Positions 1-64,000 of a stretch of 64,000 bases of DNA are shown in pieces. This stretch comes from Flavobacterium stagni (GTDB lineage Bacteria; Bacteroidota; Bacteroidia; Flavobacteriales; Flavobacteriaceae), in NCBI RefSeq assembly GCF_004122105.1, contig NZ_SBKN01000004.1, positions 1 through 64,000 of the forward strand, read 5' to 3'. The stretch's first letter is position 1, and each line of letters opens with the position of its first letter. Under the pieces are notes generated by a model that had not been told where the DNA came from, ran no database searches, and was given only the letters and a program-made list of their open reading frames with translations. The translations under genes and the position numbers were made by a program.

Positions 1-421
1 AAATGCGAACTACTTTAGATTGACTGATTTCCCGGGCTTGGTTCCTGGTGAAACGTATTCCGTGCAAGTAGCGGTGAAAATGCCCAACCAACCTGATTTT
101 GGATCGTTTAGTAAAACGTGCTCGATTATTGTTCCTATGAATGCACGAGCGGTAGAAACAAGTACGGAACCAATGGCTTTTGAAGTGACTGTTTATCCGA
201 ACCCATTTGCAGAGAATTGCTACTTCAAAGTGAATTCAGCGAGCACAGCAGATTATACAATTCAAGTATATGATATGTTAGGTAAAATGGTGGAATCGAA
301 AACGGTTTCATCCGATTCAGTGGAAAGCACAGAAGTAGGGGCTAACTTCCCAGCAGGTGTTTACAATGTGATCTTAACACAAGGTGAGAATATCAAAACA
401 CTACGTGTAGTGAAACGATAA
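1..421 (+). CDS. C-terminal fragment of a T9SS type A sorting-domain surface protein (5' end outside window)
   Basis: Open reading frame already running at the left edge (first full codon at position 2) and ending in TAA at 419-421. The last 75-80 residues carry the T9SS type A signature: a VYPNPF motif, then a beta-rich stretch with VYDMLGK, an FPAGVYNV motif and a basic end (TLRVVKR). In known systems this domain directs export through the outer membrane by the type IX system and is cleaved on attachment or release. The whole fragment is close to the C-terminus of the 2840-residue protein at 37855-46377, differing by a two-residue indel and scattered substitutions, and the downstream terminator is shared too. 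The missing upstream part is therefore probably another giant adhesin-like protein. Function beyond secretion cannot be told. Confidence 0.9.
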   Translation, partial: NANYFRLTDFPGLVPGETYSVQVAVKMPNQPDFGSFSKTCSIIVPMNARAVETSTEPMAFEVTVYPNPFAENCYFKVNSASTADYTIQVYDMLGKMVESKTVSSDSVESTEVGANFPAGVYNVILTQGENIKTLRVVKR

Positions 422-448
422 TCAATTTTCTTTAAGATGATATAAATT

Positions 449-477
449 AAGGCCTCTCCATTAGAGAGGCCTTTTTT
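449..477 (+). terminator. Rho-independent terminator of the left-edge gene
   Basis: An 8-bp stem GGCCTCTC / GAGAGGCC with a 5-base loop is followed by six T. The same hairpin with the same flanking sequence follows the paralogous gene ending at 46377, so the duplication reached past the stop codon. Confidence 0.9.
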
Positions 478-649
478 ATGCGCCATACAAATATTCCTAC
501 CTAATTCGTAATTCTTTAATCATTAAATCAATTAAACTTTTTCGCATATTCTCAATCCTGACGCATCAGTGAAGAATAAAGTTCAATTCTTATGTTATTT
601 TTTTTTAAAAGTTTTAAAAGAATTAAGAATAGTTTATACTCGAGTAATG

Positions 650-657
650 TATGTTTG
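650..657 (+). promoter_or_regulatory. Candidate -7 box of the histidine kinase gene
   Basis: TATGTTTG matches the Bacteroidota -7 consensus TANNTTTG and lies 76 bp before the start codon. No clear TTG -33 box is seen at the usual 17-23 bp distance. The rest of the 422-733 gap is AT-rich with nothing else recognised. Confidence 0.45.
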
Positions 658-733
658 TGCCGATATCCCCAGAATCTGACTGATAATACTTACCCAATTT
701 GTTGAAAAACAATTTTTATAAAACTGATATGTT

Positions 734-3700
734 ATGAAAAAAGCTCCCATTTTTATTCATGAAAAGGAACGACTTCAGGAGCTGGAAAGCTATGAACTTA
801 TCGGGCTGGATGAGCATGAAGACTATGACTTCATCACCTCGATGGCTGCCCAAATCTGTGGTACTAAAATTTCTTTAATCAGTTTAATTACCGAAGATAA
901 GCAGTGGTTTCTCTCGCATCGAGGTATGACTGTACGTGAAACACCTCGTGATATTGCGTTCTGTGCTCATGCTATAGTGGACCCCCACCAACCTTTAATC
1001 GTGGAAGATGCACGAAAGGATGAACGCTTTTTTGATAATCCGCTGACTGTAGAAGATCCCAATGTAGTGTTTTATGCAGGATTTCCCTTGGTCGAGTCCA
1101 ATGGCTATGCCTTGGGTACCTTATGTGCTATTGATCATGAACCCAAAACCTTAACGTCTGAACAGATTAGTCAATTGCAAAAGTTGGCTCGTCAAACGGT
1201 GAAGCTTTTTGAAAACCGCAAATACAACTTGCAATTAGAAGCGTTGTATCTTGAATTGGAAAAGAAGAATCAATTGTTGGAGGCCACTCAAGCTGTCAAT
1301 CAATTGGGAACCTGGGAGCTTGACATCGCGACAGGGGCAACTGTTTGGAGTGATGTGGTCTATACCATTCACGAAGTGTCTGAAGATTTTGAACATAACA
1401 AAAGCATAGGTCTTGCTTTTTTTCATCCCGAATCCCGACCTAATATTGATGTTGCACTACACGAGTGCATTCAATCAGGAACTCCTTTTGATTTGGTGTC
1501 TCGTTTAATTACCGCTAAAGGAAACCATATTTGGGTGCGCTCCACGGGGCGGAAATTAGGGGAGAAATTAGTTGGAAGTTTTCAAGACATCACAACCCTC
1601 AAGAGTGATGAGATACGTTATAAATCTGTTCTAGAAGGTACCAATGTAGGTACCTGGGAGTGGAATGTGCAAACGGGTAAATTAGTTTGTAATGCCCGTT
1701 GGGGTGCCATTGTTGGAGCCACTTTTGCTTCGGCAGAAATTTGTGATGCAAGTCTTTGGGAAACCTACACGCACCCTCAGGATTGGGTAGAAGCCTCGCG
1801 GCGCTTGCAAGCTTGTTTTGATAAAGTATCCGACTTCTATGAAATGGAATGCCGTATGCAACACCAAGACGGACATTGGGTGTGGGTGTATTGCCGCGGT
1901 ACGGTATTTGAATGGACCGAATCGGGGGCACCTTTAATGTTTTATGGAACGATACAAGAAATTACGGAACGCAAACAAAAGGAAGAAGCCTTACGTATTA
2001 GTGAAGCAGCTTTTCGCGGTAATTTTGAAAATGCCGGGATTGGTATGGCACTGCTCGATATCAAAGGCAATTGGTTGAAAGTAAACCAAAAGGTCTGTAC
2101 GATCATTGGGTATTCCGAAGCGGAACTGTTGGCCTTGAATTATCAAACCGTTACCCATCCCGATGATTTGGATAAGGATTTGATGTTACTTAATGAACTC
2201 ATTCGCGGGAAGCGCAGTCATTACCAATTAGAGAAAAGGTATTTTCACAAGAATGGTCATTTGATTCATGTCATCCTTGCGGTCTCTGCTGTGCGGGATA
2301 CAGAGGGGTCATTACTCTATTTTATTTCCCAATTTATTGACATTACGGCGGCCAAACAACAACAAGTGGCGTTGGATTATCAACGTAATTTGTTCACCGC
2401 TTTGTTCGATCTTTCGCCCATAGGAATCGCCTTGAATGATTATGAAACTGGAGCCTATCTGGAGGTAAATCAGGCGTTGTTGCAATCCTCGGGTTTTAGT
2501 TATGAAGACTTTTTGGCATCCAACAATTGGTTTTCGGGAAATCCAGCCTACACCGATAAAGAACGTTTGGCATTGGAACAACTCCAAACCCAAAGTGCAT
2601 ATACCCCTTTTGAAAAGAACATTACCTGTTCCGATGGAACCACTTACCCCGTAATCCTGCAAGGCGTGTTGATTCAAGACGAAGTGCATCAACGGCAATT
2701 GATATGGTCGTTTGTGCGGGATGTTCGCCATGAGAAGGAAGCTGAGCGCCAATTGCATGAGGCGATTGATAATTTGCAAGCCGTCTTGGACGGTAGTCGT
2801 CAAGTGGCTATTATTGCAACAGATATACACGGAACCATCACGCGCTTTAATTCAGGGGCTGAATTTTTATTAGGGTATCAAGCCAATGAAGTAGTGGGTA
2901 AAGCGAGTCCACAACTAATTCATTTGGCGAGTGAAATAGAAGTGGAGAGTCAGGCGCTCACCGCCAAATATCAAACTTCCATTACGGGGTTTGAAACGTT
3001 AGTATATGAAGCGAGTCAAGGGGATTCAACCACAAAGGAATGGACATATATTCATAAAGATGGCACGATGTTCCCTGTTTTGCTGTCGGTTAATGCGTTA
3101 CGCTCCGAGGGTAAATTGGTGGGGTATCTTGCAGTGGCAACCGATGTGAGTGCCTTGAAAGCGGTGGAAAAGGAAATTACGTCTCTTTTGGATATTACCA
3201 ACGAACAAAATGAACGCTTGCGTAATTTTGCCCATATTGTTTCTCATAACTTGCGTTCGCATAGCGGCGGATTTTCAGGAATTTTGGATTTGATTGATAT
3301 GGAGTATCCTGATATTGCAGCCAATGAATTGGTCCAATTGATACGTCGTGGTGCCCATAATTTAAAACAAACGGTGCATGATCTTACTGAAATTGTAAAG
3401 GTGAATCTCACGCAAATTGAATCGGCCGATATCTCGTTGTACGATTTGATTCAAAAAAATATTGAAAGTTTACGAATTCCGATTCATCAAGCCGAAATTG
3501 AAATCCAGAATAGGATTCCCCCAGAACTGCGTGTCAAAGGGGTGCAAGCCTACATGGATAGTATTGTGTTGAATATGATTACCAATGCCATCAAATACCG
3601 CAGTTTAGAGCGTAGTAGTTATCTCAAAATCTCAGTTACTGAAGATGCCATTGAAAATATCCTGACTTTTGAAGACAATGGGTTAGGGATTGATATGCAG

Positions 3701-3871
3701 CGTCATGGTGAAAAGTTGTTTGGGATGTATAAAACCTTCCATAATCATGCCGATTCCCGTGGAGTAGGGCTTTTTATTACCAAAAATCAGGTGGAGAGTA
3801 TGGGTGGTAAAATAGCTGTGGAAAGTGCTGTTAATGAAGGAACCACCTTTAGCATTACACTTCCCAAATAA
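734..3871 (+). CDS. Cytoplasmic GAF / multi-PAS sensor histidine kinase
   Basis: 1045 residues with no membrane segment, so probably a soluble sensor kinase. Order: N-terminal GAF domain (about 40-165); a short helix; five PAS/PAC-type modules (about 185-290, 295-415, 418-540, 545-668, 672-805); a dimerisation/phosphoacceptor helix with the H-box SHNLRSH (His about 838); then an HATPase domain with N-box NMITNAIKY (about 946), a D-box EDNGLGID and a GVGLFITK G-box, ending in SITLPK. Known role of the family: ligand- or redox-sensing autophosphorylation and transfer to a response regulator. The natural partner may have been the gene just downstream, now a pseudogene (3899-4275), so the kinase may be orphaned or use another regulator. 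Ligand unknown; the kinase call is secure. Confidence 0.93.
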   Translation: MKKAPIFIHEKERLQELESYELIGLDEHEDYDFITSMAAQICGTKISLISLITEDKQWFLSHRGMTVRETPRDIAFCAHAIVDPHQPLIVEDARKDERFFDNPLTVEDPNVVFYAGFPLVESNGYALGTLCAIDHEPKTLTSEQISQLQKLARQTVKLFENRKYNLQLEALYLELEKKNQLLEATQAVNQLGTWELDIATGATVWSDVVYTIHEVSEDFEHNKSIGLAFFHPESRPNIDVALHECIQSGTPFDLVSRLITAKGNHIWVRSTGRKLGEKLVGSFQDITTLKSDEIRYKSVLEGTNVGTWEWNVQTGKLVCNARWGAIVGATFASAEICDASLWETYTHPQDWVEASRRLQACFDKVSDFYEMECRMQHQDGHWVWVYCRGTVFEWTESGAPLMFYGTIQEITERKQKEEALRISEAAFRGNFENAGIGMALLDIKGNWLKVNQKVCTIIGYSEAELLALNYQTVTHPDDLDKDLMLLNELIRGKRSHYQLEKRYFHKNGHLIHVILAVSAVRDTEGSLLYFISQFIDITAAKQQQVALDYQRNLFTALFDLSPIGIALNDYETGAYLEVNQALLQSSGFSYEDFLASNNWFSGNPAYTDKERLALEQLQTQSAYTPFEKNITCSDGTTYPVILQGVLIQDEVHQRQLIWSFVRDVRHEKEAERQLHEAIDNLQAVLDGSRQVAIIATDIHGTITRFNSGAEFLLGYQANEVVGKASPQLIHLASEIEVESQALTAKYQTSITGFETLVYEASQGDSTTKEWTYIHKDGTMFPVLLSVNALRSEGKLVGYLAVATDVSALKAVEKEITSLLDITNEQNERLRNFAHIVSHNLRSHSGGFSGILDLIDMEYPDIAANELVQLIRRGAHNLKQTVHDLTEIVKVNLTQIESADISLYDLIQKNIESLRIPIHQAEIEIQNRIPPELRVKGVQAYMDSIVLNMITNAIKYRSLERSSYLKISVTEDAIENILTFEDNGLGIDMQRHGEKLFGMYKTFHNHADSRGVGLFITKNQVESMGGKIAVESAVNEGTTFSITLPK

Positions 3872-3898
3872 GATTAATCGGGTTCCTCTCTTAAATTA

Positions 3899-4275
3899 AT
3901 GATGATCGCATCCCACTTTATATTGTACAGCGAAACATCGAAATCAAGAGTTTAGTCAACGAAATACGCGTCTGTAGTAATGGAAAAGATGCTTATGAAA
4001 CGCTGCTGGATTTGCATGCCCAAGGCAAACCAATGCCCGAACTGATCTTTCTGGATCTGAACATGCCCATTTGGTAGGGTTGGTACTTTTTGGAGGAATA
4101 CATGTAGACGCCTTTTGCTGAACATTCGGAGGTGTATATTTTAACCAGTCCCAATAGTGATTTGGACTTATAGTTGGTTACTAAATACCCGTTACAAAAT
4201 CACTATTTGACCAAGTTCTTGTATCGAAAAGCCTTGTGGGAAGTAGTGGAGCGTATGTGTTTACAATTGAACTAG
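3899..4275 (+). pseudogene. Decayed single-domain response regulator (REC)
   Basis: Read in the frame starting at 3901, the sequence gives a recognisable receiver domain: an acidic start (DDRIP), NGKDAYETLLDLH, the phosphorylation-site strand ELIFLDLNMP, GWYFLEEYM, VYILTSPNSD and a C-terminal YLTKFLYRKALWEVVE. Three in-frame TAG codons interrupt it (4075, 4105, 4171) before a final TAG at 4273. The only ATGs at the 5' end (3899, 3902) are in another frame, so the start is lost or frameshifted, and the usual K-P of the last active-site loop reads K-F. Position 27 bp after a histidine kinase is typical for a cognate partner. The REC relation is clear; loss of function is inferred from the stops. 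Confidence 0.88.
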
Positions 4276-4407
4276 GACGTCATGATGTTCTGTGGGGTGT
4301 ATTTGGGATGGTTTGACAAAAAGGAAAGCGAGAATCACTATTACTTAGGATACACCTAGTAATACCTTTAGGTATTTTTTATACTACTTTAATAGTACTC
4401 TATTAGT

Positions 4408-4462
4408 GTTGTATCAGTGCTATATCTATGCTGTATCTATGCTATATCTATGCTGTATATAT
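4408..4462. repeat. Tandem 11-bp repeat (about 5 units)
   Basis: Four adjacent 11-bp units of the form GCTRTATCTAT occupy 4419-4462, preceded by a degenerate fifth (4408-4418). The last unit ends in ATATAT. The period is about one helical turn. No gene overlaps it. Confidence 0.8.
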
Positions 4463-4506
4463 ACCAAAGTGTGTTAGTAATGTTTAATAAAGCGAGAGGA
4501 GATTTG

Positions 4507-4530
4507 AGTTATAAATTATGAATTATAACT
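4507..4530. repeat. Inverted repeat, 8-bp arms
   Basis: Perfect arms AGTTATAA (4507-4514) and TTATAACT (4523-4530) flank an 8-bp AT-rich loop, two bases before the 7-bp tandem array. There is no T-tract after it, so it is not an obvious terminator. Confidence 0.7.
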
Positions 4531-4532
4531 AT

Positions 4533-4613
4533 ACTGATGACTGATGACTGATGACTTACGACTTAAGACTTACGACTTAAGACTTACGACTGATGACTTA
4601 CGACTGATGACTT
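4533..4613. repeat. Heptanucleotide tandem array, 11 units
   Basis: Eleven uninterrupted 7-bp units followed by a 4-base partial. Three variants are mixed: ACTGATG, ACTTACG and ACTTAAG. The order is three of the first, then alternation of the others, then alternation of the first two. It lies in a gene-free stretch between the dead response regulator and the first giant gene. Confidence 0.9.
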
Positions 4614-4852
4614 CAAGTTTTTTGGACAGTACACCCAGAAATACCCCTGTTTCCTTTCTATAGATTATCCTTTTTTGATGGTCGTTGAAGTGTATTTCAA
4701 ATTATCGATAAACGTCACTTTTTTAACACTTCTCTTGGGTAAAATTCTTACTTATATGGAAAAGTACTACAAGAAATTAAAGCGAATTTCGACACGATTT
4801 CCTCCATAAACTGTGCAAAAAGAACGTTTTTTGGAGTTGTTGAATGTTGTTG

Positions 4853-4878
4853 GTCGGTAAAAAAGGTTATACATCGAT
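4853..4878 (+). promoter_or_regulatory. Degenerate phased TCGAT-type pair upstream of the 5000 gene
   Basis: GTCGGT (4853) and ATCGAT (4873) are 20 bp apart in direct orientation, the spacing seen in better copies upstream of the other giant genes. A further ATCGAT at 4704 has a GTCGTT 23 bp before it. This is the weakest example in the window. The rest of 4614-4999 holds no recognised gene, and no clear TANNTTTG box was found before 5000. Confidence 0.45.
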
Positions 4879-4999
4879 TTTGTTTGATATGTTAAAAAAA
4901 CCGCTTGAAGAAATGGTTTTTTCACTTAATTTTACACCCCCTGAACGAACTCATTTTCAACAGGGTAAAAGGCGAAATTAGACTCTAAAACAGTATCGA

Positions 5000-7900
5000 A
5001 TGATGGAAAAATCTACTTCGAAAGCATACGGATCAAGTATGCCAACCTACAGCTTGCGATGGCTATTCTTAATCGTGTTATTGGTATTTGCAAATACTTT
5101 AACCTTTGGACAATTGTTCCAACAAAATTTTAGTTCGTCTACAACCGTAGCCGATTATGCCAATGCTACTACTCCAACAAACGGACAGTTCAATGCGATT
5201 TCTACCTCTGGGGCAGGTACAGTTTTGTCGATCAATACGACAACATCGAATAAACTGCGATTTGCACGTACAGGAAATGCAGGGGCATTTTCTAGAACGA
5301 CTGATTTTACAGGAACCCCAACCAGTTTGTTGTACCGTTTTGATTTTACGTTAAGTGCAAATTCTACAGCAACTACAAATGCAGCTACATTTCAGATAGG
5401 AAGTGGTTTTGGTACGGCGAGTAGTACAGAGACTAATGCGAATACCCATTCTCGAATCGGTGTTAACTTTACGACCACAGCAGGTCAATTTTCTTTACGG
5501 GATATTGGTGGTGGAACAAGTTCGGCCAATTTTACCGGTGTTCAAACAATTTTGTTAGCCATCAACAACTCTGGAGCAACTTTGACTTATCGTGCTCCTA
5601 ACGGTACTTTTGAAACGGTTGCCAATGATACACAAGATGTTTGGGTTGGGACAACAAAAGTTTTTAATGATATTGCAGCAACTACTGCAACTCAAACTTT
5701 AACTGATATTAAGTATGTTATTTCTGGAGCTAATGGTACAACGGATTTTGATAACTTTTTAATTGATCCAATACCAGCTGTTCCAACATCTAATGCAGCT
5801 TCTTCTATTACCTCCTCTGGATTTACTGCCAATTGGACAGCTGTGTCAGGTGTTACAGGTTATCGTATTGATGTCGCAACCGATGCTGCATTCACAAGTT
5901 TAGTGTCGGGTTATAACAATCTATATGTTTCTGGTCAAGCAACCAACTCGTTAAATGTTACAGGGCTAAGTGGCAATACTACTTATTATTATAGAGTTCG
6001 TGGTGCTTCTCAATACACTGTTGATGAATTTGCTGGTGGAAATTCTACGTCTCAAAGTTTAACAACTTTATCATCTGCCGCAACCGATTTCTGTAACATT
6101 CAATTCCCAACCAGTGCTACTATTGGCGAGGGTGAAACAGTTGCTGTATATGCACAAGCGTATGAGCCAGGCTTAACAGAAGCGGCAGGTGCTGGTTCAG
6201 GTTTGTCTGCATGGATTGGATACAGCGCAACCAATTCAGATCCTTCATTAGGAGGATGGACATGGGTGGCAGCAACATTTAATATTCAATCAGGAAATAA
6301 TGATGAGTTTGTGGCCAATTTAGGTAGTGGTTTAGCCATTGGAACCTATTATTATGCCTCTCGTTTTCAAATAAATTCAGGGCCTTATACTTATGGTGGT
6401 ACAGCAGGTAACTGGTCAAGTACAGCCAATAATGGTGTTTTAACCGTCACTTCAAATGTTGTTGACTTTGCCAATATTCAATCGCCTACTTCAGGTTCAA
6501 TTACAGAAGGCGGTACCTATTCCGTTTATGCTCGTGTGTATGAGCCGGGGGTTACTGTTCCCGCGGGTGCAAGTGCCAACATAACGGCTTGGATTGGAGT
6601 AAATGCTTCTAATACAAATCCAAATACTTGGACAACATGGATTCCGGCTACGTTTAATGCGCAATTTGGAAATGATGATGAATATTTTGCTAATATCGCT
6701 TCAGGGTTAACACCTGGTACCTATTACTATGCTTCGCGTTTTCAAAAAACGGGCAGTACTGAATACAGCTATGGTGGTGTAGGTGGATTATGGAGTAATA
6801 ACAGTGGTGTACTTACTGTAAATCCTGATGTGGTTGATTTTGCTAATATTCAATTCCCTGCTTCGGGGTCAGTGGCTGAAGGCGGTACTTTAAACGTTTA
6901 CATTCAAGCGTATGAGCCTAGTTATACAGAAGCTGGCGGAGCCAATGCAGGATTAACAGCTGAATTGGGTTACAGTTCGACCAATTCCAATCCCAACGGT
7001 GCGGGTTGGACATGGATTGCCACTACTTATAATACACAATCGGGAAATAATGACGAATATGTGGCCAATATTGCGGCAGGTTTAACGCCAGGTACCTATT
7101 ATTATGCTTCTCGTTTTAAAAAATCAACCAGTACCTATTACCAATACGGAGGAACCAATGGAGTTTGGAACAACGATAATGGGGTATTAACCATTACGGC
7201 TGCCACACCGGTAGTCAGTTCAGGTTCGCCATCAGGTACTGTAGGTGTTGCGTTTTCATATTCCATTGTTGCATCCAATTCACCCACTTCATTTGCGGTG
7301 TCATTGGGTACATTACCTTCAGGATTAACGTTAAATACTACAACTGGTCAAATTACCGGTACGCCAACAGCGGCTGGAACATTTGTAGTTAGCGTAACCG
7401 CTTCAAATGCGGCGGGTACAAGTACACCTGCAACATTAACCTTCACTATTGCGCAAGGAAGTCAGACCATCACGTTTGGTGCATTAGCCAATGCTACTTA
7501 TGGGGATGCTCCTATAGCTTTAACGGCTACTGCTTCTTCAGGATTAACAGTTTCGTATAGCAGTTCTGATACCAATGTGGCAACTGTTTCTGGAGCTACT
7601 TTAACAATCGTGGGAGTAGGGACTACTACAATTACAGCTTCGCAAGCGGGCGATGCTAATTATACAGCAGCGACCTCGGTAAATCAATCGTTTACTGTTG
7701 GAGCAAAAGGATTAACAATTTCTGGCATTACAGCCAATGACAAAGTACAAGACGGTACTACAACGGCCACTTTAGCAGGAACCGCTACATTAGTAGGTGT
7801 TGTTTCGGGTGACGAGTTGTTGGTAAGTCTTTCCGGTACACCGACCGCTAATTTTGCAACGGCATTACCGGGTGCAAACCAAGTGGTTACCGTGTCAGGT

Positions 7901-10900
7901 TATACATTATCAGGAACAAAGGCTGGTAACTATACTGTAGCACAACCTTCAGGTTTAACCGCTTCGATTACGGCGTTAAATACATCGGTAGCTACAGCCG
8001 ACACCAATGCAACGGCGACATCTTTTGATGCGAATTGGAATGCGGTTACAGGCGCTTCAGGATATCAATTAGATGTTTATCAAGAAACGACCACTTTTAC
8101 ACCAGGATTATCTGTTTTAAATAATACAGGTACTTTAGGTGCATCGGGTTGGACAGAAACGGCTACTCAAGGAACTGTTTCTGGAAACAGTTATTATCAA
8201 TTGTTAACTTCAACTTCAGTATTGATTAGTCCTGCAATGGATTTTTCGAATTTGTCTAATAAATCTTTGGTTTTCAAGGCACGTACTTTTGGAGGGCCAT
8301 CAACAGCTGAAGCTACAATTACAGTTTCTATTTCGACTAATAATGGTTCCACATGGACAACCCTTGGAACTCGTATCCCTGGTTCGACAACATTAACCAA
8401 TCAAGCTGTGTTTGACTTAAATAGTTATACAGGAACTCAAGTGAAGATTCGTCTTCAAACATTGGGTGCAGCAGGAGGTAGAGGAGTTGGAGTAGATGAT
8501 ATCATTTTAACAGCTGATCAAACTATCGTTAATCAAACCTTTTTGTCAGGATATAACCCTATGGTATTAGGAGCAGTTACATCTACTACAGTGACTGGTA
8601 TAACTTCTTGTACTCAATATAAATACAGAGTTCGTGCAATCAACGGATCAATTGTTACTGCAAATTCAAATGTAATTACAGTTGAAGCGGTTTCTATAGG
8701 CGGAACAGCAACAGGTGATCAAACCATTTGTGAAGGAACACAACCTGCTGCATTGAATGTAAGTGGTCAATGCGGTTCTATTGTAAAATGGCAATCGGCA
8801 AGTGATGCATTGTTTACAACGCCAGTAGATATTGCCTCCACAGCTACTACTTTGAGTGGAGCTACTATAGGTAACTTAACAGCTACTACGTATTTCAGAG
8901 CTGTAGTTCAAAATGGGACACGTCCCGTGGCATATTCGAATGCAGTAACCGTTACTGTTACTCCTTCTACGGTAGCTTCGGTAGCTATTGTTTCTACAGC
9001 AACTACGATATGTATGGGAACTTCAGTAACCTTTACTGCTACACCAACGAACGGTGGCACAACCCCTTCGTACCAATGGAAAGTGAACGGAAACAATGTG
9101 GGTACAGATAATGCTATTTTCACTACAACGGCTTTGGCTAATGGTGATGTGGTAACCGTAGAAATGACTTCCAATGCGACACCTTGTTTAGTAGGTTCGC
9201 CCGCTACTTCGAATAGTATTGCTATCACCGTAAATGCTTTAGCTGCGGCTACGATTTCTGGTACTAACGGTCCGGCACTTTGCCCAGGTAGTGATGTTAC
9301 CTTTACCGTAACAGGAACTTCGAATGCCATTTTATATTATAATTTGAATGGAGGAAGTACAGCGTTTACTGTGTTAACAGGAGGTTCCGCTACCATTACT
9401 GTTACAGGAGCGACTTCAACCCAAACCTTGAATTTAGAATCTGTTGACAATGGAATTTGTCCGGTTACTTTGTCTGAATCCGCTTCAGTAACTGTTGAAA
9501 CAACTACTTGGGATGGTACAGCATGGAGCAATGGTGCGCCTTCAGCAACTAAAGCAGCTATCATTGCGGGTAACATGACCATTACTTCTAATATTGAAGC
9601 TTGTAGTTTAATTGTAAATAACAATGCGGTGGTTACGGTTGCCTCAGGTTATAATGTAACCTTACAAAATGCATTAACAGTAGCTTCAGGAAGTACCTTT
9701 ACAGTAAATAGTAATGCCAACTTGATTCAAGTGAATCCAGCCGCTGTGAATAGTGGAAATATCGTAGTAAAACGTACAACCAACCCATTAATGCGTTTTG
9801 ATTATGTATTATGGGGTTCACCTGTTGCGGCGCAGAATATCTTTAATTTCTCACCGTTGACTTCTGTGAGTCCGACTGTTCGTTTCTATTCTTATAATAG
9901 CACAACGAATTCGTATAATTCAGTTTCTGATTATGCTACACACGTAATGAATGTTGGAAAAGGCTATTTGATTCGTTTACCGTTTAACCACCCTACGGCA
10001 CCTGCCACTTGGACAGGTTCGTTTACAGGCGTACCTAACAACGGTACGGTAACGGTTAGCTTAGCGAATAATGGAGCAGGTTTCCGTTATAATGCGGTAA
10101 GTAATCCGTATCCATCGACTTTAAGTATGGCACAGTTCTATGCGGATAACGTGAATAACATTGAGCCTACTTTGTATTACTGGAGAAAAACCAACAGTAC
10201 GTCGAATCCTTCGTATTGTTCGTACAACTTATTTACCGATACATTCATTGATAACGATCAGCCGTTTACAGAGAATCCAAATGGTGCTATTCAAGTAGGA
10301 CAAGGATTCTTTGTAGAAGCCAAAGACGCTTCAACCAGTGTTGAATTTAACAACGGACAACGTATTGGTAACAATGCCAACCAAATGTTCCGTAACGCAA
10401 CGCCAAGTGCACAAACTATAGAGAAACACCGTATTTGGTTGAATCTTACCGGTGCAGCAGGAGAGTTCTCTCAAGCGATGGTTGGGTATTTCACAGGAGG
10501 TACTTTGGGTGCTGATGCTACTGACGCCAAGTTCTTTAATGACGGTATTGCGGTGTTGAATTCAAAAATTAATGGTACAGAATACATTATGAATGGTCGT
10601 CCAGTTCCTTTTGATGCGTCGGATATTGTGCCGATGAATTTGAAAGTAACAACTGCTGGAACATATACGATTGCCATCGATCACAAAGACGGATTGTTTG
10701 CGGATACAGCACAAGATATTTTCTTGAAGGATAATGAAACAGCTACGTATCACAATTTGAATAATGGTCCGTATACTTTCACAGCGCAAGCGGGTGCTTT
10801 TGAAAACCGTTTTGAATTGGTATATCAAAATGCATTAGGAACAATCGATCAAACATTAGATGCAACTGCTTTTGCCGTGGTAAAATCCAACGGTAAAGTA

Positions 10901-11083
10901 AGTGTTAAAGCCAATACTACATTAGAAACTGTGTCTATCTATGATATTCATGGCCGATTAATCACACAAGTTACGAATGTGAATGCACAAGAAGTAACGG
11001 TACCGGTGCAAGTTGCGGACCAAGTTTTACTGGTTCAGGTAACTACAACCGATAAGAAAACAGGAGTGAAGAAAGCGTTATAA
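5000..11083 (+). CDS. Giant secreted T9SS type C multidomain adhesin-like protein
   Basis: 2027 residues. A hydrophobic signal segment (about 19-37) is preceded by a polar leader; an internal ATG at 5039 is an alternative start. Domains inferred from pattern: jelly-roll-like sandwich (about 38-260); FN3 (262-355); three consecutive repeats of about 122 residues (360-735) sharing VDFxNIQxP, YEPG, GNNDE and GTYYYASRF; a putative-Ig (GxPSGTVGVAFSY, 735-817); Ig-like 2 (818-902); a YDG/MBG-like domain (903-995); an FN3 split by a jelly-roll insertion (1000-1230); three Ig-like domains (1235-1500). Then comes the shared C-terminal module starting TTWDGTAWSNGAP (about 1500) with a type C-like sorting domain in the last 80 residues (VSIYDIHGR ... 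KTGVKKAL). No catalytic motif was recognised, so adhesion or surface structure is the likely role. Own terminator, so probably monocistronic. Confidence 0.85.
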   Translation: MMEKSTSKAYGSSMPTYSLRWLFLIVLLVFANTLTFGQLFQQNFSSSTTVADYANATTPTNGQFNAISTSGAGTVLSINTTTSNKLRFARTGNAGAFSRTTDFTGTPTSLLYRFDFTLSANSTATTNAATFQIGSGFGTASSTETNANTHSRIGVNFTTTAGQFSLRDIGGGTSSANFTGVQTILLAINNSGATLTYRAPNGTFETVANDTQDVWVGTTKVFNDIAATTATQTLTDIKYVISGANGTTDFDNFLIDPIPAVPTSNAASSITSSGFTANWTAVSGVTGYRIDVATDAAFTSLVSGYNNLYVSGQATNSLNVTGLSGNTTYYYRVRGASQYTVDEFAGGNSTSQSLTTLSSAATDFCNIQFPTSATIGEGETVAVYAQAYEPGLTEAAGAGSGLSAWIGYSATNSDPSLGGWTWVAATFNIQSGNNDEFVANLGSGLAIGTYYYASRFQINSGPYTYGGTAGNWSSTANNGVLTVTSNVVDFANIQSPTSGSITEGGTYSVYARVYEPGVTVPAGASANITAWIGVNASNTNPNTWTTWIPATFNAQFGNDDEYFANIASGLTPGTYYYASRFQKTGSTEYSYGGVGGLWSNNSGVLTVNPDVVDFANIQFPASGSVAEGGTLNVYIQAYEPSYTEAGGANAGLTAELGYSSTNSNPNGAGWTWIATTYNTQSGNNDEYVANIAAGLTPGTYYYASRFKKSTSTYYQYGGTNGVWNNDNGVLTITAATPVVSSGSPSGTVGVAFSYSIVASNSPTSFAVSLGTLPSGLTLNTTTGQITGTPTAAGTFVVSVTASNAAGTSTPATLTFTIAQGSQTITFGALANATYGDAPIALTATASSGLTVSYSSSDTNVATVSGATLTIVGVGTTTITASQAGDANYTAATSVNQSFTVGAKGLTISGITANDKVQDGTTTATLAGTATLVGVVSGDELLVSLSGTPTANFATALPGANQVVTVSGYTLSGTKAGNYTVAQPSGLTASITALNTSVATADTNATATSFDANWNAVTGASGYQLDVYQETTTFTPGLSVLNNTGTLGASGWTETATQGTVSGNSYYQLLTSTSVLISPAMDFSNLSNKSLVFKARTFGGPSTAEATITVSISTNNGSTWTTLGTRIPGSTTLTNQAVFDLNSYTGTQVKIRLQTLGAAGGRGVGVDDIILTADQTIVNQTFLSGYNPMVLGAVTSTTVTGITSCTQYKYRVRAINGSIVTANSNVITVEAVSIGGTATGDQTICEGTQPAALNVSGQCGSIVKWQSASDALFTTPVDIASTATTLSGATIGNLTATTYFRAVVQNGTRPVAYSNAVTVTVTPSTVASVAIVSTATTICMGTSVTFTATPTNGGTTPSYQWKVNGNNVGTDNAIFTTTALANGDVVTVEMTSNATPCLVGSPATSNSIAITVNALAAATISGTNGPALCPGSDVTFTVTGTSNAILYYNLNGGSTAFTVLTGGSATITVTGATSTQTLNLESVDNGICPVTLSESASVTVETTTWDGTAWSNGAPSATKAAIIAGNMTITSNIEACSLIVNNNAVVTVASGYNVTLQNALTVASGSTFTVNSNANLIQVNPAAVNSGNIVVKRTTNPLMRFDYVLWGSPVAAQNIFNFSPLTSVSPTVRFYSYNSTTNSYNSVSDYATHVMNVGKGYLIRLPFNHPTAPATWTGSFTGVPNNGTVTVSLANNGAGFRYNAVSNPYPSTLSMAQFYADNVNNIEPTLYYWRKTNSTSNPSYCSYNLFTDTFIDNDQPFTENPNGAIQVGQGFFVEAKDASTSVEFNNGQRIGNNANQMFRNATPSAQTIEKHRIWLNLTGAAGEFSQAMVGYFTGGTLGADATDAKFFNDGIAVLNSKINGTEYIMNGRPVPFDASDIVPMNLKVTTAGTYTIAIDHKDGLFADTAQDIFLKDNETATYHNLNNGPYTFTAQAGAFENRFELVYQNALGTIDQTLDATAFAVVKSNGKVSVKANTTLETVSIYDIHGRLITQVTNVNAQEVTVPVQVADQVLLVQVTTTDKKTGVKKAL

Positions 11084-11111
11084 AAAATAACTCCCGTTAA
11101 ATTAGAGCGTG

Positions 11112-11144
11112 AAAGAGCTGTCATTAGTGGCAGCTCTTTTTTTT
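11112..11144 (+). terminator. Terminator of the 5000-11083 gene
   Basis: Nine-bp stem AAAGAGCTG / CAGCTCTTT with a 10-base loop, continuing into a run of eight T. Confidence 0.9.
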
Positions 11145-11388
11145 GTAGGAAATAGATTTAAATAATTTTTTAAAACTATGGAGCGAATTGTTACGTATAT
11201 GCATTAAAAATGTTAAATGTTTGCGACCTCAATTTCAATACGTTATGCTATAAATACTAAAATACTTACAAAAAACAAAGTTTTAATTGTAAGGTATTTA
11301 GCTGATAATTTTGTTAAAACGTTGTAATTCAAATGATTTTAGGTGTTTATTTTGTAAGAATTAGTCCTTTCTGGTCTCGGTTAAAAGT

Positions 11389-11440
11389 GAAATTTATCGA
11401 TGAAATTCAAAAAAAATCTTAAAAAGTGGACTTTGTCGAG
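11389..11440 (+). promoter_or_regulatory. Phased TCGA-type elements upstream of the 11533 gene
   Basis: ATCGAT (11396) and GTCGAG (11435) lie in direct orientation 39 bp apart, with a degenerate ATCTTA at 11416 in between, giving steps of 20 and 19 bp. The last element is just upstream of a -7 box at 11459, so bound protein could contact polymerase. The remaining 11145-11388 sequence is AT-rich with no recognised gene. Confidence 0.6.
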
Positions 11441-11458
11441 TTTTTAAATCGTTTGCCG

Positions 11459-11466
11459 TAAGTTTG
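11459..11466 (+). promoter_or_regulatory. Candidate -7 box of the 11533 gene
   Basis: TAAGTTTG matches TANNTTTG. A TTG at 11433-11435, overlapping the last TCGA-type element, is 23 bp upstream and could act as the -33 box. Confidence 0.6.
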
Positions 11467-11532
11467 CCAACTTTTATCTATAGTACTTCTAATTTTGTAT
11501 TCAAATCGCTCTAATTAATTTATATAACGCAA

Positions 11533-14500
11533 ATGGAAAAAATGTACACACAATTATCGAAGAGATTCTGTTATTTGTTTTTGTTGTTTTTGTTTTTTGG
11601 CAATGTGGGTCAACTTATGGCTCAGTCATCAACATACAATGCTGATGGAACTTTTACAGCACCTCACAACACAAGTTCAGTTACTGTAGAGTGCTGGGGA
11701 GGTGGAGGACGTGGTGGATCCACGGCAAGTAACGGTACTGAAACCGGTGGAGGAGGAGGGGGTGCTTATGCCCGCAAAAATTCACAAGCAGTAACTCCTA
11801 ATTCAAATTACACTGTTGTGGTAGGTGTTGGTAGTACAGGAACAACTGCTGGTGGTGATTCTTATTTTAACACTGCAGCTACTGTTATGGCCAAAGGAGG
11901 GAACTCAGTAGCCAATAATACTGCAGGTGGAGCAACCGGTGGATCAGCAGCTGCTTCAGTTGGTGATGTTAAATTTTCAGGAGGTAATGGAGCTAATGGT
12001 TCTAATGGTAACAATGGAGGCGGAGGCGGATCTTCTGCCGGTACTGCTGCAAATGGAACAAATGGAGGAAGTCCGGCTGGAGGTGTAGCGCCGACAGGTG
12101 GAGGAAATGGAGGAGCAGGACGTTCAGGAAGTAATGGAAATGGTAACGCAGGAAGTATTCCTGGCGGCGGCGGCGGCGGCGTACTATCGGGTAACACAAA
12201 CAGTAGAACGGGTGGAGCTGGAGCGAATGGTCGTGTAGTCGTTTCATGGACATGTTCCAATGTATTGACATCAGGTACAGGTACAAATAATCAAACCATT
12301 TGTTTTGGTAGTGCGATTACAACCATTACGTATACATGTTCGGGTGCTTATGGGGCTACTTTTACAGGATTGCCAGCTGGGGTTACAGGAACCTACACAG
12401 ATGGTTCAATAGTAATTTCTGGAACTCCTACAGTTACGGGGGTATTTAATTATACCGTAACTCCTACAGGCAGTTGTACATCTTCGATAGTAACAGGTAC
12501 GCTTACTGTGAATCCAAAGCCTACAGATGTTACCGCTACTGCAAGTCAGAGTTCAATTTGTGTGGGTAGTAGTGTAAATTTAACAGCTGCTGCTAATTCT
12601 AATATTTTCTCAACTCCAATTACTGTTTTTTCTGAGAATTTCAATGCAGGAACAAATAGTTGGACCTTAACCAATACTGGTACAGGTGGTACACCCGCAT
12701 TAGCGGATTGGACTTTGCGTGCAAATGGGTATACGGTAAGTTCTGAGACTTTCAATAGTAATGATGCTTCACAGTTTTACATGTCCAACAGTGATGCACA
12801 AGGAAATGGATCTACAACTGCAACGATTCTTCAATCCCCTGCATTTAGCACTGTGGGAATGAATTCTGCAAATTTAACTTTTTATCATTACTACCGCTAT
12901 AATGGTTCAGAAACTGGATTAGTTCAAATTTCTACCAATGGTACAACTTGGACAACGCTTTCGGGTCCCTATACAGCTACTCAAGGTACTTCTACCAATT
13001 TTAGTTTGGTGACTTTGAATATTAATGCTTATATCAATCAACCAACCGTTTATGTTCGTTTCAAATACGATGCAAGTTGGGATTGGTATTGGGCAGTTGA
13101 TAATGTTACAGTAAGTGGTATTTCTTCAACGCCAGAAGATTGTACCTATGCATGGACTTCTTCTCCAGCTGGGTTTACTTCTTCGCTTAAAAACCCTTCA
13201 GGAGTTACACCATCTGTAACTACAACGTATACAGTTGTTGCTACAAACGCGTTAGGTTGTTCAACATCGGCTTCAACAACGGTTACGGTTAATAATTACG
13301 TTACTGCATCAGTAAATATTGCGGCTTCTCAAACTACAATTTGTGAGGGCACTAATGTAACTTTTACTGCAACACCGACCAATGGAGGAACAACTCCATC
13401 TTATCAGTGGAAAGTAAATGGAAATAATGTGGGAACAGATAGTGCAACGTATGCTTCAACTAGTTTAGTTAATGGTGATGTAGTTACTGTGGTGATGATT
13501 TCTAATGCAACACCATGTGTTAATGGTACACCTGCTACATCCAATAGTATTTCAATGACTGTAATACCGAGTTTACCAGCTTCTGTAAGCATTGCAGCAT
13601 CAGCGACAACCATCTGTGAAGGGACTTCAGTAACGTTTACAGCGACACCAACCAATGGAGGTTCAACCCCTTCGTACCAATGGAAAGTGAACGGTAATAA
13701 CGTAGGTACAGATAATGCTTTGTATACGACTACAGCTTTACAAAATGGCGATGTGGTAACGGTTGTGATGACATCAAACGCTTCACCGTGTTTGACGGGT
13801 TCCCCTGCGACTTCAAATACTGTTACGATGACAGTAAATCCATTAGCGTCAGCAAGTATTACAGCTAACAATGGCCCTGTTCAATGTTATGGAAGCGATA
13901 TTAGCTTTACGGTAAGTGGAACAACCAATGCGATTTTATATTATAATTTAAATGGAGGAGGGACTCAGTTTACGGTATTAACCGGTGGCTCGGCAACCAT
14001 TACGGTAACGGGAGCTACGGCTTCACAAACTTTAAACTTGGTATCGGTAGACAACGGTCAATGTCCTGTAACCCTCTCAGAAACGGCTACAGTTACTGTA
14101 AATACCACAACTTGGGATGGAACATCATGGAGTGATGGTACACCAGATGCTACCAAGGCTGCTTTTGTAACCGGTAACTTAACCATTGCGAGTAACCTAC
14201 AAGCTTGTGCGTTAGTGATTTCAAATAATGCTATCGTTTCGGTGGCTTCGGGATCGAATGTAACCTTACAAAACGCGATTTCAGTAGCTTCAGGAAGTAG
14301 CTTTACGGTGAATAGTAATGCGAACTTGATTCAAGTAAATCCGAATGCGGTGAATAGCGGAAACATCGTGGTAAAACGCGCTTCGAATCCATTGATTCGT
14401 TTGGATTATATCTTATGGGGTTCACCAGTGGCGGGACAGAATTTGTTCAACTTTTCACCGCTGACTTCTGTAAATCCTAATATTCGATTCTACCAATATA

Positions 14501-15687
14501 ACCCTACAACAAATATTTACAATTCAATTGCTGACTATGCTACGCATACCATGCAAACGGGTAAAGGGTATTTAATTCGTTTACCGTTTAACCATCCTAC
14601 GGCAGCAGCAGTTTGGAACGGTTCGTTCACGGGAGTTCCAAATAACGGTACCTATACGGTAACTTTAGGCAATACAGGATCAGGTTTTGGGTACAATGCG
14701 GTAAGTAATCCGTATCCTTCGACCTTGGATATTGCGCAATTCTACAGTGAAAATGCATCAAACGTTGAGCCTACTTTGTATTTCTGGAGAAAAACCAACA
14801 ATGCAACCAAACCTTCGTATTGTACATGGAACATGGATACGGACACGTTTGTAGATAATGGAGAAGCCTATACGGAAACACCGAATGGCATTATCCAAGT
14901 GGGACAAGGATTCTTTGTAGAAGCGAAAGGCAGTGCGACATCTGTAGTATTCAACAATACCCAACGTGTGGGGAACAATGCCAACCAAATGTTTAAAACG
15001 CAAGGTGTTGCTACTCAAAATACAGAGAAACACCGTATTTGGTTGAATATTACCAGTGGTAACGACTTTGCACAAGCCGTAGTAGGTTACTTCAGTAACG
15101 GAACAGTAACCGCTGATGCAACGGATAGTAAATTATTTAACGATGGGAATTTAGCGTTAACTGCGCCTATTAATGGAGAGCAATATATTGTAAATGGTCG
15201 TCCAGTACCTTTTGATGCTGCTGATGTAGTGCCATTATCCTATAAAACAACTACAGCGGGTACAATGACTATAGCCATTGATCACGTGGATGGGTTATTT
15301 GTAGGTGGCTCACAAGCAATATACTTGCATGATTTAGCTGATAATACCTATCATAATTTGAATGCAGGTTCCTATTCTTTCACATCTCCAATAGGAACAT
15401 TTGCCAACCGTTTTGAATTGGTATATCAAAATGCCTTAGGTACAATCGAAGTTACGCCTAGTTCAGAAGATTTATTGGTTACACATACGGAGCCATTAAT
15501 CAAAGTTCAATTATTGCAAAATACAATTCAAGATGTTTATGTATATGACTTAAATGGAAGAATGTTAACCAGCAGTAAAGGGAATACTTCACAAAATGTA
15601 AATGTTCCGTTCTTGGGGGCACAACAGACATTAATTGTTGTTGTTAAAACTAATGATGGAAAAATTCTATCCAAAAAAGTGAATTAA
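11533..15687 (+). CDS. Giant secreted T9SS type C protein with N-terminal glycine-rich domain
   Basis: 1384 residues. Signal peptide about 1-31, ending LMAQ. A glycine-rich domain follows (about 34-238) with many GGGG runs and one tract of six GGC codons (12163-12180). Then an Ig-like domain (239-330), a jelly-roll module with ENFN near its start and a WYWAVDN motif near its end (358-531), Ig-like domains (535-590, 593-680, 681-773), and the shared C-terminal module (859-1384, starting TTWDGTSWSDG) with the type C-like sorting domain in about the last 80 residues (VYVYDLNGR ... KILSKKVN). Close paralogue of 21891-25514 in the N-terminal half, but its C-terminal half is nearly identical in DNA to the 15913 gene, so it reads as a mosaic. 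Surface adhesion is inferred; no enzyme motif seen. Confidence 0.87.
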   Translation: MEKMYTQLSKRFCYLFLLFLFFGNVGQLMAQSSTYNADGTFTAPHNTSSVTVECWGGGGRGGSTASNGTETGGGGGGAYARKNSQAVTPNSNYTVVVGVGSTGTTAGGDSYFNTAATVMAKGGNSVANNTAGGATGGSAAASVGDVKFSGGNGANGSNGNNGGGGGSSAGTAANGTNGGSPAGGVAPTGGGNGGAGRSGSNGNGNAGSIPGGGGGGVLSGNTNSRTGGAGANGRVVVSWTCSNVLTSGTGTNNQTICFGSAITTITYTCSGAYGATFTGLPAGVTGTYTDGSIVISGTPTVTGVFNYTVTPTGSCTSSIVTGTLTVNPKPTDVTATASQSSICVGSSVNLTAAANSNIFSTPITVFSENFNAGTNSWTLTNTGTGGTPALADWTLRANGYTVSSETFNSNDASQFYMSNSDAQGNGSTTATILQSPAFSTVGMNSANLTFYHYYRYNGSETGLVQISTNGTTWTTLSGPYTATQGTSTNFSLVTLNINAYINQPTVYVRFKYDASWDWYWAVDNVTVSGISSTPEDCTYAWTSSPAGFTSSLKNPSGVTPSVTTTYTVVATNALGCSTSASTTVTVNNYVTASVNIAASQTTICEGTNVTFTATPTNGGTTPSYQWKVNGNNVGTDSATYASTSLVNGDVVTVVMISNATPCVNGTPATSNSISMTVIPSLPASVSIAASATTICEGTSVTFTATPTNGGSTPSYQWKVNGNNVGTDNALYTTTALQNGDVVTVVMTSNASPCLTGSPATSNTVTMTVNPLASASITANNGPVQCYGSDISFTVSGTTNAILYYNLNGGGTQFTVLTGGSATITVTGATASQTLNLVSVDNGQCPVTLSETATVTVNTTTWDGTSWSDGTPDATKAAFVTGNLTIASNLQACALVISNNAIVSVASGSNVTLQNAISVASGSSFTVNSNANLIQVNPNAVNSGNIVVKRASNPLIRLDYILWGSPVAGQNLFNFSPLTSVNPNIRFYQYNPTTNIYNSIADYATHTMQTGKGYLIRLPFNHPTAAAVWNGSFTGVPNNGTYTVTLGNTGSGFGYNAVSNPYPSTLDIAQFYSENASNVEPTLYFWRKTNNATKPSYCTWNMDTDTFVDNGEAYTETPNGIIQVGQGFFVEAKGSATSVVFNNTQRVGNNANQMFKTQGVATQNTEKHRIWLNITSGNDFAQAVVGYFSNGTVTADATDSKLFNDGNLALTAPINGEQYIVNGRPVPFDAADVVPLSYKTTTAGTMTIAIDHVDGLFVGGSQAIYLHDLADNTYHNLNAGSYSFTSPIGTFANRFELVYQNALGTIEVTPSSEDLLVTHTEPLIKVQLLQNTIQDVYVYDLNGRMLTSSKGNTSQNVNVPFLGAQQTLIVVVKTNDGKILSKKVN
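13600..15160 (+). repeat. Long direct repeat, copy 1 (inside 11533 gene)
   Basis: Aligns with 19510-21070 at a constant offset of 5910 bp. I checked anchor points at 13621/19531, 13891/19801, 15031/20941, 15121/21031 and, beyond the best region, 15331/21241. No net length change was found and most lines differ at only a few bases. The edges are approximate. Confidence 0.85.
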
Positions 15688-15712
15688 ATAATACACAGTA
15701 CTTTATAGTAAG

Positions 15713-15749
15713 AAAAAAGAGTCAGCTAAATTCAAGTTGGCTCTTTTTA
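15713..15749 (+). terminator. Terminator of the 11533-15687 gene
   Basis: Stem AAAAAGAGTCAGCT / AGTTGGCTCTTTTT, with two G-U pairs and a 7-base loop, followed by A and a short T run. Confidence 0.8.
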
Positions 15750-15783
15750 TTTGTAAGAAATGGTGATTTAAAAATACAATAAA

Positions 15784-15840
15784 TTGCATTTCGTCGATTA
15801 TTTCTGTTTTTTATCGATAAAAAATTGCATTTCGTCGATT
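15784..15840 (+). promoter_or_regulatory. Triple phased TCGAT element upstream of the 15913 gene
   Basis: Two identical copies of TTGCATTTCGTCGATTATTT begin at 15784 and 15825, with a third element TTTTTATCGAT between them. The RTCGAT cores start at 15793, 15813 and 15834, steps of 20 and 21 bp on the same helix face. Possible -7 boxes follow at 15850 (GATATTTG) and 15872 (TAAGTTTT). This is the clearest example in the window. Confidence 0.8.
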
Positions 15841-15912
15841 ATTTTTTGTGATATTTGGTTCCGAATAGAAGTAAGTTTTACGACTATTTGAAGTCAAATC
15901 AACACAAATCTT

Positions 15913-18900
15913 ATGAAAACAACAGTACTCATTAATAAGGAGCTGCATTTACATTCAGCACACATCAATGTGAAGAATTTAGTAGTTCTGACATTATTCT
16001 TTTTGTTATCCTACATTTCCAAAGGAGCAACAATCACCAGTACAGCAACGGGGGGCGCTTGGAATGCAACAACAACTTGGGTTGGAGGCGTAGTTCCTGC
16101 AACTACGGATAATGCAATTATAGCAACTGGAGCAACGGTAAATTTAACAGCTGCAGCTACTGCCGTAAATGTAACTGTTAATGCGGGTGGTACTTTAAGT
16201 ATAGCTACTCAAATATTAACTGTTACGGGAACATTTGCCAATAATGGTACGCTTAATGGCACTACCGGTCGTTTGTATTTTGGGGGTAATGTAACCACTA
16301 TGGGAACCCATACGTTAACAGGTACTCAAATCCGATTCACTGGTGCTGCGGCACAATCAATTGCTAGTTTTACAACAACAGGAATAGTGAATATGGTTAA
16401 AAATGGAGGAACAGCTACATTGACCGGAAATATTTCCTGTGGAGGTATTACCATCAACAGTACTGGAGGTAGTGTGTTAAATTTGGGTACAGCACTAACA
16501 CATACTACAACAGGGGTTGTTACTTTAACACGAGGGACTTTAAATGGAGGCTCAAGTACGTTAAATGTAAATGTTGTAAGTACTACAGCTTGGAATGGAT
16601 CAGGAACTGTGTTTGTGTCAGGAACGGGTACCGTAAATTTTGGAGCTGCGGGTAATCAAACCTTATCCAATAATCCTGTTACCAATTTTAATAATTTGAC
16701 TTTCTCAAATACAGGAACAAAAACGATAACTACAGCCCGTTGTCAAGTAAATAATATTTTATCTATGGAAGGAAACGCAGTTTTATCTGCTGCTCCAACC
16801 TATGGAGCCGCTGCGACTCTACGATATAATCGAACAGCTGCTCGTGCCGCTGGAGTGGAATGGATTACTCCATTTGTAGCTACAGGAGGAGTTCAAGTGA
16901 CCAATACGGGAACTATAACGATGAATGCGGCTAAAGTTTTTAATGCCTCAATTCCATTGTCAATTGCTACGGGAGCTACTTTGGCTACTGGAAATTTTCA
17001 ATTGACATTAGGAGGAAACTTTACCAATTCAGGAACATTTACGGCAGGATCATCTGCAATCGTTATCAACAATACGATGGCTACGCAATCCATTTCTGGA
17101 TTTACAACTACAGGATTGGTTAGTATGACCAAGACTGCGGGTGTTGCTACTTTTACAAGTAATGTTACTTCTGCAGGTTTGACTATTAATGGAACAGGAG
17201 GGACATTAAACTTAGGAGCTGCATTGACACATACATCATCGGGTGTCATTACGCTAACTGCAGGTTCATTAAATGGAGGTTCGAGTACATTAAATGTAAA
17301 TGCAGTTAGTGCTACAGCATGGAATGGAACAGGAACTGTTTTTACTGCCGGTACCAGTACAGTAAACTTTGGAGCTGCAGGAGCACAAACACTTTCTGCA
17401 TCTGCGACTACATTTTATAATTTGACGTTTTCCAATTCGGGTGTTAAAACACTAACTACAGCCAATTGTACAGCAACAAATACTGTATCCATGGAGGGTA
17501 CTGCAACTGTTTCAGCGGCTCCCACCTATGGTAGCGCTGCCAAATTGATTTACAATACTGCTACAGCAAGAACTGCCGGAGTAGAGTGGATTACACCATT
17601 TGCGGCTACTGGAGGAGTGGTGATTGCCAATACAGGTATCATCACAATGAACAATGCAAAAGTGTTCAATACTTCGATTCCACTGACCATTAATACGGGG
17701 GCAACATTAGCTACTAATAATTTTCAATTGAATTTGGGAGGTGATTTTAATCGCTTAGGAAATTTTACCGCAGGAAGTTCGGCTGTAGTAATTGAAGGTA
17801 CCATGGCAACACAAACCATTGTTGGTTTCACAACTACAGGTGTGGTGAGCATGACCAAAACTTCTGGAACAGCTACTTTTACAGCTAATGTTACTGCAGC
17901 GGGATTAACAATAAATGGAACAGGTGGAGCTTTGCATTTGGGCACGGGTTTAACACATACAATTTCTACCACTTTAACTCGAACGGCAGGAACGTTAAAT
18001 GGAGGAGCAAGTACGCTACAATTAGCAGGTACAGTGAGTGGAACAGGTGGAACATTTGATGCGGGAACCGGTACTTTTGAATACACAGGCGCAGCACAAT
18101 CCATTGCAGTATTACCGTATTACAATTTAACATTATCAGGTTCGGGTACTAAAACTTTTTCAGCTACGACAACCGTAACAAATACGATTTCCATTAATTC
18201 AGGAACCATCGCCAATTTAACGGCTGGTTTAACACATACTACCAATGGATTGATTCTGGGCGGAGTTGTACGTGCATCGGGTTCTTGGGGAGGCACAGGT
18301 TCAGGAGCCACAAATATTAATGCTACCTTTTTCACAGCGACAACAGGTAAGATTAATAATAACTGTTCCGTACCAACTATTACTTCACAACCTTCAGCAC
18401 CCATAACAACTTGTTCAGGTTCGGGTGTACAAGTGTTGTCAGTAACAGCTACAGGAGCTGGGCTGACCTATTCTTGGAGAAAAGGGGGAGTGGCCGTATT
18501 AAATGGAGCCGTAATTTCCGGACAAGGAACAGCGACTTTAACCCTGACCAATCCAATTCTTAGTGATGCAGGTAGTTATGATGTTGTGATTACAGGGACA
18601 TGTGCGTCTTCTGTAACTTCTAATGCAGTTTCTGTTGTAGTTGATGTACCATTAACTGCAGGGGTTTTAACGCCCTCTCCAGCTACTTCAAGTGTTTGTG
18701 ATGGAACAAATGTATCCGTGACGGCAACCGCAGGAACGGGAGGTATTGGAACTGTAATGGATGAATTAGAAGTCAGTTTAAGTGGTGGTGCATTTGTGGC
18801 CTACACTTCAGGATCTCCTATAGCTACTGCTGGAGAAACCGCTGTAACTGTTCGTACACGTAGAACGGCAACGGGTCCTGGTTGTACAACATCTTCTTAT

Positions 18901-21594
18901 AATACAGTCTCTTGGACAATTAATCCGTCTTTACCAGCTAGTGTTATTATTGCTACAGCTTCAACTACGGTTTGTGATGGTGAATTGGTTGAGTTTACCG
19001 CGACTCCAACTCATGGAGGAGCTTCACCTTCTTATCAATGGAAAATCAACGGTATCAATGTAGGAACCGATAATCCTATATTCTCGACTACTGATTTACT
19101 CAATGGAGACCAAGTTACTGTAGTAATGACTTCAAATGCTACGCCTTGTTTGGTAAATTCACCAGCAACTTCAAATACAATAACAATGACCGTTAACCCA
19201 TTGGTGTTGGCAAGTGTTACTATTAGTACAGCCTCTACTACTGTTTGTGAAGGAGCAAGTGTTACTTTTACCGCAACCCCTACAAATGGAGGTACATCAC
19301 CAGCTTACCAATGGCAAATTGATGGAAATGATGTGATTGGAGAGACTTCGAGTACTTTTACTACCAGTACATTATTGGACGGTGAAGTAGTGAGTGTAGT
19401 TATGGATTCAAATGATATATCACCCTGTTTAATTGGTTCTTCCATTTCTTCTAATGAAATTACAATGACCGTTTTACCCTACACTCCTGTAAGTGTTAGC
19501 ATCGTTGCATCAGCAACTACGATTTGTGCAGGAACTTCGGTAACGTTTACGGCTACACCAACCAACGGAGGTTCAACACCTTCTTACCAATGGAAAGTGA
19601 ATGGCAATAATGTAGGTACAGATAACGCTTTGTATACGACTACAGCTTTACAAAATGGCGATGTGGTAACTGTGGTGATGACATCCAATGCTTCACCTTG
19701 TTTGACAGGTTCGCCTGCGACATCAAACACTGTAACTATGACGGTAAATCCATTAGCAACTGCGAGTATTACAGCTAGCAACGGTCCGTCCCAATGTTAT
19801 GGAAGCGATATTAGCTTTACGGTAAGTGGAACAACCAATGCGATTTTATATTATAATTTAAATGGAGGTGGAACTCAGTTTACGGTATTAACCGGCGGTT
19901 CGGCTACCATTACGGTAACGGGAGCTACGGCCTCACAAACTTTAAACTTGGTATCGGTAGACAACGGTCAATGTCCGGTAACCCTTTCAGAAACGGCTAC
20001 AGTTGCTGTAAATACCACAACTTGGGATGGAACAGCCTGGAGTAACGGTGCGCCAGATGCTACGACGGCTGCTTTTGTAACAGGTAATTTAACCATTGCA
20101 AGTAACCTTCAAGCCTGTGCGTTAGTGATTTCAAACAATGCTATCGTTTCGGTGGCTTCGGGATCGAATGTAACCTTACAAAACGCGCTTTCAGTAGCTT
20201 CAGGAAGTAGCTTTACAGTAAACAGTAATGCCAACTTGATTCAAGTAAATCCGAATGCGGTGAATAGCGGAAACATCGTGGTAAAACGCGCTTCGAATCC
20301 ATTGATTCGTTTGGATTATATCTTATGGGGTTCTCCGGTGGCGGGACAGAATTTGTTCAACTTTTCACCGCTGACTTCTGTAAATCCAAATATTCGTTTT
20401 TATCAGTATAATCCATCAACCAACGTTTATAACACGGTGAGTGACTATGCGACACACGCTATGCAAGCGGGTAAAGGGTATTTGATTCGTTTACCGTTTA
20501 ACCATCCTACGGCAGCAGCGGTATGGAACGGTTCGTTCACGGGAGTTCCAAACAACGGAACCTATACAGTAACTTTAGGCAATACAGGATCAGGTTTTGG
20601 GTACAATGCGGTAAGTAATCCGTATCCCTCGACCTTGGATATTGCGCAATTCTACAGTGATAATGCATCAAACGTTGAGCCTACTTTGTATTTCTGGAGA
20701 AAAACCAACAATGCAACCAAACCTTCGTATTGTACATGGAATATGGATACGGATACATTTGTGGATAATGGAGAAGCCTATACGGAATCACCGAATGGTA
20801 TTATCCAAGTGGGACAAGGATTCTTTGTAGAAGCGAAAGGTAGTGCGACATCCGTAGTATTTAACAATACCCAACGTGTGGGGAACAATGCGAATCAGAT
20901 GTTTAAAACGCAAGGTGTTGCTACACAAAATACAGAAAAACACCGTATTTGGTTGAATATCACTAGCGGTAATGATTTTGCGCAAGCAGTAGTGGGTTAC
21001 TTCAGTAACGGAACTTTAGCGGCAGATGCTACGGATAGTAAATTATTTAACGATGGAAACTTAGCTTTGACCACTTTAATTGGAACCTCTCAGTACGTTG
21101 TAAATGGAAGACCCGTTCCTTTTGATGCAGCCGATGTGGTGCCCATGAGTTATAAAGCAACGACACCCGGTATGATGACAATAGCAATTGACCGAGTGGA
21201 TGGATTGTTTACTGGTGGATCACAAGCTATCTACTTGCATGATTTAGCTGATAATACCTATCATAATTTGAATGCAGGTCCGTATGTCTTCCAATCACAG
21301 GCTGGGACATTTAATAGCCGATTCGAATTAGTATATCAAAATGCGTTGAGTACTGTTTCACAAGAATTGGAGGCAAATCATTTCCAAGTGGTAAGAAAAG
21401 AAGGAACGCTTCATATTCAGGCCAATGAAATGATGGCACAAGTTATTGTGTTTGATTTGCAAGGTCGTGTTGTAGTTCAACAAAAGAATGTGAATCAACA
21501 AACTATTGTTTTACCGGGTGTAATCCAAGACCAAGTTTACTTGGTTCGTGTCATTACCACAACAGGTAAATCTGGAATAAAGAAAGTTTTGTAA
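15913..21594 (+). CDS. Giant secreted T9SS type C protein with N-terminal beta-solenoid-like repeats
   Basis: 1893 residues. A polar leader precedes a hydrophobic signal segment (about 22-38). Residues about 40-815 are Thr/Gly/Asn-rich short strands typical of a right-handed beta-helix, built from repeats of about 240 residues that share NFGAAG, AAPTYG and VEWITPF; the third is shortened and divergent. Then Ig-like domains: 818-910 (SQPSAPITTCSG, YSWRKGG), 915-1013, and three PSYQWK-type copies up to about 1282. The shared C-terminal module starts near 1369 (TTWDGTAWSNGAP) and ends in a type C-like sorting domain (VFDLQGR ... KSGIKKVL). The last 500 residues are nearly identical to those of the 11533 gene. 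Likely a surface filament or adhesin by inference; no catalytic site recognised. Confidence 0.86.
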   Translation: MKTTVLINKELHLHSAHINVKNLVVLTLFFLLSYISKGATITSTATGGAWNATTTWVGGVVPATTDNAIIATGATVNLTAAATAVNVTVNAGGTLSIATQILTVTGTFANNGTLNGTTGRLYFGGNVTTMGTHTLTGTQIRFTGAAAQSIASFTTTGIVNMVKNGGTATLTGNISCGGITINSTGGSVLNLGTALTHTTTGVVTLTRGTLNGGSSTLNVNVVSTTAWNGSGTVFVSGTGTVNFGAAGNQTLSNNPVTNFNNLTFSNTGTKTITTARCQVNNILSMEGNAVLSAAPTYGAAATLRYNRTAARAAGVEWITPFVATGGVQVTNTGTITMNAAKVFNASIPLSIATGATLATGNFQLTLGGNFTNSGTFTAGSSAIVINNTMATQSISGFTTTGLVSMTKTAGVATFTSNVTSAGLTINGTGGTLNLGAALTHTSSGVITLTAGSLNGGSSTLNVNAVSATAWNGTGTVFTAGTSTVNFGAAGAQTLSASATTFYNLTFSNSGVKTLTTANCTATNTVSMEGTATVSAAPTYGSAAKLIYNTATARTAGVEWITPFAATGGVVIANTGIITMNNAKVFNTSIPLTINTGATLATNNFQLNLGGDFNRLGNFTAGSSAVVIEGTMATQTIVGFTTTGVVSMTKTSGTATFTANVTAAGLTINGTGGALHLGTGLTHTISTTLTRTAGTLNGGASTLQLAGTVSGTGGTFDAGTGTFEYTGAAQSIAVLPYYNLTLSGSGTKTFSATTTVTNTISINSGTIANLTAGLTHTTNGLILGGVVRASGSWGGTGSGATNINATFFTATTGKINNNCSVPTITSQPSAPITTCSGSGVQVLSVTATGAGLTYSWRKGGVAVLNGAVISGQGTATLTLTNPILSDAGSYDVVITGTCASSVTSNAVSVVVDVPLTAGVLTPSPATSSVCDGTNVSVTATAGTGGIGTVMDELEVSLSGGAFVAYTSGSPIATAGETAVTVRTRRTATGPGCTTSSYNTVSWTINPSLPASVIIATASTTVCDGELVEFTATPTHGGASPSYQWKINGINVGTDNPIFSTTDLLNGDQVTVVMTSNATPCLVNSPATSNTITMTVNPLVLASVTISTASTTVCEGASVTFTATPTNGGTSPAYQWQIDGNDVIGETSSTFTTSTLLDGEVVSVVMDSNDISPCLIGSSISSNEITMTVLPYTPVSVSIVASATTICAGTSVTFTATPTNGGSTPSYQWKVNGNNVGTDNALYTTTALQNGDVVTVVMTSNASPCLTGSPATSNTVTMTVNPLATASITASNGPSQCYGSDISFTVSGTTNAILYYNLNGGGTQFTVLTGGSATITVTGATASQTLNLVSVDNGQCPVTLSETATVAVNTTTWDGTAWSNGAPDATTAAFVTGNLTIASNLQACALVISNNAIVSVASGSNVTLQNALSVASGSSFTVNSNANLIQVNPNAVNSGNIVVKRASNPLIRLDYILWGSPVAGQNLFNFSPLTSVNPNIRFYQYNPSTNVYNTVSDYATHAMQAGKGYLIRLPFNHPTAAAVWNGSFTGVPNNGTYTVTLGNTGSGFGYNAVSNPYPSTLDIAQFYSDNASNVEPTLYFWRKTNNATKPSYCTWNMDTDTFVDNGEAYTESPNGIIQVGQGFFVEAKGSATSVVFNNTQRVGNNANQMFKTQGVATQNTEKHRIWLNITSGNDFAQAVVGYFSNGTLAADATDSKLFNDGNLALTTLIGTSQYVVNGRPVPFDAADVVPMSYKATTPGMMTIAIDRVDGLFTGGSQAIYLHDLADNTYHNLNAGPYVFQSQAGTFNSRFELVYQNALSTVSQELEANHFQVVRKEGTLHIQANEMMAQVIVFDLQGRVVVQQKNVNQQTIVLPGVIQDQVYLVRVITTTGKSGIKKVL
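16280..18360 (+). repeat. Intragenic repeat, about 720 bp per unit, 3 units
   Basis: Units begin near 16300, 17020 and 17740, a period of about 720 bp (240 residues). The first two are the most alike (NFGAAG, AAPTYG, VEWITPF); the third matches only in its first third. Edges are approximate and in frame. Confidence 0.75.
19510..21070 (+). repeat. Long direct repeat, copy 2 (inside 15913 gene)
   Basis: Partner of 13600-15160 at a constant 5910-bp offset. It encodes the last Ig-like domain and most of the shared C-terminal module. Confidence 0.85.
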
Positions 21595-21619
21595 TTTAAA
21601 TAGCGATTGATTTTGACAG

Positions 21620-21648
21620 CCTCTCTGAGTATTTCAGAGAGGTTTTTT
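21620..21648 (+). terminator. Terminator of the 15913-21594 gene
   Basis: Nine-bp stem CCTCTCTGA / TCAGAGAGG with a 5-base loop and six T. Confidence 0.9.
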
Positions 21649-21689
21649 CTTTTATGTAAGAAAAAAGTTAATAAGTGTAGATGTAAAAG

Positions 21690-21723
21690 TGTGTTCGTCG
21701 TTATCATAGTGTATTTTGTCGAA
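21690..21723 (+). promoter_or_regulatory. Phased TCGA-type pair upstream of the 21891 gene
   Basis: GTCGTT (21697) and GTCGAA (21718) are 21 bp apart. Both follow AGTGT plus a T-rich stretch (AGTGTGTTCGTCG, AGTGTATTTTGTCG). The pair is about 120 bp upstream of the best -7 box, further than for the other genes. Confidence 0.65.
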
Positions 21724-21844
21724 AACAAAAATTAGACAAATGGAAGAATAATCCGATAAAAATTGTTAAATTTTGTAAAAATGGCTTTTTAACGATTTTA
21801 TTTTTAAGATATCGTTTTCTTTTTACCAGAATCTAAGATGGTTA

Positions 21845-21852
21845 TAGTTTTG
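21845..21852 (+). promoter_or_regulatory. Candidate -7 box of the 21891 gene
   Basis: TAGTTTTG matches TANNTTTG and gives a leader of roughly 30 bases. No TTG box was found at the ideal distance. Confidence 0.5.
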
Positions 21853-21890
21853 CCTTGTACCCCAATACATCGTAAAACAAGTTTAAAAAA

Positions 21891-24800
21891 ATGAAAACAA
21901 CAGTACAAAACTTAACCTCAAAAATTGTTTATGCAGCATTATTTGGAATGATGTTGCTTACATGGCAAGTTAATGCACAATCAAAAACTATCAATGCAAG
22001 TGGAACCTTTACAGTTCCTCACGGAGTCACTTCAGTCACTGTAGAGTGCTGGGGCGGCGGCGGAAAAGGAGGGTCTACCCTTTCAAACGGCACCGAAACA
22101 GGTGGCGGTGGCGGTGGTGCCTATGCGAAAAAGAATGCAGTTACTGTAACCCCAGGTTCAACTCAAAATGTAGTGGTTGGATTAGGAAGTTCGACAACTG
22201 CAGCAGGAGGCGATTCGTATTTTATTTCTACGACAACAATTTTAGCCAAAGGTGGAAATAGTTGTGCTAATAATTCGAATACTGGTGCCGCAGGAGGAAG
22301 TTCCTCAAATTCTGTGGGTGATGTGAGACGTGCCGGCGGTGCTGGTGCTAATGGTTCATCAGGGAATTATGGTGGCGGTGGTGGATCTTCTGCTGGACCT
22401 AACAATTCAGGAGTTGCTGCAACCAATGCAAACGGAGCTACAGCCCCAACAGGAGGCGGTAATGGCGGAAATGGACGTTCAGGTTCGAACGGAAATGGAA
22501 CAGCTGGAACTATTCCTGGTGGAGGAGGCGGAGGCGTCATGTCAAGTGGATCAAATTCGTTTTCAGGAGGAAATGGAGCCAATGGACAAGTTATTATTTC
22601 TTGGAGCTGTTCAAATACTTTGACATCTGCAACCGGGACAGACAATCAATCTTTATGTTTACATACATCCATTACTACCATAACTTATTCTATGGTAGGG
22701 GCTTATGGGGCGACCTTTTCTGGTTTACCAACTGGGGTTAACGGTACCTACACGGATGGTGCAATTAGTATCACAGGTACTCCAACAACTGCGGGAGTTT
22801 ATAATTACACCATAACTCCAGTAAATGGTTGTTCTTCTAATATTATTACTGGTAAAATTACTGTATTAGCTCCTCCAACTAACCTAAGTGCTGTGGCTAG
22901 TTCGACTGCTATCTGCTCAGGTGAAGCAGTAAATTTAATAGTTTCTTCCAATTCAAACTCGGCGTTAAGTGCAGTAATATTCAATGAAAATTTTAATGGT
23001 TCATCAAACGGTTGGACTTTATTCAATACAAGTATAGGAGGTACTGTAGAGAATGCAGCTTGGACATTACGCGCCAATGGATATACAATCAGCAGTGAGA
23101 CGTTCACAAGTAATGATGCATCACAATTTTATATGTCCAATAGTGATGCTCAGGGTTCAGGAACTACTACTGCAACACAGCTAGTTTCCCCAGCTTTCAG
23201 CACCGTAGGTTTAACAGAAGCAACCTTAACTTTTTACCATTACTATCGTTATTATGATGGGAATGAAAGCGGATTAGTGCAAATTTCAACAGATGGTGCC
23301 ACATGGACTACTATTGCAGGGCCTTATACAGCGAATCAAGGTTCAGCTAATGGCTTTAGTTTGGTGACTTTAAATTTGAATGCTTATGTAGGACATGCCA
23401 ACGTGAAAATTCGTTTCAAATACGATGCTACGTATGATTGGTATTGGGCCATTGATAATGTTAAAGTTGAAGGAACTTTTGCTACAGCGCCAGAAGCTAC
23501 TTACTCTTGGACTTCTTCACCAGCTGGATTTACTTCAGATGTAAAAAACCCAACAGGGATAGTGCCTACACAAACAACAACGTATACGGTAACGGCTACA
23601 AACTCTTATGGATGTTCTTCTACTACTTCGGTAACTGTAGTTGTCAATCAACCTTTAACTTTTACCAATTTAAGTGCTGATGCCAATGATATCTTAGCCA
23701 ATGCTACAACAACGGTTCGTGCTAATGATGTGTCTGGAACTAATGCCAATGTATCATGGTTTACCGAACCCAATGGAAATGGAAACTTTTTAGGAACAGG
23801 TGCTGATTTAAGTAATGTGGGTCCAGGAAAATATTATGCACAAATCACAGGGTCTTGTGGGACAACGATTGAGCAATCAATTGAGGTATTCGGTTTAAGC
23901 AGTTGGACAGGAGCAATCAATACTTTATGGAATGAAGCAGGGAATTGGGCAGAAGGAGTTGTTCCTAATGCGTATTGTAAAGTAACTATTGGAACAGGTA
24001 AAACTGCTGAGGTTCTAGCACAAGATGCTACAGCATACAGTTTGGCTATCGCTGGTAATGGTGTTTTGACCGTTAAATCTGGAAAAAATATTACAGTAAT
24101 GAATGCCATTTCAACAGTAAATGCAACCAATTTAATTGTAGAAAGTAATGCTAATTTAGTACAAGTTGATGCAGTTGCCAATACTACGGCTATTACCGTG
24201 AAAAGAAAATCAGCTGCTTTAAAACGTTTGGATTACATTTTATGGTCATCACCCGTTGCGGGTCAAAATGTATTGGCTTTTTCACCATTAACATCGGTAA
24301 GTCCAACCTCACGTTTCTATACGTACAATACTACATTAAATACCTACAATTCAATTGCGACTCCAAGTGCGGTTAATTTTGATGCAGCCAAAGGGTATTT
24401 AATTCGTGTGCCTAACAACCATCCTACAGCAGCAACCATTTGGAATGGACAATTTGTTGGAGTTCCAAACAACGGTAACATTACCTATACATTGACCAAT
24501 TCAGCGGATGCTACAAAACGTTACAATTTAGTAGGGAATCCCTATCCATCAGCGATTAGTTTGTCAAAATTTATTGATGCGAATCAAAACAATATCAAAG
24601 GGACAGTATATTTTTGGAGAAAAACCAACGGAGCACCAAATAGTTCGTACTGGGCCATTTCAAAATACGGCTATTCTTCTAATGGAGAAGGGGTAAATCC
24701 AAACGGGATTATTCAAGTAGGTCAAGGTTTTATCGTTGAAGCTAAGGCTGATGCGACACAAGTTGTGTTCAACAATGACATGCGTATTTTGGATAATGCT

Positions 24801-25514
24801 AACCAAATGTTTAAAACGGGTGCCAATGCAACACAATCCCAATTGGGTCAAGAATCAGATCGTTTTTGGGTAAAAATGACAAGTGCTACCGGTTCATATT
24901 CACAAATTATGGTGGGTTATTTTCCTGAAGCTACAAATGGTTTGGATTCTGATATTGATGCCAAACAAATTGCAGATGGCGACATCTTATTAAGTACAGT
25001 GGTGAATGCTGAAAACTATGCGATTCAAGGACGTGTTGCGCCTTTTGATGCAGCTGATGTTGTTCCTATGAATTATACAGTAACTACAGCAGGTACGTAC
25101 ACACTTTCTCTTGATGCTTTCGAAGGAACTTTTAATGGAAATACAACCGTATTTTTAAAAGATAATGTTGCAGGAACAATGGTTTCTTTACAAGATGGAA
25201 ATTATACATTTACTACTGCTGCTGGAAGTTTTGCTAATCGTTTTGAGTTGCATTATCAAACATTGTTAGGTCAAGTAGAATTGCCACAATCGGAATCAAT
25301 TGGAATCAAATTTGTGAAAGGAAATTTGAAAGTTAATGTTGAAAATGATACTATTGATGAAGTTCAAGTATATGATTTAAACGGTAAAAAAGTAGCGTCT
25401 TCAAAAGGAATTCACGCTGCTCAATTTGAAATGAACAGTTTGCCAAAATCTACGGTATTGATCGTAAAAGTCAGTACAGAAAATAAAGCAGTTGCGGTAC
25501 GTAAAGTAATGTAA
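21891..25514 (+). CDS. Secreted T9SS type C protein with N-terminal glycine-rich domain
   Basis: 1207 residues, the shortest giant of the array. Signal peptide about 1-29 ending VNAQ. Glycine-rich domain about 30-235, an Ig-like domain 240-330, a jelly-roll module with NENFNGS and WYWAIDN (359-530), an Ig-like domain to about 588, one further small domain, and the C-terminal module from about 670, which starts SSWTGAINTLWNEAGNW rather than the TTWDGTAWSNG form. The type C-like sorting domain is in the last 80 residues (VQVYDLNGK ... VAVRKVM). Domain order matches 11533-15687 except for the extra Ig-like pair there, so the two are paralogues. The C-terminal module has diverged and lacks the near-identity shared by the previous two genes. 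Adhesion is inferred. Confidence 0.86.
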   Translation: MKTTVQNLTSKIVYAALFGMMLLTWQVNAQSKTINASGTFTVPHGVTSVTVECWGGGGKGGSTLSNGTETGGGGGGAYAKKNAVTVTPGSTQNVVVGLGSSTTAAGGDSYFISTTTILAKGGNSCANNSNTGAAGGSSSNSVGDVRRAGGAGANGSSGNYGGGGGSSAGPNNSGVAATNANGATAPTGGGNGGNGRSGSNGNGTAGTIPGGGGGGVMSSGSNSFSGGNGANGQVIISWSCSNTLTSATGTDNQSLCLHTSITTITYSMVGAYGATFSGLPTGVNGTYTDGAISITGTPTTAGVYNYTITPVNGCSSNIITGKITVLAPPTNLSAVASSTAICSGEAVNLIVSSNSNSALSAVIFNENFNGSSNGWTLFNTSIGGTVENAAWTLRANGYTISSETFTSNDASQFYMSNSDAQGSGTTTATQLVSPAFSTVGLTEATLTFYHYYRYYDGNESGLVQISTDGATWTTIAGPYTANQGSANGFSLVTLNLNAYVGHANVKIRFKYDATYDWYWAIDNVKVEGTFATAPEATYSWTSSPAGFTSDVKNPTGIVPTQTTTYTVTATNSYGCSSTTSVTVVVNQPLTFTNLSADANDILANATTTVRANDVSGTNANVSWFTEPNGNGNFLGTGADLSNVGPGKYYAQITGSCGTTIEQSIEVFGLSSWTGAINTLWNEAGNWAEGVVPNAYCKVTIGTGKTAEVLAQDATAYSLAIAGNGVLTVKSGKNITVMNAISTVNATNLIVESNANLVQVDAVANTTAITVKRKSAALKRLDYILWSSPVAGQNVLAFSPLTSVSPTSRFYTYNTTLNTYNSIATPSAVNFDAAKGYLIRVPNNHPTAATIWNGQFVGVPNNGNITYTLTNSADATKRYNLVGNPYPSAISLSKFIDANQNNIKGTVYFWRKTNGAPNSSYWAISKYGYSSNGEGVNPNGIIQVGQGFIVEAKADATQVVFNNDMRILDNANQMFKTGANATQSQLGQESDRFWVKMTSATGSYSQIMVGYFPEATNGLDSDIDAKQIADGDILLSTVVNAENYAIQGRVAPFDAADVVPMNYTVTTAGTYTLSLDAFEGTFNGNTTVFLKDNVAGTMVSLQDGNYTFTTAAGSFANRFELHYQTLLGQVELPQSESIGIKFVKGNLKVNVENDTIDEVQVYDLNGKKVASSKGIHAAQFEMNSLPKSTVLIVKVSTENKAVAVRKVM

Positions 25515-25557
25515 TTGAAAAATATAGCAGCGTAGCTGTTAACTTGTTAAAACGATG

Positions 25558-25592
25558 AATAAAGCCTGCTTATGCGGGCTTTATTGCATTTT
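25558..25592 (+). terminator. Terminator of the 21891-25514 gene
   Basis: Stem AATAAAGCCTGC / GCGGGCTTTATT with a 4-base loop. The T-run is weak (GCATTTT) and overlaps the first TCGA-type element of the next gene. Confidence 0.7.
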
Positions 25593-25618
25593 GTCGAGGT
25601 TTTTACGATTTTATCGAA
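25586..25618 (+). promoter_or_regulatory. Phased TCGA-type pair upstream of the 25711 gene
   Basis: GCATTTTGTCGAG (core at 25593) and CGATTTTATCGAA (core at 25613) are 20 bp apart in direct orientation. The first abuts the terminator stem of the preceding gene. A TAGCTTTG at 25701 is too near the start codon to be a convincing -7 box. Confidence 0.75.
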
Positions 25619-25710
25619 TACACTATCTTGTTAAATAAATATATTATATCTTAGGCTTCTAAAACTTTAGCCGTTTGTAATTCAGGCTATTAAGTAACAC
25701 TAGCTTTGCT

Positions 25711-28700
25711 ATGCATCCAAACAATACTCTAGTTCGCCATTTCTTTTTGACCATAGTAATTCTTATGGTTCTATCGGCAAAAATGAATGCGCAGGTAAGT
25801 GCTTATTCCTTTACACAAACCATTCCCGTTTCAGGATATGTTCCATTATCGGGAGGAACAGTTGCATTTGCTGCTCCATGGGATGATGACGCTCCTGTTC
25901 AAGTGCCCATTGGTTTTAACTTTTCCTACGACAATACGGTATTTACAAATTGTTACATCAGTCCGAATGGATTCATCACTTTTGGAGCAACACCTCCAAC
26001 TGTAGCCAATTATACGCCAATGAGTACAGCTACAGTATACAATCCTGGAAATACAGGAGGAGCGGTGGCAGCTATGGGGGTGAATTTAAGTTCGAATGGT
26101 TCTCCAATTGAATATGGTGTGATTGGTTCGGCGCCGAATCGAACATTTATCGTGCAATGGTCCAATGCGAATCGCAAAACAACAGCCGTTGTCCCAGGTG
26201 ATTTTGACTTCCAAATTCAGCTTTCAGAGACAACCAATGCCATCACATTTTCATATGGAAACTGTGATACCACCCAATCCACAACGAGCGTCAATGTTCA
26301 AGTCGGTTTGCGTGGATTTGATAACAATTTAGTGCAAGGAAACGTATTTAATCGCGTACAAGGAAGTTCCCAATTGTGGGGTAATTCTGGGGCTACTATT
26401 CAAGGTGCGGTCAACACGGCTACCTTATTCACGAATGGGACTGCCTATCCCAATTTTGGGTTACAATTTATATTTGCACCCGGTTCGCCTTGTACAACTC
26501 CAGCCGAATTACCGACCGCTTTGGTGTTGGGAGGCACATCCATTACCAGTACTTCTTTTGTTGGTAATAGTTTTACGCCACCAACCAATCCACCGTCAAA
26601 ATATATGGTGGTTCGAAGTTTATCCAATACACCACCCACCGCTGCTATTTTTGTCAACCGAACCTTTTATCCAGTAGGTACAACCGTTTCAGGATTTTTA
26701 GTAGTCGCCAATTCAAATTTGACTACTTTTAATCAAACGGGTTTGGCATCCAATACTACTTACTATTATTGGGTTATTCCCTATAACGACAAATGTATTG
26801 GAGCACCTTATTACAATTTAACTACGCCATTATCTGGGAGTGCAACCACTTGCTTTGCTACAACTGTTGCAGGAGCTGCAACCAGTGTAGGAGGAAATGG
26901 ATTTACAGCCAACTGGTCTGCAGTTACTGGGGCAACGAGTTATTCCATTGATGTTTCTACAAGCAACACCTTTGCCTCCTTTGTAACAGGATACAATAAC
27001 TTATCTATACCAACAGGGACAACTTCCTTGGTGGTTTCTGGATTATTACCTTCAACAACGTATTATTACAGAGTGCGTGCAAACGGTCCGGGCTGTGTTG
27101 TGAATAGTGCTACGATTACTGCAACCACTACCTGTGGTTATTACACCATTCCGTATACTCAAAATTTTGATACCACCACTGTTGGTAACGTTCCTGTATG
27201 TTACAGTGTATTGAATAACAATGCTGATACCAATCAATGGAAAGTACAAGCTGTAAGTTTTACTTCTTCACCCAGATCCATTCAAATTGATAAAAATCCT
27301 GCTGCGGATATGAATGACTGGTTTATTCTTCCAGGATTGAATTTAACAGGAGGCGTTTCGTATCGTCTAACTTTTAGATACAATACCGGTTCGGTTTCTG
27401 GGAACTCTGAAAATTTATCCGTGTTTTATGGAACTGCACAAACTAGTGCGGGAATGGTCAATAACCTAGTGAGTTTACCTGGAATCACCAATAATTTTTT
27501 TGAAACACAAACGGTTGATTTTGCCCCCGGAATTTCTGGGATATATTATATCGGTTTTTACGGATCGAGTTTAGCGAATCAAACATTTATTGCCATTGAT
27601 GATATTAGTGTTACTTTGTCACCCTCTTGTTTGGATCCGTCCAACTTAAACGTTACTACAATTGGATCTACAACAGCATCTTTGACATGGACAGCATCTT
27701 CAATCGCTCCCTCTCAAGGTTATGAATATTATTTGTCAACAACGAGTACACCCCCAACAGGTGCAACTGTTGCAACGGGTTCAGTTGGGGCAGGGGTAAC
27801 CACATTAAATTTATCAGGATTAAGTCCGAGTACCTACTATTGGATTTGGGTAAGAGGAAATTGTGGTCCTTCAGACAAAAGTATATGGACTACAGAAGAA
27901 ACATTCAATACAGAATGTTCAACCCCTACAATCACATCAACTATACCTGTAACCCGTTGTGGTTATGGTAATGGAACGTTAACGGCCAATTCATCCGTAG
28001 GTTCAAGTATTCGATGGTATGCTACTTCTACAGGAAGTACAGTAATAGGCACAGGAACTACCATTACGACGCCAAACACCTTAACGGATATTACCTATTA
28101 TGCAGAGGCTAGAGCTTTTGGTGCAATTGCCAAAACGGGGCCTGTAAACCCTTCGCTTCAATTGGGAACTCGTACGGTTCAAAATTATGCCGCAAAAGTA
28201 GATTTTACGGTCAATTCGAGTACCACTTTGCAATCGGTAGATATTTTCCCGATGGTATCCGGTCAAGCTGGACGTTTTATAGTTCGAACCATTGGAAATA
28301 TTCCAGTGGCTACAATTAATTATACCACAAATGTTTCCGGGGGGAATACATTACAAACCATTGCCATCAATGCCAATTTGTTGCCCGGAAATTATTATTT
28401 ATTTTTTGAAACCGTACCTTCTTCAGGTATTCGGATGAACAGTACAAATGGTACCTATCCTTATTCGAGTTCAGTAGCAACAATTGATGGGAATGACATT
28501 AATCCCGTGTATTATATGGGGGCATATAACTGGAAATTTACTACGGAATGCTTGTCTCCTCGAACACCTGTTACCTTAACGGTAACCGCTCCTCCAACAT
28601 TGTCATTGAGTGCTACTGATTTTACCATTTGTGAGGATGAAACTACACCCGTGGTAAATGTAATTGGAAGTGCAAATTACAACTCGTTTACTTGGAGTCC

Positions 28701-31524
28701 AACTACTGGGGTTTCGGGATCGATAGCAACGGGTTTTACCTTTAATCCAACAGTAACTACAACCTACACTTTGATGGCAACACAAAGTGGTGGCAGTCTT
28801 TGTGGAAATATAACTTCCATTACGATAAATGTTAAAGCGGCTCCACCTGCGGTTTCCATCTTACCTGTCAATCCAACAATTTGTCAAGGTACAATATTGC
28901 AATTATTTGGAAGTACGAGTGTGGCCACACCTTCAGTTGTTTTAAATGAAAATTTTAACAGTCCGGTGAATAATTGGGTAGTTGCCAATACTTCTTCTGG
29001 TGGAAATCCAATAGATTCTCAATTTACATTGCAACCTTCAGGCTATAATTATATCAATGCTTTTGGTTGGGATGTTACTTTTTCAAGTAATGATGCGAGT
29101 CAATTTTATTTAGCCAATTCTGATGCCCAAAGTGCGAGCTCTGGTACAACAACCCGAACTACATTAACTTCGCCCACTTTTGATTTGATTGGCTATACTT
29201 CGGCTAATATCAATTTCTATCATTATATTCGTTTTATTTCTGGGGATAAATTTTGGATTCAAGTTTCTACCGATTCAGGATCAACATGGAATACCTTACA
29301 GTCATACACAGCTTCACAAGGTGTTGCTAATGCTTTTGCTAACAGTATAGTGAATATGACTCCCTACTTAGGAATGTCCAATTTGAAAATACGTTTCTAT
29401 TATGAATCCAATTGGGGCTATTGTTGGGCATTAGATAATGTCAAAATTTCGGGAACTTTATCTGCAGCGTTAACATGGTCGCCTATTACTAATTTATATA
29501 CTGATGCAGCTTGTACGGTTCCGTATACTGCAGGAGCTGCCCTAACTTCTGTATATACCAATTCCCCGAATACGATAACTTATCAAGCAACATTGACAGG
29601 TTCCAACGGTTGTTCAAGAACCGGATTTAGTGCTATTACAGTTTCTCCACCAACAGTTGCAGGTGTCTTGGGTGATTCTCAAATTGTTTGTACCTTAACT
29701 ACACCCGCGAATTTAGTGTTGACGGGCAATGTGGGTAATGTTGTTCGCTGGGAATCTGCAGATGATGCGGCATTTACACTAAATGTAGCCAATATTGCCA
29801 ATACCACTACAACTTTGACTGCTGCTCAAATGGGTACCATTAATCCTATAAAATATTACAGAGTACAAGTGAAGAGTGGAGCATGTAACGCCTTATATTC
29901 CAATGTGGTTTCGGTGGCTATTCCTGTTACAACTTGGAATGGAACAGCATGGAATAACGGCGCTCCCACATCCAGTGTTCGAGCAATTTTTGCTGGAAAT
30001 TATACTTCCACAGGTGATTTAAATGCGTGTTCTGTTCGGGTGAATTCAGGGACAATTACCTTTAATGCAGGTCATTCACTTATCGTACAAAATGATGTTG
30101 TTGTGGCAGCGGGTTCCTTAGTGTTTAACGACACAGCTAGTTTGGTGCAAGTTGTCGATGGGGCAGTCAATTCGGGTAATATTGTTTATAAACGAACTGC
30201 CATGCCTATGCGTAAGTTTGATTTTACTTATTGGTCTTCACCAGTGGCGAATCAAGTTTTGAATGTATTTAGTCCGGTAACCCCTGCCGATAAGTTCTTT
30301 GTGTATGATCCTGTAAGTGTCAATTGGGTGAATGTATTAAATACGAGTACAATGACGCCTGGGAAAGGATACATTATTCGCGCACCAAGTTCATACAGTC
30401 CTGTGACAACTTCTATTTTTAATGGTTCGTTTTCAGGGGTACCCAATAACGGACCTGTAAATGCTCCGGTTGTTTTTAGTACCACAAATTATAATTTGAT
30501 AGGAAATCCGTTTCCAAGTGCAATTAACGCCGATGCCTTTTTGTCGCATCCTAATAATATAGGTGTAATCGATGCCACTTTGTATTTTTGGACCCATAAC
30601 ACACCCATGACCAATAATAATTATACCAATAATGATTATGCGATTTATAATTATTTAGGAGGAACAGGTACAAGTGCTGCTGCGAATACAGGAGTAAATA
30701 CAGCCATTCCTAATGGTAAAATTGCAGCGGGCCAAGGTTTTTTTGTGAAAGCTTTAGTTTCGGGTAATGTACTTTTTTCAAATAGTATGCGTATTGCTGG
30801 AAACAACAATCAGTTCTTTAGAATGCAAAATGGCAACCAAACACAAGTTACAACAAACCATCGTTATTGGTTAGATGTAACGAATGGTTCAGGTGCGTTC
30901 AAACAAACATTGGTTGGTTATTCAGCTGAAGCGACATTGGGATTGGACCGCGGTTATGATAGTGATTTTATAGATGTTGGTTTGCCGATGGCTTTATATA
31001 GTGTGTTGCCCCGTGGACAATCCTTATCTATCCAAGGTAGGGGATTGCCATTTGAAGTTTCGGATGTGGTGCCTTTGGGATTTAAATCAACAGCCTTAGA
31101 TGATTATACCATTCATTTGTCTGCCTTTGATGGGTTGTTTGATTTCCAAAGTATTTATTTGAAAGATCGTTACCTTAATATTATACACGATTTAAAAGCG
31201 GGGGATTATTATTTCCGTTCCAATGCAGGGACTTTTAACGACCGTTTCCAAATCGTTTATTCCACAGCGTTATTAAATACATCCGAATTGGAATATTCCA
31301 ATTCAGTTATATTATATCATCAAAACGATAAAATAACGATTCATTCACAAACAGAGTGGATTGAACGTATTAATGTTTATGATGTGAGAGGTGTTTTATT
31401 GGCTACTCAAAAAGAGATCGATCAACAAGAGATCAGTTTTGATTTAGCCATACCCGATCAAGTTGTTTTGTTTGAAATTTGGACGAACGACGGCAAAAAG
31501 ATAGTTCGGAAATACGTGAAATAG
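25711..31524 (+). CDS. Giant secreted T9SS type C protein with lectin-like, FN3 and cleaved-adhesin-type domains
   Basis: 1937 residues. Signal peptide about 1-28 (ending MNAQ). Domains by pattern: an N-terminal beta-sandwich shared with the 32347 and 37855 genes (29-265; IGFNFSYDN, SPNGFITFG, VQVGLRG); an FN3-like region and FN3 (266-472); a cleaved-adhesin/MAM-like sandwich (475-640; YTQNFDT, FIAIDDISV); FN3 (640-735); Ig-like (736-1050); a jelly-roll (1075-1250; NENFNSP, YCWALDN); Ig-like (1320-1408); the shared C-terminal module from about 1407 (TTWNGTAWNNGAP); and a type C-like sorting domain (INVYDVRG ... GKKIVRKYVK). The C-terminal module is closest to that of the 32347 gene (PMRKFDFTYWSSPVA). 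Likely adhesin; no enzyme motif seen. Confidence 0.86.
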   Translation: MHPNNTLVRHFFLTIVILMVLSAKMNAQVSAYSFTQTIPVSGYVPLSGGTVAFAAPWDDDAPVQVPIGFNFSYDNTVFTNCYISPNGFITFGATPPTVANYTPMSTATVYNPGNTGGAVAAMGVNLSSNGSPIEYGVIGSAPNRTFIVQWSNANRKTTAVVPGDFDFQIQLSETTNAITFSYGNCDTTQSTTSVNVQVGLRGFDNNLVQGNVFNRVQGSSQLWGNSGATIQGAVNTATLFTNGTAYPNFGLQFIFAPGSPCTTPAELPTALVLGGTSITSTSFVGNSFTPPTNPPSKYMVVRSLSNTPPTAAIFVNRTFYPVGTTVSGFLVVANSNLTTFNQTGLASNTTYYYWVIPYNDKCIGAPYYNLTTPLSGSATTCFATTVAGAATSVGGNGFTANWSAVTGATSYSIDVSTSNTFASFVTGYNNLSIPTGTTSLVVSGLLPSTTYYYRVRANGPGCVVNSATITATTTCGYYTIPYTQNFDTTTVGNVPVCYSVLNNNADTNQWKVQAVSFTSSPRSIQIDKNPAADMNDWFILPGLNLTGGVSYRLTFRYNTGSVSGNSENLSVFYGTAQTSAGMVNNLVSLPGITNNFFETQTVDFAPGISGIYYIGFYGSSLANQTFIAIDDISVTLSPSCLDPSNLNVTTIGSTTASLTWTASSIAPSQGYEYYLSTTSTPPTGATVATGSVGAGVTTLNLSGLSPSTYYWIWVRGNCGPSDKSIWTTEETFNTECSTPTITSTIPVTRCGYGNGTLTANSSVGSSIRWYATSTGSTVIGTGTTITTPNTLTDITYYAEARAFGAIAKTGPVNPSLQLGTRTVQNYAAKVDFTVNSSTTLQSVDIFPMVSGQAGRFIVRTIGNIPVATINYTTNVSGGNTLQTIAINANLLPGNYYLFFETVPSSGIRMNSTNGTYPYSSSVATIDGNDINPVYYMGAYNWKFTTECLSPRTPVTLTVTAPPTLSLSATDFTICEDETTPVVNVIGSANYNSFTWSPTTGVSGSIATGFTFNPTVTTTYTLMATQSGGSLCGNITSITINVKAAPPAVSILPVNPTICQGTILQLFGSTSVATPSVVLNENFNSPVNNWVVANTSSGGNPIDSQFTLQPSGYNYINAFGWDVTFSSNDASQFYLANSDAQSASSGTTTRTTLTSPTFDLIGYTSANINFYHYIRFISGDKFWIQVSTDSGSTWNTLQSYTASQGVANAFANSIVNMTPYLGMSNLKIRFYYESNWGYCWALDNVKISGTLSAALTWSPITNLYTDAACTVPYTAGAALTSVYTNSPNTITYQATLTGSNGCSRTGFSAITVSPPTVAGVLGDSQIVCTLTTPANLVLTGNVGNVVRWESADDAAFTLNVANIANTTTTLTAAQMGTINPIKYYRVQVKSGACNALYSNVVSVAIPVTTWNGTAWNNGAPTSSVRAIFAGNYTSTGDLNACSVRVNSGTITFNAGHSLIVQNDVVVAAGSLVFNDTASLVQVVDGAVNSGNIVYKRTAMPMRKFDFTYWSSPVANQVLNVFSPVTPADKFFVYDPVSVNWVNVLNTSTMTPGKGYIIRAPSSYSPVTTSIFNGSFSGVPNNGPVNAPVVFSTTNYNLIGNPFPSAINADAFLSHPNNIGVIDATLYFWTHNTPMTNNNYTNNDYAIYNYLGGTGTSAAANTGVNTAIPNGKIAAGQGFFVKALVSGNVLFSNSMRIAGNNNQFFRMQNGNQTQVTTNHRYWLDVTNGSGAFKQTLVGYSAEATLGLDRGYDSDFIDVGLPMALYSVLPRGQSLSIQGRGLPFEVSDVVPLGFKSTALDDYTIHLSAFDGLFDFQSIYLKDRYLNIIHDLKAGDYYFRSNAGTFNDRFQIVYSTALLNTSELEYSNSVILYHQNDKITIHSQTEWIERINVYDVRGVLLATQKEIDQQEISFDLAIPDQVVLFEIWTNDGKKIVRKYVK

Positions 31525-31533
31525 TTAAAAAAC

Positions 31534-31563
31534 AGGCGCTTATCAACTAAGCGTCTTTTTTTT
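31534..31563 (+). terminator. Terminator of the 25711-31524 gene
   Basis: Nine-bp stem AGGCGCTTA / TAAGCGTCT (one G-U pair) with a 5-base loop and a run of T. Confidence 0.88.
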
Positions 31564-31605
31564 GTCCATGAAATGCACAAAAAAAGGATAAAAAACTTCG
31601 AGGTC

Positions 31606-31638
31606 GGTAATAAACGAGTTTTAGGGTATTTTATCGAA
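31606..31638 (+). promoter_or_regulatory. TCGA-type element with degenerate partner, upstream of the 31695 gene
   Basis: A strong GTATTTTATCGAA has its core at 31633. Twenty bp before it is a poorer AACGAG (31613). A TAGTTTTG -7 box follows 34 bp after the strong core. Confidence 0.55.
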
Positions 31639-31666
31639 TATATTTCAGTAGCGCATTGTGTGGTTG

Positions 31667-31674
31667 TAGTTTTG
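31667..31674 (+). promoter_or_regulatory. Candidate -7 box of the 31695 gene
   Basis: TAGTTTTG matches TANNTTTG. Transcription would begin near 31681, after the TTG at 31656, which supports the ATG at 31695 as the start. Confidence 0.6.
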
Positions 31675-31694
31675 ACTCAGAAATAACAACAACG

Positions 31695-32039
31695 ATGAAC
31701 ACCATTTCACATAATACTTCAAACACAATGCAAAAAAGAACTATCGTATTTTTCGTTTTATTCTTATTATCAAGCTTCGGAATGTTTGGTCAAGAAGTAA
31801 AGTCAGAAGAAAACACATTATCAACTACAGTTCCTGCAATTGAAGTAGTTTATGATTCAGAAGTGGATTTAGTAAACTGGTTCATGTCATCAAAACAAAA
31901 TACAATGAATAACGAAGTGAAAGGGGAGTCTACTACGACTACAAAAAAACAAATCATCACTTCAGGTTCTCAACCAAATAAAGTGTTATACCGCACATTC
32001 GTAAAACGAATTGCTTCTAAAGATACAGCTATAGTTTAG
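31695..32039 (+). CDS. Small secreted protein of unknown function within the giant-gene array
   Basis: 114 residues from the ATG at 31695. A longer reading from a TTG at 31656 would begin before the predicted transcription start, and an ATG at 31728 is also possible. A basic N-terminus and a hydrophobic stretch (about residues 16-32, ending MFGQ) form a signal peptide. The mature part is polar, with acidic and Ser/Thr/Lys-rich stretches (EVVYDSEVDLVNWFMSSKQN; TTTTKKQ). There is no sorting domain, cysteine or membrane anchor, so export is probably only to the periplasm or by another route. Own promoter and terminator. The upstream element resembles those of the giant genes, which suggests co-regulation; function is not recognised. 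Confidence 0.75.
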   Translation: MNTISHNTSNTMQKRTIVFFVLFLLSSFGMFGQEVKSEENTLSTTVPAIEVVYDSEVDLVNWFMSSKQNTMNNEVKGESTTTTKKQIITSGSQPNKVLYRTFVKRIASKDTAIV

Positions 32040-32071
32040 TTAAGTACTATAAATCTGGTTAGTTTAAGTTT

Positions 32072-32098
32072 AAAGCCCTTCCTATGAAGGGTTTTTTT
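32072..32098 (+). terminator. Terminator of the 31695-32039 gene
   Basis: Stem AAGCCCTTC / GAAGGGTTT with a 4-base loop and seven T. The rest of the 32099-32346 gap is AT-rich with only the paired element below. Confidence 0.88.
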
Positions 32099-32221
32099 GT
32101 TAATAAAAAAAGCACGATTCTTTTCTTATTAATTGTAAATCTGTGTTTTACAAAGGTGTTGGAGTGGTAATAACATGATTTTACTTACAGTAATTAGTGT
32201 TCATAACCTGCTTAAAATCAT

Positions 32222-32255
32222 GTTTTTTACCGATGAAACTCTGCTTTTTATCGAT
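32222..32255 (+). promoter_or_regulatory. Phased TCGAT-type pair upstream of the 32347 gene
   Basis: GTTTTTTACCGAT (core 32229) and GCTTTTTATCGAT (core 32250) are 21 bp apart in direct orientation. A near-match -7 box, TAAATTTA, lies at 32304. Confidence 0.75.
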
Positions 32256-32346
32256 TTGGGCTTTCTTCCTTTTTTGAATTGAAATTTTTACAAAAAAATA
32301 ATGTAAATTTAGCGCCAAATACAAGGATTACCCTAAATAAATCGCT

Positions 32347-35300
32347 ATGGCAAAAAAAATACACGTAAACGTTGTGAATAATGGATTCTTGCGATTCATT
32401 ACTTTAATTGTGCTATTCCTTAATTTTGGAGTTCAAGCACAGAGTTATACCGTTACACAAACCAACTGGACAGCTGGTTATACTACATTTCCATTGTCAG
32501 GTCGTACCACTTTGGCGGCTACAGGAGGTAATGTGGATGATGTTGTTTATCCCTTGACTATACCTTTTTCATTTGGATTCAATGGAGGGACTTATACCAC
32601 GGTGAACATGTCAACCAATGGTTTCGTGTATTTTGGTACGGCAACAGGAACGCCTGCAACGGAATATTTTCCAATTTCTTCTTCGGCTACAAATTATACA
32701 GGTGGAGGAGCCATTTCGGTATATGGGCGCGATATGGATTTGATTGGTACAACTGCCACCGTAAATATGGGTTGGGTAGTTACAGGTACTGCACCGAACC
32801 GTATTTTTAAGATGGATTGGGTAACCCGTCGATCAATTGGCGCTAATGCTGTGCCTGCTAGTGAAGCTTCTATGGTATTTCAATTATGGTTGTATGAAAC
32901 AACCAATGTGATTGAAATGATTTACAATAATGCTACGTTTACCAATACTACGGCGATTTTAACAGGGCAAATAGGTATTAGAGGTGCAACAAATACAGAT
33001 TTTATTAACTTATCATACACAAACTCTGCGGCACAATGGCCGGGTTCGGCAACAACGCCTAACCAAATGGCATTAGGAACAGCTAATACAGATAGTGTAG
33101 TAACTAAAGGAAATACGGCTGCTTCGGCAACTATTCAAGCCACTTCCAATCGATTATTCCGCTGGACGCCGGTGTCTTGTTTTGCACCTACAGGGTTGAC
33201 AGCTTCTAATATAACATTTAATAGTGTAGATTTAACTTGGCTAGCGGCTTCACCAGCTCCTGCCAATGGATATGAATATTATGTAGGGACAACTTCACCA
33301 ATTGGGGCTTCTCCAGCTACAGGGTCTGTAGGTGCGGGGGTTTTAACCGCGAGTGCTACAGGATTGTCATCAGGTACATTGTATTATTATGCGGTACGTT
33401 CAGTATGTAGTGGTGTTGATAAAAGTGCCTGGACTACAGTAGGTACTTTTACTACCTATTGTGCACCAACCAATATCACGTACTATGAAGGCTTTGATGG
33501 TCCTTCAGTGGTCGTGCCGGCTACTTCACCCAACCATGGAAACATTCCTTCGTGTACATACGCAGTGAATGCAGGTACAGGGAACCCATGGGTAACGACC
33601 TATGAAGATTATTACCCGGGCTTAAATATGTTTTTCCAAGGGAACTTTTTAATGTACAACGGTCAAAGTCCGTCCAATGGTAATACGGCCAATGCATGGT
33701 GGTTTACCAACGGTTTGAACTTAACTGCCGGTACAACGTATCGTATATCGTTTTTCTATAGTGGTACCGATACTCCTTCAACGGTTCAAAACAAACTTAA
33801 AATTGGTTTAGCCACTTCGCCGTTGGCGGCTGGTGTAACCACCATTTTAGATGATTTGCCAAATATTAAAGGAGGACCAAGTGAAAATGTAATCAACTTT
33901 ACAGCGCCTTCTACGGGTGTATTTTACATTGGATTTAATGCGTATTCTAATCCGAATAACGGTCAATTAGCGGTAGATGATGTTACGGTGGCGCCTGCGA
34001 TTTGTTTAGCCGCTTCTAATGTAACTGTTGCTAATATTACAGCTTCATCAGCTTTATTAAGTTGGACTTCCCCATCACCAGCTCCTGCTAATGGTTTTGT
34101 TTATTATTATAATACTACTGGTGCTGCTCCAACAAATGCAACTGTTCCGTCAGGATCTGTTGGGGTTGGTGTTACCAGTTTGAACTTAACTGGTTTGAAT
34201 GGAAGTACCAATTATTATTTTTGGGTGCGCACCTATTGCGGTGGCGGCGATTATGGGGAATGGGTAGCGTTGAACAATTCAGGTTCTGGATTTTTCACCA
34301 CATTATACCAACCTCCTTTCTGTGTTCCGGCAGTATCTGCTTCACCGAATACTTCTACTTACATTACCAATGTTACTACTACAGGGGGTACAGCTAACTT
34401 AAATAACAGTTCAGGGTATTCAACGGGAAGTTATGGTGACTATTCCGCTCAAGTAGTGGCACAGGCTCCTGGATTTTCAGTGAATATGTCGATTGGTTTT
34501 ATCGCGACTGGTGGAGTAGGTGTAGCGGTATATGTAGACTGGAACAATGACGGTACTTTTGCAGTTGCAGAGCGTATGTACAATTCCGCTACTTATTTAT
34601 CTACTTCACCTGTAAATACAGTTATTAACGTGCCAGGTGCACAAGCTTTAGGCGATTACCGTATGCGTGTAGTGGCTGATTATTGGGCAACCAATCCACT
34701 TCCTTGTACCTATGGAAGTTCTCCTTCTCGTTGGGAAGTAGAAGATTATACCTTCCGTGTTGTAACACCACCACCACCATTGTCAATCAACATTACTTCG
34801 GATACACAATGTGCGGGTAATCCATCGGCTTTGGTGCAATTAACTACTCCAGTTTCAAATTATCAGTCTTATTCTTGGTTGCCAAATGTAGGTGTTTCAG
34901 GATCTCCTGCAGCTGGTTGGACATTTACCAACACTGTCACTACAGTTTATACATTAACAGCTAATGAAACTATAGCTCCTTTTGGTTCTAGACAATTAAC
35001 ATTTACTTACATAGCCAATCAAACTCCAACACCGATTGTTTTGTCACCCGCTACGCCAACCGTTTGTGGATCTGGTCCAGCGGTGCAGTTAACATCAACG
35101 GGTGGTTTGGTTTCAGGTTTTCCTATATTAAGTGAGAACTTTAATACAGGAGCACCAGGTTGGACATCTTCATCTACTGCAGCGCATACAGGTGGAAATA
35201 CTGCAGTTTCTTTATGGCAAATTCAAAACTCTCCTTATGACGGAATTGTCAGTCCGGACTCCTCTCAATTCATGGTGTCTGATTCTGACGGTCAGGGAAG

Positions 35301-37701
35301 TGGGTCAACTACTTTCGTTGAATTGACATCTCCAGTATTTAGTTTGGTGGGTTACACAGATGCGTCATTAAGTTTTTATCATTATTATCGTCCATGGATT
35401 AATGGTACGGCCACGGTTTACATTACCACAAATGGAGGTACAACATGGACACAAATTCGTCAATGGACAAATACAGCTAATGGAGAGACTACACAAGGTA
35501 CAACAACCAATTTTGCTTTAGTTAATCTTCCTTTGGTTGCCTATGTAGGACAAGCCAATGTGCAAATTAAATTTACCTATACTGCACAATGGGGTTGGTA
35601 CTGGGCAATCGATAATTTCTTAGTTTCAGGTACAGCTTCCTCGGCTGTAAATTGGAACTTGGCTACTGGCCCAGTAGCCAATGGGGTTGCAGTTCCAGGA
35701 TTGTATACTGATGCTGCTGCTACAACGGCTTATATCGCAGGTACTGGTTCAGCATCAGTTTATGCGTTACCAACAGCGACTACAGATTATACAGCAAGTG
35801 CAAGTACGCCAGCACCTGTTTGTGCTACTAATAGTTCAATAACTGTAACGTTATCAAATGTAGGTGCGGGAACTGCATCATCCGATCAAACGATTTGTAG
35901 TGGGATGCCTGCGAACTTAACATTGACAGGTTATACAGGTACTATTACAAAGTGGCAATCGTCTACGACAGCTGCATTTACAACACCGGTTGATATTGCA
36001 GCAAGTGCATCGGCGACCTTGACTTCTGTTCAAATGGGAGCGATAACAGCAACCACCTATTATAGAGCAGTAGTAACCAATGGAGGTTGTACAGGGTATT
36101 CGAATGTGGTTACAATTACGGTTAGTACGAGTACATGGAATGGATCAGTATGGAGTAACGGAGTACCTTCTCTAACTAAATCGGCAATTTTTGCTGGTAA
36201 TTACAGTTCGACTGGTGACTTATCGGCTTGTTCGGTAACTGTTCAAAGCGGTACAGTTGTATTTAATACGAATCATACCTTAACGGTTCAAAATGCGGTA
36301 ACAGTAACAGGTGGATCTTTAACTTTTGAAAACGCTTCAAGTTTGTTACAGGTAACCAATGCGGTAAACTCAGGTAATATTACTTATAAACGTACAACAA
36401 CACCTATCCGTAAGTTTGACTTTACGTATTGGTCATCACCAGTAGCGCCACAAACATTGGTAGCATTATCGCCATTAACGCAATTTGATAAATATTTCAC
36501 CTTTGATCCTGTAATTGGTAACTGGGTTACAGTTGCCTCATCATCTCTAATGGTGGCTGGTAAAGGGTATATTATTCGTGGACCCAACAATTTTGATCCT
36601 GTGGTTGCGGCTCCTTACAATGCCTCTTTTGTGGGTGTGCCCAACAACGGTACCATTACGGCTCCAATTGCTTTGGGAACATCGGATGTGAATTTAATTG
36701 GTAATCCGTATCCAAGTGCTTTGAATATTGATTTGTTCATGGATTACAATGGTAATACTGGATTAAACTTAGTGGATAAAACAATCTACATATGGACACA
36801 CAATACAGCCATGACCAATAATAATTATACGAATAGCGATTATGCGGTATACAATTACATGGGTGGGGTAGGAACTGCTGCAGCACCAGGTTCAAATAAT
36901 GCTGTTCCAACAGGAAAGATTGCTTCAGGTCAAAGTTTCTTTATCAAAGGTTTAGCTAATGGAAATGCTATTTTCAACAACACCATGCGTGTAGCTGGAA
37001 ATAACGCGCAATTCTTCCGTTCGGCGGCTGATAAGAGTCGTGTTTGGTTGCAGATTTATGACGGTGCAGCTGGCTATAAACAAACTCTAGTAGGTTATGC
37101 AGATGGTGCTACTAATGGTGTTGAAAGTGGTTATGATGGTGATTTATTTGATGCTGGAAATGCAGTAACATTATATTCGTTGGTAGGTAATTCTAAATTG
37201 ACTATCCAAGGTAGAGCTTTACCATTTAATGTAAACGATGTTGTGCCTTTGGGTTATAAAGCAACTGAAAATGGCAACTTGACTATTAGCTTGCATAATT
37301 TTGACGGAGTGTTTACTTCACAAGATATTTACTTAAAAGATAACGCGTTGAATGTAATCCATGATTTGAAAGCAGGCGATTACACATTTGCTACTGGAGC
37401 GGGTACTTTTGAAAACCGTTTCGAATTGGTTTACACGAACAATGCCTTAGGAATTGATACTCCTGAGTTCTCAAATTCGGTTGTGGTGTATGCTCAAAAT
37501 GGAGTGATTCATGTACAATCTTCTTCTTCCAATTTAGACCATATCGAAGTGTATGATGTACGCGGTGCGAAGTTAGCAACGATGCAAAATGTGAACAGTA
37601 ATACAGCTCAATTAGCCCATGTTAGCAATGCGAATCAGTTACTATTTGTTAAGGTAACTGATCAAAATGGCAATACTTTAACAAGAAAAGTACAGTATTA
37701 G
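32347..37701 (+). CDS. Giant secreted T9SS type C protein with lectin-like, FN3 and GEVED domains
   Basis: 1784 residues. Signal peptide about 1-32 (ending VQAQ). N-terminal beta-sandwich (33-275; IPFSFGFNG, STNGFVYFG, GQIGIRG); FN3 (278-372); cleaved-adhesin/MAM-like domain (374-555; YYEGFDG, LAVDDVTV); FN3 (552-650); a GEVED-type domain (658-808) with YVDWNNDGTF and the closing WEVEDYTFRV; an Ig-like domain (810-895); a jelly-roll (927-1098; SENFNTG, WYWAIDN); Ig-like (1175-1262); the shared C-terminal module from about 1261 (STWNGSVWSNGVP); and a type C-like sorting domain from about 1699 (IEVYDVRG ... GNTLTRKVQY). The DWNNDG loop could bind calcium, by inference. Surface adhesin likely; no catalytic motif seen. 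Confidence 0.86.
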   Translation: MAKKIHVNVVNNGFLRFITLIVLFLNFGVQAQSYTVTQTNWTAGYTTFPLSGRTTLAATGGNVDDVVYPLTIPFSFGFNGGTYTTVNMSTNGFVYFGTATGTPATEYFPISSSATNYTGGGAISVYGRDMDLIGTTATVNMGWVVTGTAPNRIFKMDWVTRRSIGANAVPASEASMVFQLWLYETTNVIEMIYNNATFTNTTAILTGQIGIRGATNTDFINLSYTNSAAQWPGSATTPNQMALGTANTDSVVTKGNTAASATIQATSNRLFRWTPVSCFAPTGLTASNITFNSVDLTWLAASPAPANGYEYYVGTTSPIGASPATGSVGAGVLTASATGLSSGTLYYYAVRSVCSGVDKSAWTTVGTFTTYCAPTNITYYEGFDGPSVVVPATSPNHGNIPSCTYAVNAGTGNPWVTTYEDYYPGLNMFFQGNFLMYNGQSPSNGNTANAWWFTNGLNLTAGTTYRISFFYSGTDTPSTVQNKLKIGLATSPLAAGVTTILDDLPNIKGGPSENVINFTAPSTGVFYIGFNAYSNPNNGQLAVDDVTVAPAICLAASNVTVANITASSALLSWTSPSPAPANGFVYYYNTTGAAPTNATVPSGSVGVGVTSLNLTGLNGSTNYYFWVRTYCGGGDYGEWVALNNSGSGFFTTLYQPPFCVPAVSASPNTSTYITNVTTTGGTANLNNSSGYSTGSYGDYSAQVVAQAPGFSVNMSIGFIATGGVGVAVYVDWNNDGTFAVAERMYNSATYLSTSPVNTVINVPGAQALGDYRMRVVADYWATNPLPCTYGSSPSRWEVEDYTFRVVTPPPPLSINITSDTQCAGNPSALVQLTTPVSNYQSYSWLPNVGVSGSPAAGWTFTNTVTTVYTLTANETIAPFGSRQLTFTYIANQTPTPIVLSPATPTVCGSGPAVQLTSTGGLVSGFPILSENFNTGAPGWTSSSTAAHTGGNTAVSLWQIQNSPYDGIVSPDSSQFMVSDSDGQGSGSTTFVELTSPVFSLVGYTDASLSFYHYYRPWINGTATVYITTNGGTTWTQIRQWTNTANGETTQGTTTNFALVNLPLVAYVGQANVQIKFTYTAQWGWYWAIDNFLVSGTASSAVNWNLATGPVANGVAVPGLYTDAAATTAYIAGTGSASVYALPTATTDYTASASTPAPVCATNSSITVTLSNVGAGTASSDQTICSGMPANLTLTGYTGTITKWQSSTTAAFTTPVDIAASASATLTSVQMGAITATTYYRAVVTNGGCTGYSNVVTITVSTSTWNGSVWSNGVPSLTKSAIFAGNYSSTGDLSACSVTVQSGTVVFNTNHTLTVQNAVTVTGGSLTFENASSLLQVTNAVNSGNITYKRTTTPIRKFDFTYWSSPVAPQTLVALSPLTQFDKYFTFDPVIGNWVTVASSSLMVAGKGYIIRGPNNFDPVVAAPYNASFVGVPNNGTITAPIALGTSDVNLIGNPYPSALNIDLFMDYNGNTGLNLVDKTIYIWTHNTAMTNNNYTNSDYAVYNYMGGVGTAAAPGSNNAVPTGKIASGQSFFIKGLANGNAIFNNTMRVAGNNAQFFRSAADKSRVWLQIYDGAAGYKQTLVGYADGATNGVESGYDGDLFDAGNAVTLYSLVGNSKLTIQGRALPFNVNDVVPLGYKATENGNLTISLHNFDGVFTSQDIYLKDNALNVIHDLKAGDYTFATGAGTFENRFELVYTNNALGIDTPEFSNSVVVYAQNGVIHVQSSSSNLDHIEVYDVRGAKLATMQNVNSNTAQLAHVSNANQLLFVKVTDQNGNTLTRKVQY

Positions 37702-37728
37702 AAATAGTATTGTCTTACTTATCCCTAT

Positions 37729-37765
37729 AAAAAAATCGACAAGAGTGTATTTTGTCGATTTTTTT
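37729..37765 (+). terminator. Terminator of the 32347-37701 gene, built from TCGA-type elements
   Basis: Perfect 14-bp stem (AAAAAAATCGACAA and its complement) with a 9-base loop and a T-run inside the right arm. The two arms contain ATCGAC (37735) and GTCGAT (37754), so the hairpin overlaps the regulatory element of the next gene. Confidence 0.75.
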
Positions 37766-37779
37766 GTGTTTATATCGGT
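37747..37779 (+). promoter_or_regulatory. Phased TCGAT-type pair upstream of the 37855 gene
   Basis: GTATTTTGTCGAT (core 37754) and GTTTATATCGGT (core 37774) are 20 bp apart; a further ATCGAC is 19 bp upstream at 37735. Only a poor -7 match (TAATTTAA, 37819) follows. Confidence 0.7.
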
Positions 37780-37854
37780 TTTGTTAATGTGGTGTTAACG
37801 TGATATTATTTCTTTTCTTAATTTAACGCATTAATTAACCCAATTTTTTTAATT

Positions 37855-40800
37855 ATGATGGATAACTACAGTTCTCCGGGATATCGAACGTGTTCGTTTC
37901 CCGATTCGTCTGATTATTCAGAACCAAAGGCTAAAAAGTCTGGTTCGAGTAAAAGACGATCCTCATGGATTATGAGTTTAGTTGCCATGGTACTTGTACT
38001 ATGCAGCTTTACATCATGGTCTCAGGTAACTGGGTATTCTTTTGCTCAAACGAGTGGAACGTATACACCAGTTACTGCAGGAACTCAAATCATCACAGCA
38101 AACACTGATGATGGAAGTTCTTCAGCAACAAACATTGGTTTTAGTTTTACCTTTAATGGTACTGCTTTTACCCAATTTGTTGCCAATTCAAATGGTAGTA
38201 TTCGATTAGGGTCAGCTGCTCCAACGAGCCAGTACACACCTATTTCGACTACTGGAAACACTAATGCTATTGCATTGTTCGCTAGAGACGGGCAAGCAGT
38301 TGGTGGTGTTTTTACTGAGTTGAGTGGTACAGCTCCTAATAGGGTGCTGACCATTGAATACACTAATTTTGCACCATCTTATTTAGCATTAGCTAATGTG
38401 ATGAATGCACAAATTAAGTTGTATGAAACAACAAATGTTGTGCAAATTGTTTACGGTTCTTCAACAACTACGGCTTCTTACACAGGGCAAGTAGGTTTAA
38501 GAGGTTCTACAACAGCTTCAGATTACTCTAACAGGTTGTCAACTACTTCATGGTCGGCTTCTACAGCAGGAACTGCAAGTTCATCTACGATGACTTGGTC
38601 TGCTACTGTACAGCCTACTTCAGGACAAACGTATACTTGGACACCTCCTGTTCCTTGTTCTGGTACTCCAGTAGCAGGTTCAGTTGCTCCAGCATCACAA
38701 AGTTTATGTACTGGTGGAACGGTTGCGGCTTTAACGGTTTCGGGTTATACTTCTGGTGTAACTGGATTAACATTTCAGTGGATTCAATCTACTGATGGTG
38801 GTTTAAACTACGCTCCAGTAATTGGAGGTACAGGGGCTACTACAGTAACGTATACTCCTCCTGTATTTGCGGGGACTCCAATTTTATATGCTTGTAGAGT
38901 TACTTGTTCTAATGGAGGTGCGTTTGCAGATTCAACACCTGCTTCCGTATCTACGCCTGCAAATCCAACAACACAAGCTTCTGCATTGGCGGCTACTACG
39001 ATTACTTATAATGGTGCAACTTTAGGTTGGACAAATGGTAATGGAGCACGTCGGGTAGTGTTCTTAAGTAATTCGCCCATTGTAGATCCTGTTAATGGAA
39101 ATATGGCTGCATATACTGCGAATACAGTTTATGCGGGTACAGGTCAACAAGTAATTTTAGATGGTACTGCTGCTACAGTTTCTGTAACAGGTTTAGCGTT
39201 AGGTACCACTTACTATGTAGGTGTTTATGAATACTTACGTTGTGGGGCTGGTCCTTATGACTACTATTTTAACACTTCAGTCGGTACAAATAGTATTTCA
39301 TTTACAACATGTTCAGCGGTTTCAATTCCTTATTCAGAAAGTTTTGAAACGGCAACAGTTCCTAATTTTGCTGCATGTACAGTAACGAGTTCACATCCGT
39401 TAACACGTTCTACAACTGCAACTGGAGCTGCTCCTCGAACAGGAACTAAGTATCAAAATATTCGTTGGACACCAACAGTTACCAAATACTTATATTCCGC
39501 GGCTTTAAACTTAACAGGTTCTGTGTCGTATGACATGGGGGCTTGGTATTTAACTGATGGAATTGCAGGTTGGACTTCTATTAAATTGTATGCTAATACT
39601 GCGCCATCTGTAACAGGGGCAACATTATTAACGACGGTAAATAATGCAACAAATACATCGTATCAAAATATCAATGGAACCTATGTTCCTGGAATTACAG
39701 GTGTGTATTACTTTATCATTGAAGTAGTACATACAAGTGGTCCAAATGATATGTCGATTGATGATTTGTATGCAGTGCCTACACCAACATGTATTGTTCC
39801 AACTGCATTAACTGTCTCAAACGTAACGCCTAATACGGCGAATGTTTCTTGGACAGCTCCAACTACAGGGACAACACCAGTTCAGTATGAATATGCAGTA
39901 ACAACTTCTGCTACTCCTCCAACTTCTGGTACAATTGTAACAGGTACTTCGGATTCAGTATCAGGCTTAACGGCTAATACTACATATTACTTACATGTTC
40001 GTTCTGAGTGTTCATTGGGTGTGGATTACAGTAACTGGGTAACTAGTGCGTCGTTTACTACGCCAGCAACTACGCCAGCACCATGGACTGAAAGTTTTGC
40101 TACGACTACGACTCCTACGGGTTGGTCAAATACAGGTTTTTCAATTGGTTCGGTAGCAAATTTTGCACCTACAACCAATGCGATTTATAAAAATTTATAT
40201 TCTGGTGCAACTACTGGTACTTTTTCAACAATTAACGTTGGACCAGTTGGACCAGGTATGAACTTATCGTTCCAATACAATCTTGTAGATTGGGGAACTG
40301 GAGTTACTACTATTCCTGCTGCAGGAACAGGTAATTTTGTTGTAGAAGTTTCAACTGATTTTGGTTCAACTTATACAACATTAGAAACTGTTGTAAATGA
40401 TGGTTTAGGAGGATGGAGAACTAAATCCTATTCATTAGCATCATATGTTGGACAGTATTTAAAAGTTAGAATCACAGGTAACTGGATTACTACAGGTGAT
40501 TATTATTTAGCATTTGATAACTTCAGTGTAGATTATACTCCAATTACAGTATCTTCATTTGCTCCAACGGCTGTTTGTTCGGCTGATTTGGCAACTTCTG
40601 TAGTTACTTTAACGGGTACTAATTTTACAGGTGCTACTGATGTTCAATTGAACGGTGTATCACACACATTTGCTGTAGTAAATGATACAACAATTACCGT
40701 TAATTTGACAGGTACGTCAACAGCAGGTACTTTTACAGTGTACAATATTTACACTTCAGGTTCAAGTACTGGTTCATTAACTATTAATGCAAGTCCAGTT

Positions 40801-43800
40801 GTATCTCCAATCACAGGGCCATCTAATGATTTGTGTATGCCAAATACATTGGCATTAGCTAACAATACAGCATTAGGGGTTTGGTCTTCTTCTGATACAG
40901 CTGTTGCTACAATCAATACTTCAGGTGAAGTTACTGGTGTTACTGAAGGTACTGCTACGATTTCGTATACAGTAACGGATAACGGATGTTCTACAGCAGT
41001 TACTTACACAGTAAATGTGAAAGCTCCTGTTGCAATTACTACTAACCCTGTAAATCAGTCAGTAGTAACGGGTAATAATATTTCGTTTACTGCGGCTGCT
41101 ACTGGTACTGGAGTTTCTTACCAATGGGAAGAATCTACTGACGGTGGTATTTCTTATTTACCTATCTCTAATGGTGGTGTTTATTCAGGTGCTGATACTG
41201 CAGTGTTAACATTAACTGCTGTTCCAGATACAATGAATGGCTATTTCTACCAATGTGTAGTATCAGGTACTGCTCCATGTGGTCCTGAAACAACATTAGC
41301 AGCAATGCTTACTGTAGGTAATACAGGTATTGCTACACATCCTTCTAATTTTACATTGTGTGATAATGGAACAGCAACTTTCTCAGTTGTAGGTTCAGGC
41401 CCAGTTGTTTCCTATCAATGGTATCAAGATGCTGGTTTAGGTCCAGAGCCTCTTGTTGATGGCGCTGGTGTTAGTGGAGCTACTACTGACACGTTAACTT
41501 TGACAGGTGTAGATACTTCATTCAATGGGTATACTTACTATGTTGATGTTGTTGGTCCAGCGAATACATCACCTTCAAACTCAGCTACTTTATTTGTAAA
41601 TACTCCAGCAACAATTACTACTGACCCAACGAATCAAACAGTTTGTTATTCAGGCGGTACAGTTTCATTCACTGCAGCAGCAGGTGGAACGTTCTCAGGA
41701 GTACAATGGCAGTATTCTACAGATAATACATCTTGGAATAATGTTGCCAATGGAACTCCAGCAGGAGTAACTTACAATGGAGCTACAACGGCTACATTGA
41801 ATGTAACAACAACAGTAACTACACCAATCGGTGGTACTTACTATTACCGTATGTTAGCAGATGCTACAGCACCATGTTTTGATGTGCCTTCTGCTTCTGC
41901 CCAATTGTTGTTCAACAACCCTGCCATTACAACTGCACCAGCTGCAGCAACTGTATTAGCAGGTAACACAGCAACTTTTACTGTAGTTTCAAATGCTACA
42001 GGTACAGTAACCTACCAATGGCAACGTTCAACAACCTTGAATGGCACATATTCAAATGTTGTTAACGCTACTCCTGCGAATGTTACTTATAACGGAGCAA
42101 ATACGGCAACATTATCTGTAATTACAGGTACAGGTGCAACTGCAGGAGCTAATAACTATTATAGAGTTATTGTTACTTCTGATGGATGTTCGGTTACTTC
42201 AACAGGAGCATTGTTAACAATTACAAATTATTGTAACTCAACTCCATCAAGTAATGACGCTTCTGGTATTACAGCTGTAGTGTTGGGTGCAACTAACTTT
42301 ACGATTCCTGATGTAACCTACTCAAATCAAACGGCTACACCGGTTTCATTTGTTCAAGGTTCAAGTGCAAACTTCCAAGTTACTTTTGCAACTGGATATA
42401 CTTATGATAGTAATGTATGGATTGACATGAATGATGATGGAGATTTTGTGGATGCAGGTGAGTTAGTGAAATCTGGTGTTTCATTGGCAACTAATCCAAC
42501 AACATTGAATTTATCATTCACTATGCCAATTACTACACCAGTAGGTAACCACAGAATGCGTTTGGGGACTGCAGACTCAGGTCAAGCAACTCCTAATCCT
42601 TGTTATACAGGTTCATTTGGTGTGACTATTGATTTTACTGTTACAATTACTGCTGCACCTCAATGTACAGGTACGCCAGCAGTTCCAGTAGCTGCAACAA
42701 GTGCTTCAGCTACATGTGCGAACAGCTCAATTAACTTGACATTATCAGGTATTCCTGCAGAATTAGGATATACATACCAATGGTATAGCAGAACGTTGCC
42801 ATCAGGTTCGTTTGCTCCAATTGCTGGCGCAACAACTTCAACGTATGCTTACACTATTCCTGCTAGTTCTGAAATTTATGCTACTATTACGTGTACAAAT
42901 TCAGGTTTATCTGCGGATTCAAACACGTTAACAGTTACAACTACTTTATGTAATTATACCGTTACACGTAATACAGGTATTACTTACAATTCTGTAATGA
43001 CAACTGGTTCAACGTATACTTCGTTGTCTTCTGCGGATGATGGTAAAACGAATACAGTAAGTTTAGCAGGTACTACATTCACTTACAATGGTGCAGTAGT
43101 AACTGGTTTCTATGCAACTTCAAATGGTTGGATGACTTTCAATACGGGTCAAACATCAGCAACATTTACAAATGATTTGACTTCTACAGGTCAAAACAAC
43201 GTATTAGCACCATTCTGGGATGACTTAGTAATTAAAGGTAACTTATTAGCAAATAGAGATATTTCTATGCGTTACCAAGTAATTGGTACTTTAGGTAGTG
43301 GTTCTGCAGATATCGTTATCGAGTGGGCTGAAATGGAGAAATTCAATTATGGAGATCCTAATATCAATTTCCAAATAGTACTTCACGAAGCTGATAACTC
43401 AATTGATTTCAACTACGGTAATATGCAGTTGTTCAATGGAGCTACTCAAAATACTTCAAACGGGTACTATACGTATTCTGTAGGTATGAATGGTTCTGTA
43501 CCTTCAACAAATGCAACTACAAGTCGTATTATGTTACAAAATGGGAATAATTATAATTTTGCCTCTACGGTTCAAAATAGCTTGAAAGAGTCGCCAGATT
43601 GTAATTCACAATTACGTTTTGTACCTTCTGCAGCTCACGTAAGTGGTACTGCTCCAGCTTCATTAATTCCAACGAATAATGAACCAGCGGGTGCAATCAC
43701 TTTAGCAGTGAACAACGATCCATGTACTTCAAACTGTGGTAATATTTATACAAGTAAAAATGCTACAGCTACTGCAGGAATTGGTGTTTGTACAGCTACT

Positions 43801-46377
43801 ACTCCTGGTACTGCAGATGACGATGTATTCTTTACATTCACTACAAATTCTACTATTCAAAATTATAGAATTGAAGTTCAGGCATCAACAAACTACAACC
43901 CAGTTGTACAAGTTTTAGATGCTTCTTTAAACCCAGTTGCATGTTTCAACGCTGCAGGTGCTGGTTTAACTGAATTGGTTTCTTCTGTAACCTTGTCTTT
44001 AAGTACTCAATACTACTTAAGAATTTATGATTCGGCTACAGGTGCTGCAGGTGGAGCTTCAGGAAGTGGAGAGTTTGCGGTTTGTATTAGTCAAATCTTA
44101 CCTCCTCCTGCTTATGATGAACCAGCCGGTGCATTATCATTAACTGTTGGAACAACATGTTCACCAGTTGCAAGTGTACCAGCGGAAATCTTACGTTCTA
44201 CTGCTACTGCAGGAATCCAAGTTTGTAATGCTACTACAGCAGGTACTCCAGATGATGACGTATGGTATAAATTTACTACACCAGCAGCTTCGTCAGGAAT
44301 TACTTATACAATTAATGTACAAGGTATCTCTACATTCAACCCTGTAGTACAGTTGTTTGCTGGTACGCCAAGTACTGCTAACTCTGTAGCATGTGTGAAT
44401 AGTACTGGAAATGGAGGACTAGAGACTATCTCAAATTCTGCTTTATTACCTAGTACAGATTACTATGTGAGAATTTATAACTCAGGAGCTGGTGCAGCAA
44501 ATGGTTCATTTACTGTATGTGTATTAGCTTCAGTTCCAGGATGTGTATCTTCTCCAACTGCTCCTGCAAATGCATCTACAACTTGTGAGTCTACTTCAGG
44601 TACAACATTATCTTGGGCTGCAGTTTCAAGTGCAACACTTTATGATGTTTATTTTGAAGGAAACTTGGTTTCAGCTGATCAAACAGCTTTATCTTGGACT
44701 ACATCAGTATTAGCTGCTGGAACATACAGCTGGAGTGTAGTGCCTAAGAATGTTTATGGAACTGCAACTGCATGTTCAACATTTACTTTCACAGTACTTC
44801 CAAATATTACCTATTATGCGGATTTAGATAACGACGGTTTCGGTAATGCTGCTGTTCCTGTTGTATCTTGTACTCCAATTGCAGGTTATGTAACCAACAA
44901 TCTTGACTGTAACGATAACCAAGTTAGATATCAAGATAACGATGGTGACTTATTTGGTTCTTCTGTAAAAGTTCCTTGTGGCGGTGTATTGAATAGCACT
45001 GATTGTAATGATAACTTGTTGACCTATGTAGATGCTGATCTAGATGGTTATGGTACCACTACTTTAGCTGCTTGTGGATCTACTTTCAATACAGATTGTG
45101 ATGATACAGTTGCTTCTACTAACCCAGGTGCTGTAGACGTTTGTTACGATGGTATTGACAACGACTGTAACGGTAACATCGATAACATCGGTTTACCAGG
45201 TGGTTGTACACCAATCTATACAGTACCAGCGGTTACTGTTCCTAATTCAACAATTAGTTATGGTGCTTCTATCATTACAAGTTTAGTGGCGAACTGTCAA
45301 GGATATCGTTATGTGGTTACACGTGTGAATCCAGCCGATGATACACCGATGTCAGCCCCTGTAACTGTGGATATGGGTATGCGTAACTTGTTCTTGTCTA
45401 ACTTGTCTAACTATGCTTATGGTGCGAAGTTTAAAGTAGAAACTACGGTTCGTATCAATAACGTATGGCAACCGAACTATGCGCCTGCATTCTTCGTGTT
45501 CACGCCAACACCATTAAGTACAGTGGCTTCATGTGGTGTTCAGATTTCGAATATGACTACTCAAGTAACAAGTTCACCAGTTGCCTTAGTATCGGTATAC
45601 CGTTACCAAGTACAACGTTTGGATGCAAGTAACAACGTATTGAGTACACAAGTAATTACAAGTGGTTTACGTTACTTCTCATTCGAACAAGTAACCGATT
45701 TCCGTTACGATGCTAATTATAGCGTATCGTGTGCGATCCGTAACTTAGACGGTGTGTTTATGGCTTACGGTCCTGCATGTACTATTCAAGCACCGAAACA
45801 CCCAACTAGTGAAGTTCGTGCTACACAATGTAACGACTACGCGGTATCAAGCTATAACGAAAACATCTACGCGAACTTAGTTCGTAATGTAGTGTTGTAC
45901 CGTTACCGTATGTATAACGTATCACAAGGATACGACTACAGTGTAGACAAGAATGCCAACTACTTCAAATTGACTGATTTCCCTGGTTTAGTACCTGGAG
46001 AAACGTATTCAGTACAAGTAGCGGTGAGCATGCCAGGTCAACCTGACTTTGGTCCATTCGGAAAAACATGTACGCTTGTAATACCAAACGTGGCACGTAC
46101 TATCGAAGATACACAAGTGGCAGGAGCCATCAGCTTCGAAGCTACAGTTTATCCGAACCCATTTGCAGAGAACTTCTATTTCAAAGTGAATTCAGCGAGT
46201 AACGAAGATTACACTATCCAAGTGTATGACATGTTAGGTAAATTAGTAGAAACCAAAACGGTTGCTGCTGATTCAGTAGAAAGCACAGAAGTAGGGGCTA
46301 ACTTCCCAGCAGGTGTTTACAATGTAATCTTAACACAAGGAGCGAATATCAAAACATTACGTGTAGTGAAAAGATAA
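37855..46377 (+). CDS. Giant T9SS type A multidomain surface protein (2840 residues)
   Basis: The signal segment (about 40-56, ending SWSQ) follows an unusually long, Ser/Lys/Arg-rich polar leader; an ATG at 37972 would give an ordinary signal peptide. Domains by pattern: lectin-like sandwich (57-265); Ig-like (268-360); FN3 (365-480); cleaved-adhesin-like (486-640); FN3 (645-740); jelly-roll (742-900); IPT/TIG-like (898-980); Ig-like 2 (982-1058); several Ig-like (1060-1460); GEVED-like with DMNDDGDF (1460-1600); a second sandwich (1700-1935); two pre-peptidase-like repeats (1936-2225; NEPAGA, DDDVFFTF / DDDVWYKF); FN3-like (2226-2315); calcium-type aspartate loops (2317-2443; DLDNDGFG, DADLDGYG, DGIDNDCNG). 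A region of about 310 residues then precedes the type A sorting domain (about 2760-2840, VYPNPF ... TLRVVKR). Known role of the last domain: T9SS export and anchoring. Adhesion is inferred. Confidence 0.87.
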   Translation: MMDNYSSPGYRTCSFPDSSDYSEPKAKKSGSSKRRSSWIMSLVAMVLVLCSFTSWSQVTGYSFAQTSGTYTPVTAGTQIITANTDDGSSSATNIGFSFTFNGTAFTQFVANSNGSIRLGSAAPTSQYTPISTTGNTNAIALFARDGQAVGGVFTELSGTAPNRVLTIEYTNFAPSYLALANVMNAQIKLYETTNVVQIVYGSSTTTASYTGQVGLRGSTTASDYSNRLSTTSWSASTAGTASSSTMTWSATVQPTSGQTYTWTPPVPCSGTPVAGSVAPASQSLCTGGTVAALTVSGYTSGVTGLTFQWIQSTDGGLNYAPVIGGTGATTVTYTPPVFAGTPILYACRVTCSNGGAFADSTPASVSTPANPTTQASALAATTITYNGATLGWTNGNGARRVVFLSNSPIVDPVNGNMAAYTANTVYAGTGQQVILDGTAATVSVTGLALGTTYYVGVYEYLRCGAGPYDYYFNTSVGTNSISFTTCSAVSIPYSESFETATVPNFAACTVTSSHPLTRSTTATGAAPRTGTKYQNIRWTPTVTKYLYSAALNLTGSVSYDMGAWYLTDGIAGWTSIKLYANTAPSVTGATLLTTVNNATNTSYQNINGTYVPGITGVYYFIIEVVHTSGPNDMSIDDLYAVPTPTCIVPTALTVSNVTPNTANVSWTAPTTGTTPVQYEYAVTTSATPPTSGTIVTGTSDSVSGLTANTTYYLHVRSECSLGVDYSNWVTSASFTTPATTPAPWTESFATTTTPTGWSNTGFSIGSVANFAPTTNAIYKNLYSGATTGTFSTINVGPVGPGMNLSFQYNLVDWGTGVTTIPAAGTGNFVVEVSTDFGSTYTTLETVVNDGLGGWRTKSYSLASYVGQYLKVRITGNWITTGDYYLAFDNFSVDYTPITVSSFAPTAVCSADLATSVVTLTGTNFTGATDVQLNGVSHTFAVVNDTTITVNLTGTSTAGTFTVYNIYTSGSSTGSLTINASPVVSPITGPSNDLCMPNTLALANNTALGVWSSSDTAVATINTSGEVTGVTEGTATISYTVTDNGCSTAVTYTVNVKAPVAITTNPVNQSVVTGNNISFTAAATGTGVSYQWEESTDGGISYLPISNGGVYSGADTAVLTLTAVPDTMNGYFYQCVVSGTAPCGPETTLAAMLTVGNTGIATHPSNFTLCDNGTATFSVVGSGPVVSYQWYQDAGLGPEPLVDGAGVSGATTDTLTLTGVDTSFNGYTYYVDVVGPANTSPSNSATLFVNTPATITTDPTNQTVCYSGGTVSFTAAAGGTFSGVQWQYSTDNTSWNNVANGTPAGVTYNGATTATLNVTTTVTTPIGGTYYYRMLADATAPCFDVPSASAQLLFNNPAITTAPAAATVLAGNTATFTVVSNATGTVTYQWQRSTTLNGTYSNVVNATPANVTYNGANTATLSVITGTGATAGANNYYRVIVTSDGCSVTSTGALLTITNYCNSTPSSNDASGITAVVLGATNFTIPDVTYSNQTATPVSFVQGSSANFQVTFATGYTYDSNVWIDMNDDGDFVDAGELVKSGVSLATNPTTLNLSFTMPITTPVGNHRMRLGTADSGQATPNPCYTGSFGVTIDFTVTITAAPQCTGTPAVPVAATSASATCANSSINLTLSGIPAELGYTYQWYSRTLPSGSFAPIAGATTSTYAYTIPASSEIYATITCTNSGLSADSNTLTVTTTLCNYTVTRNTGITYNSVMTTGSTYTSLSSADDGKTNTVSLAGTTFTYNGAVVTGFYATSNGWMTFNTGQTSATFTNDLTSTGQNNVLAPFWDDLVIKGNLLANRDISMRYQVIGTLGSGSADIVIEWAEMEKFNYGDPNINFQIVLHEADNSIDFNYGNMQLFNGATQNTSNGYYTYSVGMNGSVPSTNATTSRIMLQNGNNYNFASTVQNSLKESPDCNSQLRFVPSAAHVSGTAPASLIPTNNEPAGAITLAVNNDPCTSNCGNIYTSKNATATAGIGVCTATTPGTADDDVFFTFTTNSTIQNYRIEVQASTNYNPVVQVLDASLNPVACFNAAGAGLTELVSSVTLSLSTQYYLRIYDSATGAAGGASGSGEFAVCISQILPPPAYDEPAGALSLTVGTTCSPVASVPAEILRSTATAGIQVCNATTAGTPDDDVWYKFTTPAASSGITYTINVQGISTFNPVVQLFAGTPSTANSVACVNSTGNGGLETISNSALLPSTDYYVRIYNSGAGAANGSFTVCVLASVPGCVSSPTAPANASTTCESTSGTTLSWAAVSSATLYDVYFEGNLVSADQTALSWTTSVLAAGTYSWSVVPKNVYGTATACSTFTFTVLPNITYYADLDNDGFGNAAVPVVSCTPIAGYVTNNLDCNDNQVRYQDNDGDLFGSSVKVPCGGVLNSTDCNDNLLTYVDADLDGYGTTTLAACGSTFNTDCDDTVASTNPGAVDVCYDGIDNDCNGNIDNIGLPGGCTPIYTVPAVTVPNSTISYGASIITSLVANCQGYRYVVTRVNPADDTPMSAPVTVDMGMRNLFLSNLSNYAYGAKFKVETTVRINNVWQPNYAPAFFVFTPTPLSTVASCGVQISNMTTQVTSSPVALVSVYRYQVQRLDASNNVLSTQVITSGLRYFSFEQVTDFRYDANYSVSCAIRNLDGVFMAYGPACTIQAPKHPTSEVRATQCNDYAVSSYNENIYANLVRNVVLYRYRMYNVSQGYDYSVDKNANYFKLTDFPGLVPGETYSVQVAVSMPGQPDFGPFGKTCTLVIPNVARTIEDTQVAGAISFEATVYPNPFAENFYFKVNSASNEDYTIQVYDMLGKLVETKTVAADSVESTEVGANFPAGVYNVILTQGANIKTLRVVKR

Positions 46378-46404
46378 TCTATCTTCTTTAAGATGATATA
46401 AATT

Positions 46405-46434
46405 AAGGCCTCTCCATTGGAGAGGCCTTTTTTT
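46405..46434 (+). terminator. Terminator of the 37855-46377 gene
   Basis: Eleven-bp stem AAGGCCTCTCC / GGAGAGGCCTT with a 3-base loop and a T-run. Apart from a few bases it is the same as the terminator at 449-477, including about 25 bp before it. Confidence 0.92.
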
Positions 46435-46470
46435 ATTCTGATTGAATCTAAACTTTAAAAGTTCAGGTAT

Positions 46471-46509
46471 AAAAAAACCGCCATGCTTTTAAAGCATGGC
46501 GGTTTTTTT
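46471..46509 (-). terminator. Strong bidirectional hairpin after the small membrane-protein gene
   Basis: Nearly perfect stem of about 18-19 bp with CCGCCATGC / GCATGGCGG at its core, flanked by seven A and seven T. It terminates the minus-strand gene at 46526 and backs up the plus-strand terminator at 46405. Confidence 0.92.
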
Positions 46510-46525
46510 ATATTTTGAAATTATC

Positions 46526-46744
46526 TTATTTCAAAGATAATTTATAGTTTCTCATTTTGTATCCTGCAAAAACAACAGCAGCAATAATTAAAATAAATAA
46601 ATTGGTATTGATAGGAGCAGGGGCTGGGTCACCACCTTCAAGACCACCATCACCAGTGTCGCCAGGTCCACCTTGTGCAAACAAACTTACATCAGCACAA
46701 AATAAAGCACTTAACAAAAGTAATTGAGAAATTCTGTTTTTCAT
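46526..46744 (-). CDS. Small PID-CTERM-like exported membrane protein
   Basis: 72 residues. Signal peptide about 1-23 (ending SLFAQ), then a short Gly/Asp/Pro-rich linker (GGPGDTGDGGLEGGDPAPAP), then PIN followed by a single membrane helix (about 49-63) and a basic tail (KMRNYKLSLK). This layout (signal peptide, short spacer, PID/PIN motif, helix, positive tail) matches the small proteins annotated in flavobacteria as PID-CTERM, a predicted C-terminal sorting signal. The processing enzyme is not in this window. A TATATTTG -7 box lies 20 bp upstream and a strong terminator follows. Naming rests on recall of the family pattern; the topology is read from the sequence. Confidence 0.75.
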   Translation of the reverse strand: MKNRISQLLLLSALFCADVSLFAQGGPGDTGDGGLEGGDPAPAPINTNLFILIIAAVVFAGYKMRNYKLSLK

Positions 46745-46763
46745 TTCATATCATTTTACGTCA

Positions 46764-46771
46764 CAAATATA
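46764..46771 (-). promoter_or_regulatory. -7 box of the 46526-46744 gene
   Basis: On the minus strand TATATTTG matches TANNTTTG exactly. No clear -33 box. Confidence 0.55.
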
Positions 46772-46861
46772 AAATCATTTTTTAAATTAAACCTATTTAA
46801 TAGAGTATAATCGATTAAATGATTGTTAATTGCCATAAAATTGTAGTTTACAGTAATTTTT

Positions 46862-48451
46862 TTAATCAATTTCTGATGTAAAAAATAATTTTACCGTTGG
46901 ATATTTACTTTGTGTCATTTGAATGGTAAAATCTGAATCCGCTAAAAATACTAATTGTCCATACTTGTCATGTGCTAGAAATTTTTGCTTGATTCGTTTG
47001 AATTCCAAAAACTCCTCATTTTTTGGATCTTCGGGTTTTACCCAACAGGCTTTATGAACGGGGAAATTTTCATACGAACATTTGGCACCGTATTCGTGTT
47101 CTAAACGATATTGAATTACTTCATACTGAAGAGCGCCTACCGTACCAATGACTTTTCGATTATTCATTTCTAAGGTAAATAATTGGGCTACTCCTTCATC
47201 CATTAATTGATCGATGCCCTTTTCAAGCTGTTTGGCTTTCATCGGGTCAGCATTGTTAATGTATCTAAAATGCTCCGGTGAAAAACTGGGTATCCCTCTA
47301 AAATTCATGATTTCTCCTTCGGTCAAAGTATCTCCAATTTTAAAATTCCCAGTATCGTGTAAGCCAACAATGTCACCCGGAAAAGAAATATCGACAATTT
47401 CTTTTTTCTCAGCAAAAAAGGCATTCGGACTCGAGAATTTTAAACTTTTCCCCAATCGCACATGCGTGTAGAGTTTGTTGCGTTCAAAGGTTCCTGAAAC
47501 AATTTTAATGAATGCCAAACGGTCACGATGTTTAGGGTCCATATTGGCATGGATTTTAAAAACAAATCCCGAAAGTTTGGTTTCTTCTGCAGCGACCAAT
47601 CTTGTATCCGATTCTTTAGCTCTCGGGCTAGGTGCAATTTCAATGAAACCATCCAATAATTCTCTTACTCCAAAATTGTTTAATGCCGATCCAAAAAATA
47701 CAGGTTGCAGCGTGCCATTTAAATAACGCTCTCGGTCAAATTCAGGATAGACTTCTTGAATTAATTCCAATTCATCTCGCAATTTTGAAGCAGCTTTATC
47801 TCCTATTATTTTATCCAATTCTGGATTCTGAATGTCACTAATTGCAATGACATCTTCTATGTTTTTGCGACTATCGCTGCTGAATAAATTGATGTTCTTT
47901 TCCCAAATATTGTAAATCCCTTGAAAATCGTAACCCATTCCTATAGGAAAACTCAAAGGGGTAACTTGTAGTCCTAATTTTTTTTCAACTTCATCCATCA
48001 AGTCGAAGGCATCTTTACCCTCACGGTCTAATTTATTGATGAAAACAATAATAGGTATATTACGCATGCGGCATACTGAAACTAGTTTTTCAGTTTGCTC
48101 CTCAACCCCTTTAGCTACGTCAATCACAACAATAACACTGTCTACAGCAGTTAATGTACGGTACGTATCTTCCGCAAAGTCCTTGTGACCTGGCGTATCC
48201 AGAATATTGATTTTTTTGTCTTTATAGTTAAAGGCCAATACAGAAGTAGCCACCGAAATTCCCCGTTGACGCTCAATTTCCATAAAGTCACTCGTGGCGC
48301 CTTTCTTGATTTTGTTACTTTTTACCGCACCCGCTTCTTGAATGGCTCCTCCGAATAAAAGGAGTTTTTCAGTTAATGTGGTTTTTCCAGCATCCGGGTG
48401 AGAGATAATGCCAAAGGTTCGTCGACGTGCGATTTCTTGTAAAAAATTCAT
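46862..48451 (-). CDS. prfC: Peptide chain release factor 3
   Basis: 529 residues from the ATG at 48451. An upstream TTG at 48472 overlaps the promoter box and is unlikely. Translational GTPase that removes RF1/RF2 from the ribosome after termination. Seen: G1 SHPDAGKT (17-24), a switch I region with RGISVATSV, G3 DTPGHKDF, G4 NKLD, then the RF3-type domains II and III with GTVGALQYEVIQYRLEHEYG. Length fits the family. Divergent to the 48657 operon, with a 205-bp space holding a promoter for each direction. No hairpin terminator was seen between this gene and 46744. Confidence 0.97.
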   Translation of the reverse strand: MNFLQEIARRRTFGIISHPDAGKTTLTEKLLLFGGAIQEAGAVKSNKIKKGATSDFMEIERQRGISVATSVLAFNYKDKKINILDTPGHKDFAEDTYRTLTAVDSVIVVIDVAKGVEEQTEKLVSVCRMRNIPIIVFINKLDREGKDAFDLMDEVEKKLGLQVTPLSFPIGMGYDFQGIYNIWEKNINLFSSDSRKNIEDVIAISDIQNPELDKIIGDKAASKLRDELELIQEVYPEFDRERYLNGTLQPVFFGSALNNFGVRELLDGFIEIAPSPRAKESDTRLVAAEETKLSGFVFKIHANMDPKHRDRLAFIKIVSGTFERNKLYTHVRLGKSLKFSSPNAFFAEKKEIVDISFPGDIVGLHDTGNFKIGDTLTEGEIMNFRGIPSFSPEHFRYINNADPMKAKQLEKGIDQLMDEGVAQLFTLEMNNRKVIGTVGALQYEVIQYRLEHEYGAKCSYENFPVHKACWVKPEDPKNEEFLEFKRIKQKFLAHDKYGQLVFLADSDFTIQMTQSKYPTVKLFFTSEID

Positions 48452-48469
48452 AACTTCTAAAATTGGCTG

Positions 48470-48477
48470 CAAAAATA
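48470..48477 (-). promoter_or_regulatory. Candidate -7 box of prfC
   Basis: On the minus strand TATTTTTG matches TANNTTTG and would place transcription start about 10 bases before the ATG at 48451. Confidence 0.5.
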
Positions 48478-48568
48478 CTATTTATCATTCAATTATTTCC
48501 ATTAATGCTGCTTCGAAAATTGCATTTGAAAAGTGTTAATAAATTTTTGTTAATAGTAAGGTGGCGAC

Positions 48569-48598
48569 TTGTTTAATACCTGCGTTTTCTTACTTTTG
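48569..48598 (+). promoter_or_regulatory. Promoter of the parvulin operon
   Basis: TTG (48569-48571) and TACTTTTG (48591-48598) are 19 bp apart, an ideal fit to the Bacteroidota -33/-7 consensus. Confidence 0.75.
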
Positions 48599-48656
48599 TT
48601 GATTCGAACCTAACCTTTTTAGATACGTTGAACAAACGATAATTCGAGCTAAAATT

Positions 48657-50624
48657 ATGAATTTAAGAAATTTATTTTTTGCCCTTTTGACCGGACTAAC
48701 AATGTCGGCTCAACAACAAAATTCTGGCAAAGAAGTGCTTTTTACCATTGATAAAAATCCCTATTATACCGATGAATTTATTCGAGTTTATAACAAAAAC
48801 TTAGATTTGGTAAAAGATGAATCCCAAAAGAATTTAGACCAATATCTCGAACTCTTCATCGGATATAAACTAAAGGTTAATAAAGCGTTTAAATTGGGCT
48901 TGCAAAATGGAACCCAATACCAAAACGAGTTAAAATCGTACCGTACCCAATTGTCCAAAAATTATTTAATGGACTCAAAAGTAACCCAAGAATTGTTGGA
49001 TGAAGGGTATGAACGCCTCAAAAAAGAGGTCAATGCGTCTCATATACTTTTAATGGTGGATGAAAATGCAGCACCTGCGGATACATTAGCTGCCTACAAT
49101 AAAATTATGGCAATTCGTGATCGTATTGTGAAAAATGGTGAAGATTTTGGAACAGTTGCTATGGCTGCTTCTCAAGATCCATCGGCAAAAGAAAATAAAG
49201 GAAATTTGGGGTATTTTACCGCGTTTCGGATGGTGTATGCTTTTGAAAACGGTGCATACAATACTGCGCTAGGTCAAGTGTCAATGCCCGTTCGTAGTCG
49301 TTTTGGCTACCATATTATCAAAGTTAATGATATTCGAAACAATAGAGGTGAAGTAGCCGTTTCACACATCATGATTCTGAAACCCAAGGAAGGCGAAGAC
49401 CCAACTAAAGCAAAAACTACAATTGACGAAATTTACCAAAAATTACAACAAGGGGAGCAATTTGAGGAATTGGCGAAACAATTCTCCGAAGACAAATCTT
49501 CTTCCACCAAAGGCGGTGTACTTAACAAATTTGCTTCGGGTCAATTAAGTTCGGAAGAATTCGAAAATCAATCGTTTGCTTTAACTAAAGAAAATCCACT
49601 TTCAAAGCCTTTTGAGACTGCTTATGGTTGGCATATTGTGAAATTGAATGACAAATTCCCACTTCGAACTAAGGATGAAATGAAAATGGAGTTGGAGAAT
49701 AAAATCGCTCGTGATGATCGCTCCAAGAAAATAAGTGATGCTTTGGCGGTGAAACTGAGAAAAAAATATCCGGTTAAACCAGAATCTAAATTGTATAAAG
49801 AGATTGCCAAATCAGTCGATGATTCTTTTTACAAAGGAGAATGGAAAATGCCAGCAGATTTGAAAAAGTTTGATACAAAACTTTTTGTTATTGGCTCAAA
49901 AGAAATAAAGGGAGGAACATTTATGGATTATTTGTATTCCCAACAAAAAAGTGCGGTGGGTATCAAACCGGTTTCAAAATTAGTGGATTATTATTTTAGT
50001 CGTTTTGCTGATGAGCAACGCGCTGTTTTCAATAATGAAAATCTTGAAAATGAATACCCTGAGTTTGCTGCTGTTATGAGCGAATACCGTGACGGATTGC
50101 TTTTGTTTGATTTAATGGAAAAAGAAATTTGGCAAAAGGCAAAAACAGACAGTATTGGTTTGAAAGATTTCTATGAAAAAAACAAACAAAAATACCTTTG
50201 GAAAACGCGTTTTGATGCAGAAATTTATTCTTCTACCAAACCCGATGTAATGAAAAAGGTGTTGGCTCTATTGAAGAAAGGGAATGATGCCAAAACGATT
50301 AAAGAAAAATTCAATAGTGAAAAAGAGTTGAATGTGATGATGTATGATGGCATCTACGAAGAAGGGGCAGATGCCTTACCTAAAAACATCAAAGCCGGTG
50401 AAACCTACACTGAGATTTCGCAAAAAGGGGAATATTATTACATTGCAAAAATTCGAAAAGTGATTCCGGCAGGAGTCAAGTCTTTGGAAGAATGCAAAGG
50501 AAGAGTGACCAATGAATACCAACAGTTTTTAGAACAAAATTGGATTGACACGCTTAAAAAAGAATTCCAAATCAACATCAATAAAGACGTGTTTGAACGC
50601 GTAAAACAACAAATAAAGAAATAA
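48657..50624 (+). CDS. Periplasmic parvulin-type peptidyl-prolyl isomerase (two rotamase domains)
   Basis: 655 residues with an N-terminal signal peptide (about 1-18, ending MSAQ). An N-terminal helical chaperone-like region (about 25-115) is followed by two PpiC/parvulin domains (about 120-225 and 226-335), each opening with a SHI[LM] strand and closing with a YGWHI- or FGYHI-type strand (FGYHIIKV, YGWHIVKL). The remaining 320 residues are Lys-rich and helical, without a clear family. Known role: proline isomerisation and holding of exported proteins in the periplasm. First gene of an operon: the next start is 5 bp after its stop and also encodes a parvulin. Could assist folding of outer-membrane and secreted proteins, by inference. 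Confidence 0.92.
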   Translation: MNLRNLFFALLTGLTMSAQQQNSGKEVLFTIDKNPYYTDEFIRVYNKNLDLVKDESQKNLDQYLELFIGYKLKVNKAFKLGLQNGTQYQNELKSYRTQLSKNYLMDSKVTQELLDEGYERLKKEVNASHILLMVDENAAPADTLAAYNKIMAIRDRIVKNGEDFGTVAMAASQDPSAKENKGNLGYFTAFRMVYAFENGAYNTALGQVSMPVRSRFGYHIIKVNDIRNNRGEVAVSHIMILKPKEGEDPTKAKTTIDEIYQKLQQGEQFEELAKQFSEDKSSSTKGGVLNKFASGQLSSEEFENQSFALTKENPLSKPFETAYGWHIVKLNDKFPLRTKDEMKMELENKIARDDRSKKISDALAVKLRKKYPVKPESKLYKEIAKSVDDSFYKGEWKMPADLKKFDTKLFVIGSKEIKGGTFMDYLYSQQKSAVGIKPVSKLVDYYFSRFADEQRAVFNNENLENEYPEFAAVMSEYRDGLLLFDLMEKEIWQKAKTDSIGLKDFYEKNKQKYLWKTRFDAEIYSSTKPDVMKKVLALLKKGNDAKTIKEKFNSEKELNVMMYDGIYEEGADALPKNIKAGETYTEISQKGEYYYIAKIRKVIPAGVKSLEECKGRVTNEYQQFLEQNWIDTLKKEFQININKDVFERVKQQIKK

Positions 50625-50629
50625 AACCA

Positions 50630-52030
50630 ATGCATACATTCAAATTAATCCGAATTCTTTTTTTAGGTTTATTTATAGCTACACCAATGGTGGCTCAAGA
50701 AATTATTCCAGAAAAGCAACCTGAAAAAAAATCGGTGAATCCACCCAAAAAACAGCGTATTGATGGAATAGTTGCGACTATTGGGGATTATAATATTCTT
50801 GATTCAGATATTGATAAGACATATTTAGAAATTGAAAGTCAAGGCCAGTCAACAAAAGATATCACGCGTTGTCAAATTCTGGGCAAATTAATGGAAGAGA
50901 AATTGTATGCGCATCAAGCCATTCAAGACTCCATCCAGGTAAAAGATGAAGAGGTTAAAGAGCGAATGAATCAACAAATTGATTACATGGTGGAGCAATT
51001 GAAGTCCATGGATGCTGTAGTCAAATATTTCAAAAAAGATAATGAAGATGAATTTCGTGCAGAGTTGTTTGATATCTTAAAACAACAGCAATTGGCCTCA
51101 GAAATGACCAAGAAAATTGTGGGCGCTGTGGAAATTACTCCAGAAGAAACGCGAACATTTTTTCAAAAATTATCCAAAGATGATTTGCCCTTAGTAGGTT
51201 CTGAAGTGGAAGTTGCCCAAATAGTGATTACACCGAAAGTAAGCGATGAAGAAAAGAAAATCGTTATTGATCGTCTAAAAGAAATAAAAGCTGAAGTGTT
51301 AAACGGGGCCAGTTTTACCACCAAAGCCGTTTTATACACTGAAGATCCGGGTTCCCGTTCAAATGGAGGATATTATAAAATAAACAAGAAAACACCTTTT
51401 GTTAAAGAATTTAAAGATGTAGCGTTTTCATTGCAAGAAGGCGAAATATCGGATCCTTTTGAAACTGAATTTGGGTTCCATATTATTTATTTGGAAAAAG
51501 TCAGAGGTCAAGACTTGGAAATTCGCCATATCTTGATGAAGCCCAAGGTGACTAGCACTTCATTAAAAGAAGCCCGTGAACGTGCCGATTTAATTCGCAA
51601 GCGTATCATGGATAAAGAAATCACATTTGCAGATGCAGCCCGTACCTTATCCGATGAAAAAGAAACCCGTGCTAACGGTGGTGCCTTGATTAATCCAAAA
51701 ACGCAGGATACGCATTTTGAATTGACAAAAATGGATCCCGAATTGTATAGCCAAGTTTCCAATTTAAAAAGTGGTGAAGTGACTCAAGTGTTGTTTGATG
51801 ATGACGGACGTAACGGGAAACGCTATAAAATCATTACGGTAACTTCTAAATCAGACGAGCATTTAGCCGATTTTAGTAAAGATTATACCAAAATCCGTGA
51901 GTTGGCTCTCAAAGAGAAGCAATTAAAAGCCATTGGAAAATGGTTTGATCAAAAAATTAAAGAGACCTATATCAAAATTAATGGTGAATACAAAGAATGT
52001 AAATTCACCAACAATTGGTTGAAAAATTAA
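50630..52030 (+). CDS. SurA-like periplasmic peptidyl-prolyl isomerase
   Basis: 466 residues. Signal peptide about 1-22 (ending MVAQ), a Lys/Pro-rich linker, a SurA N-domain (about 44-165; DGIVATIGDYNILDSDID), then two parvulin domains (about 175-290 with EVEVAQIVI and FGFHIIYLEK; about 291-400 with LEIRHILMKP). The domain order is that of SurA, the periplasmic chaperone for outer-membrane proteins. Only 5 bp separate it from the upstream parvulin gene, and the MoxR gene starts 25 bp after its stop. Symbol withheld because orthology to surA is not proven from one sequence. Confidence 0.9.
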   Translation: MHTFKLIRILFLGLFIATPMVAQEIIPEKQPEKKSVNPPKKQRIDGIVATIGDYNILDSDIDKTYLEIESQGQSTKDITRCQILGKLMEEKLYAHQAIQDSIQVKDEEVKERMNQQIDYMVEQLKSMDAVVKYFKKDNEDEFRAELFDILKQQQLASEMTKKIVGAVEITPEETRTFFQKLSKDDLPLVGSEVEVAQIVITPKVSDEEKKIVIDRLKEIKAEVLNGASFTTKAVLYTEDPGSRSNGGYYKINKKTPFVKEFKDVAFSLQEGEISDPFETEFGFHIIYLEKVRGQDLEIRHILMKPKVTSTSLKEARERADLIRKRIMDKEITFADAARTLSDEKETRANGGALINPKTQDTHFELTKMDPELYSQVSNLKSGEVTQVLFDDDGRNGKRYKIITVTSKSDEHLADFSKDYTKIRELALKEKQLKAIGKWFDQKIKETYIKINGEYKECKFTNNWLKN

Positions 52031-52055
52031 TCCCTAATTCTAGCACACACTATAT

Positions 52056-53009
52056 ATGTCAGATGTAACAGCGATTCAAAATTTAGTTCAAAAACGCAAC
52101 GAACTTAAGACTGAAATTTCAAAAGTAATAGTAGGTCAAAATGCCGTGGTGGACCAAATCTTGTTGAGTATTTTTTCAGGAGGACATGCTTTGCTCGTAG
52201 GTGTGCCCGGATTGGCAAAAACGTTGATGGTAAATACGATTGCCCAAGCTTTGGGCTTGGATTTTAAACGTATTCAATTTACACCCGACTTGATGCCATC
52301 CGATATTTTAGGAAGTGAAATTTTAGATGAAAATCGCCAGTTTAAATTTATCAAAGGTCCCGTTTTCTCCAATATTATTTTAGCTGACGAGATTAACCGT
52401 ACACCACCCAAAACACAAGCCGCTTTGTTAGAAGCCATGCAAGAACGTGCGGTGACTATTGCGGGACACAATTACAAATTGGATTTGCCTTATTTTGTAT
52501 TAGCAACACAAAACCCCATTGAACAGGAGGGAACCTATCCACTTCCTGAAGCTCAATTGGACCGTTTTATGTTTGCTATAAAATTGGAATATCCCACTTT
52601 TGAAGAAGAAGTGCAAGTGGTGAAAAGTACGACCAATGACTCCAAACCCACCATCAATGCGTTGTTTACAGGTGAGGAAATCATTGAGTTCCAACATTTG
52701 ATTCGCCGTATCCCTGTTGCCGATAATGTGATTGAATACGCTGTAGGTTTGGTGAATAAAACCCGACCCAATGGAGCCATGGCTTCGGATTATGTGAAAA
52801 ATTATTTGGATTGGGGCGCTGGACCTCGTGCTTCGCAAAATTTAATTTTAGCCGCCAAAGCCCATGCTGCTTTTTCGGGTAAATATTCGCCTGATATTGA
52901 AGATGTCAAAGCGGTTGCTGAAGGGATTTTACGACACCGTATTATCAAGAATTATAAGGCAGATGCAGAAGGAATCTCGGAAGAAATGATCATTCAAAAA
53001 CTACTGTAA
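52056..53009 (+). CDS. MoxR-family AAA+ ATPase
   Basis: 317 residues, the usual size. Walker A GVPGLAKT (49-56), Walker B IILADEINR (about 107-114), sensor-type ATQNP and the MoxR motif EQEGTYPLPEAQLDRFM. MoxR ATPases act as chaperones in the maturation of complexes, often with VWA/DUF58 partner proteins; those are not adjacent here. The stop overlaps the start of the next gene (TAATG), so the two are translationally coupled. Confidence 0.95.
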   Translation: MSDVTAIQNLVQKRNELKTEISKVIVGQNAVVDQILLSIFSGGHALLVGVPGLAKTLMVNTIAQALGLDFKRIQFTPDLMPSDILGSEILDENRQFKFIKGPVFSNIILADEINRTPPKTQAALLEAMQERAVTIAGHNYKLDLPYFVLATQNPIEQEGTYPLPEAQLDRFMFAIKLEYPTFEEEVQVVKSTTNDSKPTINALFTGEEIIEFQHLIRRIPVADNVIEYAVGLVNKTRPNGAMASDYVKNYLDWGAGPRASQNLILAAKAHAAFSGKYSPDIEDVKAVAEGILRHRIIKNYKADAEGISEEMIIQKLL

Positions 53010-53368
53010 TGATTAAAAAAGTACTGTGGTTTATCCCGGATTTTTTTATCGTATCCATCGCCCTTTTTTGGTTTTTAGAAAACTATTTAGAGTCGGGACT
53101 GATCAATTACTACGCTCTCGTTGCAGCATTTTTAGTAGTTGTCGCAGCAATGAGTAAAGTTCGTTTGCTAGGTATGCTCATGGGGGCGTTGACGGTACTC
53201 TTTTCCATTTTTTTGGGATTTCGGTTTTACGCTTTATATTCTGAAATCAAAGCCATCCCGAATGCCTCAAGTCTCACCTTTTTATTGATGGGTATATTTA
53301 TAGTGAGTTTATTGAGCGGACTTCTTTTATTCTTCAAATACTACAAAAGAACCGAACACAGCGATTAG
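53009..53368 (+). CDS. Small four-helix membrane protein of unknown function
   Basis: 119 residues with four predicted membrane helices (about 3-25, 31-50, 51-75, 87-110) and a basic C-terminal end (YYKRTEHSD). It overlaps the moxR-like stop by one base, so it belongs to the same operon. No family recognised. No clear terminator follows, although the next gene has its own promoter. Confidence 0.75.
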   Translation: MIKKVLWFIPDFFIVSIALFWFLENYLESGLINYYALVAAFLVVVAAMSKVRLLGMLMGALTVLFSIFLGFRFYALYSEIKAIPNASSLTFLLMGIFIVSLLSGLLLFFKYYKRTEHSD

Positions 53369-53531
53369 TTTCACAAGCCTAGGTTTTGGTTAAAAAAATC
53401 AAGTATTTTTAATTTTTCTTCGATAAAATACTATTTTGGTAAAAATCATCTATTGATTTTATCTATTTGGCAAATTATTTCTGCTGATAAAGATAATTGA
53501 TTAAATATTTTTTAAAAGTACATCGTTTTCG

Positions 53532-53539
53532 TAAATTTG
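53532..53539 (+). promoter_or_regulatory. -7 box of the aconitase gene
   Basis: TAAATTTG matches TANNTTTG and lies 26 bp before the ATG at 53566. This makes the reading-frame extension from the TTG at 53497 untranscribed, which decides the start. Confidence 0.6.
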
Positions 53540-53565
53540 CGTTGCAAACAAATAAACCTTTTTTT

Positions 53566-55833
53566 ATGGCTTTTGATATTGAAATGATTAAAAAGGTGTA
53601 TGCTAACATGCCACAACGTGTGGATCAAGCACGTGCGTTAGTGGGTCGTCCGCTTACACTTTCTGAAAAGATTTTATATGCGCATTTGTGGGAGGGTACT
53701 CCATCACAAGCGTTCTCTAGAGGTAAAGATTATGTAGATTTCGCACCAGACCGCGTGGCATGCCAAGATGCCACTGCGCAGATGGCTTTGCTGCAATTCA
53801 TGCATGCAGGAAAATCTCAAGTTGCTGTTCCAACAACAGTACACTGTGACCACTTGATCCAAGCGAAAGTAGGAGCTACAACCGATTTAGCCGTGGCCAA
53901 TTCACAATCGAAAGAAGTATTTGATTTCTTGTCTTCGGTTTCTAATAAATACGGTATTGGATTCTGGAAACCGGGTTCAGGGATTATTCACCAAATTGTT
54001 TTAGAAAATTATGCATTTCCAGGAGGAATGATGATTGGAACCGATTCACATACGGTGAATGCAGGTGGTTTGGGAATGTTAGCTATCGGTGTTGGTGGAG
54101 CAGATGCCGTAGACGTAATGTCCGGCATGTCGTGGGAATTGAAATTTCCAAAATTAATTGGAGTTAAATTGACCGGTAAATTAAACGGTTGGACGGCTCC
54201 AAAAGATGTTATTTTGAAAGTGGCCGATATTCTAACTGTAAAAGGAGGAACTGGGGCTATTGTGGAATATTTTGGTGAGGGTGCTGAAAACATGTCTTGT
54301 ACAGGTAAAGGTACCATTTGTAACATGGGAGCTGAAATTGGAGCTACCACTTCTACTTTCGGTTATGATGATTCTATGCGTCGTTATTTGATTGCCACTG
54401 GTCGTCAAGATGTAGTAGATGCAGCTGACCAAGTAGCGGCTTATTTGACAGCAGATGCTGAAGTATATGCAAACCCAGAACAATACTTTGATCAATTAAT
54501 CGAAATTAATTTATCTGAACTAGAGCCTCATATCAACGGACCTTTTACACCAGATCGTGGAACGCCAACATCGAAAATGAAAGAGGAAGCGGAGAAAAAC
54601 GGTTGGCCATTAAAAGTAGAGTGGGGATTGATTGGTTCTTGTACTAATTCATCGTACGAAGATATGGCACGTGCAGCTTCTATTGTGGAGCAAGCGGTTG
54701 CCAATAACATTACCCCAAAAGCAGAATTCGGGATTAATCCAGGTTCTGAACAAATCCGTTACACGATTGAACGCGATGGTATATTAGCCACATTTGAAAA
54801 AATGGGAACAAAAGTGTTTACCAATGCGTGCGGACCTTGTATTGGACAATGGGATCGTGAAGGTGCAGATAAAGGAGAGAAAAATACGATTGTTCATTCA
54901 TTCAACCGTAATTTCTCCAAACGTGCCGATGGAAATCCAAACACCCATGCTTTTGTGACTTCTCCAGAAATGGTAGCTGCTTTAGCTATTTCAGGTCGTT
55001 TAGACTTCAATCCAATTACCGATACAATTTTAAATGATAACGGTGAAGCGGTTAAATTGGCGCCACCAGTCGGAGACGAATTACCTTCTAAAGGTTTTGC
55101 CGTGGAAGACGCGGGCTATCAAGCGCCTGCTGCTGATGGTAGTGGGGTGAATGTTGTAGTTTCGCCAACTTCTGAGCGTTTGCAATTGTTAGATCCGTTC
55201 CAACCTTGGAATGGTCAAAATATTACAGGAGCTAAATTGTTGATTAAAGCGTTTGGTAAATGTACAACGGATCATATCTCGATGGCCGGACCATGGTTGC
55301 GTTTCCGTGGACATTTGGATAACATCTCAAACAACATGTTAATTGGTGCTGAAAATGCGTTCAATGGAAAAGCCAATTCGGTGAAAAATCAATTGACAGG
55401 TGCGTATGATGAAGTGCCAAAAGTACAACGCGCCTACAAAGCCGCAGGTATTGCTTCAATTGTAGTAGGTGATCAAAACTACGGAGAAGGTTCTTCACGT
55501 GAACACGCTGCAATGGAACCAAGACATTTAGGAGTTTCTGCTGTATTGGTGAAATCATTTGCCCGTATTCACGAAACCAATTTGAAAAAACAGGGGATGT
55601 TAGCGCTTACTTTTGCTAACGAAGCCGATTACGATAAAATCCAAGAAGATGACACATTCAACTTTGTGGACTTGACAGCATTTGCTCCAGGAAAACCGTT
55701 GACATTGGAAGTTGTTCATGCTGATGGTTCTACGGATACAATCCTAGCTAATCATAGTTATAACGAAGGACAAATCGAATGGTTTAAAGCAGGTTCTGCC
55801 TTGAATCTTATTGCTGCCGCAGGTAAAGCCTAA
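53566..55833 (+). CDS. Aconitate hydratase, mitochondrial type
   Basis: 755 residues from the ATG at 53566 (MAFDIEM). TCA-cycle enzyme converting citrate to isocitrate through a 4Fe-4S cluster. Seen: [25 protein letters not shown], the cluster-binding [10 protein letters not shown] and [10 protein letters not shown], and the C-terminal swivel domain with [14 protein letters not shown]. Length and order match mitochondrial-type aconitase rather than AcnB. Own promoter and a strong terminator, so probably monocistronic. A lone GTATTTTATCGAA-like sequence in reverse orientation (53419-53431) lies upstream but has no phased partner. Confidence 0.97.
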
Positions 55834-55858
55834 TCGGTTAGTAATACATTTTTGCATC

Positions 55859-55890
55859 AAAAAACGCCCCTTGCACAAAGGGGCGTTTTT
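55859..55890 (+). terminator. Bidirectional terminator after aconitase
   Basis: Stem of about 13 bp (AACGCCCCTT / AAGGGGCGTT plus A/T flanks) with a 5-base loop. It can serve the plus-strand aconitase gene and the convergent minus-strand gene ending at 55926. Confidence 0.92.
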
Positions 55891-55925
55891 CTTAATAACC
55901 TAAACAAAATAATAATATATGAGTG

Positions 55926-56342
55926 CTATTCTTCGACGGCTATAGCCGTTTGGGATAATGTGGGTGTGGATTTTCCCGGATTTACATAAACTTCTGTAAT
56001 ACCGTTGTCCCGTTCGACAGATTCATAATGAAATTCTATCGAAGTTAATTGTTCAATGCAGGTGATTTTACACGTACCATTGACAAGAGCACCACTAGTG
56101 CGCAATTGAATTCGTGTGCCTGATTTCGGTTTGTTCTCTTTGTAATAGTCAAACATCGCAATCGAAATCGGTTCAATCAAATCAGGTCGGGAATTAAAAG
56201 TGCTCACTATAATGGTCATACCACTTTTGTATTTCACTATATATTCCATACCATTCTTTCCATAATTGTAGGGAACAGTAACCTGATTTTGTGCATTTCC
56301 ATAGAGACTGACTAGTACAATTAAAAAAGCTAATTGTCGCAT
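55926..56342 (-). CDS. Small secreted protein, paralogue A of an unrecognised family
   Basis: 138 residues with a signal peptide (about 1-17, ending GNAQ). It aligns along its length with the 131-residue protein at 56562-56957: shared YGxNGME, TIIVST[FY]NS, a YY.EN segment, VxGxCK/C and a closing IEFHYE.VE..[DN]GITE.Y block. Two cysteines in the mature part (KITCIEQ and NGTCK) could form a disulphide. An extra 16-residue C-terminal tail is specific to this copy. No known family recognised. A phased TCGAT pair like those of the giant genes lies 86-118 bp upstream. Confidence 0.8.
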   Translation of the reverse strand: MRQLAFLIVLVSLYGNAQNQVTVPYNYGKNGMEYIVKYKSGMTIIVSTFNSRPDLIEPISIAMFDYYKENKPKSGTRIQLRTSGALVNGTCKITCIEQLTSIEFHYESVERDNGITEVYVNPGKSTPTLSQTAIAVEE

Positions 56343-56427
56343 AGTCTAGTAGGTTGGTTTATAATAGATTTGGGGACTATTATGATGAACGTACTTTCTT
56401 TTTCTTGATTCAATATTACAACATTAA

Positions 56428-56460
56428 ATCGATAAAATACAAATAAAATCGATGAAATGC
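56428..56460 (-). promoter_or_regulatory. Phased TCGAT-type pair, minus strand, upstream of 55926-56342
   Basis: Read on the minus strand, GCATTTCATCGAT and GTATTTTATCGAT have cores 20 bp apart (56448-56453 and 56428-56433) and point toward the gene starting at 56342. Both copies are close to the consensus. No TANNTTTG box was recognised after them. Confidence 0.75.
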
Positions 56461-56513
56461 ATTAAAAAATAATAAATGTAATAATAGTATTACAATAAAG
56501 TTGTTTTTGAGTA

Positions 56514-56539
56514 TAAAAAAACCGCTGCGATGAGCGGTT
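56514..56539 (-). terminator. Terminator of the 56562-56957 gene
   Basis: On the minus strand a 7-bp stem AACCGCT / AGCGGTT with a 6-base loop is followed by six T. Confidence 0.85.
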
Positions 56540-56561
56540 GGTGTATTATTAAAAGTAAGGT

Positions 56562-56957
56562 TTATCCAAAAGTATTTCGGTATAATTCCGTAATTCCATC
56601 CGGCCATTCTACTTTTTCATAGTGGAATTCAATCGTCGTCAACTTCCCTTTTTTGGTCACAATGCATTTTCCAGTCACTTTTGCTTGTTGCCCTTCAATG
56701 GTCAGTGTAATAGGGTCAGTCCCATTTTTCCGTAAATTTTCCCAATAATATTGAAAAATGCGTTGCGCTATATCTTCTTTTAAATTGAGTTTGGAATTAT
56801 ACGTACTTACAATAATGGTCTCTCTCGGAGTGTTTGCGATGAGTTCCATTCCGTTATAGCCGTACCGATAGGTTTTGGTACACGCTTCTGTATTGGCATC
56901 TTGTGCCAATACAAATTGACCTGCTGAAAACAGCATAAGCATTAGTAATTTTTTCAT
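56562..56957 (-). CDS. Small secreted protein, paralogue B of an unrecognised family
   Basis: 131 residues from the ATG at 56957; a TTG two codons earlier is less likely. Signal peptide about 1-18 (ending VLAQ). Mature part with YGYNGMEL, TIIVSTYNS, an IFQYYWEN segment, VTGKC and IEFHYEKVEWPDGITELY, all shared with the neighbour at 55926-56342. Tandem duplication is inferred. The phased TCGAT pair lies between the two genes and so serves only the other copy; no such pair was found upstream of this one. Separate terminator. Function not recognised. Confidence 0.8.
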   Translation of the reverse strand: MKKLLMLMLFSAGQFVLAQDANTEACTKTYRYGYNGMELIANTPRETIIVSTYNSKLNLKEDIAQRIFQYYWENLRKNGTDPITLTIEGQQAKVTGKCIVTKKGKLTTIEFHYEKVEWPDGITELYRNTFG

Positions 56958-57060
56958 GATCAAGTAGTTTGGGCTATTTTGATAAGGCGAATATAGAAAT
57001 TTTTTTCATTCAGCAATCATTAACTTGGTGAATATTAAGACTATCTTAATTTATTTAACA

Positions 57061-57090
57061 AAAAAGTCCGGTTTTTGGACCGGACTTTTT
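57061..57090 (-). terminator. Terminator of the GAPDH gene
   Basis: A 12-bp stem AAAAAGTCCGGT / ACCGGACTTTTT with a 6-base loop; the symmetry makes it bidirectional. Confidence 0.92.
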
Positions 57091-57110
57091 TAATACTGAA
57101 TTAATAACTA

Positions 57111-58559
57111 TTAATAATAAGTGTATCGTCTTACTTTTGAAATGTATTTGGCCAATCGAATCACTTGATGACTGTAGCCGTATTCGTTATCATACCAAAC
57201 ATATAATACAATGTTTTTTCCATCAGCAGACACAATAGTCGCATTACTGTCATAAATGGATGGGGCAGAAGTGCCTACGATATCCGAGGAAACCAATTCG
57301 TTATTCAATGAATATTTGATTTGTTCCACTAATTCTCCTTCTAAGGCATACTTACGCATGATATTGTTTACTTCTTCAACCGAAGTTGTTTTTCCCACTT
57401 CTAAATTCAAGACCACTAAAGATCCATTTGGTACGGGAACACGAATAGCATTAGAAGTTAACTTACCTGCCAAACTAGGTAATGCCTTAGCCACAGCACT
57501 GCCTGCTCCAGTTTCTGTAATCACCATATTTAACGCAGCTGCTCTTCCTCTACGGTATTTTTTATGCATGTTGTCCACTAAATTTTGGTCATTCGTATAC
57601 GCGTGGATTGTTTCTAAGTGACCTTTTACTACTCCTAACGTATCTTCAACCGCTTTTAAAATCGGAGTAATAGCATTGGTAGTACACGAAGCCGCCGAGT
57701 AAATTTTTACTTCATCAGGGTTGTATTCGTTATGATTAACTCCGTGTACAATATTAGGAACACCTTTGCCTGGCGCCGTCAATAATACTTTTTCCACACC
57801 TTTGGATGTCAAATGACGTTTCAAGGCTTCTTCTGTAGTGAACGCCCCAGTATTGTCAATCACCAAAGCGTCTTCAATACCGTATTGGGTATAATCGATT
57901 TCCTCTGGTCCAGCGGCCGTGATAATATGTACCGTTGTACCGTTGATTACTAATGCATTGTTGGCTACATCTGCAGCAACCGATCCTTCAAAATCACCAT
58001 GAACGGAATCATAACGCAATAAAGAAGCTCTTTTTTCTAAGGATTGTGCATCATTGCGGTCTCGCGTCACAATCGCACGCAAACGCAATTGCTCTCCTTT
58101 ACCAATTTTACTCATCATCTCACGCGCCAATAATCGTCCGATTCGTCCAAAACCATAAAGCACGACGTCTTTAGGTTTGATTTCTTGCGACTTTTTCGAA
58201 TCTTTCAAACGATCAATCACAAAAGCACGGGCATCGTGCATGGTGTTGGTGTCTAAATGAAATTCGTAGGTCAATTTTCCAATATCGATACGAGAGGGCG
58301 GTAAGTCTAAATTAGAAAGTGCTTTGACAATTTCATCGGTATCAAAAACATTAATGGGTTTTTGAATGAATTCCCCTGCATATTCATGCAAGTTCATGAT
58401 GTCACTGACGTTGCGGTTTAATAAAGGATTACGGAAAAAAATCAATTCGATGGATTTGTCGTACCATAAATCGCTCACAATTTTAATAATGTCTACGGCC
58501 GCTTTTCTGCGATCCACTTGAAATGCCAGTTCTTTCTCGTATTGCTGGATATTCGTCAT
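57111..58559 (-). CDS. Glyceraldehyde-3-phosphate dehydrogenase (long form)
   Basis: 482 residues, about 140 more than classical GAPDH; the extra part is an N-terminal extension (1-130) before the NAD-binding GFGRIGR motif (about 136-142). Active-site SCTTN with Cys292, a NDQN segment and the substrate-binding RAAALNMVITETGA block are present. It interconverts glyceraldehyde-3-phosphate and 1,3-bisphosphoglycerate. Long forms of this kind are common in Bacteroidota beside a normal-length GAPDH; which direction it favours cannot be told here. Its own -7 box and terminator suggest a single-gene transcript. Confidence 0.95.
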   Translation of the reverse strand: MTNIQQYEKELAFQVDRRKAAVDIIKIVSDLWYDKSIELIFFRNPLLNRNVSDIMNLHEYAGEFIQKPINVFDTDEIVKALSNLDLPPSRIDIGKLTYEFHLDTNTMHDARAFVIDRLKDSKKSQEIKPKDVVLYGFGRIGRLLAREMMSKIGKGEQLRLRAIVTRDRNDAQSLEKRASLLRYDSVHGDFEGSVAADVANNALVINGTTVHIITAAGPEEIDYTQYGIEDALVIDNTGAFTTEEALKRHLTSKGVEKVLLTAPGKGVPNIVHGVNHNEYNPDEVKIYSAASCTTNAITPILKAVEDTLGVVKGHLETIHAYTNDQNLVDNMHKKYRRGRAAALNMVITETGAGSAVAKALPSLAGKLTSNAIRVPVPNGSLVVLNLEVGKTTSVEEVNNIMRKYALEGELVEQIKYSLNNELVSSDIVGTSAPSIYDSNATIVSADGKNIVLYVWYDNEYGYSHQVIRLAKYISKVRRYTYY

Positions 58560-58603
58560 AAGTATTGGGTTAAGGTTGTGTTGTACATTTATTTAATCCG
58601 GTG

Positions 58604-58611
58604 CAAAAGTA
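58604..58611 (-). promoter_or_regulatory. -7 box of the GAPDH gene
   Basis: On the minus strand TACTTTTG matches TANNTTTG, about 45 bp before the start codon. Confidence 0.6.
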
Positions 58612-58655
58612 ATTAACTACAACGTTTTCGTAAAATATTTTGCCAACTTTTTTCC

Positions 58656-58690
58656 AAAAAAAAACCACCTCTTACATTGGAGGTGGTTTT
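58656..58690 (-). terminator. Terminator of the HtrA-type protease gene
   Basis: Stem AAAACCACCTC / GAGGTGGTTTT with an 8-base loop; on the minus strand it runs into nine or so T. Confidence 0.9.
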
Positions 58691-58711
58691 GAGAATTATA
58701 ATGTCTAAATA

Positions 58712-60100
58712 TTAGATGATAAATCGTAAAACTTGTCCGTTTTTCGTAATCAATTGAACACTCGCACCCTCGCGATCGTCTTTGTTGCCTAATATTTTAG
58801 AAACCGTTTCAATATCCGTCGCATTGGCATTGTCAATGCGCAATATTACACTGCCGATTAATTCGTCTTTATAAGGCAACAATCGTTCGTTGGTAATGTC
58901 TTTGATTTTTACACCCGATTCAATATTGAATCGCTTTTTGTCACCTGCATTGATGTTTTCCAATTCCATACCTCGGAATTCGGTATTCATCAAGTCGTTT
59001 TTGATCAACGTTACAGGTACAATTTTCGTCGAGCCATCACGAATAATCGTCACATTTACTTTGTCATTCGGACGTTTCGTGTTAATGTAGCCATTTAATT
59101 CTGAATAAGAAGTGATTTTTTGATTGTCCAATTTGACAATAATATCTCCTTTCTTAATTCCTGCTTTGGCTGCTCCCGAATTTTCAATCACATTGGTAAT
59201 GTAATAGCCTTCCGTTTGTTTTAATCCGAGTTGTTTTGCTGTCGTACCATTTAATTCATTCCCCACAGCACCCAATACGCCGCGTTGTACATTTCCAAAT
59301 TCCATAATATCCTCAATGATTTTACGGGTAATGTTGGATGGAATCGCAAAAGAATACCCTGCATAGCTTCCCGTTGGCGAGGAAATCATCGTGTTGATGC
59401 CCACTAATTCACCTTTTGTATTCACTAAGGCACCACCACTGTTTCCTGGATTCACAGCCGCATCAGTTTGGATGAAAGATTGAATCCCGTTGGTGTCTAA
59501 ATTTCTTGCCTTAGCCGAAACAATTCCTGCGGTAACTGTAGAAGTAAGATTATACGGATTCCCAACAGCCAAAACCCATTCGCCAACTTTCACTTGATCC
59601 GAATCGGCAAATGTGGCAAATGGTAACTTTTCATCCGCATCAATTTTTAATAAAGCCAAGTCCATTTTGGCGTCGGTTCCAATTAATTTGGCTTTGTATA
59701 CTTTTTTGTTGTTTAATGTGACTTCCAACTCAGAAGCATCCTTGATCACGTGATTGTTGGTCACAATATAGCCGTCTTGGGAAATAATGACGCCCGAACC
59801 TGTTCCAACTTGCTCTTGTTGAATGCCGCCACGGGAACCGTAGAAAAATTCGCGTATGGGATCATAAACGGTTCTCACGGATACATTTTTAACGTGCACA
59901 ACCGTATGCACTGCATTGTCTGCAGCTGCAGTAAAATCAATATTTTCAGCTCCCATGCCAACGGTTCGTGTTCCGTAATTGGGCGCTAACGTGACTAAAC
60001 CGTCACGTGAATTTCCTTTTTCAATAAATAGTTTATACGCACCTAAAGTAGTTGCACCACTCAAAAGCGATACTAAAAACAAACTTGATAATCGTTTCAT
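58712..60100 (-). CDS. HtrA/DegP-type periplasmic serine protease with PDZ domains
   Basis: 462 residues. N-terminal signal or anchor segment (about 4-22). Trypsin-like domain (about 60-260) with the triad His117 (TNNHVI), Asp147 (MDLALLKI) and Ser221 (NPGNSGGAL). A first PDZ (about 265-360; AGIKKGDIIVKLDN) is followed by a second, divergent one (about 375-462; IGSVILRIDNANA). Family role: degradation or refolding of damaged envelope proteins. Divergent from dapF with 134 bp between them. Confidence 0.95.
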   Translation of the reverse strand: MKRLSSLFLVSLLSGATTLGAYKLFIEKGNSRDGLVTLAPNYGTRTVGMGAENIDFTAAADNAVHTVVHVKNVSVRTVYDPIREFFYGSRGGIQQEQVGTGSGVIISQDGYIVTNNHVIKDASELEVTLNNKKVYKAKLIGTDAKMDLALLKIDADEKLPFATFADSDQVKVGEWVLAVGNPYNLTSTVTAGIVSAKARNLDTNGIQSFIQTDAAVNPGNSGGALVNTKGELVGINTMISSPTGSYAGYSFAIPSNITRKIIEDIMEFGNVQRGVLGAVGNELNGTTAKQLGLKQTEGYYITNVIENSGAAKAGIKKGDIIVKLDNQKITSYSELNGYINTKRPNDKVNVTIIRDGSTKIVPVTLIKNDLMNTEFRGMELENINAGDKKRFNIESGVKIKDITNERLLPYKDELIGSVILRIDNANATDIETVSKILGNKDDREGASVQLITKNGQVLRFII

Positions 60101-60181
60101 ACGTCAAAAATTAGTTCACTATTTAACCTCAAAATTATTAAAATATTACCCGGACCCTTTTCCTTTAACGCTCGTTTAACA

Positions 60182-60214
60182 TTGTTTAACGTGCTATTAA
60201 TATTCGTAACTTTG
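60182..60214 (+). promoter_or_regulatory. Promoter of the dapF operon
   Basis: TTG (60182-60184) and TAACTTTG (60207-60214) with a 22-bp spacer fit the Bacteroidota -33/-7 pattern; the start codon is 20 bp later. Confidence 0.7.
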
Positions 60215-60234
60215 TTCTTTATACAAAAGTAAAA

Positions 60235-61017
60235 ATGCTGCTCAAATTTCAAAAATACCAAGGAACCGGTAACGACTTTATCATGGTCGACAACCGTACT
60301 TTATTTTTTCCCAAAAATGATACCAAACTTATAGAGCATTTATGCGACCGTCGGTTTGGCATTGGTGCCGATGGATTGATATTGCTGGAAAATGACACCC
60401 TGTCAGATTTCAAAATGGTCTACTACAATTCCGATGGAAATGAGAGTTCGATGTGCGGCAATGGTGGGCGTTGCTTGACCGCTTTTGCGAAAAGTCAAGG
60501 CGTAATTGAAAATAAAACAACCTTCAATGCTGTCGATGGATTGCACCATGCGCATGTTGATTCCAATGGAATCATATCGTTACAAATGATTGATGTGAAC
60601 ACAATTTCACTACAACCGGAGTATGTTTTTTTAAATACGGGTTCGCCCCATCATGTGACACTTGTTGATGATTTGTCTTCGTTCGATGTAAAAAATCAAG
60701 GAGCCGCCATTCGCTATTCGGATTTGTACGGCAAAGCGGGTAGTAATGTGAATTTTGTACAGCCTTTAGGTGAAAATCATTTTCGATTGCGAACCTATGA
60801 GCGCGGTGTTGAAGATGAAACACTTTCCTGTGGAACGGGCGCTACAGCCACAGCCATTGCAATGCATGCATTAGGAAAAACCACAGCCCATGTCATCGAT
60901 TTGGATGTGGAAGGGGGAAAATTGCAAGTTGCCTTCGAAGTTAACGACGGGAAATACTCCAACGTACATTTAATCGGGCCAGCTACTTTCGTTTTTAACG
61001 GTGAAATTGAAATCTGA
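60235..61017 (+). CDS. dapF: Diaminopimelate epimerase
   Basis: 260 residues. Converts LL- to meso-diaminopimelate for lysine and peptidoglycan synthesis. Both catalytic cysteines are present: Cys74 in SSMCGNGGRC and Cys199 in ETLSCGTGA. The N-terminal KYQGTGNDF motif is typical. The stop overlaps the next start (TGATG), so the genes are coupled. Grouping with mltG, a peptidoglycan enzyme, gives the operon a cell-wall theme. Confidence 0.97.
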   Translation: MLLKFQKYQGTGNDFIMVDNRTLFFPKNDTKLIEHLCDRRFGIGADGLILLENDTLSDFKMVYYNSDGNESSMCGNGGRCLTAFAKSQGVIENKTTFNAVDGLHHAHVDSNGIISLQMIDVNTISLQPEYVFLNTGSPHHVTLVDDLSSFDVKNQGAAIRYSDLYGKAGSNVNFVQPLGENHFRLRTYERGVEDETLSCGTGATATAIAMHALGKTTAHVIDLDVEGGKLQVAFEVNDGKYSNVHLIGPATFVFNGEIEI

Positions 61018-61544
61018 TGCAAACCTTACACGGAACTAATTTATACTTGCGTGCCCTCGAACCCGAGGATTTAGCCTTTTTATATGCTATCGAAAACGAG
61101 GAATCCATTTGGGAAGTAAGCAACACGATCACACCTTACAGTCGGTTTTTGATACGGCAATACCTAGAAAATGCCCATCAAGATATTTTTGAAGCCAAAC
61201 AATTGCGTCTCGCGATTTGCCAAAAAGGAATGGAAGAAGCGATTGGTTTAATTGACTTGTTTGATTTTGATCCCGTCAATCGTCGTGCGGGAATCGGAAT
61301 TATCATCAAAGAAGAACAAAATCGCGGAAAAGGTTGGGGGAGAGAAGCTTTACATTTGTTGGTAGATTATGCATTTACGCATCTTCAATTGCACCAAGTC
61401 TATGCAAATATTGGTGAAGATAATGCGGCGAGTATAGCCCTTTTTACTACATTTGGCTTCCAAAAAATAGGCGTAAAAAAAGATTGGATTTGTCGCAACG
61501 GACACTATTTTGACGAATCCTTGTATCAATTGATTCAAAATTAA
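61017..61544 (+). CDS. GNAT-family N-acetyltransferase (RimJ/RimL-like)
   Basis: 175 residues. One GNAT domain with the N-terminal LYLRALEPEDL strand, the acetyl-CoA loop motif around QNRGKGWGREAL, and NIGEDNAASIALFTTFGFQKIG at the C-terminal half, as in RimJ/RimL-type enzymes acting on amino groups. The substrate cannot be told. It starts inside the dapF stop codon and ends 10 bp before mltG. Confidence 0.92.
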   Translation: MQTLHGTNLYLRALEPEDLAFLYAIENEESIWEVSNTITPYSRFLIRQYLENAHQDIFEAKQLRLAICQKGMEEAIGLIDLFDFDPVNRRAGIGIIIKEEQNRGKGWGREALHLLVDYAFTHLQLHQVYANIGEDNAASIALFTTFGFQKIGVKKDWICRNGHYFDESLYQLIQN

Positions 61545-61554
61545 AACAATAAAA

Positions 61555-62589
61555 ATGTTCGCAAATAAGAAAAAATTACTGTACAGTATTGGTGGGTTAG
61601 TGCTTATCGTGGGGATCGGATTCTATCTTCGTTTTTTTGCATCGAATACAACTTTTAATGAAGAGGAAAAATGGGTAACAGTTCCAACAGGTTCCAATTT
61701 TGAAGAGGTTAAAAAAATAATTGCGCCTTATATCGACGGAATGGGTGGATTTGAAAACATGGCAGCACTTCGTCGTTATGATCAAAATGTAAAACCCGGG
61801 CGTTTTTTATTAAAAAAGGGTATGGGTAACTTCGGGATCGTTGCCGCATTACGCCACAATATACCCGTTAAACTGACTTTCAATAATCAAGAACGATTGG
61901 AAGATTTGTGTGTGCGCTTCAGTCAACAAATTGAACCCGATACAACGCAATTGATGAAAGTGTTTCGCGATTCTATTTTTTTAAAAGAAAATGGATTTAC
62001 AAAAGAAAATGTAATCGCCATGTTTATCCCCAATTCCTATGAATTTTATTGGAATATTTCAGCCGAAAAATTCAGGGATAAAATGTTGAAAGAATATAAA
62101 AATTTCTGGAATACCGGTCGTTTGGCCAAAGCCGAAAAATTAGGAATGTCTCCTGTAGAAGTGATTACTTTGGCTTCTATCGTGCATAAAGAAACGGTCA
62201 AAAAAGATGAACGTCCCCGCGTAGCCGGTGCTTATTTAAATCGCTTGGAGCAAGGGATGCCTTTACAAGCGGATCCTACGGTAATTTATGCGTTGAAATT
62301 AAAGGATAATGATTTTACCAAAGTCATCAAAAGGGTATTGTATGGCGACCTTACGCTGTCTTCTCCTTATAATACGTATGTGCATGTAGGTTTGCCTCCA
62401 GGACCCATCGCAATGCCTGATATTACAGCTATAGACGCAGTTTTAAATCCCGAGAAACACAATTATATTTATTTCTGTGCTAGTGTAGATCGTTTTGGTT
62501 ATCATGAATTTGCGGCTACCTATCCAGAACATCAGGTGAATGCCAAGAAATACGCCGATTGGATCAATTCTACTGGAACGACACGCTAA
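61555..62589 (+). CDS. mltG: Endolytic murein transglycosylase MltG
   Basis: 344 residues. One N-terminal membrane helix (about 8-26), a LysM-like region (about 40-110), then the YceG catalytic domain with IVHKET (catalytic Glu213 by family alignment), RVAGAYLNRLEQGMPLQADP and SPYNTYVHVGLPPGPI. It cuts nascent glycan strands and so sets their length. Third gene of the dapF operon; the next gene begins 3 bp after its stop. Confidence 0.96.
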   Translation: MFANKKKLLYSIGGLVLIVGIGFYLRFFASNTTFNEEEKWVTVPTGSNFEEVKKIIAPYIDGMGGFENMAALRRYDQNVKPGRFLLKKGMGNFGIVAALRHNIPVKLTFNNQERLEDLCVRFSQQIEPDTTQLMKVFRDSIFLKENGFTKENVIAMFIPNSYEFYWNISAEKFRDKMLKEYKNFWNTGRLAKAEKLGMSPVEVITLASIVHKETVKKDERPRVAGAYLNRLEQGMPLQADPTVIYALKLKDNDFTKVIKRVLYGDLTLSSPYNTYVHVGLPPGPIAMPDITAIDAVLNPEKHNYIYFCASVDRFGYHEFAATYPEHQVNAKKYADWINSTGTTR

Positions 62590-62592
62590 CGA

Positions 62593-63501
62593 ATGTATCG
62601 TTTTCTATATACAATACTATTGCTGTTCACCTTGAGTCTTCACGCTCAACGTGAACAGTTTTCTTTTTTAAAACCCTCCGACTCGTTAAATAAACCGAGA
62701 AGAAATGCGGTAGTGATAACTACGACAGGATTAGCAACCACTGCATTAGTCGGACTCCATCAATTGTGGTATAGCGATTACCCGCAATCCAAGTTTCATT
62801 TTATTAATGATAATGACGAATGGCTACAAATGGATAAAGCTGGCCATTTGCTATCGTGTTATCATCTTAGTAGGTTGAGCGCTGAATCATTTCGTTGGGC
62901 CGGCATGTCGCAAAAAAGTCAGTTGCTCTATGGCGCTGCTTCGGCTTGGGCATTTATGTCGGTTGTCGAAGTGTTTGATGGTTATTCTGCAGAATGGGGC
63001 GCTTCATTGGGCGATGTAGTGGCCAATACAACCGGGACGGCATTGTTTGTGAGTCAGGAACTGCTTTGGAAAGAACAACGAATTCTTCCCAAATTTTCCT
63101 TTCATCAAACTTATTTTGCGCCGCAACGCCCCAATACGCTAGGGAGCTCGTTCAACGAACAATTATTGAAAGACTACAACGGACAAACCTATTGGCTCTC
63201 TGCCAATCTTCAAGCCTTTACCAAAAGTAATTTTATCCCCAATTGGTTAAATGTAGCAGTAGGGTATGGTGCAAATGGATTATTAACCGGAAAAAGTGAA
63301 AATAATACCGTTTTAGGATTAAATAACTATCCACGAGAACGACAATTTTACCTCAGTCTTGATATAGATTTAACGAAAATTCGTACAAAAAATAGAATTT
63401 TAAAGACGGTATTTTCAACCTTCAACTTTTTAAAAATTCCTGCGCCAACCCTTGAATATCAGGCGTCCGGAAAATGGAAAGGACATTGGATTTACTTTTA
63501 A
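62593..63501 (+). CDS. DUF2279-family exported protein
   Basis: 302 residues with a signal peptide (about 1-18, ending LHAQ). A central block (about 75-150) with DKAGHLLSCYHLSRLS, an AAASAW-like helix and VVEVFDGYSAEWGASLGDVVANTTG matches the DUF2279 pattern found next to cell-envelope genes in Bacteroidota. Membrane-like helices lie inside that block; the C-terminal 130 residues look beta-rich (FYLSLDIDL). Biochemical role unknown. Last gene of the dapF operon, though no clear terminator is seen. Confidence 0.85.
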   Translation: MYRFLYTILLLFTLSLHAQREQFSFLKPSDSLNKPRRNAVVITTTGLATTALVGLHQLWYSDYPQSKFHFINDNDEWLQMDKAGHLLSCYHLSRLSAESFRWAGMSQKSQLLYGAASAWAFMSVVEVFDGYSAEWGASLGDVVANTTGTALFVSQELLWKEQRILPKFSFHQTYFAPQRPNTLGSSFNEQLLKDYNGQTYWLSANLQAFTKSNFIPNWLNVAVGYGANGLLTGKSENNTVLGLNNYPRERQFYLSLDIDLTKIRTKNRILKTVFSTFNFLKIPAPTLEYQASGKWKGHWIYF

Positions 63502-63599
63502 CAAGCAATTAACTGCCTGATATTCAATATTTATTTCAAAAAAGGTCGTATATTCGCCCCCGCTAATCAAGTGGTGACAGGGCTTGGAAAACAAACTAT

Positions 63600-64000
63600 A
63601 TGATCAGAAAATGGACGTATTATCTTACCATTTTACTTGTAATCGGATTTATTAGTTCCGCATTTAAACCCTTAGACGTAAGCGACCACAATTGGTTTTA
63701 CGTTGATGAGCAGGATGAATTAGTATACCAACTTCCTTCTCAAAATCCAAACGACTATAGTAACAATACAATTCCTTTCACAGGAAAGTATTTTATCGGT
63801 TTTAAAGAAGCTTTAGCTTTCAAAGAATCGCAAGGGAATTACAAAAAAATCAATACCAAAGGGTTTATGGGGAAATACCAATTTGGTCCCCAAACCTTAG
63901 CCTCGATTGGTATTCACAATCCAGCAGCTTTTATGCGTAATCCTGAATTACAGGAAAAAGCATTTGTTGCCTTGTTGAAAAAACACAAATGGGTTTTGCG
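63600..64000 (+). CDS. Partial exported lytic-transglycosylase-like or peptidoglycan-binding protein (runs off right edge)
   Basis: 133 codons visible from the ATG at 63600. An N-terminal signal or membrane segment (about 5-22) is followed by a region with FKEALAFKESQGNYKKIN and GFMGKYQFGPQTLASIGI. An E-S-Q-G motif followed by G-K-Y-Q-F-G is the pattern of lysozyme-like or SLT-type domains, so a glycan-cleaving role is possible; only the start of the domain is visible. A near-match -7 box, TATATTCG, is at 63549. The C-terminus lies outside the window. Confidence 0.7.
   Translation, partial: MIRKWTYYLTILLVIGFISSAFKPLDVSDHNWFYVDEQDELVYQLPSQNPNDYSNNTIPFTGKYFIGFKEALAFKESQGNYKKINTKGFMGKYQFGPQTLASIGIHNPAAFMRNPELQEKAFVALLKKHKWVL

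Follow-up and report, generated by a model that had tools for sequence, protein, structure and literature searches.

Within the 64,000 nucleotides of the Flavobacterium stagni contig NZ_SBKN01000004.1 analyzed here (hereafter the window), six giant genes stand side by side, begin differently, and end alike. What is their common C-terminal part, and how did it come to stand behind so many kinds of N-terminus? Our analysis suggests a model in which the six encode a family of RemA/RemZ-like surface proteins whose base is shared and whose outer parts differ, and in which stretches of sequence have been recopied between neighboring genes. We consider this model probable.

Six adjacent giant genes share a C-terminal module

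The list of open reading frames and an alignment of their products revealed six long, adjacent frames with similar ends on the + strand between positions 5000 and 37701:

5000..11083, + strand, g1: 2027 aa; fn3 and YDG, also Ig-like repeats (by eye and from a weak match), module, type C tail
11533..15687, + strand, g2: 1384 aa; Gly_rich_2 N-terminus (a family also found in RemZ), module, type C tail
15913..21594, + strand, g3: 1893 aa; repetitive N-terminus (beta-solenoid by eye), Ig_3, module, type C tail
21891..25514, + strand, g4: 1207 aa; Gly_rich_2 N-terminus, module, type C tail
25711..31524, + strand, g5: 1937 aa; fn3, Ig_7, module, weak type C tail
32347..37701, + strand, g6: 1784 aa; fn3, GEVED, module, type C tail

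The last 523–538 residues of the six proteins align end to end, which confirms the initial annotation of six tandem giant genes with a common C-terminal module. This block consists of a module of 435–453 residues followed by a tail of 85–88 residues; across both, pairwise identity ranges from 33 to 82% over 503–525 aligned columns. The module without the tail contains 93 invariant columns in the six-row alignment (A1), and the tail contributes just three more. The constant block had been described as the last 520–540 residues; these are indeed alignable to the end, but the conserved part proper is a module of about 440 residues:

9503..10825, + strand, module of g1: 441 aa; covered by no Pfam or NCBIfam family over cut-off
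14107..15426, + strand, module of g2: profile match
20017..21336, + strand, module of g3: profile match
23898..25256, + strand, module of g4: profile match
29929..31260, + strand, module of g5: profile match
36130..37434, + strand, module of g6: profile match

Chance similarity among the six was rejected because the A1 profile, searched against the entire host genome (3.18 Mb), yielded 12 matches at E ≤ 0.001, comprising the six array genes and six weaker matches, two of them partial. A second cluster in this genome (G000, contig C32, 46000–65000; locus L117) contains two near-complete copies and one partial copy of the module.

The identity of the module with a known Pfam domain was likewise rejected. 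In Pfam and NCBIfam scans of the six proteins, no family over its cut-off covers the module, and the single match inside it is Y_Y_Y, which lies below its cut-off and spans 25 residues of g1. A Pfam scan of 86 members of the module family found PF18962, a sorting domain family, in 17, G8 in two, and two further families in one member each; member 1 had no match.

The N-termini had been characterized as Gly-rich, beta-solenoid, lectin-like, or FN3-rich. Pfam bore out the first and last of these kinds, with Gly_rich_2 in g2 and g4 and fn3 in g1, g5, and g6, and also placed YDG in g1, GEVED in g6, and Ig-like families in the set. The lectin-like label found no counterpart, as none of the six proteins matches a lectin family at E ≤ 0.01.

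The run of giant genes continues with a seventh (37855–46377; 2840 aa). Its tail is of type A, the module profile does not match it, and its N-terminus is 32–33% identical to those of g5 and g6. Downstream (48657–53009), two adjoining genes for PPIC-type peptidyl-prolyl isomerases are followed by a MoxR-type ATPase gene. No RNA or tRNA features were found in the window.

The module matches the C-terminal part of RemA and RemZ

A profile of module plus tail, built from 86 rows that include all six window genes, was compared with the sequences of solved structures; g1, g2, g4, and g5 were also searched singly. The profile matched RemZ (8gl8) with an E value of 3.5e-150 over positions 2–517 of 518 and RemA (8gl6) with an E value of 2.6e-140 over positions 1–517. 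Apart from these two, nothing in the set fell below an E value of 0.05. The homology to RemA and RemZ thus spans the full length of the C-terminal block, module and sorting domain together. As a sequence, the module is not new; it corresponds to the C-terminal part of RemA and RemZ, left without a Pfam or NCBIfam match in the six proteins. The literature passages searched contained no prior account of the module or of recombination among these genes.

RemA (Fjoh_0808), a gliding adhesin, resembles the window proteins in matching module and tail over the whole profile, in lying within an array of module genes, and in passing the type C model NF033708. It differs in carrying a SUEL lectin domain at residues 729–803, whereas none of the six has a lectin match; RemZ lacks one as well. 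RemZ (Fjoh_0803), a T9SS substrate trapped in the Extended Translocon, is the best match among the solved sequences and shares Gly_rich_2 with g2 and g4, but the N-termini of g1, g3, g5, and g6 are of other kinds. The adhesins of the SprB/SprF system are likewise giant surface proteins served by this secretion machine (PMC12618676, PMC12635249); they are of type B, whereas the six window genes have no match to the type B domain (TIGR04131) at E ≤ 0.01.

In an F. johnsoniae genome (G572), the gene at 912495 matches the PDB sequence of RemA over residues 1–1436, and the RemZ tail is 100% identical. Five module genes lie within 21 kb of this genome, between 896039 and 916805. Four of them were scanned with Pfam and differ in their matches: SUEL lectin (RemA), Gly_rich_2 (RemZ), DUF5122 propeller repeats, and DUF7507/DUF11. 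The layout of a constant base with differing heads thus extends to this model organism. Through this kinship, a large group of giant proteins from flavobacteria gains two counterparts that are open to study in F. johnsoniae, and an unannotated unit of about 440 residues is now defined and testable as the base of these proteins.

N-termini are kept at some positions and replaced at others

Among the loci found, the nearest relative with a name is Flavobacterium fontis. We compared the array with syntenic arrays in F. fontis (G062), a pond genome (G061), and two further genomes (G037 and G040), which represent species rather than strains. g5 and g6 have full-length orthologues in all four arrays, with N-terminal coverage of 0.98–1.00 and identity of 42–79%. 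Among the six closest modules, the best N-terminal coverage was 0.22 for g1 (one partner of which is cut by a contig end), 0.37 for g3, and 0.68 for g4. At the g4 position, G062, G061, and G037 carry another kind of head, alike among themselves by eye; the head of window g4 is 59.7% identical to that of g2 over 149 aa. The g2 head is orthologous in F. fontis (0.93 coverage, 65% identity), and the F. fontis gene that bears this g2-like head has a tail nearer to that of g3 (47%) than to that of g2 (35%).

The cassette layout proposed in the initial annotation, in which display is constant and the exposed part varies, describes g1, g3, and g4, whose N-termini differ across species, but not g5 and g6, whose heads are kept in all four arrays. 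N-termini that stay constant speak against such a layout, and those of g5 and g6 are 98–100% covered in what is a comparison of species, not strains. The mosaic sequences of these species suggest that heads may have been exchanged.

A tree of the modules mostly groups them by gene position and places g2 and g3 as sisters at 92% identity; 11 of its 20 inner branches have good support, and joined long branches drew a warning from the program.

Recombination-like tracts between neighboring genes

The close resemblance of g2 and g3 is concentrated in a tract that begins upstream of the module and covers residues −74 to 291 in module numbering:

13882..14979, + strand, tract of raised g2/g3 identity, part in g2
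19792..20889, + strand, tract of raised g2/g3 identity, part in g3

In blocks of 50 codons spanning g2 residues 717 to 1166, nucleotide identity is 90–96% in eight of nine blocks and 83% in the other. Outside these blocks it declines stepwise, through 72, 66, 55, and 42% upstream and 78, 76, 67, and 39% downstream, so that the borders of the tract are graded, not sharp. The best segment spans 366 codons, in which third positions are 84% identical compared with 49% outside, a difference reached in 0 of 1000 permutations. When the comparison was restricted to module and tail, a segment of 126 codons (149–274) remained, with 90% identity inside and 61% outside.

Several sets of gene pairs were subjected to the same kind of test, in which the permutation presumes even constraint along the gene. 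Five of an initial twelve pairs reached 0 of 1000 permutations. Among twelve control pairs, mostly orthologues and in one case g6 with a g5, no pair gave 0 of 1000, and segments extended to at most 63 codons. Five of them nevertheless had counts below 50 of 1000 (the lowest being 8), which shows the test to be lenient; a low value by itself therefore says little. Tract length is a stronger sign of recombination than a low permutation count. A wide test that included 400 residues upstream gave 0 of 1000 in 6 of 61 same-stretch pairs and 8 of 104 cross-source nearest pairs, numbers that can be inflated because the upstream residues can bring in unrelated heads. The test of module plus tail was passed by five of the 61 same-stretch pairs, which come from three arrays (three of the five from one), and by three of the 104 cross-source pairs, one of which (L058/L067) lies in a single metagenome bin. 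The pair at L087, significant in the twelve-pair test, fell below the thresholds of the module-plus-tail test.

Two further cases resemble g2/g3. In F. alvei (L092), three genes share tracts at the opposite end, of about 190 codons including the tail. In F. johnsoniae, RemA (912495–916805) and a neighbor (904059–907124) share 446 codons with 91% identity at third positions and 98% protein identity within the tract. A remA mutant is reported to form misshapen microcolonies (PMC8481357), and the near identity of the two C-terminal tracts matters for the reading of remA mutants. In this limited sample and with a lenient test, the bounded tracts in g2/g3, the F. alvei trio, and RemA with its neighbor look recombination-like, and either conversion or crossover may have produced them. 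Since the block is common to the copies, they could recombine within it, which would recopy stretches of the module and let heads and tails change partners, as the mosaics suggest, with the heads of g5 and g6 being kept.

These genes might also be an ordinary paralogous family, in which duplicated adhesins diverge fastest at their exposed N-termini and no special exchange takes place. g5 and g6 behave as plain full-length orthologues, the module tree follows gene position for the most part, 56 of the 61 same-stretch pairs stay below the tract thresholds, and uneven constraint alone yields low permutation counts in some controls. Divergence of this kind does not readily account for a 366-codon tract in g2/g3 (84% versus 49%, 0 of 1000) when the twelve controls reach 63 codons at most, or for unrelated heads at orthologous g4 positions. 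We take this alternative seriously yet find it somewhat doubtful.

Conservation and predicted structure of the module

AlphaFold2 predicted the module and tail of g1 from the 86-row alignment with a mean pLDDT of 92.1 and a pTM of 0.80. The module divides into three parts:

9503..9778, + strand, first part of the g1 module, residues 1–92: short regular strands that we read as a putative beta-solenoid
9779..10420, + strand, central domain, residues 93–306: modeled alone as 86–306
10421..10825, + strand, last part, residues 307–441: putative beta-sandwich

Folded alone, the central domain (86–306) reached a mean pLDDT of 89.5 and a pTM of 0.86. It matched no PDB entry at E ≤ 0.001 (best, 0.19) and had no Z score of 2 or more among 991 aligned chains, which makes it possible that the predicted model represents a new fold. 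Results of a Foldseek search with the whole model, and of a second look, were taken up by hits to the sorting domain and to widespread Ig-like folds.

Over the 86 rows, mean column identity is 0.57 in the solenoid, 0.61 in the central domain, 0.63 in the sandwich, 0.43 in the linker, and 0.53 in the sorting domain; the central domain contains 17 invariant columns. Compared with their partners at the g1, g4, g5, and g6 positions, modules are 65–81% and tails 30–66% identical. Conservation is stronger in the module than in the sorting signal that follows.

Such conservation is what might be seen if the module were itself a binding domain for a sugar, matrix, or partner protein rather than a passive stem, with the N-terminal parts serving as extra heads. 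All three of its parts exceed the linker and the sorting domain in column identity, its identity to positional partners exceeds that of the tails, and its central domain combines invariant columns with no solved fold match found. No known binding family matches the module, however, and its fixed place beside the sorting domain suits a stem or a partner-docking surface equally; we judge a binding role unlikely. The best reading of its role is that the module may form the membrane-proximal stem of the mature RemA/RemZ-like protein. The N-terminal domains would then face outward as binding heads, a lectin family match being present in RemA only.

Distribution of the module

Counting the host, the module was present in 53 of 61 sampled genomes of the genus and 96 of 149 of the family; in the phylum it was present in 72 of 296, with at most five candidates scored per genome in the last set. 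The matches listed from outside the order are partial and weak. Flavobacterium-like module genes also occur in records titled Bifidobacterium breve, Rhizobium, Klebsiella pneumoniae, and Nitrotoga (L034, L036, L039, L050, L058, and L067), which are probably mislabeled metagenome bins.

It is tempting to speculate further that the module is an unrecognized stem used throughout the Flavobacteriaceae, with a central domain of new fold, and that it serves as a shared recombination platform on which heads and tails are reshuffled, even with foreign copies. This extended version of the model strikes us as rather unlikely.

Sorting domains and export

Each of the six modules is followed by a T9SS sorting domain:

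10826..11080, + strand, g1 sorting domain (T9SS, type C model): matches that of RemA in predicted fold
15427..15684, + strand, g2 sorting domain: alignment and model scoring
21337..21591, + strand, g3 sorting domain: alignment and model scoring
25257..25511, + strand, g4 sorting domain: alignment and model scoring
31261..31521, + strand, g5 sorting domain: alignment and model scoring
37435..37698, + strand, g6 sorting domain: alignment and model scoring

The initial annotation recognized a type C-like tail in all six, and each does match NF033708. Passage of its curated cut-off of 40 bits varies with the mode of scoring. As isolated tails, g1 (42.5), g4 (41.5), and g6 (55.7) pass and the other three, g2 (39.6), g3 (37.2), and g5 (23.9), fall below it, a departure from the type C (ChiA type) domain; as whole proteins, only g6 passes; and in the genome search g1, g2, g4, and g6 do. 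On the type A model TIGR04183 (curated cut-off, 23 bits), the isolated tails of g2 (23.2), g3 (25.3), and g4 (30.7) pass and those of g1 (17), g5 (14.9), and g6 (22) remain under. The tail of the seventh gene, our type A control, scored 54.3 bits with the type A model and 13.7 bits with the type C model.

RemZ and RemA tails scored 71.1 and 63.6 bits on type C, more than any window tail, and 26.6 and 24.4 bits on type A, which barely exceeds the cut-off of that model. The NCBI type C model thus places both proteins far above its cut-off although the structural papers class them as type A. Because RemA and RemZ, type A in the translocon papers, pass both models, type C by far more, type C here appears to be a sequence subtype and does not imply a separate route. 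In one review, type C is given as the ChiA type, and the question of a different mechanism is left undecided (PMC10202324).

We identified 134 module domain matches in 104 loci, drawn from genomes of the genus and from contigs mostly titled Flavobacterium or Flavobacteriaceae. In 125 of these, the match reaches the end of the model and a stop follows within 200 residues; nine were left out, six in frames cut by a contig end and three partial or split. The corresponding tail set also has 125 rows, five duplicates having been merged (120 distinct) and L001 (window g2) replaced by the six window tails, so that 119 come from loci. At E ≤ 0.01, the type C model matches all 125 tails, and the type A model matches 117 of them as well. 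In the host genome, a type C match follows the module in 12 of 12 cases when positions are compared, and all six type C matches over cut-off belong to proteins with the module.

Farther away, the best listed match of each of 40 other genera, out of 94 with a match, was examined. All 40 have a tail of 86–96 residues, with type C matched in 38 and type A in 36 at E ≤ 0.001. Ten more distant tails were scored singly. Four of them, picked for their type A appearance, gave 55–65 bits on type A and 22–27 on type C; of the remaining six, type A gave the higher score in four (in one case by 0.1 bit) and type C in two. Further distant loci examined numbered 12 (L176–L187), of which L183 and L184 gave no match on rescoring, and in L185 and L187, partial matches at class level, 344–347 residues follow with no tail directly adjoining. 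A strict tie between module and type C was rejected because eight of the ten distant tails score higher on type A; the module appears to go with T9SS sorting domains more generally. The proposal that it works with type C sorting domains fits all 125 close tails but not some tails of other genera, which are ordinary type A.

The initial annotation also proposed that the module might be an export adaptor. A requirement for it, alongside the sorting domain, in translocon passage is very improbable: mCherry and sfGFP are exported when fused to the RemA sorting domain with no module present (PMC10994853, PMC12618676), and 37 of 49 type C matches in the host genome at E ≤ 0.01 lack the module (all 37 score below the cut-off, and many of them may be cross-matches of type A domains). 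In favor of an adaptor, the module precedes the sorting domain in all 125 close tails, and a tail of 86–96 residues is present in all 40 genera.

The predicted g1 sorting domain superimposes on that of RemA in the translocon (8gl6) with a Z score of 11.5 and 1.4 Å over 72 residues, and on RemZ (8gl8) with a Z score of 10.1. The g1 tail, the one modeled, thus has the predicted fold of a sorting domain bound to SprA and PorV, and the host genome encodes SprA, PorV-family, and GldJ proteins, all over curated cut-offs. A Lys at position 83 of the g1 tail is present in 90% or more of the 125 tails. From its place, this may be the nearly invariant Lys near the C-terminus of type A substrates that contacts PorV (PMC10994853). 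PorV was pulled down with the RemA sorting domain, and RemA is partly anchored and partly released (PMC12618676).

By analogy with RemA, for which this is known, each tail would be bound by SprA and PorV and carry its protein across the outer membrane, so that the six may use the PorV route. Cleavage would then remove the tail, and the C-terminus of the module would remain at the cell surface, as work on RemA and RemZ suggests; the mature protein could be either anchored or released, as reported for RemA and type A substrates. Several observations count against our model of RemA/RemZ-like proteins with recopied stretches: the constant heads of g5 and g6, the lack of a lectin match in the six, unlike RemA, the occurrence of tracts between genomes as well, the graded borders of the g2/g3 tract, the two loci without an adjoining tail (L185 and L187), and the partial release of RemA.

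Ten tails, from L042, L046, L049, L058, L059, L061, L065 (two), L070, and L071, are 109–123 residues long and extend about 20–35 residues beyond where the sorting domain usually ends before a stop is reached.
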